Made by a program: the position numbers and the translations under genes | DNA from: Flavobacterium ginsengisoli | GTDB lineage: Bacteria > Bacteroidota > Bacteroidia > Flavobacteriales > Flavobacteriaceae | NCBI RefSeq assembly: GCF_029625315.1 | Contig: NZ_CP121110.1 | Location: 1,975,501-2,039,500, forward strand | Reading direction: 5' to 3' | DNA length: 64,000 nucleotides | Shown: one piece after another, positions 1-64,000 of the stretch | Layout of the letters: each line of letters opens with the position of its first letter | Position numbering within the stretch: the first letter of the stretch is position 1 | The notes under the pieces: model-generated | The model's database searches: none | The model's input: only the letters and a program-made list of their open reading frames with translations | What the model was told of the DNA's origin: nothing

Positions 1-2
1 GA

Positions 3-149
3 GACTTTCCTTTAAGACCATTTTATATTTCAAAATCTTTATTTTATCTGGCAATAGGCGGTAAAGATTATACAAGTAAAGTATTGGCCGATTTAAACCG
101 AATCAATCCCATTTACAATCCAAATTTATATTGCCTACAATACGTTTAA
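3..149 (+). CDS. C-terminal fragment of a small protein, paralog of the gene at 451-797
   Basis: The window opens inside this gene and 48 codons remain before TAA. Its tail (FYLAIGGKDY, DLNRINPIY) closely matches the tail encoded near 700-797 (FYLMKGGKDY, DLNTNSPIY), so the two are tandem paralogs. A hydrophobic stretch just before GGKDY could associate with a membrane. I do not recognise the family and assign no function. Confidence 0.55.
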   Translation, partial: DFPLRPFYISKSLFYLAIGGKDYTSKVLADLNRINPIYNPNLYCLQYV

Positions 150-190
150 AGCCCTTTTTTGTCCCAAACAAATTATAATTTTTCAAGACA

Positions 191-234
191 AAAAAGCAAT
201 TTAAAAGCACAATTGAACAAACGAATTGCTTTTT
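191..234 (+). terminator. Long-stem terminator-like hairpin
   Basis: AAAAAGCAATT at 191-201 pairs with AATTGCTTTTT at 224-234 across a loop of about 22 nt. It lies 40 nt after the preceding stop codon. The rest of 150-450 is AT-rich with no gene I can support. Confidence 0.5.
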
Positions 235-450
235 GCTCTTGAAAAAATTACAATCTGAAATCATTTTATTCACTTTGCAAGATGCCTTTTTTACTCAACA
301 GAAAACATAAAAATTTACTATTAGTATATTAGAAATAACGTAAAATGTTATTCTTAAATCTTTTAAGGGCAATGTTATTTTAACTTTTTTCTTCTTTTGC
401 TTTATTGTTTAGCCACATTTTTTTTATAACCGTTTAAAAATTAAACCATT

Positions 451-797
451 ATGAAAACAAATAATATAGAAGGTCTTACGCCATTTGAAATAAATCTTTT
501 AATTCAGCAAGGAGGAAAGTTTATCATTTTTCCATTTATTATTTCTAAAATGGTAAAAAGGATTAAAGAAACTAATATCTATTTTATTCGACCAAATGAA
601 AGTACATTCAAATATGCTATTAAACACTTTTTTTGAATTTATCGCTAAGCTTGCGCATTTTTCCTTTGGCTCCAATTTATATTATAATGTCATTTTTTTA
701 TTTAATGAAAGGCGGAAAAGATTATACAGAAACTATGTTAGAAGATTTAAACACCAATAGCCCAATTTACAAGCCTCAATCTAAATTATCATACTAA
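451..797 (+). CDS. Small protein of unknown family (about 114 aa), reading frame broken twice
   Basis: The first 61 codons (451-633) read openly to a TGA directly after a run of seven T (628-634). The tail homologous to the fragment at 3-149 is in another frame and ends at 797. Two single-base insertions explain this: one extra T in the T run, and one extra base in GCTTGC at 649-654. Corrected, the joint reads KHFF-EFIAKL-RIFPLAP and gives one protein of about 114 aa. The conserved tail is FPLxPxY, a hydrophobic helix, GGKDYT and DLN. The family is unknown to me. A programmed -1 shift at the T run would also reach the tail, but it gives a less natural joint and does not explain the GCTTGC. 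Confidence 0.5.
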
Positions 798-820
798 TAA
801 AGTCTCAAAAAAAAAACTTA

Positions 821-856
821 AAATCATCTCATTTTTTTATGAGATGATTTTTTTTC
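821..856 (+). terminator. Intrinsic terminator
   Basis: A 12-bp perfect stem, AAATCATCTCAT (821-832) with ATGAGATGATTT (839-850), is followed by a T run. It sits 24 nt after the stop at 797. Confidence 0.8.
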
Positions 857-981
857 AAATTCATACAAAAACCAATTCTAATAAAGATCTAAAAATCAAT
901 AGTTTTAATTTAAAAACATGAAATACATAAGATTTTATCCTTATTTTAGCTTCTGTTATTTTCACCTAAAAACTCAACTTT

Positions 982-1404
982 ATGGAAGATTCAAACGAGT
1001 TAGTACAAAAACAAAGCTGGCTAAACCGAAACTGGAAATGGCTTATTCCTAGCGGATGTTTAACTCTTTTAGTATTAGTCGCTTTATTTATTGGAGGAGT
1101 TTTCTATGAAGTAACTTCAGTACTTAAAGATTCTGAAGCTTATAAAGAATCTATGATAGCCGTAGAAAATAACAAACTTGTAGTTGAAAAACTCGGATCT
1201 CCTGTAGAAACAGACGGAATGGTTTCTGGAACTGTGACTTCGCATAATAACATACGAACTTGCGATGTACAAGTTCCACTTAAAGGTCCAAAAGGCAAAG
1301 GAACTTTATTTGTTGTAGGCGAAAAAAGAGGTACATGGAAATACAGCGAAATGTCGGTCTACATTGAGAAAACAAATGAGAAAATTGATCTTTTGAAAAA
1401 GTAA
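982..1404 (+). CDS. Coa1-like (cytochrome oxidase assembly factor Coa1 family) membrane protein
   Basis: 140 aa. A positively charged N-terminus (NRNWKW) precedes one transmembrane helix at about residues 23-46. The soluble domain then carries the Coa1/Tim21-type pattern: a GSPVETDG segment near residues 72-79, then PLKGPKGKGTLFVVGEKR and GTWKYSEMSVYIE. In mitochondria Coa1 helps assemble cytochrome oxidase; the role of bacterial members is not established, so only membrane anchoring and the fold are claimed. The lipoprotein gene starts 4 nt after the stop, so the two are probably co-transcribed. Confidence 0.65.
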   Translation: MEDSNELVQKQSWLNRNWKWLIPSGCLTLLVLVALFIGGVFYEVTSVLKDSEAYKESMIAVENNKLVVEKLGSPVETDGMVSGTVTSHNNIRTCDVQVPLKGPKGKGTLFVVGEKRGTWKYSEMSVYIEKTNEKIDLLKK

Positions 1405-1408
1405 TTTT

Positions 1409-1846
1409 ATGGAGAAATATTTTTTCCTTTTGTTTTTAGTCTGTTTTATTTCATGCAATAAAATTGAAACTCAATCAAGCTTAAATAAAAAAGATCTAAA
1501 TTTTATAAAAAGTTTGAATCTACTTGACAAAGACGAAACTATCTACAAATTTTATAGTGAAAACACCAAAGAAACAGCTGGTAACTTTTTCACTAATAAA
1601 AGAGTTGCCTCTTACTGGATTGATAAACGAAAAATGGAAAGAAATGAAGTAGTTTTTGCATTTTATAATGATATTATAAAAATTGACACAGTAAATTATG
1701 CAGGTGTAACTTATTGTCCTTATGCGCTTATTACAAAAAAGGACAAAAGTACATTTAAAGTTAGTGTTGATGGAAAAAAAACAGAAGTAAAATCTTTTTT
1801 TGAAGATTTGCTTTTCCAATGGAAAAAGAACTCAAAAAATATTTAA
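1409..1846 (+). CDS. Putative lipoprotein, unknown function
   Basis: 145 aa. A hydrophobic signal of about 16 residues ends in the lipobox FISC, so the mature protein should begin at Cys16 and be lipid-anchored. The rest is lysine-rich and soluble with no domain I recognise. It follows the Coa1-like gene by 4 nt, so an operon is likely. Confidence 0.6.
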   Translation: MEKYFFLLFLVCFISCNKIETQSSLNKKDLNFIKSLNLLDKDETIYKFYSENTKETAGNFFTNKRVASYWIDKRKMERNEVVFAFYNDIIKIDTVNYAGVTYCPYALITKKDKSTFKVSVDGKKTEVKSFFEDLLFQWKKNSKNI

Positions 1847-1938
1847 AATCTATTTCTGCTTGTAATTTTTCTCTCGTTTTTAAACAATTGTAATTTGTGT
1901 TAGTTATCAAACAAAATCTTTCTTCTCTCTTAATAAAA

Positions 1939-1972
1939 TTGTGGCGTTGTTTTTGAATAAGTAGTACTTTTG
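1939..1972 (+). promoter_or_regulatory. Candidate promoter of the DUF4197 gene
   Basis: TACTTTTG at 1965-1972 fits the flavobacterial -7 box TAnnTTTG. A TTG at 1939-1941 lies 23 nt upstream and could be the -33 element; a second TTG at 1947 lies 15 nt upstream. The start codon is at 1994. Confidence 0.5.
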
Positions 1973-1993
1973 AAACTTAAATAAAACCCCATA

Positions 1994-2713
1994 ATGAAAA
2001 AGATTTTACTATTAGCCGTTACGTTTTCGCTTACTTCTTGCGCACAGGTACAACAGACTTTAAATCAATTGCCTCAAATATCTTCTCAGCTTCCGGGAGT
2101 TGGAGGAGTTGATATTGCTTCTGGTTTAAAAGAAGCGTTAAACAAAGGAATTACAGAACAAGTAAGCAAATTAACCGCAGTAGATGGATTTTACAAGAAT
2201 GAAGCTGTAAAAATTTTAATGCCAGAAGAGCTTCAAAAAGTAGATGCAACCCTTCGTAAAGTGGGATTAAGCTCTCTTGCAGATGAAGGAATCAAAATGA
2301 TGAATCGCGCTGCAGAAGATGCTGTAAAAGAAGCAACCCCGATCTTTGTTTCTGCTGTAAAAAACATGTCATTTACTGATGCTAAGAACATTCTTTTAGG
2401 AAATGATAGTGCGGCAACAACTTATTTGCAAGGCAGTACAACAACTGCATTATATGCCAAATTTAATCCCGTAATTAAAAGCTCTTTCGAAAAAGTAGGC
2501 GCAGATGCCGTTTGGAAAAACATCATAACGAAATACAACACTATTCCGCTAGTAAAAAAAGTAAATCCAGATTTAACTGATTATACAACCAATCAAGCTT
2601 TATCTGGTGTTTTTAAAATGATTGCCGTAGAAGAAAAGGAAATTAGAAATAATATCTCTGCAAGAACAACGCCTTTATTAAAAAGTGTTTTTGCTCTTCA
2701 GGACGGAAAATAA
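1994..2713 (+). CDS. DUF4197 domain lipoprotein
   Basis: 239 aa. The signal peptide ends in the lipobox LTSC (Cys16). The rest matches the DUF4197 layout of long amphipathic helices: a GLKEAL segment near residue 45, LMPEEL near 75, then NRAAEDAVKEA and an FTDAKNILLG segment. Members are predicted periplasmic or outer-membrane helical proteins of unknown function. It has its own candidate promoter at 1939-1972 and is probably monocistronic. Confidence 0.8.
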   Translation: MKKILLLAVTFSLTSCAQVQQTLNQLPQISSQLPGVGGVDIASGLKEALNKGITEQVSKLTAVDGFYKNEAVKILMPEELQKVDATLRKVGLSSLADEGIKMMNRAAEDAVKEATPIFVSAVKNMSFTDAKNILLGNDSAATTYLQGSTTTALYAKFNPVIKSSFEKVGADAVWKNIITKYNTIPLVKKVNPDLTDYTTNQALSGVFKMIAVEEKEIRNNISARTTPLLKSVFALQDGK

Positions 2714-2811
2714 TTTTTTTAAGGCTCAAAGAAATAGAGCTACAAAGGTTCAAAGTTTTTTACTAATGAATCTTGATAATTAACTGAAAAATCAAAAACA
2801 AAACGACCAAA

Positions 2812-3667
2812 ATGCAAAAAATAACGATACTTATTCACTGCAAAGATCAAAAAGGAATTATTGCTTGCAGTGACTACTTTTATTGCTAAGGTAGAAGGAA
2901 ACATTACCTACATTGACCAGCATGTCGATGTAGAGCAAAATGTATTTTTCATGCGTTTAGAATGTGAATTTACCAATCAGAGCAGTAATATTGACCACAT
3001 AAAAGAAAAATTCAGCAAGACTATTGCTGCCGATTTCAATATGTCTTGGGATTTGTACAATCAGGAACAAAAACCTAAAATGGCTTTGTTTGTTTCTAAA
3101 TATGATCATTGTTTATTTGACATTTTAGGCCGTTACAGCGCAGATGAATTAGGAGTCGAAATTCCTATGATTATAAGCAATCATAATGATTTACGTTCAA
3201 TTGCAGAGCGTTTTGATATTCCGTTTCACTATGTTCCTTTTACAAAAGACAATAAAGAAGAAGGTGAAGCTAGACAGATAGAACTTTTAAAAAGATATCA
3301 AATCAATTTTATCGTTTTGGCGCGTTACATGCAGATTGTTACTCCAAAAGTGATTTCGCTTTACGAAAATAAAATTATTAATATCCACCATTCGTTCTTA
3401 CCAGCTTTTCCAGGTGCAAAACCTTATCATTCGGCTTTTAAACGCGGTGTAAAAATTATTGGTGCAACAAGCCACTACGTAACAGAAGAATTGGATGAAG
3501 GTCCGATTATCGAACAAGATATCGCAAGAGTTTCTCATATTCACTCTGTAGAAGATTTTATCATGAAAGGTCGTGATTTGGAACGCATTGTTTTAGCAAG
3601 AGCTATTAAATTGCATGCCGAAAGAAAAACTATGGTTTATAGCAATAAAACTGTTGTTTTTTCTTAA
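2812..3667 (+). CDS. purU: Formyltetrahydrofolate deformylase, one frameshift near the 5' end
   Basis: Hydrolyses 10-formyl-THF to formate and THF, supplying formate for purine synthesis and balancing one-carbon pools. The natural start is ATG at 2812 (MQKITILIHC, an ACT-type N-terminus). That frame stops after 25 codons because GCTTGC at 2863-2868 carries one extra base; without it the joint reads GIIVAVTTFIAK and a 284-aa protein results, the usual length. The formyltransferase domain fills residues 85-280, with the catalytic NIHHSFLPAFPGAKPY segment and the Asp in LDEGPII. The remainder is intact, so a sequence error is likelier than gene loss. Confidence 0.85.
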
Positions 3668-3717
3668 GGTTCAAAATTACTAAGACTCTAAGATTTTCTA
3701 ATCTTTGAATATAATTT

Positions 3718-3757
3718 AACCCGATAGGTTTTAAATCCTGTCGGGTTGTTTTTTTTC
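3718..3757 (+). terminator. Intrinsic terminator after purU
   Basis: AACCCGATAGG (3718-3728) pairs with CCTGTCGGGTT (3737-3747), with one G-U pair, followed by a T run. Just upstream, 3667-3710 holds a degenerate CTAAG-type array. Confidence 0.75.
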
Positions 3758-3934
3758 ACAATCTTTCCATATTAGGAGTTTCAGCATCTAAACACTTAAA
3801 AACGTAATCAGGATAGCAAAATGGTCTTTGTCAAATTTCTAAATAACACTAAGAATTAGTAAATTTTGATAAATTGAAATTATTTAGCACTGCAGAAAGC
3901 TCAAAACGACGATCTAAAAAATCTTAACGTATGC

Positions 3935-4076
3935 TCAACAAAGTAATAACAAAACCTTAACAGCATAAGATTGATATATGTCGGACATTTGTAGTGTAAT
4001 AAACTGGTTATTTATTATTTTGGTTTTGGTTAGTTAAATGATGCCGGCTTCTTCGAGATGCCGGCATTCTTTTTTT
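3935..4076 (+). ncRNA. Candidate small RNA unit, copy 1 of a tandem duplication
   Basis: A unit of about 140 bp that recurs at 4205-4346 with only scattered differences. It holds ACATTTG, close to the -7 promoter box, then about 75 nt of T/G-rich sequence (TTTTGGTTTTGGTTAG), then a GC-rich hairpin with arms ATGCCGGC and GCCGGCAT, then a T run. No convincing reading frame is shared by both copies. The layout of promoter-like box, conserved body and intrinsic terminator suggests a small RNA of about 75-90 nt. This is inference from conservation and structure. Confidence 0.45.
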
Positions 4077-4204
4077 ATCATCATTTGGTTTCATGTTTTG
4101 GGTTTTCTTAATTTCAAGTTTACCTTATTTTCTTCTTGGTTTACTTACCAAAAGCGTACATTTTCTGTATTGCAAACTTTTTCAAAATATACATTAACTT
4201 ATTT

Positions 4205-4346
4205 TCAACAAAGTAATAACAAGACCTTAACAGCATAAGGTTTATTTATTTCGGACATTTGTAGTGTAATAAACTGGTTATTTATTATTTTGGTTTTGGT
4301 TAGTTAAATAATGCCGGCGTCTTCGAGATACCGGCATTTTTTATTT
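4205..4346 (+). ncRNA. Candidate small RNA unit, copy 2 of a tandem duplication
   Basis: Second copy of the unit at 3935-4076, offset by 270 bp. The core TCGGACATTTGTAGTG and the T/G-rich body are identical in both. In the hairpin, one arm has changed (GATGCCGGC to GATACCGGC), leaving a weaker pair, while the T run is kept. The two units lie in an otherwise gene-free gap, 3668-4529. Confidence 0.45.
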
Positions 4347-4382
4347 CAAGCTTTTTGTTGCTTGTTGCTTTACTTTGAACTT

Positions 4383-4500
4383 ATTTTAACCGCAAAGAGC
4401 GCAAGGTCTTTTGCAAGGTTTTTAAATAAAACGCAAAGTTCACAAAGCAATAAAAAAAGCTTTGCGAACTTTGCGTATAACTTAGCATAGTTTGCGTTTA
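4383..4500. repeat. CGCAAAG-type short-word array with inverted arms
   Basis: Variants of CGCAAAG (CGCAAAGAG, CGCAAGG, CGCAAAGTTCACAAAGC) are followed by the inverted words GCTTTGCGAACTTTGCGT and TTTGCGTTT. The central arms near 4430-4450 and 4459-4476 pair well. It lies directly after the stop of the minus-strand gene at 4530, so it would also be its 3' UTR. Confidence 0.6.
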
Positions 4501-4529
4501 AGTTTCTAAAAACCTGAAACAAACAAAAA

Positions 4530-5330
4530 CTAATTCTTTAATCTTTCGTGAAGTAATTTAAAATATTGAAATGCTTTTAACAATCTACTGCCATGCCAGG
4601 AAAACATTTCGCCATCGACAAAAATGGTTTTGGCATGATGCGTAAATCTTCCAATTTCAAAAGCATCTTCTTCTTTAAAAGGATAAGGTTCTGAAGAAAG
4701 AAAAACAATATCAGGATCGCCTTCAATACGCATTTTCTTTAATTCGATTTCGGGATAACGTCCTTTGTCTTCGTAAATATTTTTAAAATGATTCAGTTTA
4801 AGCAGTTCATTTATATAGGTATCCTTTCCTGCAACCATATATGGATTTTTCCAAATAAAATAAGCCGCTTTCTTTTCTTTTATATTCTGAATATAATTTT
4901 TGAAATCGCTCAAGGCGAAAGCCAACTTATCATTCCATTTTTGCGCTTCGGTTCTACAGTTGAATAATTGTCCGAAATCTGAAATCATCTGGAAATTATC
5001 TTCAATAGAAACGATATTTGTTACCCAAACTGGGCAGATTGCGCTTAACTGCTCTACAATTTCTTGCGTGTTTTCTTCTTTATTGCAAATGATAATATCT
5101 GGCTCAAGAATCTTTATTTTCTCGAAATGAATTTTCTTAGTACCGCCAACAGTCTTTTTGGTAGATTTAAAATGAAACGGATGAACACAGAACTTCGTTA
5201 TTCCGATAATTTTTTCTTCCAAACCTAAATCATATAATAATTCGGTTTGAGAAGGTACAAGCGAAATAATACGTTTTGGAGCAGTTTCAAAAGAATGTAA
5301 AGTACCTAGCTGGTCTTTTATTTGCTTCAT
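4530..5330 (-). CDS. Helical-backbone metal receptor (BtuF/periplasmic-binding type)
   Basis: 266 aa. The fold matches class III substrate-binding proteins that bind cobalamin, haem or siderophores: RIISLVPSQTELLYDLGLE near residue 20, then LEPDIIICNKEEN, a long linker helix, and a C-terminal lobe with DPDIVFLSSEPYPF. There is no signal peptide or lipobox, unlike transport receptors, so it may be cytoplasmic or exported in another way. No permease or ATPase gene is adjacent. The ligand cannot be told from sequence. Confidence 0.7.
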   Translation of the reverse strand: MKQIKDQLGTLHSFETAPKRIISLVPSQTELLYDLGLEEKIIGITKFCVHPFHFKSTKKTVGGTKKIHFEKIKILEPDIIICNKEENTQEIVEQLSAICPVWVTNIVSIEDNFQMISDFGQLFNCRTEAQKWNDKLAFALSDFKNYIQNIKEKKAAYFIWKNPYMVAGKDTYINELLKLNHFKNIYEDKGRYPEIELKKMRIEGDPDIVFLSSEPYPFKEEDAFEIGRFTHHAKTIFVDGEMFSWHGSRLLKAFQYFKLLHERLKN

Positions 5331-5345
5331 AATTGTTGGTGTGTG

Positions 5346-5548
5346 TGTTTTAACGCAAAGTGCGCTAAGTTTTTCGCAAAGTGCACAAAGAAATTATCTG
5401 TAATCTTGTAAAAAGTCTTTTAAGTTCTCAAAGAAAAATTTAAGTATTGCTTTATCTAAGCTTTGAGAACTTAAAAAAACTTTAATTCAAAAAGATAAAA
5501 CAGCGCGAACTTTGCGAAAAACCTTTGTGCACTTTGCGTTAAAACTAT
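5346..5548. repeat. Nested palindromic short-word arrays (CGCAAAG outer, TTCTCAAAG inner)
   Basis: The outer left arm at about 5346-5390 (ACGCAAAGTGCGC, CGCAAAGTGCACAAAG) is inverted at about 5503-5546 (CGCGAACTTTGCG, CTTTGTGCACTTTGCGT). Inside lies a second pair, TTAAGTTCTCAAAG near 5420 and CTTTGAGAACTTAA near 5461. It fills the gap between pyrF and the metal-receptor gene, both on the minus strand. Confidence 0.7.
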
Positions 5549-5568
5549 GTTCAAAGCTAACTTTAAAC

Positions 5569-6391
5569 CTAAGACTTAGAATCAATAATCTCAGCCATTT
5601 CCTGCTGTACTTTCAAAGCTTCTTCTCTAGCCTTCTCTGCAAAATCGGTTCCTTTTGAAGCGTAGATGATAGCTCTTGCCGAATTTACCAAAAGTCCCAC
5701 TTTATCATTCATTCCGTATTTGCATACTTCGGATAAACTTCCGCCTTGAGCGCCAATTCCGGGAACCAATAAGAAACTGTCTGGAACAATTTTTCTAATT
5801 TCTGCAAAATATTCTGCTTTTGTTGCACCAACAACATACATTAAATTTCCGCTGTTTTTCCAAGTTTTAGAAGTCTCTAAAACTTTTTTGTACAATTCTT
5901 TTCCACCAGTATCTAAAGTCTGAAAATCGAAAGCGCCTTCGTTAGACGTTAAAGCCAACATAATAGTATGTTTATTTTCGAATGCTAGAAAAGGCTCAAT
6001 AGAATCTTTGCCCATATATGGAGCAACCGTTACACTATCAAAATTTAGATCTTCAAAAAAAGCTTTTGCATACATGCTAGAAGTATTTCCTATATCTCCG
6101 CGTTTTGCATCTGCAATCGTAAAAATATCAGGATAATTTTCGTTGATATAATTGATTGTTTTTTGCAAAGACATCCAGCCTTTTATTCCATATGCTTCAA
6201 AAAAAGCTGTATTTGGTTTGTATCCAACGGTTAAATCGTGAGTTGCATCGATTATAGCTTTATTAAACTCAAAAATAGGATCTTCTGTTTCTAATAAATG
6301 CTTGCGGTATTTTTGTCAAATCAGGATCTAAGCCAACGCATAAAAATGATTTTTTTTGAAGAATTTGTTCGTGTAGTTGTTGTGTTGTCAT
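5569..6391 (-). CDS. pyrF: Orotidine 5'-phosphate decarboxylase, one frameshift
   Basis: Decarboxylates OMP to UMP, the last step of pyrimidine synthesis. The start is the ATG at 6391 ([20 protein letters not shown]). The frame breaks at GCTTGC 6300-6305 (GCAAGC on the coding strand); removing one base gives [14 protein letters not shown] and a 273-aa protein of normal length for the long PyrF class. The catalytic segment [12 protein letters not shown], with the Asp-Lys-Asp group, is intact, as are the VGATKAEY and VPGIGAQGG loops. The break is likely a sequence error. Confidence 0.88.
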
Positions 6392-6580
6392 ATTGTATTT
6401 TGCTAGTGCGGCAAAATTACAAATTATAATTGTGAATTGTAAATGGTTAATTGCAAATGGCCGAAATGGCACCAAAGAGTAAATTATTTAATTGTTCGGT
6501 TTCCTATACTATTTAACTAACGCATTGAATTTCTGCAATATCTATACAAAATTATGTAATAAAAAGGTTGAATTTGAAAG

Positions 6581-6588
6581 TAACTTTG
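6581..6588 (+). promoter_or_regulatory. Candidate -7 box of the dps promoter
   Basis: TAACTTTG matches TAnnTTTG, 26 nt before the dps start codon. I find no good TTG at the expected -33 distance, so only the -7 element is claimed. Confidence 0.4.
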
Positions 6589-6613
6589 AAATAAACCCTT
6601 TAAAAAGACAGTT

Positions 6614-7087
6614 ATGAACCCAAATATCGGAATTACACCAAAGAACCTAAAAAAGAGTGCCTCTATGCTGGCTACGATTTTGTCTAATGAAATGACATTG
6701 TACGTAAAAACAAGAAAATTTCACTGGAATATTTCTGGAAATAGTTTTATGGAACTGCATAAATTGTTTGAAGAGCAATATCGTGTGCTTGAGGCTAATA
6801 TTGATGAAGTTGCAGAACGCATTAATCAGTTGGGAGAAAAAACGATTGGAACAATGAAAGAGTTTATAGATAACTCTACCTTAAAAGAATCTCCAAAAGA
6901 ATATGCTTCGCAAAAAAATATGCTGTCTGAACTTTTAGAAAACCATGAACAATTGGTAACAGAATTTAGAGGCTATATTCCGATTTTTGAGAGTGAAAAT
7001 AATGATATAGGTTCTGCCGATTTTGTGACAGGATTACTGCAAGAACACGAAAAAATGGCTTGGATTCTGAGACGATATCAGGAATAA
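6614..7087 (+). CDS. dps: Dps family DNA-binding ferritin-like protein
   Basis: 157 aa, the usual Dps length. Dps forms a hollow 12-mer that stores iron, consumes peroxide and protects DNA in starvation. The ferroxidase residues are visible: KFHWNISGNSFMELHKLFEEQY (His and Trp near residues 36-38) and NIDEVAERINQLGE (Asp and Glu near 71-75). A lysine-rich N-terminus may contact DNA. The csbD-like gene follows 109 nt downstream, in keeping with a stress locus. Confidence 0.92.
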   Translation: MNPNIGITPKNLKKSASMLATILSNEMTLYVKTRKFHWNISGNSFMELHKLFEEQYRVLEANIDEVAERINQLGEKTIGTMKEFIDNSTLKESPKEYASQKNMLSELLENHEQLVTEFRGYIPIFESENNDIGSADFVTGLLQEHEKMAWILRRYQE

Positions 7088-7195
7088 CACGCATAAAAAA
7101 TGAAAATTATGCAACAGTCCAAAAAATAAATGTAACAAAATGTTGTTTGAGAAGTTGCAATTTTACAATACAATAAATGACAAAAAAGAGATACC

Positions 7196-7381
7196 ATGAA
7201 TACTACAGAAATAAAAGGAAACTGGAATGAGCTGAAAGGTAAACTGAAACAAAAGTTTGCAACTCTAACAGATGATGATTTGATGTTTGCTGAAGGAAAA
7301 GAAGACGAAATGTACGGAAGACTTCAGAAAAAACTGGGAAAAACAAAAGAGGAATTTCATCAAATCCTGTCAGAATTGTAA
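7196..7381 (+). CDS. CsbD family stress-response protein
   Basis: 61 aa, typical of CsbD. It has the family signature: [12 protein letters not shown] near residue 10, [30 protein letters not shown] after it. CsbD proteins are small, hydrophilic and induced by general stress; their mechanism is not known. It lies between dps and a regulator, with its own terminator at 7403-7440. Confidence 0.88.
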
Positions 7382-7402
7382 ATCCTTACAACTCAATCAG
7401 GG

Positions 7403-7440
7403 AAATACCGTCTAGTAAAAATATTAGGCGGTATTTTTTT
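7403..7440 (+). terminator. Intrinsic terminator after the csbD-like gene
   Basis: AAATACCGTC pairs with GGCGGTATTT (one G-U pair), followed by a run of T. Confidence 0.75.
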
Positions 7441-7538
7441 GAAAAATTTATTTTAAAATCACATTTTCATGTAATTCTATGCTATTTAAAAGCAAAAACA
7501 CCAAATAAAATAAGTATCTTTAACCAAATTTCTATAAA

Positions 7539-8090
7539 ATGAAACTATTTATAAAGTTCGATATCAATACCATTTGCTCTCTTTATTTAAAACAAAACTT
7601 AGAAGAAAACAATGTAAATTTTACAACTCTAGGATTTGGAGAAATTGAGATTGAAGACAATCTTGATGCCGAAGCATTGGAGAAATTAAAAACTAAATTG
7701 GCTCCTTGCGGTTTTGAAGTAGTTGAAAATCAAAAAAGTGTACTTGTCCAAAAAATAAAAGATGCGATTATTGAGCTTGTATTTATGGATGATAGCAATA
7801 ATTACAAAAGTTCTGTGTTTTTGGCAGAGAAGCTAAACCACAGCTACGGATATTTATCTAATGTTTTCTCAGAAGTAACATACTCTTCTATAGAAAATTT
7901 TATTATTTTACAGAAAATTGAAAGAGCAAAACAGCTAATCATTATCAATGAAATGAGTTTGACTGAAATTGCTTTTTTACTAAATTATTCTAGTGTTGCG
8001 CATTTGAGTACACAGTTTAAAAATACAACTGGTATTACTCCATCTGCTTTTCAGAGAATTATTAAGAAACGAAGAGAAAATTTAAAATAA
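7539..8090 (+). CDS. AraC-type helix-turn-helix regulator
   Basis: 183 aa. The C-terminal half (about residues 75-180) has the two AraC helix-turn-helix motifs: SSVFLAEKLNHSYGYLSNVF and MSLTEIAFLLNYSSVAHLSTQF, followed by TGITPSAFQR. The N-terminal 70 residues are a small alpha/beta region without a recognised ligand domain. The response regulator starts 21 nt downstream, so it is probably part of that signalling operon. Confidence 0.82.
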   Translation: MKLFIKFDINTICSLYLKQNLEENNVNFTTLGFGEIEIEDNLDAEALEKLKTKLAPCGFEVVENQKSVLVQKIKDAIIELVFMDDSNNYKSSVFLAEKLNHSYGYLSNVFSEVTYSSIENFIILQKIERAKQLIIINEMSLTEIAFLLNYSSVAHLSTQFKNTTGITPSAFQRIIKKRRENLK

Positions 8091-8111
8091 AACCCAAATA
8101 CCACAATCAAA

Positions 8112-8561
8112 ATGCAAAAAAACGCATTACACATTTTATTGGCCGATGATGATGAAGATGACCGTCTTTTCTTTAAAGATGCATTTGAAGAAATAAAAAT
8201 ACAGACAAATGTAAATTTTGTCCACGACGGAATGCAGTTAATGGATCATTTAATGAATACAGACAATAAACTTCCTGATATTTTGTTTCTAGATTTAAAC
8301 ATGCCTAAAAAAACAGGTAAAGAATGTTTAATTGAAATTAAAAAAACGGACCACTTAAAAGATATAATTATTGCCATTTACTCTACTTCTTCGTCTGAAG
8401 AAGATATTGAAGACACATTTATTCAAGGCGCTAATATTTACATCAAAAAGCCTAGCGATTTCAATACGCTGAAAAAAATAATTAATGAAGTCGTAACTGT
8501 AAACTGGCACTATCATACCTCTGGGTTAAACCGTGATAATTTCTTGCTGCGACTAAAATAG
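8112..8561 (+). CDS. Single-domain response regulator (CheY-like)
   Basis: 149 aa receiver domain with no output domain. The acidic cluster is LLADDDEDD at the N-terminus, the phospho-acceptor Asp is in ILFLDLNMPKKTG near residue 60, the switch residues are YSTSSS and the invariant Lys is in YIKKPSD. It probably relays phosphate from the kinase whose gene starts 9 nt downstream. Confidence 0.9.
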   Translation: MQKNALHILLADDDEDDRLFFKDAFEEIKIQTNVNFVHDGMQLMDHLMNTDNKLPDILFLDLNMPKKTGKECLIEIKKTDHLKDIIIAIYSTSSSEEDIEDTFIQGANIYIKKPSDFNTLKKIINEVVTVNWHYHTSGLNRDNFLLRLK

Positions 8562-8570
8562 AGCATACCA

Positions 8571-10355
8571 ATGAAATGGATACCAAATTTTAATTCTTCA
8601 AACTCTTTGAGAGTTATTTTTGTAATCGCAGTTTTCATTCTGTTATTTCTTTCTTCAATTGCTTACAAACATAATCAAGACTTGAACGAATCGAGTAAAT
8701 TGGTTATGCATACCTACGAAATCAACATACAGCTCGAACGCTTAATGTCGGCTATAAAAGATGCAGAAACGGGCCAGCGAGGATATATCATCACTCGCAA
8801 TGCCCGTTTTCTAACTCCTTACATTTATTCGAGAGATAAGGTAAATACTTCTTTTATTACCTTAAAAAAACTAACTGCTGATAATGAGTCGCAACAGGAA
8901 AATCTTCAGAAGCTTTTCAAACTCATTACCCAACGCTTTGTTTCTTTTGAGAACTGTTTAAAATACAGCGATCCAAAAACATACGACAAAAGAAAACTCG
9001 ACAATCACATGTTTGGCGGAAGGATCTTAATGGAAAACATTCGCTTTAAGGTCGACGAAATGAACGATATTGAAAAAACATATCTCAAAAAAAGGCTTAA
9101 AATTTACGATGCCGAAATCTCATTAAGTCCGCTTTTTTCTATTTCGCTATTCTTGGTTGCTTTAAGCTTCATTTTATTATCTTACAGACAAATTAGCCGC
9201 GATTTTGAGCGCTTGAAAGTATTCAATAAAAAGCTTTTAATCTCAAGCGGATTAATTTCTGAATCTGAAAATATCGGTAAATTCAGCACTTGGCAATGGG
9301 ATTTGGATTCTGACAAAATAGATTTCTCAGACAATCAGTTTCGATTATTAGGCCTTGAGCCAAAATCTTTTGCTCCCAATAAAGCAACACTTTTAAAATA
9401 CGTGCATCCAGATGATAAAGAATCTGTTGCAAAGGCAATTGACGGAATTATAGAAAAGAAACATCTTCCGTTTGTATACTACAAAATTGTACGTCCCGAT
9501 TTTGAAGTTCGTTATTTTAAAACTACGGGCAAACTCGTAACCGACCAACAAGGAAGCAAAATTTTACTTGGAATTAATTTTGATATTACAGACGAACATC
9601 TTCTTAATATTGAACTTCAGGAAAGAAATAAAGAGTTGGAGAAAAGCAACAAAGAGTTGGCTTCATTTAATCATGTGGCAAGTCACGATTTGCAGGAACC
9701 ACTGAGAAAAATACAAACTTTTATTTCGAGAGTTTCTGATGCCGATAAAAAAGTCATGTCTGAAAGCGGCAAAAATTACATCACTAAAATTGAAAGTTCA
9801 GCAAAAAGAATGCGTGTTTTAATAGACGATCTTCTTTTGTTTTCGAGAACGAATACCACGAAAAAAGAGTTCATCAAAACAAGCCTTAATGACCTTTTAA
9901 GCAATGCAGAATCTGAATTGGCAGAAATAATCGAAGAAAAGAAAGCAGTGATTAAGGTTTCAAAACTTCCAAAACTTTCTGTAATTCCATATCAGATCGA
10001 GCGACTATTTATTAACTTAATTGGAAATTCATTAAAATACAGTAAGCCTGATATTGAACCAGAGATATCAATTTCTAGCGAAAAAGTAAATTCTTCCGAG
10101 TATCCAGAAATATTAGAACAGTCTATAAAGAAATTTCATAAAATTACTTTTACAGATAACGGAATGGGATTTGATCCTCAGTTTAAAGAAACTATTTTTA
10201 TTCTTTTTCAGCGTCTTCATTCTAAAACAGACTATCCAGGAACCGGAATCGGATTGGCAATCTGCAAGAAGATTGTAGAAAATCATAAAGGCCATATTAC
10301 AGCCGATAGTACTTTGGGCAAAGGCTCTGTATTTACCGTATTCCTGCCCGATTAA
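8571..10355 (+). CDS. CHASE3-PAS sensor histidine kinase
   Basis: 594 aa. Order: TM1 (about 13-31); periplasmic CHASE3 domain with AETGQRGYIITRN; TM2 (about 184-203); PAS domain (about 225-345) containing WQWDLDSDKIDFSDNQ; a short coiled coil; HisKA with the phospho-accepting His in FNHVASHDLQEPLRKIQTF; and the HATPase domain with N-box NLIGNSLKYSK, DNGMGFDP and GTGIGLAICKKIVENH. CHASE3 is a fused sensory domain of unknown ligand. It is coupled to the response regulator just upstream and probably controls some of the surrounding stress genes. Confidence 0.92.
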   Translation: MKWIPNFNSSNSLRVIFVIAVFILLFLSSIAYKHNQDLNESSKLVMHTYEINIQLERLMSAIKDAETGQRGYIITRNARFLTPYIYSRDKVNTSFITLKKLTADNESQQENLQKLFKLITQRFVSFENCLKYSDPKTYDKRKLDNHMFGGRILMENIRFKVDEMNDIEKTYLKKRLKIYDAEISLSPLFSISLFLVALSFILLSYRQISRDFERLKVFNKKLLISSGLISESENIGKFSTWQWDLDSDKIDFSDNQFRLLGLEPKSFAPNKATLLKYVHPDDKESVAKAIDGIIEKKHLPFVYYKIVRPDFEVRYFKTTGKLVTDQQGSKILLGINFDITDEHLLNIELQERNKELEKSNKELASFNHVASHDLQEPLRKIQTFISRVSDADKKVMSESGKNYITKIESSAKRMRVLIDDLLLFSRTNTTKKEFIKTSLNDLLSNAESELAEIIEEKKAVIKVSKLPKLSVIPYQIERLFINLIGNSLKYSKPDIEPEISISSEKVNSSEYPEILEQSIKKFHKITFTDNGMGFDPQFKETIFILFQRLHSKTDYPGTGIGLAICKKIVENHKGHITADSTLGKGSVFTVFLPD

Positions 10356-10404
10356 AATTTTATTTTAATTTGTAAGAAAAAAATCGCTACATTATACTAA
10401 GAGC

Positions 10405-10446
10405 AAAAAAAGAAATTATAGATTTTTCTATAATTTCTTTTTTTTA
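10405..10446 (+). terminator. Intrinsic terminator after the histidine kinase gene
   Basis: An 18-bp stem, 10405-10422 (AAAGAAATTATAGA core) with 10427-10445, runs into a T tract. Confidence 0.8.
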
Positions 10447-10600
10447 CACCAAACTTAAACTTCACAAACCTTTGATTTTAAAAGGATAAAACCCAAAAAT
10501 AATTCTGTTATGGGAATTATATAACGATTCATTTTTATGCTGTAAAGGAAAATCTTTCATTCGTTAGCATCTTTGTAATGTAATACTTTAGGAACTAATA

Positions 10601-11170
10601 ATGAAAGCAATTTCCCCATTAAAAGCTACTTATCTTAAAGTCTTTTTCTTATTTGTATTAGTGGTCTGCATCACGTCATGCAGAAAAATTAATCCGATTG
10701 AAAATACTTTGAAAAATCAAGCTTTTGCAAAAAATGACAGAGAAGAAACAGAAGTCTTCTTTTTTATTTCAGCGGCGAATATTAGCAAATCTATTATTTC
10801 AAAAAGTCAAATTGCACAACAAAAAAGTTCAGATGTAATTGTTCAGGAATTAAGCAAAAGAATAGAAATTGAAGAGAATCAGTTGCTACAAGAAGTAACC
10901 AAAATGGCCACATCTAAGCTCATTGTCATTACTGAAATAAACGCCATGCACAAACGAGACCTGTACAACCTCATTGATGCTAGCAACAAAGATTTTAACA
11001 GCATCTATCTCGACGCCACAACAGAAGCTTTATGTGATCAAATTGAATTACTTGAAAAGATTTCTAAGGAAACAAATGATAAACAAATTTTGGAACTGGT
11101 TCTCCGTTTTTTGCCCGAACAATACAAACTCTTACGAGAGACTGAAAGAATAAAAAAACAAAATGAATAA
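10601..11170 (+). CDS. DUF4142-like lipoprotein
   Basis: 189 aa. A long hydrophobic signal ends in the lipobox CITSC (Cys27). The mature part is helical with two long amphipathic helices; FFISAANISKSIISKSQIAQ resembles the start of DUF4142 domains, and EALCDQIELLEKIS lies in the last helix. DUF4142 proteins are four-helix, often stress-linked periplasmic proteins of unknown function. The match is by pattern and moderate. Confidence 0.55.
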   Translation: MKAISPLKATYLKVFFLFVLVVCITSCRKINPIENTLKNQAFAKNDREETEVFFFISAANISKSIISKSQIAQQKSSDVIVQELSKRIEIEENQLLQEVTKMATSKLIVITEINAMHKRDLYNLIDASNKDFNSIYLDATTEALCDQIELLEKISKETNDKQILELVLRFLPEQYKLLRETERIKKQNE

Positions 11171-11206
11171 ACGCCTATTATCTATCTATTAACTAAATTT
11201 TTTACT

Positions 11207-11854
11207 ATGAAATTACAAGCCAATTTTTTATGCGCCTTAACACTTTTTTTATCAGCTTCGTTTGGAATGCTGCACGCTCAGGACAATAATGTAAATACCG
11301 AATTTGGTGTAAAAGGAGGATTCAACATGTCTAATCTTTACGGCAGCGGAGATGATGTAGATGACAACAATGTTTTATACGGATTTAATGCCGGAGTTTA
11401 TGCTACACTTCCTATTTCAGATTTTGTAGCAATTCAGCCAGAACTTTTGTTTACCACAAAAGGGGCAAAATTAGAATACAACAACGCTCTTGCTAGTGGG
11501 GATGCAAAATTTAGACTTAATTATATCGAGCTTCCGCTTTTAGTGCGAGTTAATGTGACAAAAAACTTTAACATTCACGCCGGTGGTTACGCTTCTTATC
11601 TAGTAAGCTCTAAAGTAAGCGGAAACGGAAGTATTGATTTTGACCAAGATATTGACACAGATGATCTTGCCAAATTTGACGCAGGTATTTCTGCTGGTGT
11701 TGGAGTAGATTTTAACCCAATTAGCGTAGGATTACGTTACAATTACGGTTTAACCACTGTAGGTAAAGAAAGAACCGTTGCAGGAACAACATATACATTT
11801 CCTGACGCAAAAAACAGCAACTTGACTTTATATCTTTCTTATAAGTTAAATTAA
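11207..11854 (+). CDS. Outer-membrane beta-barrel (porin family, PorT-like)
   Basis: 215 aa. A signal peptide ends near LHAQD. The body has alternating beta strands starting FGVKGGFNMSNLYG, a typical IQPELLFTTKGAK strand and a C-terminal strand ending in LYLSYKLN. This layout fits the eight-stranded outer-membrane beta-barrel family common in Bacteroidota. It starts 36 nt after the DUF4142-like gene. Confidence 0.8.
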   Translation: MKLQANFLCALTLFLSASFGMLHAQDNNVNTEFGVKGGFNMSNLYGSGDDVDDNNVLYGFNAGVYATLPISDFVAIQPELLFTTKGAKLEYNNALASGDAKFRLNYIELPLLVRVNVTKNFNIHAGGYASYLVSSKVSGNGSIDFDQDIDTDDLAKFDAGISAGVGVDFNPISVGLRYNYGLTTVGKERTVAGTTYTFPDAKNSNLTLYLSYKLN

Positions 11855-11888
11855 AAGAATTGATTATTAACCATTAAAATAAAAAACC

Positions 11889-12041
11889 ATGTCAAACTTA
11901 TTATATACAATCGCAGTGATTCTGGTGATACTTTGGGCTCTTGGGTTCTTTGTTTACAGTTTCGGAAGCATTATTCATATTCTTCTTGTAATTGCCATTA
12001 TTGCCGTATTGCTTCGACTAATTAAAGGTCGAGAAGTATAA
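11889..12041 (+). CDS. lmo0937-type small membrane protein
   Basis: 50 aa, with a clean ATG after an AAAAAACC leader. The sequence MSNLLYTIAVILVILWALGF, then SIIHILLVIAIIAVLLRLI, gives two membrane helices with the loop FFVYSFGS between. This matches the lmo0937 family of stress-induced small membrane proteins. It lies 34 nt after the porin gene, inside the stress cluster. Confidence 0.8.
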   Translation: MSNLLYTIAVILVILWALGFFVYSFGSIIHILLVIAIIAVLLRLIKGREV

Positions 12042-12102
12042 AATCACACTTTTTATTAAATCAACAAATTATTAAATATTAATCCATTAAAATTAATTTA
12101 TT

Positions 12103-12387
12103 ATGAAAACTAGTAGCACAATTTTAGGAATTTTAGGAGCCGCAGCGGCGGGAGCATTCATAGGTGTTTTATTTGCACCAGACAAAGGGTCAAACACAAG
12201 AAAAAAAATCAAAGATAAATCAAAAGATTACGGTGATAATCTAAAAACAAAATTTGATGGTATTGTAAACACAATCACTTCAAACGGTAAAGAAATTATC
12301 GAAGAAGGAAAATCTAAACTTAACCAAGTTAAAGAAGATTACAATACGCTGAAAGACGACGTTAAAACAGTAAAATCAAACTATTAA
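12103..12387 (+). CDS. YtxH domain protein
   Basis: 94 aa. An N-terminal glycine/alanine-rich membrane helix (ILGILGAAAAGAFIGVLFAP) is followed by DKGSNTRKKIKDKSKDY, the YtxH signature, then a charged coiled-coil tail. YtxH proteins are general-stress proteins of unknown mechanism, probably anchored in the inner membrane. Confidence 0.85.
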   Translation: MKTSSTILGILGAAAAGAFIGVLFAPDKGSNTRKKIKDKSKDYGDNLKTKFDGIVNTITSNGKEIIEEGKSKLNQVKEDYNTLKDDVKTVKSNY

Positions 12388-12433
12388 TCGAGATATTAAT
12401 TAGTGAAATTTTCAAACCATAAAACCCTATATC

Positions 12434-12793
12434 ATGGAACCAAATGCAACAACAAACGAGGACTTAAATCTTTATGAAAAAGCTGAAAACTATGCTAAAA
12501 CAAGTTTAGAATTACTAAAACTGAAAACAGTATGTTCAGTTGCTGACGGTGCTTCATCATTGGCTTCAAAGATAGCGATTGGTATTGTTGTTGCATTTTT
12601 TACTTTGTTTCTAAATATTGGCATTAGTTTATGGATTGGAAAAGAACTTGGAGAGTACTACTATGGCTTTTTTATCATGGCATTATTTTATCTTATTGTA
12701 GTGATTGTGGTTGTGAAATCGCATCATAAATTGATAAAAACTCCTATTGGTAATACGATCATTTCAAGTATACTGAAAGAAACCAATAAATGA
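12434..12793 (+). CDS. Holin-like (phage holin / putative actinobacterial Holin-X type) membrane protein
   Basis: 119 aa with two transmembrane helices (about residues 45-70 and 76-96), an amphipathic N-terminal helix and a basic C-terminus. The layout and neighbours match the small "phage holin family" proteins that sit next to YtxH genes in Bacteroidota. No phage genes are nearby, so a lysis role is unlikely. Confidence 0.6.
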   Translation: MEPNATTNEDLNLYEKAENYAKTSLELLKLKTVCSVADGASSLASKIAIGIVVAFFTLFLNIGISLWIGKELGEYYYGFFIMALFYLIVVIVVVKSHHKLIKTPIGNTIISSILKETNK

Positions 12794-12821
12794 TTTAATT
12801 ATTAATAAACATAAAAAGACT

Positions 12822-13196
12822 ATGGAGGCTATTTACAATATTGATCAGTTAAATCAAAAAATTGAGGAATTAGAAATTCGCCAAGATAAAGAATGGTGCG
12901 ATATAAAAGACGAAATCGACGAGATTAAGAACAATTTAAAACCTATTAATCTAATTAGAAATACAGTGGAGGAAATTAACGAAACTGTTGGTTTTAAAAG
13001 TCATATTGCTCAGTCGGCAATTAGTATCGGAATTGGTTATCTGGCAAAAAGATTTATTGTCGGCAAAGGCGATTCGATGTTCAAAGGTGTTTTGGGCTCA
13101 ATCGTTCAGCTTATCGTAACAAATCTGGTTTCGAAACCTCATCATGAATCTTCCGAAGAAGAAGAATCATCACAATACGAACCGTCTAGAGAGTAA
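12822..13196 (+). CDS. Hypothetical protein of the YtxH/holin cluster
   Basis: 124 aa. An acidic coiled-coil N-terminus (about residues 5-45) is followed by a hydrophobic region (SAISIGIGYLAKRFIVG, VLGSIVQLIVTNLV) and an acidic Ser/Glu tail. It starts 29 nt after the holin-like gene and is probably co-transcribed. No family recognised beyond this context. Confidence 0.6.
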   Translation: MEAIYNIDQLNQKIEELEIRQDKEWCDIKDEIDEIKNNLKPINLIRNTVEEINETVGFKSHIAQSAISIGIGYLAKRFIVGKGDSMFKGVLGSIVQLIVTNLVSKPHHESSEEEESSQYEPSRE

Positions 13197-13221
13197 TTTG
13201 TTTAACTTAATTTTAATTATT

Positions 13222-13320
13222 ATGGAAAAGTTTAGCGAAATAATGATAAAAAACGGTGTATACGTTTACTCGAATCTATATAAATGTTTTGAATACACAA
13301 GGATATTTCTAGGTGTCTAA
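13222..13320 (+). CDS. Possible 32-aa peptide at the end of the stress cluster
   Basis: Starts MEKFSEIMIKNGVYVYSN and ends RIFLGV. It lies 26 nt after the preceding stop, after a TTAATTTTAATTATT leader like those of the cluster genes. Short and unrecognised; it may not be translated. Confidence 0.25.
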   Translation: MEKFSEIMIKNGVYVYSNLYKCFEYTRIFLGV

Positions 13321-13376
13321 TTCCATCATACGTTTTTGGGGAAACAAGTGATGGAAAAGGACCTTAATTATATATT

Positions 13377-13563
13377 TAAGGTGCTAAGTTGCTAAGATTC
13401 TAAGGTTCTAAGTTTTATACTTCGATTTTTTTAATCTTGCTTACTGATCTTAAAAATAAAAAACCGCAACTACTTTGTAGTTGCGGTTTTTTTTATGTCT
13501 TCAATTTCATAAACTCAGAACCTTAGAAACTCAGAACCTTAGAATCTTAGCATCTCAGAACCT
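13377..13563. repeat. Inverted pair of 8-bp-period CTAAG arrays around a terminator
   Basis: On the left (13377-13424) words of the form nnnCTAAG repeat every 8 bp (GTGCTAAG, TTGCTAAG, ATTCTAAG, GTTCTAAG). On the right (13511-13563) they recur inverted (CCTTAGAA, ACTCAGAA, CCTTAGAA, TCTTAG). The hairpin at 13458-13494 sits between. The right array ends at the stop codon of the minus-strand DUF5723 gene. Confidence 0.75.
13458..13494. terminator. Bidirectional terminator
   Basis: AAACCGCAACTAC pairs perfectly with GTAGTTGCGGTTT around TTT, with A runs before and T runs after. It lies between convergent transcripts. Confidence 0.88.
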
Positions 13564-14896
13564 CTACCTATAATCCTGATAAATCGGTAATTTCAAACCT
13601 GCGTAAATGTTACAGCCTTTTGAAGTGTTTGAAAACAGATTGGTAAATAGAGTTCCAGAACCAATAAATAATGGACCTGCTCTAAAACCAGCTCCTATTT
13701 GCGTTCCGCTGTATTGCATATACGTTACAGGAACATAAAAGCTAAATTGTCTTGTTTCGTATCTTGGCGAAAAAGTTACCGAATTGGCAATTGCAGTTCC
13801 GTTTACTTTTTTGGCATCTACTAAACTGAAATCCCCACTTAAATTCAAATAAAATCTTTGATTGATATTCCAATCAAAATTGGTGTGCAAAGCCGTTGGT
13901 AAATTTGCTTTCACTCCTTTTCTAGAAGATATTTTAGTATAGTTAGCGTCAAAAAATTCAAAAATATCATCTGCATCCTCAATATCTTGCTTGCGTTACT
14001 CTTCCTGTTATATTATAAGTATTCTCTACAATATTTTTATAGTTTAGTTTTCCAATATCGGTTATAGAAGCTGCTGCTTTAAACTTATATCGGTTTCCTG
14101 CGCAAGAATGACAATTTGTACGATATTCATAAGTAAAACCTAAATCTACTCCTACTCCTGCCGATCCCATATCAAACTTTGGATCATTTCCGTTGGCATA
14201 ATCATAACTCGCCGCTGTTTTTATTGTTCCTGTCGAATAATATTCGCTCAACGAAGGATTTGCTTCATTTTTAGTAAAAGCTACGTTCAAATCATTTCCG
14301 TTAATATAACCGTTTACGCCCGCCATTAAGTATTTTAAAGTAATTCCGCCTTTTACAAAATGATCATCACGATCGAACAAAACCGTCGCATAACTCGCTC
14401 CAATTTCAGCCCAAGAATTCGAAACACCATTCGGATTTCCGCCTGCAATTAAAAAATTATCAGAAGCATTTACATCTTTATTAACCTCATCAATAAGCTG
14501 TCCGTTTATGCCAACTAGATTTGTAACACTACGCACACGCGTAAAAAGTGCAACGCTATGCAAAGGCGTAATATTAAACATAACAGACGGCCCCATAATA
14601 TCAGCATTAAAATTCCCCCTATTATTCGATTTGAAATTCCTGCTCGCTTGAGTATCCAGATCGTAACCGCCGTCTAATATATTGGCAAAATTAACTCCGT
14701 ATAAATCATTTTGCCCAGTTCCGCTTACAGATACAAACGTAACGTCGGCTTTATACTTCGAATCCACAATATTAGAAGGATTAAACAATGCCGACTGAAT
14801 TCCAGCAAAATTATCATCTCTAAATCCGAAATACGATTGCGATCGCGCATAAAAAAAGCTTCCAAAGAAGCAAAATAGAAGTAAAGTTCTCTTCAT
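13564..14896 (-). CDS. DUF5723-type outer-membrane protein, one frameshift
   Basis: About 443 aa when joined. The signal peptide ends YARSQS; next comes FGFRDDNFAGIQSALFNPSN, typical of DUF5723/PorV-like barrel proteins, then many beta strands and a glycine-rich C-terminal barrel region ending KLPIYQDYR. The frame breaks at GCTTGC 13989-13994 (GCAAGC on the coding strand); without one base the joint reads GRVTQ-QDIEDADDIFEF. Both halves are otherwise open. Its role is unknown; the family is restricted to Bacteroidota. Confidence 0.72.
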
Positions 14897-14990
14897 AAAT
14901 TAGATTGGTTTTGGTTGGTTTAGTATTCTTTTTGGGTATAAAAGCATGACAAATATGAGATAAAAAATTCAGCAAAAAAAGCTAGTTTTC

Positions 14991-15033
14991 TTTAGGTTCT
15001 AAGATGCTAAGATTCTAAGAAACTAAGTTTTAC
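14991..15033. repeat. CTAAG array (left arm), partner of 16581-16627
   Basis: GGTTCTAAGATGCTAAGATTCTAAG shows the nnnCTAAG word at 8-bp spacing. Inverted words occur at 16581-16627, so the pair brackets the lipoprotein gene at 15213-16346. The rest of the 316-bp gap 14897-15212 holds only a terminator at its right end. Confidence 0.65.
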
Positions 15034-15181
15034 GCACTAGTCTTATAAATCTTACTTCGCAATATTCTTCTGTAGTATTGGTCTTAATTTATGACACTCT
15101 TTTTAAAGAAATAAAGCCTTAAAAATCTAAAATTCCGAACATTAAATTTTCATTAAAAAAGCGATGCTAATTTTTATCCAT

Positions 15182-15214
15182 AAAAAAGCCGAACATTTGT
15201 TCGGCTTTTTTTTT
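15182..15214. terminator. Intrinsic terminator, bidirectional
   Basis: AAAAAAGCCGAACA pairs with TGTTCGGCTTTTTT around TT. It lies at the 3' end of the minus-strand lipoprotein gene. The same core hairpin recurs at 16529-16559. Confidence 0.8.
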
Positions 15215-16346
15215 ATTCCTCTATGTATTCGTATGTCATTGAATCATCTTCACTTAACATCTTCGTTAGATAACCGTCCGGTGTATATTCAAACGTTCTA
15301 TCCCAATAAACAGAATACTCTCCATTCATATCTGTGTAACCGCTATGTGTAAAATTCATATACAGAAAAGGATTTAAAATCAACTCTTGCGAGATCAAAA
15401 AAGGTTTACGATCACTCTCGTAAATACTTACTTCTGTATCACGGAATGATTGTGCCGAATCCGTAACAACACTTGTCAATTTATTTTTTTCATAAGTATA
15501 AGTTATTATGTCAAAAAAACTTGTACCTGTACCTGTTTTGCCAAACGCTTTACTAAGTCTTCCCTGATTATCGTACTCATAGATATATATCCTAACTTGA
15601 TTAGTACTCGAAACACTTGTAGCTTTAGTTATAAAATTGTTCTCATATTCATAACTTATTTTAGTATAATTTCCATTATCATTCGTAACAGTTTTTTCTA
15701 TTAATCTCGAACCATCATATTTATAATCAGTAGTTAAAACCGAAGGCTTTAAAGTAACTTGATCTTTATAATTGCGAATTGACTTTATTAAAAGAGTATC
15801 TGCATAAGTGTATTCAACAACATAATCTAAATCGCTCACATTCTTTGATGTATAGATTACTTTCGAAACCAGTTTTGCAATTTTGTTTTGAGAAGATTCA
15901 GATATATCAAACTTATAAGAACCACCCGAAAAACTAATTACAACATTTGCAGCAGTTGAATCTGTTTTTGCTGAAATTGTACAAGTATACGCCACATTGT
16001 TGATTTGAAAACTATAAATAGTCTTTAATGCCTCTTTAACAATATTAGTTACTTTGTATTCCACCGTACTATTATCAAAAATATTGGAGAACCCGATAGT
16101 TTGAGTTCTTGGATAGAAAATAACCGAAACAGGTTTTATAGTTTCAGTGCCAGAGCCTACTTCAGCAGTTTTTGATGCCTGTCCTGTAGATTTTGTGATT
16201 TTAGCTCCATAATAAGCCTTATATTTTGACTGCGTTGGTTTTACGTCAGCATAAACAACTTCTGGTTGCGAATTATCATCCTGCGAATCATTAGAACACG
16301 ATGTTAGTCCTAAAGCAAGAACAAAAAGTAAAATTATTTTCTTCAT
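15213..16346 (-). CDS. Putative lipoprotein with YD/RHS-like strand repeats
   Basis: 377 aa from ATG at 16346, chosen over an upstream in-frame ATG at 16475 because it gives a proper signal (MKKIILLFVLALGLTSC, lipobox LTSC). A linker of Asp/Ser/Asn follows. The central and C-terminal parts are beta-rich with repeated tyrosine strands such as TKISYEYENNFI, IYEYDNQGRLSKAF and TYTYEKNKLTSV, which resemble YD-repeat-like motifs of surface proteins. Function unknown. Confidence 0.65.
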   Translation of the reverse strand: MKKIILLFVLALGLTSCSNDSQDDNSQPEVVYADVKPTQSKYKAYYGAKITKSTGQASKTAEVGSGTETIKPVSVIFYPRTQTIGFSNIFDNSTVEYKVTNIVKEALKTIYSFQINNVAYTCTISAKTDSTAANVVISFSGGSYKFDISESSQNKIAKLVSKVIYTSKNVSDLDYVVEYTYADTLLIKSIRNYKDQVTLKPSVLTTDYKYDGSRLIEKTVTNDNGNYTKISYEYENNFITKATSVSSTNQVRIYIYEYDNQGRLSKAFGKTGTGTSFFDIITYTYEKNKLTSVVTDSAQSFRDTEVSIYESDRKPFLISQELILNPFLYMNFTHSGYTDMNGEYSVYWDRTFEYTPDGYLTKMLSEDDSMTYEYIEE

Positions 16347-16528
16347 ATATTTTGTTAATAAATCCCGTTTATCATGTCGGGTAATAGCATGTTTTAAATT
16401 TAACTTAATATTTTTCTTATAAACGCGCCGAAAATACATTTTTTTTCTTAAAAATACTAAGATGCCTCGAAACAAAATATTAAGTTTTTTCTCAAATATT
16501 ACAACCTTCTAATTCTAAGGTTTTTCAC

Positions 16529-16559
16529 AAAAAAAAAGCCGAACAAATGTTCGGCTTAA
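16529..16559 (-). terminator. Intrinsic terminator of prfA
   Basis: Read on the minus strand, AAGCCGAACA, TTTG and TGTTCGGCTT form a hairpin followed by a long T run (the A run at 16529-16537 on the plus strand). Confidence 0.7.
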
Positions 16560-16580
16560 TATTATTACAAAGTCCTAAAA

Positions 16581-16627
16581 GAAAACTTAGAATCTAAGCA
16601 TCTTAGTATCTTAGCATCTCAGAAATT
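16581..16627. repeat. CTTAG array (right arm), partner of 14991-15033
   Basis: AACTTAGAATCTAAGCATC and TTAGTATCTTAGCATCTCAG show the inverted 8-bp word. It abuts the stop codon of prfA, as the array at 13511-13563 abuts the stop of the DUF5723 gene. Confidence 0.65.
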
Positions 16628-17704
16628 TAGTAAACTTCCGAAGCTTCCTTCAATTTCTCCATGTTGTTAACCAACTGAAGCTCAGAAACGATTTTCTGAA
16701 TATCACCATTCATGATATTTCCTAAATCGTAAAGCGTTAAACCAATACGGTGATCAGTTACACGACCTTGCGCATAGTTATACGTACGGATTTTTGCCGA
16801 ACGGTCTCCAGAACTTACCTGAGAACTACGTTTTTTAGCATCTTCCTCCTGCTTTTTAGCCAATTCCATTTCGTACAAACGAGAACGTAATACCATCAAA
16901 GCTTTATCTTTATTCTTATGTTGTGATTTCTCATCCTGACATTGCGCCACCAATCCTGTTGGAATGTGCGTTAAACGTACAGCCGATTTCGTAGTATTTA
17001 CCGATTGTCCTCCAGGTCCAGACGAACAGAAGAAATCTACACGAACATCGTTCATATCTACCTGAACATCAAACTCCTCTGCTTCTGGCAAAACCATAAC
17101 CGTTGCAGCCGATGTATGCACACGTCCTTGAGTTTCTGTCTGCGGAACACGTTGTACACGGTGAACACCCGCTTCAAACTTCAAAGTTCCGTATACATCT
17201 TCTCCAGTAACTTCAAAAATAACCTCTTTGAAACCTCCAGAAGTACCCTCGTTCATATCTACAACAGATGATCTCCATCCCATAGATTCGCAATATTTCG
17301 TGTACATTCTAAACAAGTCACCAGCAAAAATACTCGCTTCGTCCCCACCCGTTCCGGCGCGGATCTCCACCATAACGTTTTTCGCGTCTTCAGGATCTTT
17401 AGGAATAAGCATAAATTTGATTTCCTCCTCCAATTCTGGCAGACGTTCTTTTGCTTCATCCAATTGCATTTTGGCCATTTCCACCATTTCAGCATCGCTT
17501 CCGTCAGCAATAATTTCGTTTGCTTCGTCGATGTTTGCTAAAACTATGATGTACTCTTCTCTCTTTTCAACAAGCGCTTTAATACCTTTATATTCTTGGT
17601 TAAGTCGCTTATAACGTTTTTGATCAGAAATAACATCCGGCTGAATAATCAAATCCGAAATCTCATCGAAACAGCCGCTTTACATATTGAAGTCTATCTA
17701 ACAT
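16627..17704 (-). CDS. prfA: Peptide chain release factor 1, one frameshift at the N-terminus
   Basis: Recognises UAA and UAG and releases the nascent chain. The start is ATG at 17704 ([10 protein letters not shown]). That frame stops after 13 codons; one extra base near 17671-17675 separates it from the frame [17 protein letters not shown] that continues to the end. Corrected, the protein is 358 aa, the normal RF1 length. The catalytic GGQ is in [19 protein letters not shown] and the RF1 signature continues [19 protein letters not shown]. As RF1 is essential, the break is probably an error. Unlike most breaks here it is not at GCTTGC. Confidence 0.9.
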
Positions 17705-17760
17705 TTTCTAATTCCTTTTATTGGACGGCAAAATTACAAAATTTTTATCGAAAATTCTAG

Positions 17761-17777
17761 TGTTCATTTTTTGAACA
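17761..17777. promoter_or_regulatory. Inverted repeat in the prfA / 18019 divergent region
   Basis: TGTTCA (17761-17766), TTTTT, TGAACA (17772-17777) is a perfect 6-bp palindrome, 57 nt upstream of the prfA start. It could be an operator or part of the neighbouring repeat; no further evidence. Confidence 0.3.
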
Positions 17778-17816
17778 TTTTAAGTTGAATATTTAGTGGA
17801 ATTGTAATGATTTTTA

Positions 17817-17937
17817 GGAGCTGCTTCCTGCTATCCGCTATATCTTTTTAGGCTGAAGGTTTACGGTTTAATAAGCTCTTTTTCGTTTGCCTAAAAAGGA
17901 TGCCGCTTCTATCAGGGCTAAGGCTTTGGTTTTCATA
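17817..17937. repeat. Intergenic hairpin element of about 120 bp
   Basis: GGAGCTGCTTCCTGCTATCCG begins one side and GGATGCCGCTTCTATCAGGGC the other. ATCTTTTTAGGC near 17842 pairs with GCCTAAAAAGGAT near 17889. From memory, similar "CCTGCTATCCGCT...CTATCAGGGC" elements are common between genes in Flavobacterium. Only one copy is seen here. It makes up most of the 314-bp gap 17705-18018. Confidence 0.55.
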
Positions 17938-18018
17938 ATTGTCTTTACGGTTTTCCGTAATGTATTTAGATTTTATGTTCTTAGTTTTGAAAACTAACTA
18001 ACAACCACAACTTAAAAA

Positions 18019-18558
18019 ATGAAAAAACTATTTGCTTTATTTTTATTGCTCTGTGCAATAACACAAATTTATTCTCAAGACAAGAATTCTAAAGCCCGAC
18101 AGTTTATCGAAAACGCAGAAATCATGCAAGTAAATAAAGATTGGAATAAAAAAGCCGAATTTACGACTGGATTAAAAGAGGTTTTAGTTTTCTTTCCTGT
18201 TGAAGCAATTGATTTAAAATCAAACAAAAAAATAAAAGCATTGCAAGTGGAAATGGCATTAGCCGAAAATTATTTTAAATCTTCTTGGATTGATTTGAAT
18301 GAAGTTGATGAATTTATATTATTTATTGAACAATATGTTATTCCCAATCTTAAAGACAAAACTCAAAAAAACCAATCAACCACATATATATTTAATTCTA
18401 AAGAAATAACATTTAGTTTTCATATTCAAAATACTTCTAGAAGAATCTCAATATATCTTAAAGATAATGGCATTACAGATTATAGACGTTATTTCTGGAC
18501 AGAAACGCAAGTAGGTAAAATTCCTGAATTGCTTATAATGCTGAAGGAAATTAAATAA
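18019..18558 (+). CDS. Secreted protein, unknown function
   Basis: 179 aa with a signal peptide ending in QIYSQD. The mature part is mixed alpha/beta and charged, with NSKEITFSFHIQNTSRRISIYLKDN near the C-terminus. I recognise no domain. The next gene starts 14 nt downstream, so the two likely form an operon of exported proteins. Confidence 0.6.
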   Translation: MKKLFALFLLLCAITQIYSQDKNSKARQFIENAEIMQVNKDWNKKAEFTTGLKEVLVFFPVEAIDLKSNKKIKALQVEMALAENYFKSSWIDLNEVDEFILFIEQYVIPNLKDKTQKNQSTTYIFNSKEITFSFHIQNTSRRISIYLKDNGITDYRRYFWTETQVGKIPELLIMLKEIK

Positions 18559-18572
18559 TTAAAAAAAGGTTT

Positions 18573-19325
18573 ATGAAATATTTTCTATTCATAATTTTAA
18601 TTGGAATCAATTTAAATGCACAAGATTGTCCGACGAGAATTGGCGACTTTGAGATAAATTCTACAAAAACTTCTGATCTAGAATGGATATTACCTTCATA
18701 TTCGTCATATATGACAATAATAGAAGACTTAAACGAATATCAAAATAATGTAGTTAATTATGAAGATCTCAATGAAAAATACTCAGGAGGAACATTAGCT
18801 TATAGATTAAAACCAGACTATAATAATGTAAAAAGTTGGTATAATCTAGAAGTTGCCTCAGTAAATGATTCTACAGAAGTAATATTCATTCCAAGTTACG
18901 AAACTAACAATATTGTTATTAAAAATGTTTTACTCAAATTTTATAATGATAAATTATATTTTATAAGGGCAAGCTTAAATAAAAATTATACTGATATTAT
19001 TCTTGAAAAATATAAAGGAAAGGGATTTAAGTCGGAAGAAAAGAAAACCCCGAATGCTTGCAAAAATGTAAAATTCAAAAAATATTTGAATACATTGTCT
19101 CAATATTTTTTTGCTTCTGAAGAAAATAAAATTCGAGCAATGTTAACTTTTGATTTTAAAATCAATAAATATTGTGAAAATGTAATTAATGATAGAATAG
19201 AAATATTTGACTTTGACATTTACATTAGAGAAAATAAAAAAATTCAATTCAATATGGAAAACATGCAAATGATGGAAGATGATAGAAAAAAACTTGAAAA
19301 GGAAGAAAAACTTAAAAGATTTTAA
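18573..19325 (+). CDS. Secreted protein, unknown function
   Basis: 250 aa. The signal peptide ends in LNAQD, followed by CPTRIGDFEINSTKTSDLEW. The C-terminus is a charged helix (MMEDDRKKLEKEEKLKRF). Very AT-rich with many Asn, Lys and Ile codons, more so than the flanking core genes. It contains a GCTTGC word (19056-19061) that does not break the frame (PNACKNVK). No domain recognised. Confidence 0.6.
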   Translation: MKYFLFIILIGINLNAQDCPTRIGDFEINSTKTSDLEWILPSYSSYMTIIEDLNEYQNNVVNYEDLNEKYSGGTLAYRLKPDYNNVKSWYNLEVASVNDSTEVIFIPSYETNNIVIKNVLLKFYNDKLYFIRASLNKNYTDIILEKYKGKGFKSEEKKTPNACKNVKFKKYLNTLSQYFFASEENKIRAMLTFDFKINKYCENVINDRIEIFDFDIYIRENKKIQFNMENMQMMEDDRKKLEKEEKLKRF

Positions 19326-19384
19326 AATGTCTCTTATAGACCCGATAGCAGATTTCTAAACAAGACTATAAACTTTTTATATAA

Positions 19385-19792
19385 ATGATAAAAACATCTG
19401 ATAAACCATCACACGAAGATATTTATCAAAAAATATCTTCTCTTTTTAATATCAAGTTCAAATCACAATTAAAGGATAGTCCAATTGTCTTTGATAATTT
19501 TTTACAAATAAAAAATGTTGTTTTAGGGAATGAGTATTATGTAGTTCTATTTGAAACTGGAAATGAAATTCTTAAATTTAAAAACAGAGAAGAATTCATA
19601 GATAACTTTATCAGTTTTATTGATGTAAAAATTATAGAACTGAATAATGAATTTGAAGATTTACAAAAGTTTGAAAGAATGTCAATGGGAATTAAATATG
19701 ATGAAAATGAAGTTTATATGCGCCATGAATTTATTGGGCACGGAACTATAAAATTGAATCAAATTCGAAATAAATTATTAAGCTTAAAATAA
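19385..19792 (+). CDS. Cytoplasmic orphan protein
   Basis: 135 aa with no signal peptide. It is mixed alpha/beta, with FDNFLQIKNVVLGNEYYVVLFETGNE in the middle and a C-terminal helix pair. The nuclease-like gene starts 34 nt downstream, so they may be functionally linked. No family recognised. Confidence 0.55.
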   Translation: MIKTSDKPSHEDIYQKISSLFNIKFKSQLKDSPIVFDNFLQIKNVVLGNEYYVVLFETGNEILKFKNREEFIDNFISFIDVKIIELNNEFEDLQKFERMSMGIKYDENEVYMRHEFIGHGTIKLNQIRNKLLSLK

Positions 19793-19826
19793 AAACATTT
19801 TTTTTCCTACTACAAACCGCTAACTA

Positions 19827-20972
19827 ATGGAAGAATTTAAAGAAATCAAAAGCATAATTAATCTTACAAAATCTAGAATCGATGCACATCTAAAATTCAA
19901 GCAAGAATACGATAAGCAACTAGCATTTGACTTTAGTTTGTTTCAGTTTTTTTCTATGGGAGAAAATAAGATTACCCAAATTTTAGCTTATTTCTTAGAT
20001 GAAAAACAAAATCATGGGCAAGGCAATATTTTTTTAAATGAATTTATTAAAACATTCTGCAACAAAGAAGTTGATATCCTTAATTCTATAAATATCTGTG
20101 AAAAAATAATTACTAACAATCGAAGAATAGATCTTTATATAGAAGTTGATGATTTAATTATTGCCATAGAAAATAAAATCTGGGCTGACGACCAAACAAA
20201 TCAATTAAGAGACTATGCTAACTTTTTAGAAAATAAATCAAAGGGTAATTATTTATTGTTTTATCTAAATCCTTATGGCTTAGAGCCATCATCCAAAAGC
20301 ATGGATGATAGTTGCAGAAATAAATTAATTGAACAACAAAAACTTAAAGTAATTAGTTACAAATATGATATTGTAAATTTAATTAATAGCTGGTTGCTTA
20401 TTTGCGAGGCAGATAATGTTTCTCATTTCTTAAAAGAATTCAAAAAATATATTGAAATAAAATTCCTTGGTAAAAATACTCTAAATATGTCAAAAGAATT
20501 AAGAAGCATTATTTATGACAATGAACGTGAAGTTCGAGAATTGGTTAATGAATATAAGCAAATTGAAAATGAAGTAATAAATACACTAAATAATATAGGC
20601 AAAGAATTAGGTAAAATTAATACTGAATTACCTTTAGGAGTCACTTTAACCAAAAGTGGGGTATTCAATTGGGAAGGGGCACGTGTATATAAGTTTTCGG
20701 TCTCAAAAAATGGAAATAAAATTTGGATTCAATTTGTAAAAGAAAACATTCATCTTTATTCAAATTATTATTTACAAGAAGGAACTGACATGATTTTCAA
20801 GGAAATTCTAACAGAATTAAATATAAACAATCACGTCAGCCTCAATTATAAATTACCAAAATCTGAATTAATAAATATTTTTCTAAACCAGGTTAAAATT
20901 GCAATTCAGAGTTTTGATATTTATGATGTCCGAATGGAAAATTCTACAGATTTAAACAATGATAATGTTTAA
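19827..20972 (+). CDS. PD-(D/E)XK nuclease superfamily protein (PDDEXK_4-like)
   Basis: 381 aa. The N-terminal half matches PD-(D/E)XK families: MGENKITQILAYFLD near residue 48, then RRIDLYIEVDDLIIAIENKIWA near residues 107-128, where the Asp of RID and the Glu-x-Lys of IENK form the expected metal-binding set, then DQTNQLRDYANFL and the LLFYLNPYG strand. The C-terminal 180 residues are an alpha/beta region of unknown fold that could sense or bind a partner. Such proteins often occur in defence islands, but a function in this locus is not shown. Confidence 0.75.
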   Translation: MEEFKEIKSIINLTKSRIDAHLKFKQEYDKQLAFDFSLFQFFSMGENKITQILAYFLDEKQNHGQGNIFLNEFIKTFCNKEVDILNSINICEKIITNNRRIDLYIEVDDLIIAIENKIWADDQTNQLRDYANFLENKSKGNYLLFYLNPYGLEPSSKSMDDSCRNKLIEQQKLKVISYKYDIVNLINSWLLICEADNVSHFLKEFKKYIEIKFLGKNTLNMSKELRSIIYDNEREVRELVNEYKQIENEVINTLNNIGKELGKINTELPLGVTLTKSGVFNWEGARVYKFSVSKNGNKIWIQFVKENIHLYSNYYLQEGTDMIFKEILTELNINNHVSLNYKLPKSELINIFLNQVKIAIQSFDIYDVRMENSTDLNNDNV

Positions 20973-21000
20973 TTTCGTTTAATACTGAAATAAAAAACTA

Positions 21001-21096
21001 CCCCGCTAGCGCGAGCGCCTCTTCCGCTCGTGTCTGCAAAGTTTTTAAAATTGATTTAGATTGCGTTCACGAGCGGGACGCTCGCGCCAGCAGAGG
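21001..21096. repeat. REP-like GC-rich palindrome
   Basis: CCCCGCTAGCGCGAGCGCC (21001 on) and the inverted GGACGCTCGCGCCAGCAGAGG (to 21096), with CCGCTCGTG and CACGAGCGG inside, form arms of about 30 nt around a 35-nt AT-rich centre. Its GC content is far above its surroundings. It resembles REP-type elements of Flavobacterium genomes. Only one copy is in this window. Confidence 0.75.
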
Positions 21097-21185
21097 ATAA
21101 CACGAATGTAATAGCTAAATACAAAATCAATAGAATTTGCATTTTAAGGCTAAAGTAACTTATAATATGTTAAAAAAATTAAAAT

Positions 21186-21833
21186 ATGCACATAGTAAAC
21201 AGTTTTGAAGAATTAAAAAAAGTAATTGGATATTCTTTCAAATATGATAAGAATGAATCAAAAATTGTGGGGTTGTTATTTGCTCAACCCGATAGCTTTA
21301 CAGAAGATGAAATATTAAAAAAAGTTGATTATTATAATAATCGCTCGAGAGAAACAATTGATTTTTTTTGCATTGGTTACCAACCTAAAATGTTTGAACC
21401 TGCTCTTTCAGTTGTAACTAAAGTTAACAATGAAGACTGGACTTTTAACCCTGAAAATTTTAATAATTTAAGAATTGAAATTGAAAGAAAAACAAAATGG
21501 AAATATTCTGGAAGTGTAGAGCTCGTTTTATTTAATGCATACATAGATAATGAAGATGAAGTAAAATTTGATTTTTCAGACGCACTTTCAATTGATTTAA
21601 TAAAAGCAAAAAACGAGCAATTAATATACAGTGTTGGAGAAATGTTTGAAAAAATTTTTAGTATATCGGAAACAATAACTACTGATAACCCAACGAAAGA
21701 AATGAGCCTAAAATTGATAGGAAATTCAGGTAAAAAATCTTTCGTGGATATTCTTTTCAATCTTTTACCAGAAGCAATTAGAAAAGACACTAAAAGAATC
21801 TATTTATACGGAACAAGTAACTACGAAAAATGA
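21186..21833 (+). CDS. Cytoplasmic orphan protein
   Basis: 215 aa, no signal peptide. It starts MHIVNSFEELKKVIGYSF and contains LLFAQPDSFTEDEILKKVDYYNNRS and DFFCIGYQP. The C-terminal third is helical. It lies between two predicted PD-(D/E)XK proteins but is separated by a REP-like palindrome and has its own terminator. No domain recognised. Confidence 0.55.
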   Translation: MHIVNSFEELKKVIGYSFKYDKNESKIVGLLFAQPDSFTEDEILKKVDYYNNRSRETIDFFCIGYQPKMFEPALSVVTKVNNEDWTFNPENFNNLRIEIERKTKWKYSGSVELVLFNAYIDNEDEVKFDFSDALSIDLIKAKNEQLIYSVGEMFEKIFSISETITTDNPTKEMSLKLIGNSGKKSFVDILFNLLPEAIRKDTKRIYLYGTSNYEK

Positions 21834-21857
21834 AAAATCCGATAGCGCGGATTTTTG
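21833..21857 (+). terminator. Intrinsic terminator overlapping the preceding stop codon
   Basis: AAAAATCCG, ATAGCG, CGGATTTTT form a short strong hairpin; the stem begins at the TGA of the gene ending at 21833. Confidence 0.75.
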
Positions 21858-21940
21858 TATTAATTTTTAAATCCCCATACTGCTTTGAGTATCCTGCTCC
21901 TAGCAACTATCAAGCTAAAATCAAAAAATAATTCACGCTA

Positions 21941-22879
21941 ATGCAAATAAAAAAATATAAATTATCCAACATTGGAGAGAATTTTGGATCAAATTTAATC
22001 GCCTCACTTTTTGATGGTGAAATTCAACGCGAAACTTTAAGTGGTGAAGGATCAGCAGCACTGGACTTTCAACTAAAGTATAAAAATTTTTTTGATATTA
22101 GCGTAAAACAAATTGGTGTTCAAATAAAAACGGGAAATTCTTATACTGAATGGCTAAAAACTAAGAAGTGCTATTCTCTTAGAAACATCGATCCAGAGCA
22201 TATTGAAAAATGGAAAAAAAATAATCAAAGTGTTATTATATTATGGGTCAATCCAAAGAAAAAAATTGAAGTCTATTGGAAATTTATAAAACCTACGAGT
22301 TCTTCTGATTTTTTATATCTAACAAATAATAATTTACTTCGTCCACATTCTATTTTTGAAATCGATAGATTATTTACATTATCACAAAAAAAGAGTAAAA
22401 ATGGAATTCCCTTAATTACCCTAAAACAATTTACAACTTTAGCAGATGTAAAAAAATGGTCTAAAAAAGAATACTCCAGAATTAAAGGTGAAGTTTCAAC
22501 TCCTTTTGGAATAATTAGTCTTAGTGGGTATGCATGGAAGCATTTAATTCGAAAAAATCGAAATGTAACTCATATATTTGACAGTCTTTTACTATTGAGA
22601 AATGTCAAAACTATTTTAAATTTCTATCCAGATCAAATCCAGACAATTTCTCCTGACAATAATCCTGAAAATCTTAATAAGCATAATAATAACATTTTAA
22701 GCCAAAAAAGGGTTTTGTTTATTTATAGAAACGTTAATTTCAATGATAAAAAGGGGTGTACAGTTTATATTAGGATGAAAGAAACTATAATTTATCCCAA
22801 AAATTGGAGAGAAAACTTTTTTGCAAAAGATAAATTACAATACAAATTGACTTTAGAAAGCATTTATAGAAAAACCTAA
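21941..22879 (+). CDS. DUF4365-like (PD-(D/E)XK-type) protein with an unknown C-terminal domain
   Basis: 312 aa. The first 125 residues look like DUF4365: GENFGSNLIASLFDGEIQRE, then SAALDFQLKYKNFF (candidate metal-binding Asp), then IGVQIKTGNSYTEW (the Q-x-K motif of the restriction-endonuclease-like fold), then VIILWVNPKKKIEVYWKFI. The C-terminal half (about 160-312) contains GIISLSGYAWKHLIRKNR and has no domain I recognise. It could be a nucleic-acid effector or a sensor. Neighbouring genes do not show which. Confidence 0.55.
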   Translation: MQIKKYKLSNIGENFGSNLIASLFDGEIQRETLSGEGSAALDFQLKYKNFFDISVKQIGVQIKTGNSYTEWLKTKKCYSLRNIDPEHIEKWKKNNQSVIILWVNPKKKIEVYWKFIKPTSSSDFLYLTNNNLLRPHSIFEIDRLFTLSQKKSKNGIPLITLKQFTTLADVKKWSKKEYSRIKGEVSTPFGIISLSGYAWKHLIRKNRNVTHIFDSLLLLRNVKTILNFYPDQIQTISPDNNPENLNKHNNNILSQKRVLFIYRNVNFNDKKGCTVYIRMKETIIYPKNWRENFFAKDKLQYKLTLESIYRKT

Positions 22880-23115
22880 AAGGTCATACAATTCTCTCTT
22901 CACAACCTTACAAATTATTTATATTGATAAAATATAAATAGAGAGTATAAACATTCACATGTTTTTAAATGTGCGCGAGAATGAAATGCACAACCTTATA
23001 TTATCTACAAATATAAAAATATTTACTAATTTAAATACCAAAGCTCCTTCATAAAAATTCTAATAAAAAAGTTTTACAATTATCTTCAACTTTACCTTCT
23101 TTTATACACTAAGCA

Positions 23116-23445
23116 TCAACTCCCAACCTTATAAACCTCATCCAACAACTCCATTTCATCTTCTGGCAATAACTGCAAGGCAATTTCAAGCAAAGTCATA
23201 ACATTGACATTATTATCTTTTGTAAAACTCGACAAACTGTTTGCATCTGGATTAAGCAAAATAATACTTGCTTTTAGCAAATCTGAAACCATTAGATTTA
23301 ATTCGTTATAAGAAGAAACTTTTAGCGGTATTGTATACGAGTTGGTCTCTTTTGGAACTGGTTTTAGTTTGCTGAAGTAGCTTCCTTTATTTATTAATTC
23401 TAACAATTCTTCGGCTCTTTCTTTATTTTCTATTTCTATTTTCAT
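23116..23445 (-). CDS. Small orphan protein divergent from an XRE regulator
   Basis: 109 aa, cytoplasmic. It starts MKIEIENKERAEELLELINK and ends LLPEDEMELLDEVYKVGS; helices flank a short beta region. It is divergent from the XRE gene at 23551, with a shared 105-bp region. The pairing resembles a regulator and target or partner, but no toxin or antitoxin motif is visible. The gap 22880-23115 shows no feature. Confidence 0.5.
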   Translation of the reverse strand: MKIEIENKERAEELLELINKGSYFSKLKPVPKETNSYTIPLKVSSYNELNLMVSDLLKASIILLNPDANSLSSFTKDNNVNVMTLLEIALQLLPEDEMELLDEVYKVGS

Positions 23446-23550
23446 ATAAGATTTAATTTACAATTTAAACAAATATATAAAATATCGGTTGAAAACAATC
23501 GATTTTTAACAATCATATCGAAACAATCTATTACTTGTAATTTCATTTCT

Positions 23551-23787
23551 ATGAAAAGAGAAAGAAAAAGTGAAATTCCCGAAGTTGTAAAAGAACTGGG
23601 AATTAAGATAAAAGATGTGATTGAGGATAATAAATTAAAGACAAGAGAAGTTGCCCATGACGCTGAGATGGATGTGGAAAATTTAAGAAAATACCTTAAA
23701 GGTTCACAAGAAATGAAAGTAAGCACTTTATTTAAAATTGCTCAAGCTTTAAAAATTCACCCAAGCGAATTAATTAAGGATTTGTAA
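23551..23787 (+). CDS. XRE family helix-turn-helix regulator
   Basis: 78 aa. The Cro/CI-type helix-turn-helix covers about residues 20-75: KLKTREVAHDAEMDVENLRKYL and MKVSTLFKIAQALKIHPSELI. There is no ligand domain. Its last 14 bp overlap the 3' end of the convergent transposase gene (23774), which suggests the insertion sequence landed right against it. Confidence 0.85.
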   Translation: MKRERKSEIPEVVKELGIKIKDVIEDNKLKTREVAHDAEMDVENLRKYLKGSQEMKVSTLFKIAQALKIHPSELIKDL

Positions 23788-24409
23788 TATTTTGTTGTTG
23801 CTTTATTGCTAAATTATTTTTTCGTATTGAGACGTATATGCCTAATTCTCTCATACATCTTAGCACAGTTGTATGTGATAAAAAATACCCTGATTTTTGT
23901 AGTTCTATAACAATACGATGGCAACCATAAGTTTCTTTAGAAGCAGAAAAAATAGACTTAATTTCATTTTTTAAGTTTATACGCCATTTTTGAGTTTCTG
24001 TAAGCAAACCTCGTTTCCATGTGCGGTAGGTACCTCTATTTACATCTAATGTTCTGCACATTAATTTTATTGAATATTTTTTTTCATTTTCTGCCATAAA
24101 ATGAAAAATGAAAGGTTTTCCGAGGCAAATATATTTACTGGCATTTCTAATGATTTCAAACTTTAAATCCACATCTTTAATTTGTTTTTCGAGATAGTAA
24201 ATTTTCTTCTCTTCAGAAGTTAAAGTTAGATTCCCATACCCAGGAAAACATCCTGTTCCATGTTTTTTATACTCTTTTCGCCAAAGAGAAAGAAGATTTT
24301 TATCTATTTGCAAATCTCTCGCCGTTTGAGCCGAATTTCGATTTTCATAACTTAAGAAGACTGCCTTTAATTTGAAATCGCGGTCATAATTTGCTCTGGT
24401 CTTTTTCAT
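23774..24409 (-). CDS. Transposase-like protein without the DDE catalytic core
   Basis: 211 aa. The N-terminal helix-turn-helix (YDRDFKLKAVFLSYENRNSA, LQIDKNLLSLWRKEYKKHG) and the middle domain (LMCRTLDVNRGTYRTWKRG, SKETYGCHRIVIELQKSG) are IS3-like, but the protein ends just after the HTH_21-type region at MRELGIYVSIRKN and lacks the integrase core. Its start overlaps the stop of the full-length transposase by ATGA. It could be a truncated second element or a DNA-binding accessory of the first. It differs in sequence from its partner, so it is not a simple duplication. Confidence 0.7.
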   Translation of the reverse strand: MKKTRANYDRDFKLKAVFLSYENRNSAQTARDLQIDKNLLSLWRKEYKKHGTGCFPGYGNLTLTSEEKKIYYLEKQIKDVDLKFEIIRNASKYICLGKPFIFHFMAENEKKYSIKLMCRTLDVNRGTYRTWKRGLLTETQKWRINLKNEIKSIFSASKETYGCHRIVIELQKSGYFLSHTTVLRCMRELGIYVSIRKNNLAIKQQQNITNP

Positions 24410-25566
24410 AAATTATAATTATTAAATTCCTCGATTGTCTTGTAATTAAGGCTGGAATGTATTCTTTTTTTATTATACCAGTTTTCTATATATTCAAGTA
24501 TAACGATTTTCAATTCACCTGTTGTTAGTAATCTCTTCTGTTTATAAATTACTTCTCTCTTTAAAGTATTAAAAAAACTTTCCATAACAGCATTATCTAA
24601 ACTGTCTGCTGTTCTGTTCATACTAGGTTTGCAATTATATTCAGCTAATTTATTAGTAAACAATTTACTCGCATACTGAGATCCTTTATCAGAATGGAAT
24701 ATTAATCCGTCTCTAATAGGACGATTAATTATTGCTTTTTCAAAAGCAGGTAAAGTTGTAACCTTAGTAGAAAGTTCACAACTCAAATGCCATCCTACTA
24801 TTTTTCTATCATACAAATCCATAACAACAGTGAGATATGAAAACCTTCTCTTTATTTGAATATAAGTAATATCTGAAACCCAAACTTTACAAGGTTCATC
24901 TACTTTAAACTGTCTTTTTAATAAGTTGGAAGCAATACATAAATTATGCTTTGAATCAGTTGTAACTTTGAATTTCTTTTTTACTTTACTCCTCAAACCA
25001 AGCTCTTTCATCCAAAACGATACCTGTGCTTCAGAAATTTTAAATCCTCGATTATTAAGTTCTCTTGTAATTAATATAACTCCTTTATACTGCTTGAATT
25101 CAAAAAATATAGAATCTATTTCTTTTTTAAGCAGATTAACGCGGATTTCTCTTTTTGAAAAAGGTTGTTTTGTCCATAAATAATAGGTTGAATGTGAAGC
25201 TCCTAAGACCTCAAACATTGTATATAAAGGATATTTATCTCTATTCTGATGTATGAAATTACAAATTACATGTTTGCCTTGATTCATATATTTAAGACCT
25301 TTCTCCAGTATTTCTAACCGCAGTTGAGAATCTGCAAGCTTTTTTTCTAATTCATAGATTTCCTTGTTTTCGTAATATACTCTTTTAATACCTACTCCTA
25401 GAAAACTCCCTTTACCAAACTTTAGGTAAGCGCTACGCCATTTAGAAAGCATTTTAGGATTAATGCCTAATTCTTCTGCAGTTTCTGAAACGGTCTTTCT
25501 TATATAGCTTAATAGAACTGCATTCTCTTTGAAGATTGGGTCGTAATGTCTAACATTTTCATTCAT
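24406..25566 (-). CDS. IS3 family transposase, apparently intact
   Basis: 386 aa from the ATG at 25566; an in-frame start at 25593 is also possible. An N-terminal helix-turn-helix (SETAEELGINPKMLSKWRSAY) is followed by a leucine-zipper-like helix, HTH_21 (VLGASHSTYYLWTKQPF) and the rve integrase core. The DDE residues are visible: Asp in VWVSDITYIQ, Asp in GLIFHSDKGSQYAS and Glu in DNAVMESFFNTLKRE. OrfA and OrfB functions are fused in one frame with no slippery frameshift needed, which is less common in IS3. Confidence 0.88.
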   Translation of the reverse strand: MNENVRHYDPIFKENAVLLSYIRKTVSETAEELGINPKMLSKWRSAYLKFGKGSFLGVGIKRVYYENKEIYELEKKLADSQLRLEILEKGLKYMNQGKHVICNFIHQNRDKYPLYTMFEVLGASHSTYYLWTKQPFSKREIRVNLLKKEIDSIFFEFKQYKGVILITRELNNRGFKISEAQVSFWMKELGLRSKVKKKFKVTTDSKHNLCIASNLLKRQFKVDEPCKVWVSDITYIQIKRRFSYLTVVMDLYDRKIVGWHLSCELSTKVTTLPAFEKAIINRPIRDGLIFHSDKGSQYASKLFTNKLAEYNCKPSMNRTADSLDNAVMESFFNTLKREVIYKQKRLLTTGELKIVILEYIENWYNKKRIHSSLNYKTIEEFNNYNL

Positions 25567-25826
25567 ATTAAGAAGTTTTATTATTAATTTCATTTATATA
25601 AAAAAAATAATAATCTAATTTACAACAAATTAGAACACAATCTCCATAGAACTACTTGCGGAGATTTCTCCTTACGTCGAAATGACAATACTGTGTGGTT
25701 ACTACGAGGATAAGCTGGCGAGAGACAAACTAAACAAAAACCAACACTCATTAAATCAGTATTTTAGCAATAAATTTATATATTTGGTTATACCAAAAAC
25801 AAATTTACTATCTAAAACCACTATTA

Positions 25827-26651
25827 ATGAAAGGACTTATTAAACTCGGCCGTTTATTTTACGGTATCGGCATTATTGCTTTGGGAGTACATCAGCTTAT
25901 TATTAAAGATTTTCGATCAGAAATTTTATCACCTTTTCCCGCTTGGGCGCATCAATATCCTGCGTTTTCTATCCTTACCGGAATTGTTTTAATATTGGCA
26001 GGAATTATTATTTCGGGAATTGTTACCATTAAATTTATCGATACTAGAAAAGTCTGTCTTTATTTAGGTTTTGCTTTTCTTGTCGCTTTTGTTGTTTCGC
26101 ATCTTCCGTTTATTTTCATTTTTAATACCGACAAAACCAACGCCACACAAATCTGGATCAACGCCATTGAGGAACTAACGTATAGCGGCGGAGCGTTTGT
26201 ATTGGCGGGTTCGTATAGTGCGAACAAAAGCGAAAGCAAATTCGACAAATTTCTAGAAAAACTTATTCCTGTTGGGCGAATTTTCTATTCGCTTTTAATG
26301 CTTTTGTTTGGATTAAGCCATTTTCTTTTTGCTGAGTTTGTGTCTACAATGGTTCCGAAATGGTTGCCTGGAACTATGTTTTGGACTTATTTTGTAGGCG
26401 TTGCACTTATTTGTTCGGGCATTTCGATAATTTTCAAGCTTTGGATAAAACCTATTTCGCTTCTTTTGGCTTTAATGCTTTTACTTTTTGTACTTTTCTT
26501 CCATATTCAAGATGCGGTTGCAAACCCAACTATAGGGGGCGGAAATGAAATTGTACGCGCCATTATCGCTTTACTTTTCTGCGGCATTGCATTGGTAATT
26601 GCATTAACAAATGATTCTAAAAAAGAGCTTTTAACTTCAGAAGCAATTTAA
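25827..26651 (+). CDS. DoxX-like membrane protein
   Basis: 274 aa with about eight transmembrane helices in two related halves: LIKLGRLFYGIGIIALGVHQ near residue 5 and IPVGRIFYSLLMLLFGLSHF near 146. This duplicated four-helix pattern fits DoxX/DoxD-like proteins. Function unknown. A terminator follows at 26662-26706. Confidence 0.6.
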   Translation: MKGLIKLGRLFYGIGIIALGVHQLIIKDFRSEILSPFPAWAHQYPAFSILTGIVLILAGIIISGIVTIKFIDTRKVCLYLGFAFLVAFVVSHLPFIFIFNTDKTNATQIWINAIEELTYSGGAFVLAGSYSANKSESKFDKFLEKLIPVGRIFYSLLMLLFGLSHFLFAEFVSTMVPKWLPGTMFWTYFVGVALICSGISIIFKLWIKPISLLLALMLLLFVLFFHIQDAVANPTIGGGNEIVRAIIALLFCGIALVIALTNDSKKELLTSEAI

Positions 26652-26661
26652 ACTCAAATAA

Positions 26662-26706
26662 AAAAACATCCCGCAAAGAGATCTTCTTTTTGGGATGTTT
26701 TTTATT
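26662..26706. terminator. Bidirectional terminator
   Basis: AAAAAACATCCC pairs with GGGATGTTTTTT. It separates the convergent genes ending at 26651 and 26723. Confidence 0.8.
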
Positions 26707-26722
26707 TAAAGCAAAAATTAGT

Positions 26723-27097
26723 TTACACCTCTTGTACTTTAAGAATCTCTAGTTTCAGATTCCCTTTTTTAGCAGGCCATTCGATAATATCGCCTTCTTT
26801 GTAGCCTACCATTGCAATTCCTTCGTCTGAAAGAACAGAAATTTTGTTTTTACTTACTTTTACATTTTCTGGACCAACTAAAAGAATTGTTTTTTCTTCA
26901 TTTTTATTGTGGTCTTTGTATGTAACTCTTCGGTTTATCGAAACAATATCTTCCGGCAAGTTTTTTCGCAATACTTGAGAAGCGTTTTTTAATTGATTCA
27001 ATAACAATTCTTCTTCCTCTATTGTTACTTTTTTTCTTCTAATATGGTCTTTAATTAAATCGTATGTTCCTGTTGTTAAAATTATATTTTGTGACAT
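26723..27097 (-). CDS. GreA/GreB-type C-terminal domain protein (Rnk-like)
   Basis: 124 aa. A short N-terminal helical part (TYDLIKDHIRRKKVTIEEEE) is followed by a GreA/GreB C-terminal domain with DEGIAMVGYKEGDIIEWPAKKG near residue 90. The long coiled coil of true GreA is missing, so it probably binds RNA polymerase like Rnk or Gfh-type factors rather than cleaving the transcript. Confidence 0.75.
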   Translation of the reverse strand: MSQNIILTTGTYDLIKDHIRRKKVTIEEEELLLNQLKNASQVLRKNLPEDIVSINRRVTYKDHNKNEEKTILLVGPENVKVSKNKISVLSDEGIAMVGYKEGDIIEWPAKKGNLKLEILKVQEV

Positions 27098-27735
27098 GAC
27101 TTTCTTGTTTACTTCAATTTAAGTAAAAGCATGATACAACTCTATTACCAAATACCACATAAAGTGATAACTCAGTATTATCATATCCTGAAAAATTGAA
27201 GATTAAATAAATAGATTAAAATCGTAAAAGATTCCCCTGCCTAGAGTTGTGACAGGGTAAAAGAAATAAACTCTTTTGAACTTTTTAAGAAAGTATCGTC
27301 ATGCAAATACAGCAATGTGCACATTAAGCACATCAAAGAACTGTTTATTAAATAAAAATTTGCAGTGATCATTATAATATCAAATTATTTTAGCAATATA
27401 CGCCTTTTTTATCTTACAAAAAAATAAAGAGTCTACGGAACTCGATTTTGAACTTCTAGTGCAGTTCTAAAGAATAGACAAAATAATATGGCATCTTCTT
27501 TTTTCCTGTTTTTTTAATATTATAAAAATAGATTCTCAATACATTTACTCTATCTGTTTATCATTCATCAATCACCAAAAACAAACTAAACATGGTTAAA
27601 AATCCGTTTCCTTGGATCGAATAGAAACATTTTCTACAGCTTTTTTCTGAAATAAAAGCTAGAGGAAATATCTTATATTTGCTAGAAATAAAATCACTTA
27701 TCTTGAAAAAGTAAAGCCATAATTAAAACCAAAAC
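27098..27735. other. Gene-free stretch of 638 bp
   Basis: AT-rich, with no reading frame above about 40 codons that looks genuine and no strong hairpin. TATATTTG at 27674-27681 matches a -7 promoter box and may serve the gene at 27736. Otherwise I see nothing. Confidence 0.5.
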
Positions 27736-28896
27736 ATGTCAATAACAACTACCATTATACTAGGTCTGTGTATTACTTTTATAATTATATACATTACAAT
27801 TAATATAGATAAATTTAAACCTAAAAAAAGATCTGAACATCAAGATCTTATTGATAGTATTCATGCAAAAATTGCTAAAGCAAATGGAGCTTCGATAGAA
27901 CAATACTCACTTGAAAATTTGTCCATTGAAAATACAAAAAAACAAGATTTTTATGCCGAAGTCGAATTTGTAAATAAAAATTGTACAAATCTAGAGGACT
28001 TTATTATTAATGACGAAATTAACGAATTTGATTTGTTGAAGCTTGCTGATTTAAATGGAATTGACTTACAGATTCGATCAGGATGGTTTCCTTTAGTTAT
28101 TGAACTTATTAAAAAATTAAATGCTTACGGTTGGAATAAAAAAGTGACTTGCATAAAAGAAAAATATGCAGGCCTTAGATTTCATGCCGAATGTGTTTAT
28201 GGTGATGCTATTTCAAATATTGTTGAAAAGTACGAAAACAAATCTCAAAATGTTTGCGAAACTTGTGGCGAACCAGGAGAAATTAGATCTAATTCTGGTT
28301 GGGATTATGTCGCGTGCAGAAAACACTATTTAGAGAATCGCGGCAAAATAACGATTGTAGAATCTGGTTTTAATTTGAATGACAATTTCTTTCCTTGGAA
28401 AGAAATTAAAAATGCAAATTTTGAAGATTTAATGGGAACTGATAAATATAATTTTCTGAATATCGAATTCAACAATGCAACAGTTAGACATGCTGGTTGG
28501 GAAGATCGAAAATTATACGTTTCAAAATATGTTATGGGATTTGGCAATTTTTTAAATCATTTACCAAAATCTATTAATAACCTAGATTATAGCTACATAG
28601 AAAATTTTAAAAGTTTAGAAAATTGTGAAATATGTGGCTATCAGGCAGTTTATTTTGACGAATGTGAATGTTGTGAAAATGAAACCTGGAACAGCTACAT
28701 AAAAACTTGGCGAGTAAAGAACGAAGAAATAGAAGAAAAAAAGCTTTCTCACTATCATTACAAGCAATTGAACTGGGCTATGCATAAAAATGATGTTTTT
28801 GAAAGCACACAAAATAATTATCCAAAAAATCCTGATCATAAAATACTTTATACGGAAAAAGAATTAGAGGAACGTCTTGAATATTTTGAATCTTAA
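27736..28896 (+). CDS. Membrane-anchored protein with two cysteine-rich knuckles
   Basis: 386 aa. One N-terminal transmembrane helix (TTIILGLCITFIIIYITINI) is followed by a cytoplasmic or periplasmic body. It has two cysteine motifs: CETCGEPGEIRSN...C near residue 175, and CEICGYQAVYFDECECC near residue 298, both likely metal-binding. The first sits in a region (AGLRFHAECVYGDAISNIVEKYE) that recurs in small immunity-type proteins, but I cannot place the family. The next gene, an SRPBCC protein, starts 56 nt later. Confidence 0.5.
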   Translation: MSITTTIILGLCITFIIIYITINIDKFKPKKRSEHQDLIDSIHAKIAKANGASIEQYSLENLSIENTKKQDFYAEVEFVNKNCTNLEDFIINDEINEFDLLKLADLNGIDLQIRSGWFPLVIELIKKLNAYGWNKKVTCIKEKYAGLRFHAECVYGDAISNIVEKYENKSQNVCETCGEPGEIRSNSGWDYVACRKHYLENRGKITIVESGFNLNDNFFPWKEIKNANFEDLMGTDKYNFLNIEFNNATVRHAGWEDRKLYVSKYVMGFGNFLNHLPKSINNLDYSYIENFKSLENCEICGYQAVYFDECECCENETWNSYIKTWRVKNEEIEEKKLSHYHYKQLNWAMHKNDVFESTQNNYPKNPDHKILYTEKELEERLEYFES

Positions 28897-28952
28897 AATT
28901 TGAGCTTAATTTTCAAATATTTAGTACAAAAAAGAACTAAAAACAGTTTACT

Positions 28953-29447
28953 ATGGAAAATTTCGATTGGACTTCTTTTACAAAGAAAATAGCCGTAAGA
29001 GCCGAACTGTCTGACATTTACAATGCTTGGACAAAAGCTGAAGAACTTGAAAAATGGTTTCTTGAAAAGGTATCTTTTTTTGATGGTAATCAAGAACCTT
29101 TAAGCAAAGGCAAAAATGCAGAAAAAGATAATATGTATGAATGGCTTTGGTATTTGTATGATGATTCTATGAAAGGAAAAATCGTATCTGCCAACGGAAA
29201 AGATCAATTGCAATTTACGTTTGAAGGAAATTGTCTTGTAGACATCAATTTAAGCGAAAAAGAAGATTATACGATTGTAGAACTTCGCCATCATAATATT
29301 CCAACAGATGATTCTTCTAAACAATACATTAGATTAGGCTGTTCAAACGGCTGGCATTTTTATCTCACTAATCTTAAATCGGTTTACGAAGGTGGATTGG
29401 ATTTGAGAAATAAGGACAGTAATTTGAATCCAATGATTAATAATTAA
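28953..29447 (+). CDS. SRPBCC (AHSA1-like) domain protein
   Basis: 164 aa. It begins FDWTSFTKKIAVRAELSDIYNAWTKAEELEKWFLEKVSFFD, the typical start of activator-of-Hsp90-like SRPBCC domains, then WYDDS-type strands, GNCLVDINLSEKEDYTIVELRHHN and the C-terminal helix SNGWHFYLTNLKSVYEGGLDLR. These folds bind hydrophobic ligands. The ligand is unknown. Confidence 0.82.
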   Translation: MENFDWTSFTKKIAVRAELSDIYNAWTKAEELEKWFLEKVSFFDGNQEPLSKGKNAEKDNMYEWLWYLYDDSMKGKIVSANGKDQLQFTFEGNCLVDINLSEKEDYTIVELRHHNIPTDDSSKQYIRLGCSNGWHFYLTNLKSVYEGGLDLRNKDSNLNPMINN

Positions 29448-29451
29448 GCAT

Positions 29452-29931
29452 ATGATATCACAAATTGATATTAGCGAATTCCGAAAAAGACTTAAAACCA
29501 ATACCAAACAAGGCAATCCAAAAATTAGTGGTACTCCTTTTCATGCTTTTAATTTGATTGGAGACAAAGACAAACTTTTTTTTGGCATAGTAAATCAAAA
29601 CGATTTTAGAATAACCCAAAATGCTATACTTCATCCTATTCCATTTATTTTAAAAGGAAAATTTAAATCAAAAAATGAAAATCAAACAGAGATTTCATAT
29701 GAAATGATTCCAATTAAGTTTGGCTATTATTGGATTCGTTATTTTCCTTTTGTTGCATTTTTATTATTCAATACAATATTTATTGTTAAAAAGGCGCCAT
29801 TGACAGTATACATAATTTTCAATTCGTTTCTTTTAATAACTAGTTTGATTTCTAGAACAATCACCAGCTACAAAAAAAGAAAATTTATAAACAATTTTAG
29901 AAAAACATTTGAAATAATAGACAATGAATAA
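29452..29931 (+). CDS. Small membrane protein, unknown function
   Basis: 159 aa. A soluble N-terminal part (about residues 1-95) is followed by two transmembrane helices (RYFPFVAFLLFNTIFIVKK and LTVYIIFNSFLLITSLI) and a basic tail. It starts 4 nt after the SRPBCC gene, so an operon is likely. No family recognised. Confidence 0.55.
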   Translation: MISQIDISEFRKRLKTNTKQGNPKISGTPFHAFNLIGDKDKLFFGIVNQNDFRITQNAILHPIPFILKGKFKSKNENQTEISYEMIPIKFGYYWIRYFPFVAFLLFNTIFIVKKAPLTVYIIFNSFLLITSLISRTITSYKKRKFINNFRKTFEIIDNE

Positions 29932-29967
29932 AAAAATAATCCGCCAAAATCCAACCAATTAACCGCT

Positions 29968-30396
29968 ATGAAAGTACTAATTACATTTTTTCTCTTAGTT
30001 TTCAATCTAACTTTATTTGCACAATCCAATCAATTTGCTGGCGAATATTCTCGTTCACTTTCTGAGAAAGAAAAACATACAATCGAATATAAATTAACTT
30101 TAAATCCAGACGGAACTTTTGTATTTCATTCGTATTCAAAATTACAAGACGGAAATCCAACGGAAGACAATAAATATGGAAAAGGAAAATGGAGTGCAAA
30201 AGACAATCTGATTACTTTTTCGGCAAACAAAAAAGAAGATTTAGACTCAAAATATACTCTAGATTTTAATAATTCGACAGCTCGATTTATTACCAAAAAT
30301 TCGAGAGATAAAAGTGATAAAGTTGTTAAAACAAAACTTCAGTTTTTAAAATCAGAAATTTTCTGGATGAATAGCATAGACGTTTTTAAATTGTAA
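29968..30396 (+). CDS. Secreted small beta-barrel-like protein
   Basis: 142 aa with a signal peptide ending in LFAQS. The mature part has alternating beta strands, including YKLTLNPDGTFVFHSYSKL and GKGKWSAKDNLITFSANK, a pattern common to small lipocalin-like domains. The LprI-like gene begins 4 nt after its stop. Confidence 0.55.
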   Translation: MKVLITFFLLVFNLTLFAQSNQFAGEYSRSLSEKEKHTIEYKLTLNPDGTFVFHSYSKLQDGNPTEDNKYGKGKWSAKDNLITFSANKKEDLDSKYTLDFNNSTARFITKNSRDKSDKVVKTKLQFLKSEIFWMNSIDVFKL

Positions 30397-30400
30397 ATGA

Positions 30401-30814
30401 ATGAAAAAAGTACTTGTTTTAAGTTTTATGTTTCTATCAATCGTTGCGTTTTCACAAAACAAAAAAGAAAACTCAATAGATGCCCTAGAATCAAAATGTC
30501 TTAATAAAGAAAATATTTCTAATACAGACATGTGCAATTGTACTATTCAAGCTCGCGAATCTTGGGACAAAGAATTGAATAAATATTATAATTTACTAAA
30601 AACGAAACTTCCAAAAGAAGCTTTTGAAACTTTAAAGGAGTCTCAAAAACAATGGCTTGCTTATCGCGATAAAGAATATGCTTTTATTTCAAAATACTTT
30701 TACGAAGTACAACAAGGAACCATGTGGTATGCCGTTGCCGAAAACAGAAAGAAAGATATTGTAAAAACGAGAGCGCGAGAAATGGAAGAATATTATAAAA
30801 TGTTTGAGTATTAA
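30401..30814 (+). CDS. LprI / DUF1311 family secreted protein
   Basis: 137 aa. The signal peptide ends VAFSQN. The body matches the lysozyme-inhibitor LprI family: CNCTIQARESWDKELNKYYN, LKTKLPKEAFETLKESQKQWLAYRDKEYAFI. Cysteines near residues 33, 45 and 47 probably form disulfides. It may inhibit lysozyme or bind the envelope; the activity is known only for some members. Confidence 0.82.
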   Translation: MKKVLVLSFMFLSIVAFSQNKKENSIDALESKCLNKENISNTDMCNCTIQARESWDKELNKYYNLLKTKLPKEAFETLKESQKQWLAYRDKEYAFISKYFYEVQQGTMWYAVAENRKKDIVKTRAREMEEYYKMFEY

Positions 30815-30830
30815 AAATATAGATTTTATA

Positions 30831-30867
30831 AAAAAAGCTGCAAGAATGATTTCTTACAGCTTTTTGT
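30831..30867. terminator. Bidirectional terminator
   Basis: AAAAAAGCTG and CAAGAA pair with TTCTTACAGCTTTTT around TGAT. It lies between genes ending at 30814 (+) and 30885 (-). Confidence 0.75.
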
Positions 30868-30884
30868 TTTATACTATCTCGTTT

Positions 30885-32382
30885 TTAGAATGAACTTACA
30901 AAAGTCGCAGAAGCATCTTTTAAATTCTTCCATTTCTCATTTGCGTAATCTACATCATCTACGGCTATTTGAAGAGTAGGACTATTAGATTTAAAAGTTC
31001 CATAAGTAAATTTTACATTACTTCCATTTTTCAAATTTAATGTACTTAAGAGATTATTGTCACAAAACAAATAATCACTACCTATAGTTGCAATTAGAGG
31101 ATTATTAGAAAGATCTAAAGTAGCAATCTTATTATAAGAAATGCTTAAGCCTATTAATTTTGAATTTTTGCTCACATCTAAACTTGTTAGCATATTATTT
31201 CCACAAGTTATTCTCACTAACTCACTACATTTACTGATATTGATTGAAGTTAATTTATTATACGAACACGAAATACCAGTTAAAGCAGTATTCGTGGTCA
31301 GATCTAAAGATGTTAAAGCATTTTCATGACACATTAAATCTTTTAAAGCTGTATTTTTAGTAAGATCCAAAGTAGTTAACTGGTTGTTATTAACCCATAA
31401 AACTTCTAAAGCTGTATTTCTAGAGATATCTAAGCTTCTTAATTTACCATCATTAGCATATAAATTTGTCAATGCTGTGTTTTTATAAAGGTCTATAGAA
31501 GTTATACTAACTCCAAATGATAGCTGTGTTAATGCTATATTTTTGGTAACGTCTAAGGTACTGAGAGGATTTCTGTCACAATATAATACCTTCAAAGCTT
31601 TATTATTAGAAACATCTATATTAGTTATTAAATTAGAACTAAACTCGCAGACTTTCTAAAGCAGTATTTTTAGAGATATCTAAAACAGCTATCTTATTAA
31701 ATGAAACATCAAGGAATTTTAATGCTGTGTTTTTCGACACATCTATTGAGGTTAGTTTTATAACCGAAGTACCATATATATTAGAACATGAGAAACGTTC
31801 CAAAGCTTTGAAATCCTGAAGTCCTGTTAAATCCGCTACACCAGAATCATTTAAATTTAAATTCTTAACTGATACAATTTTATACGTTGGGACACTTCCG
31901 TTAACAGGACCAGCATCATATCCTAATTTTATAAGTATCTCTTCAAATTTAGCATCTGGTATAAATGTCAAAGTCGTATCATCACCAGTCAAAATAATTG
32001 GTATATGAATTGTTTTACCAGCTTCAACAACAATCTGAGTAGTTTTACTTGCATGTAACGGAAAAGAAGCAACAAGAACAACATTGCCAGGAGGAATATT
32101 TTCGAAGACAAAAGTTCCATCAGTTCCAACAACTGTATTTATATCTTCCCTCTCTGTTTGTTTTAAAATTATTGTAGCGCCAGCAAGAATCGCATTATCA
32201 TCTTTTACCGTTCCTGTAACTGTACCAATAGCCTTATCTGGTAATGTTGGCGCAGTAGAAGTATCATCATCTTTACTGCATGACGAAAATAAAAAGGTTA
32301 AAGCAAAAAATAAGAATAAAATTTTCTTTGCTTTTTTTAACTCCAAAAATTCAATGATAAAATAGGTCTTCATAAAATTCAT
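30885..32382 (-). CDS. Leucine-rich-repeat lipoprotein, one frameshift
   Basis: About 498 aa joined. The signal ends in the lipobox LFSSC, followed by an Asp-rich linker, a carboxypeptidase-regulatory-like domain (about residues 50-135; GTVTGTVKDDNAILAGATI) and then about fourteen repeats of 21 residues of the form SKNTALxxLxCxxNxLTxLD, an LRR pattern. The frame breaks near 31645 (an extra base in a GAGTTTAG stretch, exact position ambiguous); both sides keep the repeat. Probably a surface-exposed adhesion or binding protein. Confidence 0.7.
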
Positions 32383-32605
32383 TTATTATAATTAAATTCT
32401 TACAAAATAACATATAAAAACAATCAAAACCAATATATTAACAAGAAAATTATCTGTTTTAATTATTTTATAAATTAAAAACTTTTGGAGGTGTCAAGTA
32501 GGAATTTTTCTAACTGAAAAATCAAACTTTGTTTTCTTATCTTCCCGAATAACTAGCCCTCCAAAAAAAATCGTTATTTTCGCTCTTCAATAAGAAAAGG
32601 AAAAA

Positions 32606-34917
32606 ATGAAGGTCTGTATTGCTGAGAAACCAAGTGTAGCACGTGAAATCGCATCTGTTTTGGGCGCTAATACCAAACATGACGGATATTATGAAGGCAA
32701 TGGCTACGCCGTGACTTACACTTTTGGGCATTTATGCACCTTAAAAGAACCCAACGATTATAAACCCCACTGGAAAAGCTGGGATTTAAACAATCTGCCG
32801 ATGCTTCCTGAAAAGTTTGAAACCAAAGTCGTTCAAAATTCTGGAATTCAAAAACAGTTTAAGATCATTAAAAGTCTTTTTGAGAAAGCCGACGTGGTTA
32901 TAAACTGCGGGGATGCTGGACAAGAAGGAGAATTGATTCAGCGTTGGGTAATGAACGAAGCACATTACAAAGGTGAAATTCAGCGATTATGGATTTCATC
33001 TCTTACTACAGAAGCGATTAAAGAAGGTTTTGAAAACTTAAAACCCTCTTCGAATTACGATAATTTATTTTATGCTGGATTTTCTAGAGCTATTGGAGAT
33101 TGGCTTTTAGGAATGAATGCTACACGTTTGTACACCGTAAAACATGGTGGCTACAAACAAGTTTTGTCTATCGGACGCGTACAGACACCAACATTGGCAA
33201 TGGTTGTAGAGCGTTTTAGAGAAATCGAAAACTTTAAACCTCAGCCGTATTGGGAATTGCAGACTTTGTATAGAGAAACACTTTTTAGTTATGAAGAAGG
33301 CCGTTTTCTAAACCAAGAAGATGGACAAATTATAGCAAGCAAAAGTCAAGGAAAGTGATTTCGAAATTGTTTCTGTTGAGAAAAAGAACGGAAACGAATA
33401 TGCTCCAAAACTTTTCGATTTAACAGGTTTGCAGGTATATTGCAATCAAAAATTTGGCTTTTCGGCCGAAGAAACATTGAAAATTGCACAGACTTTATAT
33501 GAACAAAAAGTAATTACGTATCCCAGAGTTGATACGACTTTTTTACCAGGAGACATTTATCCGAAAGTACCTGGAATTCTCCAGAAATTAACCAATTATG
33601 CTGAATTGACTCAGCCTATTTTGGAGAAAAAAATCAAAAAATCGCCAAAGGTTTTCAATGATAAAAAAGTAACCGATCACCATGCGATTATTCCAACTGG
33701 AATTCAGAACAATTTACCGCATAATCAACAGCAGGTTTACGATATTATTACGCGACGTTTTATTGCTGTTTTTTATGATGATTGTTTGGTTGCAAATACG
33801 ACAGTAATTGGAAAAGCTGCCGATGTGACTTTTAAAGCAACTGGAAAAGAAATCTTGAAAAAAGGTTTCCGTGTTGTTTTTGAAGACCCGAATGCGAAGG
33901 AAAAAGAACCCGATTTATTGCCGAGTTTTACTGTGGGCGAAAAAGGTCCTCATGAACCTTCGTTTCTTCAAAAAGAAACCAAACCACCTAATCAATTTAC
34001 TGAAGCGACTTTACTGCGCGCTATGGAAACTGCAGGAAAACAGGTTGATGATGAAGATTTACGTGAATTGATGAAAGAAAACGGAATCGGTCGCCCGTCA
34101 ACTCGAGCGAATATTATCGAAACGCTTTTCAAACGTCAATATATCGTTAGAAACAAAAAGCAAGTTTTACCAACTTTAACTGGAATTCAGTTGATCGATA
34201 CTATTCAGAACGAATTGGTAAAATCAGCCGAGCTTACCGGAACTTGGGAAAAGCAATTGAAAGATATTGAAAAAGGAACTTTTACCGCTGCTGCATTCAT
34301 TAGAAACATGAAACGCATGGTTGAAGCTTTAGTCTACGAAGTGCGAAGCGAGACCAAACATGCTAATATTTCGCATGCTTGCAATGATTCAAAAACCTGT
34401 TGTAAAAGCCGAAAAAGAGAAGAAAAAATCCTCTGGAATTTCAGCAGAAACTTGTCCGAAATGCCAAAAAGGAAACCTGATTAAAGGAAAATCTGCTTTT
34501 GGATGCAGCGAATATAAAGCAGGTTGTGACTTTGTATTGCCTTTTGTTTTTCAAGATAAAAAAATCACCGAAAGCCAATATTTACGATTGGTTCAAAAAG
34601 GTTCAACAGTAAACATTAAAGGTTTCAAAACCGAATCTGGAACTGTTGAAGGTTTAATTCGTTTTGAAGAAAACTACAAACTGAAATTAGAACCAAAGAA
34701 AACAGATAAAAAAGCAGAACCGAAAGAAAGTTCCGATGCTTTAATGTGTCCTAAATGCAAAAAGGGAACTATTCTAAAAGGCAAAACAGCTTATGGCTGT
34801 GCCGAATATAAATCAGGTTGCGATTTTAAAGTTACTTTTGATGAAGTGCGTGCAAAACTAGAAAACCAAAAACCTACTAAGGAATTGGTTTATTCTATCT
34901 TGAGCGCTAGCGTTTGA
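32606..34917 (+). CDS. topB: DNA topoisomerase III, two frameshifts
   Basis: 769 aa when joined. It relaxes negatively supercoiled DNA and resolves recombination intermediates. The N-terminal TOPRIM domain has EKPSVAREIASVLG and NCGDAGQEGELI; the catalytic Tyr is in VITYPRVDTTF. The C-terminus has two zinc-ribbon repeats (CPKCQKGNLIKGKSAFGC and CPKCKKGTILKGKTAYGC). The frame breaks at GCAAGC 33335-33340 (corrected IIATKVKESDFEIV) and at GCTTGC 34377-34382 (corrected NISHVAMIQKPVVKA), each by one extra base. All three pieces match a single protein. Confidence 0.9.
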
Positions 34918-34925
34918 TTTTTTTT

Positions 34926-35204
34926 GCCACGAATTTCCACGAATTTCCACGAATTATTTTTTGAAAATTACTGTGTTTATATTATTTGCCACAGATTAAA
35001 ATGATTCTTTACTCTGTGTATTTTACCAATAATTGCACAAATTTTTTCCCGCAGATTTAGCAGATTTTACAGATTTTTATAATGTAGAGTATAAAATAAA
35101 TCTGCTGAATCTGCTAAATCTACGTGAGACAAAATCATTTTAATCCTTTTAATCTGTGGCAGATATAAAAAAAGAAATTCGCCAGAATTCGTGAAATTTG
35201 TGGC
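34926..35204. repeat. Three-layer nested inverted short-word array
   Basis: Outer layer: GCCACGAATTTCCACGAATT (34926 on) against AATTCGTGAAATTTGTGGC (to 35204). Middle: GCCACAGATTAAAATGATT (34988-35006) against AATCATTTTAATCC and AATCTGTGGC (35133-35160). Inner: CGCAGATTTAGCAGATTTTAC (35050 on) against AATCTGCTGAATCTGC (35098-35124). The whole is a near-concentric palindrome of about 280 bp. No coding potential is evident. Confidence 0.8.
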
Positions 35205-35248
35205 AAACATTTTTTTCATACATTAGTGCTATCAAAAACCTTATAAAT

Positions 35249-35724
35249 ATGTTTCAGAAAATTACTCTTTTAGCTCTTGTAATAGCTTCGGTTTCTTGCC
35301 AAAAAAAGAAACCATTGAAAAAGACAAAATCAAAAAAGCCGACTGGTTAATCGGGAATTGGGAAAATACTTCTCAAGAAGGTGTTTTGTCTGAAAACTGG
35401 CAAAAGTTAAACGACAGTACTTTTAGCGCTTCTTCTTATTTTATTAAAGGAAAAGACACGCTTCATTTTGAAACTATTGTTTTGGCGCAAATAGGCGAAA
35501 CACTTACTTACAAAGCAACAGTAAAAGGTCAAAACGAAGATCAGCCTGTTTTCTTTCCTTCTACTTCTGAATCAGATAAACAATTTGTTTTCGAAAATCC
35601 GAAACACGATTATCCTCAAAAAATTACTTATACAAAAGGCACGAACAATACTTTGACGGCAGAGATTTCTGGAAATTTGAATGGAAAACCGAGTTCTGAG
35701 AAGTTTGTTATGACGAAGAAATAA
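35249..35724 (+). CDS. Lipoprotein, DUF6265-like fold unnamed, one frameshift
   Basis: About 158 aa joined. The natural start at 35249 (MFQKITLLALVIASVSC) gives a signal with lipobox VSC. The frame then breaks in a run of seven A after the Cys codon, where eight would restore KETIEKDKIKKADWLIGNWEN. The mature part is a small beta domain with IGNWENTSQEGVLSENWQK and ENPKHDYPQKITY. It is a tandem paralog of the next gene. Function unknown; the call name is descriptive only. Confidence 0.6.
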
Positions 35725-35789
35725 AATGAATTTGGGCTAAAACCTACCGATAGTTTTCCTCTTACTAAAATTATAAAACACAATGAATC

Positions 35790-36292
35790 ATGAAATTAAA
35801 CAGCATTTTATTTCCGACACTTATAACTTTAGTAATGTTCTCTTCTTGCAAAAAGAAGTCAAAACCGAAACTCCTGTAAAAACCTACCCTAAACTTGCAA
35901 AAGCAAAATGGTTTATTGGAGAATGGGGAAATAAATCGGCTGAAGGCGAACTTACCGAACGCTGGAAAAAAGAAAATGATTCGGTTTATTTAGGAGAATC
36001 TTATTTTGTGGTGGGACAAAACGACACCGTTTTTTCAGAACATGTTCGTCTTGAAGAAACCAATGGAAAATTGTCTTACATAGTAACAGTTCCTGGTCAG
36101 AATAAAGAATTGCCTGTTAGCTTTGAAATGACCTCAACGACAGATAATCAAATAACTTTTGAAAACCCAAAACACGATTATCCGAATAAAATCATTTACA
36201 ATCTGGTAGAAAAAGACTCCTTAATCGCAGAAATTTCAGGACTGAAAAATGGCAAACCCAATACTGAAAGATTTATTATGGCAAAGAAATAA
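35790..36292 (+). CDS. Lipoprotein, paralog of the preceding gene, one frameshift
   Basis: About 167 aa joined. The start at 35790 (MKLNSILFPTLITLVMFSSC) gives a signal and lipobox. The frame breaks in a run of five A after the Cys codon; six would join it to KEVKTETPVKTYPKLAKAKW. The body (IGEWGNKSAEGELTERWKK, ENPKHDYPNKIIY, GLKNGKPNTERFIMAKK) closely matches the previous protein. The same site of damage in both copies is an A run, unlike the GCTTGC class. Confidence 0.6.
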
Positions 36293-36302
36293 TTGTTTTT
36301 GA

Positions 36303-36653
36303 ATGTTTACAATTGTCCTTTCTTTTTTCGGTATTATTATCGTAGTGAATCTCTTTTTGTATATAAAGTATTCAATTATTCCAAAATCATTTATACCTCT
36401 TGAAAGCAAAATAGTTCGCTTTGAAGAAAGGATAAAATGGCGCGATGCTACAGGAAGTCCAAGCAATCCAGAAGTATCACCTACTTACTTTGTGCCAATT
36501 ATAGAATATACTTTTAATGATAAAAAATATATCTATGAGGGTAAGCTTCCGATAACGTTTGCAACTTATAATTTCAATCGCAAAATAGCATTATACATCA
36601 ATCCCAAAAAACCATCTGATGTCAGACATAAAATTAAATACTATTGGGAGTGA
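36303..36653 (+). CDS. DUF3592-like small membrane protein
   Basis: 116 aa. One N-terminal helix (FTIVLSFFGIIIVVNLFLYI) precedes a small beta domain: FIPLESKIVRFEERIKWRDAT, YFVPIIEYTFNDKKYIYEGKL and a C-terminal ALYINPKKPSDV, the pattern of DUF3592 domains. It may be in one transcript with the next gene, which begins 4 nt after the stop. Confidence 0.55.
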   Translation: MFTIVLSFFGIIIVVNLFLYIKYSIIPKSFIPLESKIVRFEERIKWRDATGSPSNPEVSPTYFVPIIEYTFNDKKYIYEGKLPITFATYNFNRKIALYINPKKPSDVRHKIKYYWE

Positions 36654-36656
36654 ATT

Positions 36657-36987
36657 ATGGAATGGCTACAGCAAGCACAATGAAACTAGAGCTTTTTTAA
36701 TCCACTTAATTGAAAGCGGAATTACTTCTTTTATTTTTAAATACAATCGAATAGAAAAATCAATGTACACCACGTTTGATTTTAGGCTTTATTGCATAGA
36801 AAATCAAGTCGAAAAAGAACTATTCTATGTTAATTGCGGCTCTACCAGAAAGACTTTGCTTTCTTTCTTGCAAATCCTGAATCATATTAATGAAAACTAT
36901 AAAATTGATTTGGTAAATGAATTTGCTAATGATGGTTATTTTTACGATGCCAAAAAGCTAGAAATTGTACGATATATATACCCTTAA
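36657..36987 (+). CDS. Small orphan protein, one frameshift
   Basis: About 109 aa joined. ATG at 36657 begins MEWLQQ and breaks at GCAAGC 36671-36676; without the extra G it continues HNETRAFLIHLIESGITSF to the stop at 36987. A different in-frame start inside the previous gene is therefore not needed. Alpha/beta protein with no domain I recognise. Confidence 0.55.
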
Positions 36988-37016
36988 TTTTCAAGGAAAA
37001 AGAACTAAATATAAAA

Positions 37017-37040
37017 ACCTTAGAATCTTAGTACCTAAAA
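37017..37040. repeat. CTTAG-type array remnant
   Basis: CCTTAGAATCTTAGTACCTAA carries the inverted CTAAG word at 8-bp spacing. It abuts the stop of the minus-strand MFS gene at 37045, as other arrays of this family abut gene ends. Confidence 0.5.
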
Positions 37041-37044
37041 AAAA

Positions 37045-38206
37045 TTATTCATTCTCCCCGATCTTATTCACCATAAAAATCATTAGAATTCCAAGAAGCG
37101 CCATAATAAGAAATGCCCATTTCATACTTAGATATTCGGAAATAAAACCAACCATTGGCGGAACCAGCAAAAATCCTAAATAACCAATTGTTGATATTGA
37201 AGTTAAGGCAGAACCACTACTTAAATTTGAAGATCTTCCAGCAATGCTAAACACTAGCGGAACTACACAAGAAACCCCAAATCCGATTAAAACGTAACCG
37301 AAAATAGTTGGGTAAGCATAAGGCAAAATAAAACAAAGTCCAAAACCAGCTGTTATTAATATTCCGCTGTAAAGCAGGATTTTTTTAGTTCCAAATTTCA
37401 TTACACCATAATCCCCAAAAATACGTCCTAACGTAACTGCAGAAGCGAAAAATACAAATGCGGCGCTGGTTAATTTTGGAGAAGCTTTTAATATGTTTTC
37501 GAAATAAATTCCACTCCAATCGTACATGGTGTTTTCGCAAGCCATAGAAACAAAGCAAATCAGTGAAAATTTTACTAGATTTTTTTCTGGCATCGAGAAA
37601 AACTTCTTCTTAACCGGAACAGGTTCGTTGTGAATACTCATTGGGTAAAAACAAGCCGTAAGCGCAAGCATAAAAATACTCACTCCCAATAAATGATGTG
37701 ACGGTGCAATGTGCTGTGTTACCATTACATACCCCAATCCTGCTCCCGAAAAAACAGCAATACTCCAAACAGCATGAAAACGTGTTATAATAGACTTTGG
37801 ATACAATTTCTGGACTTCCAGAGACTGCGCATTTATAGATAAATTGAAAATATTACGAGAAGCTCCAAAAAATAAAAGTATAATTACCAACTGCCAGACA
37901 AATGCTTGCCAAACCTGGCAAAGAAAGCGCAACATTAAACATAACCGCACCAAGAAGCATTATATAACGGCTGCTGTATTTATTCAATAATTTTCCTGTA
38001 AAAGGCATTGTTAGCATTAAACCGATCGGAAAAGCAAATAAAACCGCTCCAAATTCGGCTTCAGACAAATGCAATTGGGCTTGTATATGTGGAATTCTTG
38101 AAACCCAAGAAGAGTAGCCGAAACCTGAGAGAAAGAAAAAAACAGTGTTGGCAATACGATATCCTCTAGGCGTATTTTGAATCTTTTTAAAGAATGGTAA
38201 AATCAT
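37045..38206 (-). CDS. MFS transporter, one frameshift
   Basis: About 386 aa with twelve predicted helices when joined. The N-terminus contains GFGYSSWVSRIPHIQAQL and a LNKYSSRYIMLLG loop, typical of MFS sugar-type permeases (FucP-like or YbjJ-like). The frame breaks at GCTTGC 37904-37909 (GCAAGC on the coding strand); corrected it reads LPGLATFVWQLVIILLF. The substrate is unknown. Confidence 0.8.
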
Positions 38207-38376
38207 GAAGTCATTTTTCAGACAGCAAAATTAAGGCTTTTTAAAGTTTATCCCACCACAATTTCGAATAAGAATTTTGATTAATCGCTCTAGAATAAAC
38301 ATTTAACAATTTAACCTGCAAATGGCAGAAATAAAAATTGTTAAAGTTATTTTAATTTTTACATTTGCATTGTTTT

Positions 38377-38393
38377 TATTTATTCTAAATAAA
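38377..38393. promoter_or_regulatory. Candidate operator TTATTCTAAATAA upstream of the TonB receptor gene
   Basis: TTATTCTAAATAA (38380-38392), with arms TTATT and AATAA, lies 32 nt before the receptor's start codon. The identical 13-mer is upstream of the DUF4198 gene at 42018-42030. It resembles half of the flavobacterial Fur-box consensus, which I recall only approximately. Confidence 0.45.
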
Positions 38394-38423
38394 ATTTAAT
38401 TATAAACCAATTAAAAATTAGCA

Positions 38424-40731
38424 ATGAATTACCTCAGTTTGAAAACTTCGCGTTTTCTATTTTCTATCAGTTTTTTATTTTCGTTCTTATCAATTTTTGC
38501 TCAACAAAATCACGGAAAAATTAAAGGAACCATAACTACCTCAGACGGCGATGTTGCGGCGGGAGTAAATATTATTCTTAAAAACACAAAATATGGCACC
38601 GTTTCTAATGATGATGGTACTTTTGATTTTAATAAAGTAAAAGCCAATTCTTATACATTACAAGTATCTTTAACTGGTTATGAAACTCTAGAAACTGAAA
38701 TTACAGTTACTGAAAACGAAACCTCAACAGTCAATTTACAACTAAAAGTTTCTAATAAAGAATTAAAAGAAGTTGTTATTAGCAGTCCGAAAAGCATTAT
38801 GTCTAAAAAAACAGACTACGTTGCCAGAATGCCTCTTAAAAATCTTGAAAATCCGCAAGTATATAGTGTAATCCATAAAGAACTTTTGTTAGATCAAGTT
38901 GCTGTAGATGTTAGAAGTGCAGTACAAAACTCTCCTGGCGCAGTTCCTGTTACTTATCCTTCTGGTGGAGTTGGCGTAACTTTTAGAGGTTTTACTACAG
39001 GAATTAATGCTAGAAACGGAATGGAAACTGCTACAAATCGTTCTTCTACAGACCTTGCCAATGTCGAAAGAATTGAAGTTCTAAAAGGTCCATCAGGAAC
39101 TTTATTTGGATCAACTATTTCATCTTTTGGAGGTGTAGTGAACTTGGTAACTAAAAAACCTTTTGAAACCGCAGCCACAGAAGTTTCTTATACTATGGGA
39201 AGCTATAACTTAAATCGTTTTACTGCAGATATCAATACGCCTTTAAAGAAAGATAAAAGTGTTTTATTTCGACTAAATGCAGCAGTTAACAGAGAAAAAA
39301 GTTTCTTAGATTTTGGCTTCAATAATACTTTTGCCTTCACACCAAGTTTAACTTATAAGGCAAGCGACAAACTTACTTTCAATATTGACGCAGAATATAT
39401 TAGCTCAAACAACACAAGACGTACTTATCATAGATACGATCCTAAATCAGGAATTACAAATCCTGGAGATTTGATGGTAGGCTACAGAAAATCATTATTT
39501 TATGATGACAATGATGCTAAAACTTCGGCAAATAAAGTTTTCACTCAAGCAGAATATCAAATATCTGAAAAACTGGAAATCGACTACTCTATTCTCTTTT
39601 ATGGGAGAAAATGTAGAACGCGACTACCAAACTTATACTCTTTGGCTAACTCCATACTTAGCGGCAAGAAGAGTTGGTAACTGGGGACCTATTTACAATA
39701 ACTACACTAATATTCAGGAAAATATAAACGGTCAATTTAAAACAGGAAGCATCAAACATAAACTTTTGGTAGGTGTAAATTACAGTTTTAATAAAAACAG
39801 CTTCTCTTCTGGAATTACAGCTTATATTGATACGGTTGATGTTAGAATGCCTTTTGATCCGATGAGAAGAAAAACGGTTGATGCAACATTAAAACAAACT
39901 GCTTATCCTACTGATGGCGACCAGACTTTTAGCATTTATGCTTCTGATGTAGTTAATTTTACGGATAGATTATCTGCAATGTTAAGTTTACGTATGGACA
40001 ATTATAAACGTAAAGAAGTTGAAGGTACTGAAGCTTATAACCAGACTGCATGGTCTCCAAAATTAGGTTTGGTTTATCAGGTTGTAAAAGATCAAGTTTC
40101 TCTTTTTGCAAATTACATGAACGGATTCCAAAATTCACCTCCTGCAACACAGCCAGATGCAACAAAATTGATTTTAGATCCTGTTTATGCTGTACAATAT
40201 GAAGCAGGTGTAAAAGCAGAAGCATTTAATAAAAAATTAAGTGCTACTTTAAGCTATTATAATATTACTATTGATAATGCAATTCGATACGATTCAAATG
40301 GTTTTGCATTTCAAGATGGAGTTCAAAAAAGCAAAGGTTTAGATTTTGAGTTAATAGCCAATCCAATAAACGGATTAAATATTATTGGAGGATATGCATA
40401 CAATGAAAATCGCATCGAAGAGTCAGGAGCAATAGCACCTGGAGCTCCAAAAAATGTAGCTAACTTTTGGGCAACTTATGCTTTGCAAAATACGGTTAAA
40501 GGTTTAGGTGCTGGTTTTGGGTTAAATTATGTTGGAAAAAGCTATCTATTTGAAGACAATATTTTCTACATGCCATCTTATACAACAGCAAATGCAACAG
40601 TTTTTTACGATCAACCGACTTGGAGAATTGGTTTAAAATTCAACAACATTTCTAGTGAAAGATATTGGGATTTTTACGGAAATTCTCAAGCATTGTCAAA
40701 CTTCTTAGTGAATCTAACATTGAAATTCTAA
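38424..40731 (+). CDS. TonB-dependent siderophore-type receptor, one frameshift
   Basis: About 768 aa joined. The signal peptide ends IFAQQ; a carboxypeptidase-like domain follows (GKIKGTITTSDGDVAAGVNI), then the plug (SVIHKELLLDQVAVDVRSAV, RIEVLKGPSGTLFGS) and a 22-strand barrel ending in LVNLTLKF. The frame breaks near 39566-39575 (AAAAACTGG); one base less gives SEKWKSTTLFSFMGENV. It is not a GCTTGC site. Next to the PepSY and DUF4198 genes it likely takes up iron chelates or a similar metal complex. Confidence 0.85.
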
Positions 40732-40745
40732 AGTCATTTATTTTC

Positions 40746-40783
40746 AAAAAACACCTCTGTACTATCTGCAGAGGTGTTTTCTA
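40746..40783 (+). terminator. Intrinsic terminator after the first TonB receptor
   Basis: AAAACACCTCTG pairs with CAGAGGTGTTTT around TACTATCTG-type loop. A T-rich stretch follows. Confidence 0.75.
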
Positions 40784-40814
40784 TTTTAACACCTATCTTA
40801 TTTAACCTTTTACA

Positions 40815-41946
40815 ATGACTTTTAAAAAGCTACTATTAAAAATACATTTATGGCTAGGTTTATCATCAGGACTTATCGTAGTTATACTAGGAATTACAGG
40901 CTGTTTATACGTTTTTGAAGAAGAACTGCGTCCTATAATTCATGACTATTATTATGTTGATCAGGTTAAAGATAAAAAACTGCCTATTAGCCATTTAATA
41001 AAGATTGCGCAAGAAGCAAACAAAAAGATCCATCCAAAGCAGACATTTTCTGGATGCAGGACATTTAGTGATGATCGACGTACTATTGTTGCTTGGTTTT
41101 ATGAAGAATTGGACAATGATGCGATCTGGTATTGGAATCAGTATCAGACAAACTATGTTTACTTAGATCCCTACACAGGAAATGTTACAAAAATAGAAGA
41201 CTATAATTTTGAGTTTTTTGTTTTTGTACGAATGCTTGCATCAAACACTTTGCTTAAACAGTAAAATTGGCGATCCTATTACAGGTACAGCAACCATTAT
41301 ATTCATAATTTCCTTAATTACAGGTTTAATTCTATGGTGGCCTAAAAATAAAAGTGCGGCAAAACAACGCTTTTGGTTTCAATGGAAAAACACTACAAAA
41401 TGGAAACGTAAAAACTACGATTTGCATAATATTCTAGGATTTTACATGATGATTTTCACTTTGATCATTGCCTTAACCGGATTAGTATGGGCTTTTGAAT
41501 GCTACGATAAAGGAATTCAATGGTTATTTAATGGCGGAAAAACATTTGCCAAAGAAGAAAGAATCGTTTCTGATACTACAAAATATACTCCAATCAGTGC
41601 TACTGATAAGATATATAATGCTACTCTAAAAGCACATCCTAAAGCCATAAGCTACTTTTTATTTACACCTGCAGAAAATGATTCTTTGGCGACTGTTCAA
41701 ACATTTATTCGATACGAAAATCGTTTTGATGATACATCAATGTTATTTGACCAATACAGCGGAAAGAATCTTAAAGTTACCACTTATAAAGACAAAAATA
41801 ATGGCGAGAAATTCAGATTTATAAATTACGATCTGCATGTTGGAAGTATTCTCGGATTTCCAGGAAAAGTTCTTGCTTTTTTTGCCAGTCTAGTTGCTCG
41901 CAAGTTTACCTCTAACCGGCTTCTTAATTTGGTGGGGACGAAATAA
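40815..41946 (+). CDS. PepSY-associated TM protein, one frameshift
   Basis: About 376 aa joined. The N-terminal helix (LLLKIHLWLGLSSGLIVVILG, followed by ITGCLYVFEEEL) is the PepSY_TM signature, then three more helices. The frame breaks at GCTTGC 41234-41239; corrected it reads VRMLHQTLCLNSKIGDPITGT. The His-rich conserved pieces HLWLG, MLHQTL and KNYDLHNILGFYMM are present. PepSY_TM proteins near TonB siderophore receptors often act as ferric-chelate reductases, so this may release iron in the periplasm. Confidence 0.82.
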
Positions 41947-42017
41947 AAAAAGAAAAAAACGAGCGACTAGTACTTTCTCCCTAATTTATTGGTCTTTTTT
42001 ATGATTTTTATTTTTAA

Positions 42018-42030
42018 TTATTCTAAATAA
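42018..42030. promoter_or_regulatory. Second copy of TTATTCTAAATAA
   Basis: Identical 13-mer to 38380-38392, 49 nt before the DUF4198 start codon. The shared sequence suggests common control of the two transcripts. Confidence 0.45.
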
Positions 42031-42078
42031 GACTTATGTTTGTAAAAAATATCATTCTAATAATTTAAACTTGATCTT

Positions 42079-42804
42079 ATGAAATCAAATACTTTAAAAA
42101 CATTAAGCTTTTTATTTCTAATGCTTTTTGCCGCACCACAGCTTTTTGCCCATGCTCTTTGGATCGAAACTAAAGCAACAGGAACAAAAGGAAAAGCTCA
42201 AGAAATTTCTGTTTATTTTGGAGAATTCTCTGATAACGATATTACAAAAGCTGATAAATGGTTTTCTGATTTAAAAGATTTTTCATTGGTAGTAATTTCT
42301 CCTTCAAAAAAAGAAACAAAACTGACTGCAAAAGCTTTAGATAATAAATACCAAGCATTCTTTACACCAGAAGAAGACGGAGTTTATACCATTGTAATGC
42401 ATCATACAGTTGGAGACGTCTACGGGACAATGAAATTAGATTATAACTCTAGTGCAACTGTAGTTGTTGGAAATAAATCTGCAGGAAATGTCGCTACAGC
42501 TAACAATAATAAAATTAGCGTATTCTCTGAAAATGCTGATATCGCGAAAAAAAATACAGTAATCAACGTCTCTGCTTTATATGAAGGAGCTATTGCAAAA
42601 TCTCAAAAAATTAAAGTAATCGCTCCAAACGGATGGGAAAAAGAATTATGGACAAATGATAAAGGAGAAATCACTTTTACTCCTATCTGGTCTGGAAATT
42701 ATATGGTTGAGTTTGCTTATACTGAAAAATCTGCAGGTGAACATAACGGTAAAAAATACGACGAAATCTGGAAAATGGCTACATACCAAATTGCAGTAAA
42801 ATAA
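42079..42804 (+). CDS. DUF4198 periplasmic protein
   Basis: 241 aa. The signal peptide ends LFAHA; the mature protein starts HALWIETKATGTKGKAQE, with the N-terminal His that is typical of DUF4198. It continues with VYFGEFSDNDITKADKWF and a second Ig-like domain (about 135-235). DUF4198 proteins are linked to metal (nickel or iron) uptake next to TonB receptors. It lies between the two receptors here. Confidence 0.8.
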   Translation: MKSNTLKTLSFLFLMLFAAPQLFAHALWIETKATGTKGKAQEISVYFGEFSDNDITKADKWFSDLKDFSLVVISPSKKETKLTAKALDNKYQAFFTPEEDGVYTIVMHHTVGDVYGTMKLDYNSSATVVVGNKSAGNVATANNNKISVFSENADIAKKNTVINVSALYEGAIAKSQKIKVIAPNGWEKELWTNDKGEITFTPIWSGNYMVEFAYTEKSAGEHNGKKYDEIWKMATYQIAVK

Positions 42805-42842
42805 TTTAAGAAAATTTCATTCTTAGAGTTTAATTTCAATTT

Positions 42843-42874
42843 AAAAAAACCTTGTTTAACGGCAAGGTTTTTTT
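42843..42874 (+). terminator. Intrinsic terminator after the DUF4198 gene
   Basis: AAAAAACCTTG pairs with CAAGGTTTTTT around TTTAACGG. Confidence 0.8.
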
Positions 42875-42911
42875 GTTGCTATTTATACTAAATTAAAATA
42901 ATATTAGAAAA

Positions 42912-42932
42912 TTCTTAAGACAATCTTAAGAA
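42912..42932. promoter_or_regulatory. Perfect inverted repeat before the second TonB receptor gene
   Basis: TTCTTAAG, ACAAT, CTTAAGAA (8-bp perfect arms) lies 107 nt upstream of the start codon, upstream of the -7-like box TATATTTG at 42997-43004. A possible operator; the protein is unknown. Confidence 0.4.
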
Positions 42933-42996
42933 AACAATAAGAAAGGTTTAAGTAAGAAAACGCCCCATAAATTTCATTAACACAATCATGCCATTG

Positions 42997-43004
42997 TATA
43001 TTTG
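42997..43004 (+). promoter_or_regulatory. Candidate -7 box TATATTTG of the second TonB receptor
   Basis: Matches TAnnTTTG, 35 nt before the start codon. I do not see a good TTG at the -33 distance. Confidence 0.45.
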
Positions 43005-43039
43005 CGGCGATCTATTTTTATTGAATCTAAATAAACAAC

Positions 43040-45259
43040 ATGAAATATAATTTACTATTTGCATTAGGCTTATTAAGTTTTGCCTCTTACGCTCAAGACT
43101 ATTCAAGCACTGAATCTACTTCATCTATAAACGATACAGTTAAGAATAAAAAAGGGGAAATTTTAAATGAAGTAGTTGTTACTAAAACCAAAGAACCAAA
43201 ACCAGTAACAGCAGTTCGCTCTGGATTAAAACCAATGGATAATCCACAAAGCATACAAGTTATTGGTTCTGAAGTTATCGAACAGCAGCAAGCTATTAGA
43301 TTAAGCGAGGTTCTTAAAAATGCTAACGGTGTTTACGTTGGTTCTGCTCGTGGTGGTGCTCAAGAATCTTTTTTCTCTAGAGGTTATGACATGTCTACAA
43401 ACAATATGTTTAAAAACGGATTCCGTTATAATGCAGGGTCAATTCCTGATGTTTCTGGACTAGATAAAGTAGAATTTCTTAAAGGAGGTTCAGCTTTATT
43501 ATTTGGAAACGTAGCACCTGGAGGAATTCTAAATTTAGTAACTAAAACACCTCAATTTAAAAGCGGTGGAGAAGTTTCAATGCAAATTGGAAGTTACTCT
43601 TATTACAAGCCAGCATTTGATTTGTATGGAGGTCTTACTAAATCAATTGCCTTTAGAATCAACGGTTCTTACGAAAACTCAGAAAGCTTTAGAGATGTCG
43701 TAAAAAATAAACGTGTATATGTAAATCCATCGTTGCTTTTTATCATTAATCCTAAAACTCAAATTACAATTCAAGGAGATTATTTAAGCGCAGATTGGAC
43801 ACCAGATTTTGGAACTGGAATTATTGGCACACAAATTCTTGATTTGCCTAGAAATGCTTTTTATGGATCTCTTTGGTCTAATGGTAATACAAAATCTGCT
43901 AGTGCGTCTGTATTGTTAAATCATGATTTCAATAAAAATTGGAAGCTTAATTTCAATAGCTCTTACCAAACTTATGACAGAGCTTCAAAATCTACAGCAC
44001 AATTATCTTCTGTTAAAGAAAACGGAGACTGGACAAGACCTTTAGTTCAAAACGATAACTCAGAACAAATTTTAGGAGATCAATTAAGTCTTCAAGGAAA
44101 CTTTAATACAGGATCAATAAAACACCAAATATTTACTGGTGCAGACTGGGAAAACTCATTTGCAACGGCTTATACTTTTGCATTTAATCCTGCAAATTAT
44201 GATACAATCAATCTTTTCAACTTTGATCCGTCAACACAAAGAAATGATATTCCAGATGCGAGAGCAACTCAAATTGCAAAAACAGAAACCAATCGTTTTG
44301 GTGTCTATTTTCAAGATTTAATCTCAATTACAGAGAAATTCAAAGTATTGGCAGGTGTACGTTGGTCATGGCAAGAAGCTGAAGTTACAACTTATAAAGA
44401 AACAGCAACTGGTGCAGGAAACCCAGAAAATGCAATACCAACAGTTGGTGACAAAAAACTTGATAATGCATTTTCTCCAAAATTTGGATTAATTTACCAA
44501 CCTAGAAAAGAGGTTTCTATCTTTGGTAGCTATTCTACTTCATTTACACCAAACACAGGAACTACAGCAGATTTAAAACCAATTGAACCTTCTATTATTG
44601 ATCAATACGAGGCTGGTATTAAAACTGATTTCTTAAAAGGATTATTAAGCACAAATGTTACAGTTTATCAAATTACCAACAGCAACTTAGCTCAAACTGC
44701 CGAATTTAAAGCTGATGGAAGTTTAAACACGGATGCAAACGTAAAAGTTTTAAGTGGTGAAACTAAAAGTAAAGGTGTTGAAGTTGATGTTACGGCAAGA
44801 CCAATTGACGGACTTAGCATTATTGCAGGATACAGCTACAATGATATGCGTTATACTAAAACATCTGGTTTAAACGGAAGTTTTATTGAAGGTGATCGTC
44901 TTGTTAGAACTCCAGCAAACACAGCAAACTTAAGTTTCTATTACACTGTACAAGAAGGTCTATTAAAAAATTTATCTGTTGGAGCAATTGGAAATTACAT
45001 TGGTGATCGTTTAGGAGGTTGGAATGACCAATACAACACAGATACAGTTAAATATCCTGACGGAATCTACCATAGAGAAATTCCTTTGGAAGGTTATGTT
45101 ACTATTGATGCATCTGTTGGATATGCTTGGAGAAAATTCTCGATTCTTTGCAAATTATCAAACATCACAAACGAATTAAATTATACTGTTCACGAGAACT
45201 ATAGTGTAAACCCAATCGCTCCTCGTCAAGTTATGACAAGCTTGCGTTACAAGTTCTAA
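43040..45259 (+). CDS. TonB-dependent siderophore receptor
   Basis: 739 aa, unbroken. The signal peptide ends ASYAQD. The plug contains LKPMDNPQSIQVIGSEVIEQ and FLKGGSALLFGNVAPGGILN, then the barrel, with EASIFGSYSTSFTPNTG-like strands and a C-terminal ASVGYAWRKFSILCKLSN and final MTSLRYKF. It lacks the N-terminal carboxypeptidase domain of its neighbour. A ferric-siderophore substrate is likely from the family (siderophore receptor); which one is unknown. Confidence 0.9.
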   Translation: MKYNLLFALGLLSFASYAQDYSSTESTSSINDTVKNKKGEILNEVVVTKTKEPKPVTAVRSGLKPMDNPQSIQVIGSEVIEQQQAIRLSEVLKNANGVYVGSARGGAQESFFSRGYDMSTNNMFKNGFRYNAGSIPDVSGLDKVEFLKGGSALLFGNVAPGGILNLVTKTPQFKSGGEVSMQIGSYSYYKPAFDLYGGLTKSIAFRINGSYENSESFRDVVKNKRVYVNPSLLFIINPKTQITIQGDYLSADWTPDFGTGIIGTQILDLPRNAFYGSLWSNGNTKSASASVLLNHDFNKNWKLNFNSSYQTYDRASKSTAQLSSVKENGDWTRPLVQNDNSEQILGDQLSLQGNFNTGSIKHQIFTGADWENSFATAYTFAFNPANYDTINLFNFDPSTQRNDIPDARATQIAKTETNRFGVYFQDLISITEKFKVLAGVRWSWQEAEVTTYKETATGAGNPENAIPTVGDKKLDNAFSPKFGLIYQPRKEVSIFGSYSTSFTPNTGTTADLKPIEPSIIDQYEAGIKTDFLKGLLSTNVTVYQITNSNLAQTAEFKADGSLNTDANVKVLSGETKSKGVEVDVTARPIDGLSIIAGYSYNDMRYTKTSGLNGSFIEGDRLVRTPANTANLSFYYTVQEGLLKNLSVGAIGNYIGDRLGGWNDQYNTDTVKYPDGIYHREIPLEGYVTIDASVGYAWRKFSILCKLSNITNELNYTVHENYSVNPIAPRQVMTSLRYKF

Positions 45260-45385
45260 AATATTGAATTAGAGTTTTGATTTTATCCCAAGATTTTTAA
45301 GTAAAACTAAAAATCTTGAGATTTTTAGTTTTATTACAAAAGTAATACAAAACTTACTTTTATTTTATTTTTTAATAAAATGCAC

Positions 45386-45393
45386 TATTTTTG
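45386..45393 (+). promoter_or_regulatory. Candidate -7 box TATTTTTG of the kinase-like gene
   Basis: Matches TAnnTTTG, 11 nt before the start codon at 45405, so any transcript would have a very short leader. Confidence 0.4.
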
Positions 45394-45404
45394 CATTTAA
45401 CAAT

Positions 45405-46031
45405 ATGAAACATGAATTACAACTTATCATTTCAGGAAAGAGCAAAGTTAAGCATGGAACAATTATCCAAGCAGCAGCCAGTTACCTTAGAAGAAGCCAA
45501 AGCTCAAGTAAAATGGCTGAAGGGTTCAAGCATTTCAAAAAACAAGAAAAAGAGACCTTAGAAAGGTTTATAGAATTAAATAGTCTTTGGATTTTAGATA
45601 TTAATCTTGAAGATTATCTTTCTGAAGGAGCAGAGCAAAAAGTCTATTTAAAAGACGGAAAACATGTAATCAAACTTAATGATTCTATTTATTACAATTC
45701 TTGGATAGATTACTTCAACAATTTATTATTAAATAACTTCTTTTTTCCAGATACAGCATACAATTTATTAGGCTTTTTCAAAAACGAAGATATTATATAT
45801 GCAGTTGTTGAACAGCCTTTCGTAAAAGCAACTGAACCAACAGACTTAGAAGTTGTAAAGAAGTTTATGCTTGTAAACGGTTTTCTAAATACCAAAAACA
45901 ACGATTACTATAATCCTGACTTAGGAATTATTCTTGAAGATCTTCACGACGAAAATGTATTAACAGAAAATGGCATACTTCAATTTATAGACACTGTTTT
46001 CTATATTAAAGATAATTTCTACGAAAATTAA
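45405..46031 (+). CDS. Polyvalent-protein-type kinase (Kinase-PolyVal-like)
   Basis: 208 aa. The pattern matches the kinase found in phage polyvalent proteins: a glycine-type loop in YLSEGAEQKVYLKDGKHVIKLND (Lys of VIKL as the ATP-binding residue), a middle helix region and LEDLHDENVLTENGILQFIDTVF near the C-terminus, where DLHDENVL and the following Asp act as the catalytic loop and metal site. The N-terminal 60 residues are helical. It stands alone between a TonB receptor and valS with no phage genes nearby. The substrate is unknown. Confidence 0.65.
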   Translation: MKHELQLIISGKSKVKHGTIIQAAASYLRRSQSSSKMAEGFKHFKKQEKETLERFIELNSLWILDINLEDYLSEGAEQKVYLKDGKHVIKLNDSIYYNSWIDYFNNLLLNNFFFPDTAYNLLGFFKNEDIIYAVVEQPFVKATEPTDLEVVKKFMLVNGFLNTKNNDYYNPDLGIILEDLHDENVLTENGILQFIDTVFYIKDNFYEN

Positions 46032-46069
46032 AATTTTGCGATTCAAAGTGCCTCGGAATGATACAAGAT

Positions 46070-46106
46070 AAAAAAAGCTGTCCACTTTGGACAGCTTTTT
46101 TATTTT
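46070..46106. terminator. Bidirectional terminator between the kinase gene and valS
   Basis: AAAAAAGCTGTCCA pairs with TGGACAGCTTTTTT around CTT. It serves convergent genes ending at 46031 and 46122. Confidence 0.85.
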
Positions 46107-46121
46107 AAATCAATCTGATTC

Positions 46122-48755
46122 TTATTTCAAACCAGCCAAACTCTGCTCAATTGTAGCAATTTTTGCTAAAGCATCAGCTTGTTTTTGTTTTTCTAAATTA
46201 AGAACTTTCTCTGGAGCTCCGTTTACGAATTTCTCGTTTGAAAGTTTCGCTTCTACAGATTTCAAGAATCCTTTTGTATAATTTAATTCTTCTGTCAGTT
46301 TTGCAATCTCAGCTTCAATATCGATATTTCCTGTAATCGGGATGAAGTATTCATTCGATTTTACACGGAAAGACAGTGCGCCGTCTACTTTTTCAGAAAC
46401 ATATTCGAAAGCAGAAACGTTTCCTAATTTCGTTATGATTGAATCAAAATAAGTAGAAACATTTTCGCTGTTGATTCCTTTTAATTCAATTGCATCTTTA
46501 AACGGAATATTTTTATCTTTTCTGATTGTTCTAATTCCCGAAATTACTTCAATTGAGTTTTCAAAATCTAAAATCAATTTTGCATCAAACGGTTTTACTT
46601 CTGGCCAAGTTGAAACAATTAAAGCTTCTTCTGGAGTTCTTTCAGCGATTAATTGCCAGATTTCCTCTGTCAAGAAAGGCATAAACGGGTGCAATAACTT
46701 CAAGTTGTTTTCTAACATTTCGATCGCTTTCGCGAAAGTTACGCTGTCAATTGGCTGTTGGTATGCAGGTTTAATCATTTCTAAGAACCAAGAACAGAAA
46801 TCATCCCAAACCAATTTATAAATTGCCATAAGAGAATCTGAAATTCTGTATTTCTCAAAATTATCTTCGATGTCAACTAAAGTCTGCTGTAATTTCGCTT
46901 CATACCATTCGATTGCCACTTTTGATGATTCTGGCTGTGCGATAGTTTCAGAAACTTCCCATCCTTTAATCAATTTGAAGGCATTCCAGATTTTATTTGA
47001 AAACGCTTTTCCTTGACTGCATAATTCTTCATCAAACATAATATCGTTTCCTGCAGAAGCACTTAAAAGTAATCCCACACGAACACCATCAGCTCCAAAA
47101 GCATCGATCAAATCTAAAGGATCAGGAGAATTTCCTAATGATTTAGACATCTTACGACGTTGTTTGTCACGAACCAAACCAGTCAAATATACATTTGTAA
47201 ATGGTTTTTCGCCTGCATATTCGTAACCTGCAATGATCATTCTCGCCACCCAGAAAAATAAAATATCCGGACCAGTTACCAAGTCATTTGTTGGGTAATA
47301 GTATTTAAAATCTGGACTTTCTGGATCCATGATTCCGCCAAAAACTGACATTGGCCATAACCAAGAAGAAAACCATGTGTCTAACGCGTCAACATCTTGT
47401 TTTAAGTCAGATGTTGTAAGTGAGTTGTTAGATGTTTTTTCTTTTGCTAAAGCTAAAGCGTCTTCGATGTTTTCAGCAACTACGAAATCTTCTTTTCCGT
47501 CTCCATAATAATACGCTGGAATTTGTTGTCCCCACCATAATTGACGAGAAATATTCCAATCGCGAATGTTGTTTAACCAATGCGCATAAGTATTTTCGAA
47601 ACGTTTTGGATGTAATTTAATTTCTCCTGTTTCTAAAACCGACTTAATTGCAGGTTTTACTAATTCTTCCATTTTCAAGAACCATTGGTCAGATAATCTT
47701 GGTTCGATTACTGCTTTTGTTCTTTCAGAAGTTCCAACTTTATTTAAGTGAGTTTCTGTTTTTGCTAAAGCTCCAATTTCTTCCAGTTCTTTTGCAATTT
47801 CAGTACGAACCACAAAACGGTCTTTTCCTTGATAATGTAATCCGAAACTATTTAAAGTTGCATCTTCATTAAAAATATCAACGATTTCTAGGTTGTGTTT
47901 TTCTCCTAAAGTTTTATCGTTCATATCGTGAGCAGGCGTTACTTTCAAACATCCTGTTCCGAATTCTACATCTACATATTCGTCTTCAATAATTGGGATT
48001 ACTCTTCCGCAAATAGGAACGATCGCTTTTTTACCTTTTAAATGTGCAAAACGCTCATCATTAGGATTAATACAAATTGCAGTATCTCCAAAAATAGTTT
48101 CTGGACGAGTTGTAGCAATCGTTAAGAAGTCTTCTGAACCTTCAATTTTATATTTTAAGAAAAATAATTTTCCTTGTTGTTCTTCGTAAATTACTTCTTC
48201 GTCAGAAAGAGTAGTTTTTGCTTCCGGATCCCAGTTTACCATGCGGTATCCTCTGTAGATTAATCCTTTGTTGTATAAATCTACAAACGATTTAATTACA
48301 GATGCAGACATATCTGGATCCATAGTAAATTTAGTGCGTTCCCAATCGCAAGAAGCACCTAATTTCTTAAGTTGTTCTAAGATTGTTCCACCATATTTAT
48401 CTGTCCATTCCCAAGCATGTTTTAGGAATTCTTCACGGGTCAAATCGTTTTTATTGATTCCTTCTGCTTTTAATTTCGCTACCACTTTTGCTTCAGTTGC
48501 AATAGAAGCGTGATCTGTTCCCGGAACCCAACAAGCGTTGAATCCTTTAAGACGTGCACGGCGAATTAAAACATCCTGAATCGTATTATTCAACATATGT
48601 CCCATGTGAAGGACTCCAGTGACGTTTGGCGGCGGAATTACAATGGTGTACGGTGTTCTATGATCTGGTTCTGAATGAAAATAATTGTTTTTCATCCAGT
48701 AATCATACCATTTACTCTCAATCGTCTTAGCGTCAAATTGTGCTGGAATTGTCAT
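46122..48755 (-). CDS. valS: Valyl-tRNA synthetase
   Basis: 877 aa, intact. The HIGH motif is in PPNVTGVLHMGHMLN near residue 40; the KMSKS motif is in RRKMSKSLGNSPDPLD. The editing domain, anticodon-binding domain and the C-terminal coiled coil (EIAKLTEELNYTKGFLKSVEAKL) follow in order. Charges tRNA-Val with proofreading. Its leader on the minus strand contains the CGATTAAAC repeat array at 48763-48920. Confidence 0.96.
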   Translation of the reverse strand: MTIPAQFDAKTIESKWYDYWMKNNYFHSEPDHRTPYTIVIPPPNVTGVLHMGHMLNNTIQDVLIRRARLKGFNACWVPGTDHASIATEAKVVAKLKAEGINKNDLTREEFLKHAWEWTDKYGGTILEQLKKLGASCDWERTKFTMDPDMSASVIKSFVDLYNKGLIYRGYRMVNWDPEAKTTLSDEEVIYEEQQGKLFFLKYKIEGSEDFLTIATTRPETIFGDTAICINPNDERFAHLKGKKAIVPICGRVIPIIEDEYVDVEFGTGCLKVTPAHDMNDKTLGEKHNLEIVDIFNEDATLNSFGLHYQGKDRFVVRTEIAKELEEIGALAKTETHLNKVGTSERTKAVIEPRLSDQWFLKMEELVKPAIKSVLETGEIKLHPKRFENTYAHWLNNIRDWNISRQLWWGQQIPAYYYGDGKEDFVVAENIEDALALAKEKTSNNSLTTSDLKQDVDALDTWFSSWLWPMSVFGGIMDPESPDFKYYYPTNDLVTGPDILFFWVARMIIAGYEYAGEKPFTNVYLTGLVRDKQRRKMSKSLGNSPDPLDLIDAFGADGVRVGLLLSASAGNDIMFDEELCSQGKAFSNKIWNAFKLIKGWEVSETIAQPESSKVAIEWYEAKLQQTLVDIEDNFEKYRISDSLMAIYKLVWDDFCSWFLEMIKPAYQQPIDSVTFAKAIEMLENNLKLLHPFMPFLTEEIWQLIAERTPEEALIVSTWPEVKPFDAKLILDFENSIEVISGIRTIRKDKNIPFKDAIELKGINSENVSTYFDSIITKLGNVSAFEYVSEKVDGALSFRVKSNEYFIPITGNIDIEAEIAKLTEELNYTKGFLKSVEAKLSNEKFVNGAPEKVLNLEKQKQADALAKIATIEQSLAGLK

Positions 48756-48762
48756 TTACTAG

Positions 48763-48920
48763 GGTTGTTTAATCGTTAATTTGTTTAACCGCTTAATCGG
48801 TTTTGATCATCGAATTTCAAATTGATTTGTTTTCTTATTTCTGTTTTAAAAAATCATTTATAAATCAATCTCAACGATTAAACAAATAAACGATTAAACA
48901 GTTAAACAAAAAAACTGGTT
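48763..48920. repeat. CGATTAAAC array with inverted arms in front of valS
   Basis: Left arm TTGTTTAATCGTTAATTTG and TTAACCGCTTAATCGG (48763 to about 48802); right arm CAACGATTAAACAAATAAACG and ATTAAACAGTTAAAC (to 48918). The minus-strand copy closest to valS ends 7 nt before its start codon. Similar words precede 59606 and cysS. Confidence 0.75.
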
Positions 48921-49042
48921 CAATTTTTGTATTTATAACTGACAGCAAAAGTAAATAATTAAGTAGACTATAAAAAGAGAAATAATAATTTGTGTGTTAA
49001 TTAAAAGAATGTATATTTACTTACAATAAAAAAAGATTTCAT

Positions 49043-49423
49043 ATGAAAAATACAGCCTCTTTTATTGCAGTCTTATTGTTTAGCGCAATAAGTTTTGCAC
49101 AAAACGGCCCAAAAATTGAATTTGCGACCTCAGACAATACAATTGATTATGGAAAAATTTCTAAAGGCGACAATGGGCTTCGTTCCTTTGAATTTACAAA
49201 TACTGGTGATGCTCCATTATTAATTACAGGTGCAGAATCTACAGTAAGTTCTATCATTGTAACAAAACCTGCGGCAGCAATTTTGCCAGGCAAAAAAGGA
49301 AAAATTGATGTAAAATATAATATGGTAGCAGGACCTATTCGTAAAACAATTACTGTTGAAACAAACGCAGTAAACTATCCTGACGGAAGAGTAGCTCTTA
49401 AAATTAAGGGTGAAGTTCAATAA
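49043..49423 (+). CDS. DUF1573 domain secreted protein
   Basis: 126 aa. The signal peptide ends ISFAQN; the rest is one DUF1573 (ASH/Ig-like) domain: EFATSDNTIDYGKISKGDNG, FEFTNTGDAPLLITGAESTV, VKYNMVAGPIRKTITVETNA. Members are common in Bacteroidota and of unknown function. Terminator at 49447-49480. Confidence 0.85.
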   Translation: MKNTASFIAVLLFSAISFAQNGPKIEFATSDNTIDYGKISKGDNGLRSFEFTNTGDAPLLITGAESTVSSIIVTKPAAAILPGKKGKIDVKYNMVAGPIRKTITVETNAVNYPDGRVALKIKGEVQ

Positions 49424-49446
49424 GAATTAAAAAACTTCTAAATAAT

Positions 49447-49480
49447 AAAAAGCCGTTTCTAAATCTAGAAACGGCTTTTT
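49447..49480. terminator. Bidirectional terminator
   Basis: AAAAAGCCGTTTCTA pairs with TAGAAACGGCTTTTT. It lies between convergent genes ending at 49423 and 49568. Confidence 0.85.
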
Positions 49481-49567
49481 ACTTTTACAGAGAAATATCT
49501 TCCTTCTAAAATCTTTTCTCATTATCTACATAGAGAAACATCTTGCTTCTCAAATCTTTCTTCTTTA

Positions 49568-50047
49568 TTACTTCGCAAGACATTCTACTGAGTCAAATTT
49601 ATATTTTACGCTGTCAAAATCAATCGGTTTATCTTTTACCAAATAAGTTACTCCCATTGTTGTCTGCATAGTTCCGTTACCCAAAATAAGCTGATTGTTA
49701 CGTTTTAAAAATGCCATAGGATTTTTGAAGGTTTTAGCGTCCTCATTAACTTTAAAAGTGTAGTCTACAAATAAAGTATCTCCGTGGAATTCACCTGCAA
49801 CTTCTCCTTTTCTAACAGTTGAAGGTGCTACATTCATAACCATATCTCCCGTTAATTTTCCGTTCTTTAACGTATTCAGTTTTAAATCTATTGTATCCTT
49901 TTCGTAAATTGCTTTATAGCATGCAGTACTTACGACTGCTTCACCTTCTGCTTTTACAGCTTCAGCGGCTTTTTGTTTTTCTTCATTTTTACAGCTTTGC
50001 AATCCAATAAAGGATAGAAGCAAACAAGATAAGGTTAGATTTCTCAT
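49568..50047 (-). CDS. Lipoprotein, unknown function
   Basis: 159 aa. The signal ends in the lipobox GLQSC (Cys19), followed by a Lys/Glu helix. The mature domain is beta-rich with TACYKAIYEKDTIDLKLNTL and KNPMAFLKRNNQLILGNGTM. It lies just downstream of the type IX cluster, but no functional link is evident. Confidence 0.6.
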   Translation of the reverse strand: MRNLTLSCLLLSFIGLQSCKNEEKQKAAEAVKAEGEAVVSTACYKAIYEKDTIDLKLNTLKNGKLTGDMVMNVAPSTVRKGEVAGEFHGDTLFVDYTFKVNEDAKTFKNPMAFLKRNNQLILGNGTMQTTMGVTYLVKDKPIDFDSVKYKFDSVECLAK

Positions 50048-50113
50048 ATTTTTTCTATTTTGTTGATACTATTATAAAATTAAAGAAAAAAAGGCTTTCT
50101 TCTTTCAATAATT

Positions 50114-52251
50114 TTATAAATTTTTAATTACAAATTCAGATCTTCTATTCAATTCGTGTTCTTCTTCTGAGCAAGATTCATCTGTTTTGCATTTTATAAT
50201 TGGAACCGATTCGCCATAACCTTTTGCTACAACTCGCTTAGAATCTATGCCAGATTGTATGATAAACTCTCGCGTTGAATTGGCTCTTTTTTGAGATAAA
50301 TCAGCATTGTATTTTTCATTTCCTCGTGAATCGGTATGCGATCCGATTTCGATTTTCATGTCTGGATATTTCTTCATCAATTCTACAACTCGTCCTAAAA
50401 TCACTTTCGATTCTTTACGGATATACCACAAATCGTAATCAAAATAAATAGGATCTGTTTTTATGATTAAACGTTCTTTATCCTTGACAATATCTTTTTC
50501 TTTTTCTAAAATTTCTTTTACTTTTTCGTTCTTTCGAATTTCAGCGACTACAATTGCCGCTTCTTTGGCTTTTTTGTCTTTCTCTTTTAATTCAATTGTC
50601 GCCAAGGCTTCTTTTTTCTTGTTTTCTTCTTCAATAATAATTTCCTGTTTTCTCTTGTTTTCAGCAATTTGTTTTTCTTCTTTTTGAATTGCTTCTAAAG
50701 ATCTTAGTGCCAAAGAACCATCATTAACTTTATCTCTTGTTTTGTCTAATGTCAATATTTTAGAAGCATTAGTATAATTTTCTTTGAAAGCACTAATTTT
50801 ATACGAAGCCTCGCAAGCAACAGTAAAACTGAATTTTCCGTCAGCCGAAGTTGTAATAGTATTTAAAGTCTTATTTTCTGAATCTTGCAATAATACCGTT
50901 GCATTTTCTAAAGCCAATTGTGTATCAAGATCTGTAATGGTTCCAGCAATAAACTGTTTGCAATCTTCAACAATCAAATCTTTTATTTCTTTGAATTGGT
51001 AAATATCATCGCTTCCTTTACCTCCTTCTCTATTCGAAGCAAAAAATCCTTCTTTAGTGTTCGAATCAATATTAAATGCAAAATCATCTAAATTAGAGTT
51101 TAATGGAAGTCCGACATTTACGGGTTTTAAATACTCGTTTCCATTTATTTCAGAGACAAAAACATCTAAAGATCCATAACCTAAATGTCCGTCTGATGAA
51201 AAATAAAGCTTATTATCTGCAGAAGCAAAAGGAAACTGTTCTCTTTTGTCTGTATTAATTTCTGAACCTAAATTTTTCGGTGTATCAAATGCCCCTTTAT
51301 TGATGTTAACCGAATAAATGTCAAAAGAGCCGATAGATCCTGGCATATCAGAAGCAAAATACAAGACTTTTTCATCTGGACTTAAAGCGGGATGTTCAAC
51401 AGAATAATTTGGACTATTAAATGGAAGCGACGTAACATTTGTCCATTTTCCTTCTACCAATTCTGCTTTAAAAATCTGAAGATTAGAGATTTTTTTATCG
51501 TCTTTTTCTTCTTTCCGTTTTTAGAATTGTTTCGGGTAAAATACATTGTTTTGCCATCTTTTGTAAAAACAGCATTCGATTCGTGCATTCCGGTTTTTAA
51601 TTCTTTAGCAAAATAATGGATAATGGAATCTGCAGAATTAATGTTTTTAAGCGGAATCGTAACCAAATTTAAATAGGTTTCATTATCCCATTTGTATCTT
51701 TTGTCAAACAAACCTGGTTTCAATTTTACTCCTGCAAAAACTAGATTGTCTTTGTATTTTACAGCTCCAAATTCAGAATTTGGCGTATTTATCGCAAGAT
51801 TTTTAATTTCAAAACGTTTACCAATTGCGGTGACATTTTCTAAAGTTTTCAATTCTTTTTCAAAATTGACCATATCTTCTGCATTTGCAGATTTAGAATA
51901 ATATTCCTTTAAATTGGCATTTGCATCATCGTTACTATTTGTTGCTTTTAGAGTTTGTGCATATCTAAAATAATATTCTCGGTCTAAATTATTGCTGTAA
52001 TTGCCAATCAAGAGACGATAATAGCGTTGCGCTTTAATCAATTCATTGGTATAGAAATAAGAATCGGCAAGATTTTTAATGACTTCTTGAGAAGGTCTTT
52101 CGTCTGCTAATTTTTGATATAAAATAATGGCTTCGCTGTAATACGTTTTATCAAAAAAACGTTTTGCTCTGGCTAATTCCTGATCTTGTGCATTTATAAA
52201 CTGTATTGAAAATACGAATACAATAACGAGTAATTTTTTCATATTTTTCAT
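50114..52251 (-). CDS. OmpA-type protein with TPR, PD40 and carboxypeptidase-like domains; one frameshift
   Basis: About 712 aa joined. From the N-terminus: signal peptide (FINAQD), TPR-like helices (AIILYQKLADERPSQEV), PD40/WD-like beta repeats (SPDEKVLYFASDMPGS, SADNKLYFSSDGHLG), a carboxypeptidase-like domain, a coiled coil of Lys/Glu, and an OmpA domain with IEIGSHTDSRGNEKYN. The frame breaks near 51512 in an A run (four A expected, three seen), not at GCTTGC. It follows porP/sprF by 1 nt. Such PorE/SprE-like proteins anchor type IX machinery to peptidoglycan. Confidence 0.82.
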
Positions 52252-52252
52252 T

Positions 52253-53179
52253 TTAGAAGAATCTTGGAGATTTATCAAATCCTTTTCCTAACAAGTCCAA
52301 ATCAAACAAAAGCATAATTTCGTGTGTTCCTGAATTAAACTGTCCGAAGTTTGTAAGTGTGTAATCATAGGCATAACCTATTCTCAGCGTTGGCGTAACA
52401 TTTATATTAAATAGAGCACTTACCGAATCATCAATTCTGTATGCTGCTCCAAATTCGAATTTTTCATTGTACAAAACATTAGCAGTAACATCTAAACTAA
52501 TTGGTGCACCTTTTACAAATTTTGACATAAACGCTGGTTTCAATTTCACTTTATCATTAACCTGAAAAACATAACCCGCTGTCAAAAAAGTATGTATTTC
52601 TTCTGAACCGAAAGCATTAACTCCTGACTTTTCTTCGATATATTTTGACTTTAGTAAATTCGGTGCAGACAATCCAACGTATAGATTATCTCTAAAATAA
52701 TAAGCTCCAACTCCAATATTAGGTTTTGTTGCATTTATGTTTTCTGAAAAAGCTAAATCTGTTTGAGGATCTGTAAATCTGAATCCGTTAAAATTAGTTT
52801 GCATAGACGAAAATCCAGCTTTTAAACCTAACGATAATTTATTTTTTCCGCCTAATTTTAAAACATAGGCAAAGTCAGCATAAACGTTGTTTTCCTTTTT
52901 TGCACCGTCACCAATATCATCAGAAATAAATGAGATTCCTGCTTCTATTTTGTCATTAATTGCGGTATGTCCAAAAAATGTAAATGTTTTAGGCGCACCG
53001 TAAGCGCCAACCCACTGCGTTCTGTATAATCCGCCAAAATTCATCATGGCGGGAACTCCAGTTGCATAAGCAGGATTTACAACGCTCATATTATACATAT
53101 AATGCGTATACTCAGGATCTTGCTGGGCAGAAATGGATAAACAGAAAAGGAAATTTATAAGGAGTATTATTTTTTTCAT
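52253..53179 (-). CDS. PorP/SprF family type IX secretion protein
   Basis: 308 aa. The signal peptide ends ISAQQD, followed by PEYTHYMYNMSVVNPAYATG, the PorP/SprF hallmark, then GLYRTQWVGAYGAPKTF and a barrel ending HEIMLLFDLDLL. SprF-type proteins work with type IX secretion to export or anchor large type B substrates at the surface. It is flanked by the type B substrate (upstream) and an OmpA protein (downstream). Confidence 0.93.
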   Translation of the reverse strand: MKKIILLINFLFCLSISAQQDPEYTHYMYNMSVVNPAYATGVPAMMNFGGLYRTQWVGAYGAPKTFTFFGHTAINDKIEAGISFISDDIGDGAKKENNVYADFAYVLKLGGKNKLSLGLKAGFSSMQTNFNGFRFTDPQTDLAFSENINATKPNIGVGAYYFRDNLYVGLSAPNLLKSKYIEEKSGVNAFGSEEIHTFLTAGYVFQVNDKVKLKPAFMSKFVKGAPISLDVTANVLYNEKFEFGAAYRIDDSVSALFNINVTPTLRIGYAYDYTLTNFGQFNSGTHEIMLLFDLDLLGKGFDKSPRFF

Positions 53180-53209
53180 TTGAAAATTATATTAAAAATA
53201 TAAAAGAGA

Positions 53210-55843
53210 TTATCGATTTAAGTAAAGACGGCCTTGTTGTGGCGGTTTATTGTCTTTATTAAAATGCGACACATAAAAATAAACTCCATTGGGTGCAACG
53301 CCTCCAGCGATACCGCTTTTCTCGTAATTCTTGCCATCCCAAGCTGGTTTACTATTATCTCCTTTATACATTCCGTTGCCGTACCTGTTATAAATTTCAA
53401 GTGTATAGTTTGGATATAAAAATTCAATATCTTTTATCACAAATGAATCGTTTACACCGTCTCCGTTTGGAGAAAATCCGTCAGGAACAAAGAAATCGTA
53501 CTGAGCAACTTCACAATCTCGTAAAGAGACTTTCACTTCTTTATAATTTTCAGATAGACATCTTGTTGTTTCATTTAAATCGTATCCGTAATAAATTGCA
53601 TTGTGCACCAATAATGTGGTTGAAGGCAATAAATTTCCGTCTACAGAATCATACCAAGCTACCGTTGACGGAACATTTGTCTTACTGGATAAATCGCTTA
53701 TTTTCGGATTTGCTAAACCGCAAAAATCTGCCGTTTCGTTCATTTCTGGTGCTGGCGTATCATTTATCACTACCGAAACTTTTGCGGGTTCTGAAATACA
53801 ACCTTCAGCAGAGGTTTCTGTAACGTAATAATCTTCTGTTTTTAAAACATAATCAACGGCGAGTGGCGTTGTTGCTGTTGCAGAATTATACCATTTGTAC
53901 TGAGTTCCTTTTGGTTCTAAATTGGCAATTACCGCCTCGTCTACTTTACAAAAGTTCTGATCTAAAACAGTTGGTGCAGGCGGAATCGGATTTATAATGA
54001 AATCGTCTGTAATGTTGATTAAATCGACATCACAATTTGTAACCGTATTAGTTAAATTCAATAATGTAATTTTTGTTGAACCTGTATTTAAAAGCAATTC
54101 GGCAGGAATTACAAAATCTAACTTACCATTTTGCACTGTATTACTAATAGTCTGTATTCCCGAAATATTACTTTCTGACAATTGATAAGAAATACTAACA
54201 TTGGTTAAAGTTTCCAACCCAGAAATTTCAACAGTAACAGGTGCATTCAAGCAATAATCTTTAACTGCCGCAATTACAGTTAATGCATTTGGCAACGGAT
54301 TTACATATAGATTTCCTGCAACATTTGCTGTATTGGTACATTGTGGTGAAGGATTTGTAATATTGGTTATATTATAAATTGTAATTACCGACAATCCGCT
54401 TCTTTTACTCAGGTTTCCCGAATTGTAAAAGATGCTTTTCCGCCAACAGATTGTATTTCTGCTGTTTCGCCCATAGCTAGATTATCTCCATTTATATTGT
54501 AAGAAATACGATAAGTACCATCAAGCAATTGAGGTGCAATAATATCAATTGTCGCTATATCATTTTGGCAAACAGGAAGCGCTGTTAGCGTAGCATTAGT
54601 TAAAAGCGGTAACGGATAAATTGTTAAAACACTCGAAAACGGATTGAAAATGTCTACGCATTTTCTTCTACTTGTTGTAGACACTATACCTGTAACCGTT
54701 ATCGTATACTCACCTACTTCTTTAAAATAAGATGATTGTATTGGAAAATTAAATTCTCCATTCACAAAATCCCCTCTTACATTATCAGATGCTGATACTC
54801 CTGGCCCAACAATAGTAAAGCTTACATCATATTTCCCATTAGGAATATTATCTTGCCCTTGGGTAATTTTTGCCGAATAAGTCGCTGTCGCAATTTCAGA
54901 TTCGCAAATATCTTTGCTTACTTCAATTTTAGATCCTGTAAAATCAAGTCTTTTTTCGAGAGTTATATTTACAGTAGCACTTTTATTAGCACATATATTA
55001 CTATTAGGAAGCGCCAAAACAGTGTAGGTATAAGGGTATACGCCAGGTCCATTTGCATCAAACAATTCTTGAAGATTAATGTTATGATCTGTAGCAGAAG
55101 TCAATCCCATACCTGTCCAAGTACCTCCTTTATCCCCTTCACCTATCCGGTCAAATAAATCTAAATCGGTGTAGGCCGCCAAATCTGTAGTCCCGCATAA
55201 TTCCAAATCTTGTGGTTCTCCAATTTTAGGAGCTATAAAAATAGTCACCTGCACATTGGTTGACTTTGTATCAGGAGAACACGCCAGCACTGCCGGTACA
55301 GTATATATAAAGTTAAGCGTAGTTTTGGTTGTATATTGTCCAATTGGTATTGTACGCGGTACAGGCTGCCCTTTATCGGTAGTAAAACTTCCGTTTACAT
55401 GTGGCCCCATAACCTTACTGTCAAAAGCTGTAAAAAGATTAAAAAAATTATTTTCGTTACAAACTGTTGCTTCAGATCCCACGCCCACGTATGCGCCTAT
55501 GGTAATCGTGACTACAGCTTTGTTATTTGTACACCCCGAAGTCGCTGGAGCTGTATAGGTATAGTGATATTCTCCTCCGCTAAGGATAAATTGAGCATTT
55601 AAAATACCAGTAGAAGGATCTAAACCTTGTAGATTATTATCATCTGTCCATGTTCCACCTGGAATTGGAGAACCTCCTAACAAAGAAAATAAATTTACTG
55701 ATTGATAAATGGGATTAGTGACATCGCAAATTAATTCATTTACATTGTCAGTACCAGCACATTGTGCCGTTAGTTTTGAAGGAATTAAGGAAAAAAATAA
55801 AAAACAATACAAAATGTAGGTAGTTAATGTAGTTTTTTGCCAT
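53210..55843 (-). CDS. Large type IX substrate with type B (gliding-motility) sorting domain; two frameshifts
   Basis: About 877 aa joined. The probable start is ATG at 55843 with one extra A in an A run before the signal (LTAQC), although TTG at 55812 also works. A second break is near 54408 in an A run (FTIRE-NLSKRSG). The body is a series of Ig-like, immunoglobulin-type domains typical of adhesins, ending in the gliding-motility C-terminal domain: FVPDGFSPNGDGVNDSF, YNRYGNGMYKG and VYFYVSHF. The C-terminal domain targets it for type IX secretion, probably with the PorP/SprF next door. Confidence 0.85.
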
Positions 55844-55993
55844 AGATTAATTTTTTGTTAAACATAAGAAATTATCTAACTAAAAAGCTAATTTTTAGTA
55901 AACTTATTTTCACAAAAAAAAGGCACACCTACATTACAATAGCTTAAAATGGGGTTTTTAAAGAAATCAACCCAAAATTAAAATTCTACTTTT

Positions 55994-57320
55994 TTACAAC
56001 TCATCTTCTAATTTAAACCTAAATTTAAGCACCAAACTATTTCGTTCTACCTCAAGATTAATCCATACATCATCTTCAGATTTCAAAAGATTATTTATTT
56101 GTTGAAGAGTGTATTTATATGGCTGATTTTTATTGATACTAACTATAATATCACCTTTTCGTAATCCACATTTTTCAGCAACGAGAATTCTCACGCACAT
56201 TTACTATTTCGTAAACTGGCTTAAGAGCAAATTTATACTTGAAGTTATTTTCGTTTTTGTCTTTTTCTTGCAATTCATCCATTGTAGAAGCAACTCTTAC
56301 AGTCTCTAAATGTACTGTTTCTTGCACCCATTGAAGTCCGTTGTGCTGAATCGTAATTCCGCTCTTATTATAAGTAAAAGGTTCTCCAAATTTGCTGTTT
56401 CTTTTTAAGTACAGTTTTTTTTCTTTATAATCTAAAACTAAGGTAAATCGTTTCAAAACTTCTCCACCAACAGAACCGATACGTCCTGGAACCATCTTAA
56501 CGTTACGAATTGATGCAGAATCAGGAAAAGAGACAATAGGTTTTTTAAAATCAAATTCGTCTATAGAGAATTTATCAATTTTAGCGCGATGTCCTTCAAT
56601 GTCACCGCTAAAACCTTTTCCTAAAAAATCAGGAAAGTTTTTGTTCGGGAGTTTTATTTTATCATTTTCAAAAATCCAGAAAGCATCACTATTTCCAATA
56701 TCAATTAAAAGCTTTGCCGGAATTTCTTGATCATTAACTGTAGCTTTTGTAATTATATAAGGTTTTGACTTTTCAACCGTTATCGGAACCATTTTAAACT
56801 GTTTATCAAGTTTTCCCTGATATCTATCGCTCTTAGCATGAACTATTATTTTCTTTTTCTGGTAATTAATTTCAACAAGATTGTTTCTAAAGAATTTATG
56901 ACCGATAATTCCATTAACAGGAATTCCAATATGAGAAGACAAATTAAAACTTTGATCTAGGATAATAAAAACCATATGGTCACTTGATTTCAGACCATGC
57001 GTTTCTAGAATATTCTTTGTCGATTTCAAGCCTTCTATCTCTTCTTCGCTTCCTAATCCACGGAGTTTGATTTTCTCAACATTGTTAAAACTAACTTCTT
57101 GTTTATCTTCCATACTAAACAAAAGTGTTTCTTCAACACCAGAATCAAGAAGAAAATTCAACTCTACTCCATTCACTTTTATAGGAATAAAAACGAGGTT
57201 ATTAATCAATTTAAAAGGGATCGTAGCCTTTGTTGCATTGTTTTCCAATATGAAATCGCCTTGTCCAAAAAGCAAAAAAGGTAAGAATAACCCAAAAAAC
57301 AATACTATATATTTTTTCAT
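55994..57320 (-). CDS. Retropepsin-like aspartyl protease with PDZ domain; one frameshift
   Basis: About 441 aa joined, from ATG at 57320. The signal ends LFGQGD. Two aspartic-protease lobes are visible: NFLLDSGVEETLLFSMED (DSG) near residue 60 and AKLLIDIGNSDAFWIF (DIG in place of DSG/DTG) near 200. A PDZ domain follows. The frame breaks at GCAACG 56178-56183: one extra base separates VNVRENS-VAEKCGLRKGDIIVSIN. Probably a periplasmic protease or a binding protein of this fold. Confidence 0.78.
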
Positions 57321-57443
57321 TGACAATATTTTATTATAAAATTAGTAAATATATTTATTATTGTTACATTTTTGGAAGTACCCTTATTGTTTACGTTAAA
57401 TTCGAAAAAAATATGCAAATTTGCACTTCAATAATTTATACTC

Positions 57444-58640
57444 ATGCCGACAATTTCACTCAAGGGAAGAAACATGCCCGAATCTCCGATACGCAAGCTG
57501 GCTCCTTTTGCTGATTTAGCAAAGAAAAAGGGACACAAGGTGTATCACTTAAACATTGGTCAACCGGATATCAAGACACCGGAAGTGGCCATCGAGGCGG
57601 TAAAAAATATTGATTTGAGTATTATAGAATACAGTCCGTCTGCCGGATATGAAAGCTATAGAAAAAAATTAGCTCATTTTTACCAGCGCCAAAATGTAAA
57701 CGTTAACACAGAAGACATCATTGTAACAACTGGTGGCTCTGAAGCCTTACTTTTTGCACTGGCCACAATTACAGATCCAGGAGATGAAATCATTATCCCG
57801 GAACCTTTTTATGCTAATTATCATGCCTTTGCTTCTTCTACAAGTGCAACTGTAGTGCCTCTAGTTTCTACTATCGAAACTGGATTTGCTTTGCCAAGTA
57901 TTGATGAAGTAGAAAAATTAATAACACCAAAAACAAAAGCCATTCTGATTTGCAACCCTGGAAATCCGACTGGATATTTATATTCTGAAACAGAAATTAA
58001 ACAGCTTGCCAGCTTAATTAAAAAACATGATTTATACTTAATCGCTGATGAAGTATATCGTGAATTTTTATATGATGGCGACGATGTGCACTTTTCTGTA
58101 ATGAATCTTGAAGATGTACAGCAAAACGTAATCATGGTCGATTCTGTTTCTAAACGTTACAGTATGTGCGGAGCAAGAATTGGATGCTTGGTAACTAAAA
58201 ACAAAGATGTTTTGGCAACAGTAATGAAGTTTGCTCAAGCACGTTTAAGTCCGCCAACTATTGAACAGATTGCGTGTGAAGCCGCAATTGACACACCTCA
58301 AAGTTATTTTGACGAAGTAATCGGCGAATACAAAGAACGCCGTAACACTTTAATCGCTGAATTAAATAAAATTGATGGTGTTATTGTAACTAAACCAAAA
58401 GGTGCCTTTTATTGCATTGCAGAGCTTCCTATAAAAGATTCAGACGATTTTGCACAATGGTTACTTGAAAGTTATAACTTAAATGGCGAAACAGTAATGA
58501 TTGCTCCTGCTAAAGGTTTTTATTCGACACCTGGAATGGGACTAAATCAAGTTCGTATTGCCTATGTTTTAAACAAAAAAGATTTGATTACAGCCGTAAA
58601 CATTTTAAAGGAGGCTTTACTAGTTTACAACAACAGATAA
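57444..58640 (+). CDS. PLP-dependent aminotransferase, class I/II
   Basis: 398 aa. The PLP lysine is in VDSVSKRYSMCGARIG; substrate and cofactor residues include NIGQPDIKTPEVAI, TTGGSEALLF, CNPGNPTGYLYSE and IADEVYREFLYDG. The layout fits aspartate/aromatic-type aminotransferases. The exact substrate cannot be told. A terminator follows at 58662. Confidence 0.88.
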   Translation: MPTISLKGRNMPESPIRKLAPFADLAKKKGHKVYHLNIGQPDIKTPEVAIEAVKNIDLSIIEYSPSAGYESYRKKLAHFYQRQNVNVNTEDIIVTTGGSEALLFALATITDPGDEIIIPEPFYANYHAFASSTSATVVPLVSTIETGFALPSIDEVEKLITPKTKAILICNPGNPTGYLYSETEIKQLASLIKKHDLYLIADEVYREFLYDGDDVHFSVMNLEDVQQNVIMVDSVSKRYSMCGARIGCLVTKNKDVLATVMKFAQARLSPPTIEQIACEAAIDTPQSYFDEVIGEYKERRNTLIAELNKIDGVIVTKPKGAFYCIAELPIKDSDDFAQWLLESYNLNGETVMIAPAKGFYSTPGMGLNQVRIAYVLNKKDLITAVNILKEALLVYNNR

Positions 58641-58661
58641 TCAATTCATTATAATACAATT

Positions 58662-58700
58662 TAAAAAGACAATAACGTTTTTCGTTGTTGTCTTTTTTAT
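58662..58700 (+). terminator. Intrinsic terminator after the aminotransferase gene
   Basis: AAAAAGACAATAACG pairs with CGTTGTTGTCTTTTT (G-U pairs included), followed by T. Confidence 0.8.
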
Positions 58701-58844
58701 TTTTAATAATAGTATTTATCTTCAAATTTTAAATTATATCCAAAAAGCGACAATTAAATCCTAAAAACCATAGAATAGGTTTCCTATTTATTAATTATCT
58801 TTACCGCCTTAAAAAGATATACCACATTATAATAGTAGTTCTTA

Positions 58845-59517
58845 ATGATAAATAACGAAGATTTTTTAGACGAAATAGGTGACAGTCACTTCAGCAGTAA
58901 TGCAAAAAACCCTTTAAGAGAGGATGCTTTTGACATCACTGATGAAGAAAAAATAGAAAAAATTAAAAAAGATGTCGAAAGCATTCTACAAACATTAGGA
59001 ATGGATTTGACAGATGACAGCATTAAAGGAACTCCAAACCGAGTTGCAAAAATGTTTGTAAAAGAAATTTTTGGTGGTCTTAACCCAGCAAAACAGCCGA
59101 AAGCTTCTACTTTTGACAATAATTACAAATATGGCGAAATGCTTGTAGAAAAAAACATTACAGTTTATTCTACTTGCGAGCATCACTTACTGCCAATTAT
59201 CGGGCGTGCTCATGTTGCTTATATCTCAAGCGGACGCGTGATTGGTTTATCAAAAATGAACCGTATTGTTGAGTATTATGCAAAAAGACCTCAAGTACAA
59301 GAGCGTCTAACTATGCAGATTGTTCAAGAACTTCAAAAAGCTTTAGGAACAGAAGATGTTGCCTGTGTGATTGATGCAAAACACCTTTGCGTAAACTCTC
59401 GCGGAATTAAAGATATCGAAAGCAAGCACAGTAACTTCTGAGTTTGGTGGAAAATTCAAAGATCCTCAAACGAAAAGAGAATTCTTAGATTATATCAAAC
59501 TAGACACTCAATTCTAA
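58845..59517 (+). CDS. folE: GTP cyclohydrolase I, one frameshift near the 3' end
   Basis: 223 aa joined. It makes 7,8-dihydroneopterin triphosphate for folate and related pterins. The zinc and active-site motifs are present: VYSTCEHHLLPIIGRAHVAY, GLSKMNRIVEYYAKRPQVQE and ACVIDAKHLCVNSRGIK. The frame breaks at GCAAGC 59422-59427; corrected it reads IESNTVTSEFGGKF and ends DYIKLDTQF, the normal C-terminus. Without correction the last 30 residues are lost. Confidence 0.92.
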
Positions 59518-59524
59518 ATATTTG

Positions 59525-59605
59525 GGTTAATCGTTTATTTGTTTAATCGTTTAATCGAAAAAAACAGTTGAACAAATAAACGGTTAAACGATTAAACAAA
59601 TAAAC
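59525..59605. repeat. CGATTAAAC array with inverted arms before the four-helix-bundle gene
   Basis: Left arm GGTTAATCGTTTATTTG and TTTAATCGTTTAATCG; right arm GTTGAACAAATAAACGG and TTAAACGATTAAACAAATAA. The right arm ends at the start codon of the next gene. Confidence 0.75.
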
Positions 59606-59971
59606 ATGTACATTTTTTCTTTTGAGAAACTTGAAGTGTGGCAAAATGCAAGAATGTTCATTTTGGATATTTATAAATTGACTAGTAAATTTCCATCAAA
59701 TGAATTATTCGGAATAACATCTCAAATAAAAAGAAGCGCATCTTCGATTGCAACAAATATTGCTGAAGGAACTTCAAGAAATACAAGTAAGGACAAAGCT
59801 CATTTTTTAACGATTTCTTACTCATCTGCAATGGAAACTTTAAATCATTTAATCATTTCAAAAGATTTAAATTATGTTTCAGAAACAGATTATGTAGCAT
59901 CAAGAGAAAAAATTGAAAAAATTTGTAATCAAATAAATAATCTAAAAAAATATTATCTTTCACAACAATAA
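59606..59971 (+). CDS. Four-helix-bundle protein (S23 / bAvd-like, TIGR02436 type)
   Basis: 121 aa. The signature is FEKLEVWQNARMFILDIYKL, QIKRSASSIATNIAEGTSRN, and helix-rich SYSSAMETLNHLIISKDL. Members are known from 23S rRNA intervening sequences and as accessory proteins near some mobile elements. Here it lies between folE and cysS and is flanked on both sides by CGATTAAAC repeats (59525-59605, 59998-60030), which may mark an insertion. No tandem reverse transcriptase is present. Confidence 0.85.
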   Translation: MYIFSFEKLEVWQNARMFILDIYKLTSKFPSNELFGITSQIKRSASSIATNIAEGTSRNTSKDKAHFLTISYSSAMETLNHLIISKDLNYVSETDYVASREKIEKICNQINNLKKYYLSQQ

Positions 59972-59997
59972 ATCCGATAATCCGAATTAAACAAAAT

Positions 59998-60030
59998 TAA
60001 CGGTTAAACGATTAAACGATTAAACAAAAA
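59998..60030. repeat. CGATTAAAC words before cysS
   Basis: TTAACGGTTAAACGATTAAACG and ATTAAACAAAAATAC end 4 nt before the cysS ATG. It lacks a clear left arm nearby, but pairs in orientation with the array at 59525-59605 across the intervening gene. Confidence 0.6.
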
Positions 60031-60034
60031 TACT

Positions 60035-61516
60035 ATGCCACTATATAGCAGTCAACCTCTAAAAATATACAATTCACTTTCGGGTGAAAAAGAAGATTTC
60101 AAACCAATCCATGAAGGAAACGTTGGAATGTATGTTTGTGGACCTACCGTATATAGTAATGTCCATTTAGGAAACGTGAGAACTTTTATGTCTTTTGATG
60201 TAATTTTTAGATATTTTCTTCATTTGGATTATAAAGTTCGTTATGTTCGAAATATCACCGATGTTGGACATATCGTAGACGATGTGGATGAAGGTGAAGA
60301 TAAAATTGCCAAAAAAGCGCGTTTAGAACAATTAGAACCAATGGAAGTAGTACAACGCTACACTGTTGACTTTCACAACATTCTAAAAGCTTTCAATTTT
60401 TTACCTCCAAGCATCGAGCCTACAGCAACAGGACACATTATTGAGCAAATTGAAATTATTAAAAAAATAATCGATAAAGGCATTGCATATGTTGCTAATG
60501 GTTCAGTATATTTTGATGTTGTAAAATATAACGAAACCAATAATTACGGTATCTTAAGCGGTAGAAATATCGATGATATGTTAGCTAACACCCGTGATCT
60601 TGATGGACAGTCGGACAAGAGAAATCCTCAGGATTTTGCCTTATGGAAAAAAGCAGAACCAGAACATATCATGAGATGGCCTTCTCCTTGGAGCGATGGT
60701 TTCCCAGGATGGCATTTGGAATGTACTGCAATGAGCACCAAATATCTTGGAAATCATTTTGACATTCACGGAGGTGGAATGGATTTAAAATTCCCGCACC
60801 ACGAATGTGAAATTGCCCAAAATGAAGCTTGCACAGGTCAGGCACCAGTAAATTACTGGATGCACGCCAACATGCTTACCCTAAACGGAAAGAAAATGGC
60901 AAAATCGACTGGAAATAATATTCTTCCAGGCGAGATTCTTAGCGGAGATAATAATATCTTGAGCAAACCTTTTTCTGCTTCTGTAACTCGTTTTTTCATG
61001 CTTCAAGCACATTATAGAAGTATTTTAGACTTTTCTGATGATGCTATTGTTGCGACCGAAAAAGGATACAAAAGATTAATGGAAGCACTTGATGCTTTGC
61101 CAAATATTACGGCAGGAAATTCTAGCTCTATAGATTTTGCGGCTTGGAAACAGCTTTGCTACGATGCCATGAACGACGATTTCAATACGCCAATTCTAAT
61201 TGCACAATTGTTTGAAGCGGTTCGCTATATCAACTTATTAAAAGATGGCAAAGAAACTATTTCTGCGAATGATTTAGCTGATTTTAAAACAGCAGTAAAT
61301 GCTTTTGTATATGATGTTTTAGGTCTTAACGACGACAAGGCTGCAGATGGCGATAGCGACAAACTAGATGGCGTAGTAAACATGCTTATCGAAATGAGAA
61401 ATCAGGCAAGAGCAGATAAAAACTTTGCACTTTCTGACCAGATTCGCGATCAGTTAATCGCTTTAGGAATTCAGCTTAAAGACGGAAAAGAAGGAACTAC
61501 GTTTAGCATACAATAA
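60035..61516 (+). CDS. cysS: Cysteinyl-tRNA synthetase
   Basis: 493 aa, intact. Zinc ligands and HIGH motif: [20 protein letters not shown]; second metal set in WHLECTAMS and [14 protein letters not shown] (the GCTTGC at 60827-60832 here is genuine coding); KMSKS as [11 protein letters not shown]. The C-terminal anticodon region is helical. It charges tRNA-Cys. Confidence 0.96.
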
Positions 61517-61524
61517 AAAAAGTG

Positions 61525-61596
61525 ATCAGTGTTCAGTTTTTTAGTATTCAGTTTCAAACTTTATACTGACTGAACACTGAATACTAAACTAACTGA
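61525..61596. repeat. CAGTGTTCAG/CTGAACACTG inverted word array
   Basis: CAGTGTTCAGTTTTTTAGTA and TTCAGTTT on the left; GACTGAACACTGAATACTAA on the right (to about 61596). It lies between cysS and yidD, ending 12 nt before the yidD start. Confidence 0.7.
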
Positions 61597-61607
61597 TACA
61601 AAAAAAT

Positions 61608-61856
61608 ATGTTTTCAAAAATTTTAATATATCCGTTTGTATTGTTAGTCCGTTTTTATCAGACTGCTATTTCGCCGTTTACGCCAGCTGCCTGCAGATTT
61701 GAGCCGACTTGTTCGACTTACATGATTCAAGCGCCGCAAATTCACGGATTGTTCTATGGCGGTTTTTTAGGCATTAAACGCATCTTAAGCTGTCACCCTT
61801 GGGGAAGAAGCGGTTACGATCCTGTTCCTGAAAAAAAATGCAATCACAAACATTAA
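61608..61856 (+). CDS. yidD: YidD membrane-protein insertion factor
   Basis: 82 aa. The family signature is present: [20 protein letters not shown], then [35 protein letters not shown]. It acts with the Sec/YidC insertase at the inner membrane. It lies immediately upstream of lgt with 63 nt between. Confidence 0.93.
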
Positions 61857-61919
61857 CCTTTTAGAAAGCGGCACTTTACATTAAATATTTATTTTTACAG
61901 CTATATAAAACATTTATAC

Positions 61920-62852
61920 ATGACACACGCCTTAAATTTAGTTTGGAATCCTTCTGAGGGAATCAACTTAGGATTTTTTATGATTCGCTATTACAGCTTA
62001 ATGTTTGTAATTGCTTTTGGTTTAGGATGGTTCCTAATGAAAAAGATTTTCGAAAGAGAAAACGAATCGATTGAAAAACTAGATTCTTTATTTGTTTGGA
62101 CAGTTCTTGCAACTTTAATTGGAGCGCGTTTAGGTCATGTCTTCTTTTACGATTGGGAATATTTTAGAAATCACATTTTAGAAATTTTCCTTCCGTTTAA
62201 ATTCGAACCTGAATTTCAATTTACAGGTTTCCAAGGATTAGCAAGTCATGGGGCTGCAATTGCGATTATTATTGCAATGTATTACTACAGCAAAAAAATA
62301 CTAAAACGTTCTTTACTATGGATCTTAGACCGCGTTGTAATACCTGTTGCAAGTGGCGCTATTTTTGTACGTTTAGGAAATTTCTTTAATTCTGAAATTA
62401 TAGGTCACGAAACTTCATCTGCTTTTGGAATCCGTTTTCTTCACGATACATTTAGCAAAGCCGAAGCAGTACAAAAAACAGGTATTGCCGATCCCAAAGA
62501 AGCTTACAATGCAATTGCAACAGATCCAAAATTTGCAACATTATTAGCAGAAGTTCCTTCAAGACATCCTACACAATTATATGAAGCATTCTGTTATGTT
62601 TTTGTATTTGCTATTTTATTCTTTTTATACTGGAGAACAAATGCAAGACTTAAATCTGGTCTTTTATTCGGATTATTTTTAGTGCTTTTATTTGTTGTTC
62701 GTTTCGTTGTCGAATTTGTAAAAGAAAGCCAAGGCGGTTTCGAAAGCGAATTAGGCTTATTCTCAACAGGACAATGGTTAAGTATACCTTTTATCATTAT
62801 AGGGCTTTTCTTTATCATTAGAGCGCAAAGAAATCCTTTAGCAGAGTCATAA
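61920..62852 (+). CDS. lgt: Prolipoprotein diacylglyceryl transferase
   Basis: 310 aa with about seven transmembrane helices. It transfers diacylglyceryl from phosphatidylglycerol to the lipobox Cys. The key motifs are GLASHGAAIAI (catalytic His region), RLGNFFNSEIIG and RHPTQLYEAFCYVFVFAIL. It provides the first step for the many lipoproteins in this window. Confidence 0.93.
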   Translation: MTHALNLVWNPSEGINLGFFMIRYYSLMFVIAFGLGWFLMKKIFERENESIEKLDSLFVWTVLATLIGARLGHVFFYDWEYFRNHILEIFLPFKFEPEFQFTGFQGLASHGAAIAIIIAMYYYSKKILKRSLLWILDRVVIPVASGAIFVRLGNFFNSEIIGHETSSAFGIRFLHDTFSKAEAVQKTGIADPKEAYNAIATDPKFATLLAEVPSRHPTQLYEAFCYVFVFAILFFLYWRTNARLKSGLLFGLFLVLLFVVRFVVEFVKESQGGFESELGLFSTGQWLSIPFIIIGLFFIIRAQRNPLAES

Positions 62853-62870
62853 ATTTTCAATATAAATAAA

Positions 62871-62906
62871 GAATGCCTAATATCACGTATTGGGCATTTT
62901 CTTTTT
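62871..62906. terminator. Bidirectional terminator
   Basis: AATGCCTAATA pairs with TATTGGGCATT around TCACG (one G-U pair). It lies between convergent genes ending at 62852 and 62905. Confidence 0.75.
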
Positions 62907-63516
62907 ATAGCTGACAGGAAATACCAAATTCGATATTCTTTGTATTATATCCTGCATTACTGCTTCCTAATCCAGCATTAGAAACATGTCTTACACTAGG
63001 ACGAATATCAAACTTAAATTTATCATAGCTTGCGGCAAAACCAACTGCTAAAACATCAGCAAAAGCAAAACCTTTAGACATTCGCTCGGTTTCTGTATCT
63101 GTAATCATCGGACCAATACTTCCCAAAACATAAAACGAACATGTTTTACCAATAGGTTTACGCACTAGAAAACCACAATTAAGCACATATTCGCGAATAT
63201 CTTTTAATCGTGTAAATTCGTCTCTTTTTTGCTGATAATTGGGCGTATCAGGTTTAACAAAATAAAAGTTCAATAGTTGATGTTCAGCAAAATTAATCTC
63301 AGGCTGAACTAAAATCTGATATTGAAAGTGCTTTGTTTCTTTTAATCTATAATATAGCTGAACTTTGTAAAATTGATTGGTAAACATGTAGTTTCTATTA
63401 CTGAATTCACTTCCAAAACCATAATTAAAACCTAAGGAAAAATTTGATTCACCTTTCTGTGCGTTCATTTCTACAGCCATAAGAAACAATAAGACTAAAA
63501 GTAATTTTCTTGTCAT
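62905..63516 (-). CDS. PagL-like acyloxyacyl hydrolase (lipid A deacylase)
   Basis: 203 aa. The signal peptide ends EMNAQK. An outer-membrane barrel pattern is followed by RHVSNAGLGSSNAGYNTKNIEFG, which matches the His-Ser-Asn motif (HxSNAG) of the PagL catalytic dyad. It would remove an acyl chain from lipid A and alter the surface. The call is by motif. Confidence 0.72.
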   Translation of the reverse strand: MTRKLLLVLLFLMAVEMNAQKGESNFSLGFNYGFGSEFSNRNYMFTNQFYKVQLYYRLKETKHFQYQILVQPEINFAEHQLLNFYFVKPDTPNYQQKRDEFTRLKDIREYVLNCGFLVRKPIGKTCSFYVLGSIGPMITDTETERMSKGFAFADVLAVGFAASYDKFKFDIRPSVRHVSNAGLGSSNAGYNTKNIEFGISCQL

Positions 63517-63548
63517 AAATCATTCTAAAATTCTTTTAAATATAGCAC

Positions 63549-63581
63549 AAAAAAAAGATCCAGCTTTCACTGGATCTTTTC
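63549..63581 (-). terminator. Intrinsic terminator (secDF)
   Basis: AAAAAAGATCCAG pairs with CTGGATCTTTT around CTTTCA; it follows the minus-strand secDF gene end at 63600. Confidence 0.75.
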
Positions 63582-63599
63582 ATATAACTAGAGCAATAA

Positions 63600-64000
63600 T
63601 TATGCTTTATTGTGTTTGTCTTCGATTGTGTGTTTCTCATCACTAGAAATCGTATCAACCAATACTGGCGTAGCGATAAATAATGAAGAGTAAGTACCCA
63701 CAATAATACCGATTAACATTGCGAAGATAAATCCTCTGATAGACTCTCCACCGAAGATAAACATCGTTAATAATACGATAATCATCATTAATGAAGTATT
63801 CAATGTTCTAGATAATGTAGTATTAATAGAAGCGTTTACGATATCTTCGAAACTTCCTTTACGGTTTCCGATGATAAACTCTCTCACCCTGTCAAATACG
63901 ATTACAGTATCGTTCATAGAGTAACCAATTACTGTTAAGATCGCAGCGATAAAGTGCTGATCCATTTCCATGTGGAATGGCATGAATTTGTAACATAATG
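63600..64000 (-). CDS. secDF: Protein translocase SecDF, C-terminal part (runs off the window)
   Basis: 134 residues are visible, ending EDKHNKA; the frame is open through the window edge. The segment holds the last membrane helices: HFIAAILTVIGYSMNDTVIV, FDRVREFIIGNRKGSFED (the SecF signature), NTTLSRTLNTSLMMIIVLL and GESIRGFIFAMLIGIIVGTYSS. SecD and SecF use the proton gradient to drive protein export; in Bacteroidota they are often fused. Confidence 0.9.
   Translation of the reverse strand, partial: LCYKFMPFHMEMDQHFIAAILTVIGYSMNDTVIVFDRVREFIIGNRKGSFEDIVNASINTTLSRTLNTSLMMIIVLLTMFIFGGESIRGFIFAMLIGIIVGTYSSLFIATPVLVDTISSDEKHTIEDKHNKA

Follow-up and report, generated by a model that had tools for sequence, protein, structure and literature searches.

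Frame breaks in a Flavobacterium ginsengisoli assembly are probably long-read consensus errors at methylated GCWGC words

Modification-mediated errors in nanopore consensus sequences have been published for Listeria monocytogenes ST87, where the available text of the report places them at GCAGC/GCTGC (PMC10687267). The same word, GCWGC, is a known target of cytosine-5 (m5C) methyltransferases. According to the accessible parts of the respective reports, M.Pin25611FIII of Prevotella intermedia is a GCWGC m5C methyltransferase (PMC5608340), and M.BatI is another, which also half-methylates GCSGC (PMC8936443). Here, we analyzed a 64,000-base stretch of the F. ginsengisoli assembly (the window), for which an earlier note had listed eleven frame breaks and ascribed them to an extra base in GCAAC/GTTGC, seen mostly as GCAAGC or GCTTGC. 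Our results indicate, with a probability of roughly 0.93, that the frame breaks are uncorrected long-read consensus errors, most likely from Oxford Nanopore sequencing, at methylated GCWGC. The earlier interpretation is therefore supported in part, being right in kind and wrong on the motif.

Break sites in the window compared with strain IB48

The genome of Flavobacterium sp. IB48, which is 98.5% identical to the F. ginsengisoli assembly, served as yardstick. Alignments shorter than 500 bases, below 95% identity or overlapping a longer alignment by more than 50 bases were dropped, and those retained cover 57,246 of the 64,000 bases of the window. GCTTGC and GCAAGC were indeed present where they had been reported, but the earlier count of 10 breaking and 6 non-breaking words was too low, as the window contains 25 (14 + 11). 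One extra base relative to IB48 was found in eight of them (2863, 6300, 13989, 33335, 34377, 37904, 41234 and 59422), and 15 showed no length change, 13 being letter-identical and two (30655 and 39360) differing by a single substitution; the remaining two (18969 and 19056) lie where the IB48 alignment gives no cover.

Together with the site at 56178, nine of the eleven listed breaks were upheld, and at all nine IB48 reads GCAGC or GCTGC rather than GCAAC or GTTGC. In window positions, given without strand, GCTTGC replaces GCTGC in purU (2863..2868), pyrF (6300..6305), a DUF5723 gene (13989..13994), a MFS transporter gene (37904..37909) and a PepSY gene (41234..41239), whose intact IB48 frames encode 284, 273, 443, 386 and 384 aa, respectively. 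In folE (59422..59427; 223 aa in IB48), GCAAGC replaces GCAGC, and topB (769 aa in IB48) is broken twice, by GCAAGC for GCAGC (33335..33340) and by GCTTGC for GCTGC (34377..34382). The site 56178..56183 lies in an aspartyl-protease-domain gene, previously described as a PDZ protease, and is crossed by a single IB48 frame of 441 aa. It is broken by an extra base as had been claimed, but its original word is GCAGC, read as GCAAC and followed by one inserted base, so that the assembly has GCAACG where IB48 lacks the sixth base. The other two listed sites were not insertions: both 649 and 36671 are letter-identical in IB48. Close to the former, only a T-run at 634 has changed length, by loss of a single T, and no length change occurs within 60 bases of the latter. 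Conversely, the earlier list had missed two clean cases, namely GCAGAC for GCAGC at 31647..31652 (extra base at 31651), inside an IB48 frame of 498 aa, and GCTCGC for GCTGC at 41896..41901 (41899), in the same PepSY gene as the 41234 site. It had also missed an untidy case at 17673 and the loss of one base (54420) from an IB48 CCGG at 54416..54420, an instance of a second damaged word.

The altered forms are private to the assembly where tested. They are absent from the sister strain IB48, the short-read platform of which we infer from its SPAdes-style contig name, and the assembly's own letters at 12 altered sites occurred in 0/410 comparisons with other relatives, which rest on alignments of at least 200 bases and include nine loci (L082-L090), some perhaps from duplicate genomes already counted. 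This bears on whether the broken genes could stay functional through programmed frameshifting, or through slippage at the RNA level, at GCTTGC/GCAAGC. Conserved protein families match both sides of the breaks, as in the topB pieces, which would fit such recoding; however, 15 words of the same letters in the window show no length change, and no tested relative has the form. Moreover, GCAAGC (33335) and GCTTGC (34377) are both extra-base sites on one strand of topB, and both DNA strands show the same kinds of error, which together indicate a cause at the DNA level. Frameshifting is thus extremely improbable.

Damage at GCWGC over 552 kb

Across 552,130 aligned bases, IB48 has 742 GCWGC words, 368 of which are intact in the assembly, whereas 260 are substituted, 109 have one extra base, one has a base missing and four are otherwise changed. 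Substitutions at GCWGC, overlooked earlier, are therefore more numerous than insertions, although part of the 260 represents true divergence because the short-read reference comes from a sister strain and not from the same strain. For comparison, 19,118 of 21,495 5-mers with four G/C letters were intact, and 10.8% of comparable 5-mers were substituted. The motif-word counts cover words lying more than about 10 bases inside an alignment, and the other word classes exclude words near GCWGC. Among 191 one-base insertions, 110 fall within GCWGC columns against 1.24 expected (binomial log10 p = -185). The tallies of 120, 110 and 109 extra bases refer to those within one base of GCWGC, strictly inside it, and inside its five letters with no other gap, respectively. 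The insertion share was alike in two separate genome regions (71/444 and 38/298 GCWGC words). Long-homopolymer changes were biased towards losses (84, against 38 gains), which also speaks for consensus errors. The extra bases gather at a single short word such as methyltransferases recognise. The commonest altered form of GCWGC is GCGAC (113/742).

The reading that GCAAC is the modified word can be set aside as exceedingly unlikely. GCAAC itself arises as a miscall of GCAGC (26/742), and it may have looked right for that reason, but of the 919 GCAAC words of IB48 none has gained a base, 57 are substituted and two lack a base, so GCAAC is not broken more often than other words, the outcome that the earlier note had itself named as refuting its view. 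The statement that the broken word is nearly always followed by A holds as a tendency, since, in the first 363 kb, A follows GCAGC in 54 of 71 insertions, compared with 205 of all 444 sites. Reading GCTTGC backwards was a poor control because reversal alters codon use, and IB48 was used instead; the whole-genome excess of GCTTGC plus its complement over IB48 was 82 per Mb, and the sample predicts 87 per Mb.

Two further words were examined, with 5 CCGG and 27 GCSGC words near GCWGC skipped. A base was lost at 12 of 262 CCGG words over the 552 kb compared with IB48, making CCGG the second damaged word. GCSGC had an extra base in 6 of 230 words, and was considered as a hemimethylated second target of a M.BatI-like enzyme of GCDGC specificity. 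This now seems unlikely, as the insertions mostly carry the letters of a broken GCWGC (6 of the 7 listed examples). The GCSGC signal appears to be explained by strain divergence, its letters being those expected if the assembly strain has GCWGC there.

The insertions might instead be real, GCWGC being a mutational hotspot in the strain or in part of the population. They are confined to particular sites and, where tested, to the assembly, and methylated cytosine is an established mutation hotspot; nevertheless, deamination of 5-methylcytosine (5mC) yields C-to-T changes and neither extra bases nor GCGAC. In addition, IB48 encodes the same two m5C enzymes and yet has these words intact. Furthermore, 96 of the 109 insertions fall within open frames of IB48, 80 in all and among them DnaE, AccC, GuaA, SucA, NuoF and UvrA; 10 of the 80, chosen by eye as likely housekeeping genes, were scanned. 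DnaE is hit three times, and the assembly's own DnaE is in pieces. Real mutation is therefore very unlikely, as is the earlier note's rival of a true insertion carried by a mixed population. Its suggestion of a modified base that causes systematic but incomplete miscalling, in genes of which not all can really be defective, is supported, motif aside.

Methyltransferase genes and the proposed origin of the errors

A profile search for five Pfam methyltransferase classes (PF00145, PF01555, PF02384, PF07669 and PF02086) showed that the genome encodes two m5C methyltransferases. The gene of one (G000:C1 4,007,465-4,008,451, minus strand; PF00145, 285 bits; TIGR00675 over cut-off) adjoins a Vsr mismatch endonuclease gene. 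The gene of the other overlaps a RE_HpaII gene (PF09561, E = 1.5e-93) by 4 bases, and in the assembly one of its own GCWGC words has gained a base. Both genes are also present in IB48; therefore, the enzyme inventory does not tell the strains apart. PF01555 and PF02086 had no match in the genome. PF02384 gave two short matches (27.8 and 22.1 bits; cut-off 20.4) and PF07669 two (24.2 and 22.7 bits), the first of which passes its cut-off together with its neighbours. These matches lie in three proteins of PrmC type, AprA type and a TrmN-like kind, the last scoring below the NCBIfam TrmN cut-off, and were rejected as the marking enzyme. Among the five classes searched, enzymes other than m5C methyltransferases were thus discounted as the marker. 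Searches of PADLOC, NCBIfam and solved structures gave neither methyltransferase a specificity, the nearest solved chains for both being those of M.HhaI, and a literature search on Flavobacterium GCWGC or 5-methylcytosine, judged mainly by title, returned no Flavobacterium methylome.

Based on these data, we propose that a cytosine in GCWGC is modified in F. ginsengisoli and that the errors at GCWGC arise because of it. The modified base would shift the signal, leading the basecaller to misread GCWGC, in the GCAGC orientation as GCGAC, GCGGC or GCAAC or, when a base is gained, as GCAAGC, GCGAGC or GCAGAC; only half of the words come through intact. Without short-read polishing, such errors would be left in place. 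The marking enzyme is most likely the Vsr-side m5C methyltransferase, which is the predicted GCWGC enzyme by elimination, and the HpaII-side methyltransferase fits the weaker CCGG error, CCGG being the specificity of the HpaII family prototype.

Because some 5mC is included in the training of modern basecallers, plain 5mC need not produce errors of this weight. The heavy damage may favor the alternative that another enzyme or another chemistry, for example N4-methylcytosine (m4C), marks GCWGC, in place of plain 5mC from the Vsr-side methyltransferase. In Chloroflexi, GCWGC is a m4C target according to the available part of the report, and the enzyme responsible there shares no more than 22.9% identity with its closest REBASE entry (PMC6329791), so that a divergent enzyme could escape family models. 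Against this, PF01555 and PF02086 are without a match in the genome, the three proteins above account for the borderline matches to PF02384 and PF07669, and, among the classes searched, the two damaged words fit two m5C enzymes. We regard this alternative as unlikely, at perhaps a minor chance, and a cytosine modification other than plain 5mC or m4C, strong enough to add a base at one word in seven, as less likely still. Plain 5mC at GCWGC placed by the Vsr-side enzyme remains the preferred reading.

Implications and comparison with known systems

Half of IB48's GCWGC words are altered in the assembly, part of this being true divergence, and, should the sample be representative of the whole 5.41-Mb genome, the 109 insertions in 552 kb extrapolate to about a thousand false extra bases. 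Inferences of pseudogenes, gene losses or frameshifting drawn from this public genome would be false. Completeness of the assembly was 95.5%, below the 99-100% of five scored genomes of the same genus; across 24 same-genus genomes it ranged from 86 to 100%. The damage pattern may also serve as a methylation readout without raw signal, with two marked words fitting two m5C methyltransferases. If the modification were novel, error forms in public long-read assemblies could reveal new modifications and their enzymes.

The HpaII-side gene pair is a putative HpaII-type restriction-modification system, in that a m5C methyltransferase gene overlaps a RE_HpaII gene and CCGG is damaged; here, the methyltransferase frame is altered in the assembly by the extra base at GCWGC. 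The errors resemble those of Listeria ST87, as far as the available text of that report describes them, in affecting the same pentanucleotide and in being systematic, partial and still present after assembly, and the authors tie them to the strain's DNA modification (PMC10687267). In contrast, the Listeria errors are described as mismatches, that text discounting indels as the cause of low quality, whereas in this assembly 109/742 words have an extra base and genes break; also, the Listeria work used matched short reads and amplified-DNA controls (PMC10687267), and our comparison used a sister strain only. On the enzyme side, the candidate is likened, by class and target word, to M.Pin25611FIII and M.BatI as described in the accessible parts of their reports, its own GCWGC specificity being predicted. 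Prevotella intermedia, the source of M.Pin25611FIII, belongs to the same phylum as Flavobacterium (PMC5608340).

Extra bases at GCWGC words

Relatives of Flavobacterium ginsengisoli (5.41 Mb, one contig; the window spans 1,975,501-2,039,500) were found by a scan with part of topB. It matched 514 stretches; the best 80 were kept, almost all of them labelled Flavobacterium, and one was Flavobacterium sp. IB48, which shares 98.7% identity with our genome across window positions 23168-44462 and appears to be a short-read assembly, judging by its SPAdes-kind contig name. This closeness made a base-by-base comparison workable. Alignment to IB48 showed that GCTTGC or GCAAGC at 2863, 6300, 13989, 33335, 34377, 37904, 41234 and 59422 is one base longer than GCTGC or GCAGC in IB48, and that GCAAC plus one extra base stands against GCAGC at 56178. 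These sites bear out the earlier note, which had listed eleven frame breaks; its sites at 649 and 36671, however, carry the same letters in IB48, and therefore neither is an insertion. Additional one-base insertions occur against GCWGC (GCAGC/GCTGC) of IB48 at 31651 (GCAGAC) and 41899 (GCTCGC), and an untidy one was seen at 17673. GCTTGC/GCAAGC is present 25 times in the window, comprising 8 insertions, 15 words of unchanged length (13 identical to IB48 and 2 with a substitution) and 2 words outside the IB48 alignment, while 28 of the 59 aligned GCWGC words of IB48 are intact in ours.

For a wider sample, thirty 20 kb stretches of our genome were set against thirty from IB48, giving 66 alignments after filtering (552,130 bases, 98.50% identity). 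The frame-break pattern proved true, with 110 of 191 one-base insertions lying inside GCWGC columns versus 1.24 expected from the share of these columns (3,590 of 551,759). Of 742 GCWGC words, 368 were intact, 260 substituted, 109 carried one extra base, 4 were otherwise changed and 1 lacked a base, and the two sampled regions agree (71/444 and 38/298 with one extra base). The event is partial, as had been noted, but its larger component, substitution, had been missed. True divergence accounts for part of the substituted words, since substitution also affects 10.8% of other 5-mers containing four G/C letters. The motif proposed earlier, GCAAC, was the wrong word: none of 919 GCAAC words carried an extra base (860 intact, 57 substituted, 2 with a missing base), and IB48 has GCWGC at the sites that hold. 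Oriented to GCAGC, the most frequent altered forms were GCGAC (113), GCGGC (48) and GCAAGC (47), followed by GCGAGC (30), GCAAC (26) and GCAGAC (23), and they were alike whichever strand bore GCAGC. In the first region, the insertion rate was higher when A followed GCAGC (54/205) than with T (12/127), C (3/54) or G (2/58).

Whole-genome counts of GCTTGC and its complement were 1,851 in 5.41 Mb for our genome (342 per Mb) versus 1,454 in about 5.6 Mb, a rounded size, for IB48 (260 per Mb), and this surplus, 82 per Mb, nearly equals the 87 per Mb that the aligned sample predicts. In twelve other genomes (3.5 to 5.7 Mb), the two strand counts summed to 607-1,483 (the smallest, G010, standing at 725), and none was as high as 1,851.

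Our assembly also differs from IB48 elsewhere in the window. A 5.4 kb stretch without alignment (17774-23137), possibly a strain-specific island, encodes a PD-(D/E)XK nuclease-family protein (PF14281), and a DUF4365 protein, which lie among genes of no known family. Missing from IB48 at 29450-29956 is a gene of 159 aa (29452-29931) without a Pfam match. Short-repeat lengths differ at 5338, 34955 and 35006, where our assembly has a GT run 10 bases shorter than in IB48 and direct repeats that lack 10 and 9 bases.

Reading error versus mutation

Polarity was examined in the part of the window to which the first set of relatives aligned; there, our assembly has altered letters at 12 of the 21 GCWGC sites present in IB48. 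In 410 comparisons with other loci at these 12 sites, our form was never found, GCWGC was found 97 times and the remainder had other letters. The deviating sequence is therefore our assembly, not the relatives.

Of the 109 insertions, 96 lie inside open frames of IB48 of at least 100 aa, which make up 85% of the available IB48 sequence; therefore genes are not avoided. These insertions split 80 frames, 14 of them more than once. The ten that were scanned, out of these 80, encode DNA polymerase III alpha (three insertions), topoisomerase III (two), UvrA (two), biotin carboxylase AccC, GMP synthase, MnmA, threonylcarbamoyl-AMP synthase, SucA, NuoF and FolE. DnaE matches our genome in three pieces, the sole other match being a homologue of 33-39% identity, and a cell with DnaE so broken is not expected to be viable. 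Real mutation was rejected on these grounds. Moreover, both cytosine-5 methyltransferase genes of our genome are also present in IB48, whose GCWGC words stay intact, a combination more consistent with misread sequence than with a modification that causes mutations. The frame breaks are artefacts, and the kind of cause suggested earlier, a call error at a modified base, is judged right. Long homopolymers showed 84 losses and 38 gains relative to IB48, which, together with the one-contig assembly, is consistent with a nanopore-only consensus.

Candidate methyltransferases

The genome contains two cytosine-5 methyltransferases. One (at 3,188,603) overlaps an HpaII-family endonuclease gene by 4 bases, the two making up a predicted HpaII-type restriction-modification pair (3,188,408-3,190,731 of the contig; 8408-10731 of the surrounding stretch L157). 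The prototype of the HpaII family recognizes CCGG. With GCWGC and homopolymers masked, CCGG was the 4-mer with the most frequent base loss; a direct count over 552 kb gave one-base losses in 12 of 262 words, and one lies at window position 54420. CCGG is thus a second damaged word, which fits an HpaII-type methyltransferase. Compared with its 421 aa counterpart in IB48, the frame of this methyltransferase itself contains one added base at a GCWGC word.

The other (at 4,007,513, minus strand) is convergent with a Vsr endonuclease gene, with a 4-base overlap (4,007,049-4,008,451; 7049-8451 of stretch L166). It has matches in all eight Flavobacterium genomes searched (profile positions 2-324, 281-288 bits), taken as the same gene from profile span and score. 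Because there are two damaged words and two enzymes, one of which is tied to CCGG, the Vsr-side enzyme is left for GCWGC and is a candidate by elimination, not by proof. Profile search found no match to PF01555 or PF02086 in this genome, and marginal matches to PF02384 and PF07669 were rejected as GCWGC markers, being PrmC-, AprA- and TrmN-like proteins. Putative GCWGC methylation in Flavobacterium, an ordinary piece of biology, likely underlies the breaks.

Comparison with reported GCWGC methylation and errors

GCWGC is reported for an m5C enzyme with bisulfite evidence in Prevotella intermedia (PMC5608340), in a table for Bacillus amyloliquefaciens H (PMC8565308) and with m4C in Chloroflexi (PMC6329791). 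Low-quality nanopore-only Listeria genomes are reported to contain thousands of mismatches, and error sites in four of them centred on GCAGC/GCTGC, for which the authors named M.BatI as a known enzyme (PMC10687267); M.BatI is described in PMC8936443. No description of GCWGC errors as one-base insertions was found in the passages and abstracts examined. The Listeria errors at GCAGC/GCTGC are described as mismatches (PMC10687267), whereas ours include one-base insertions as well.
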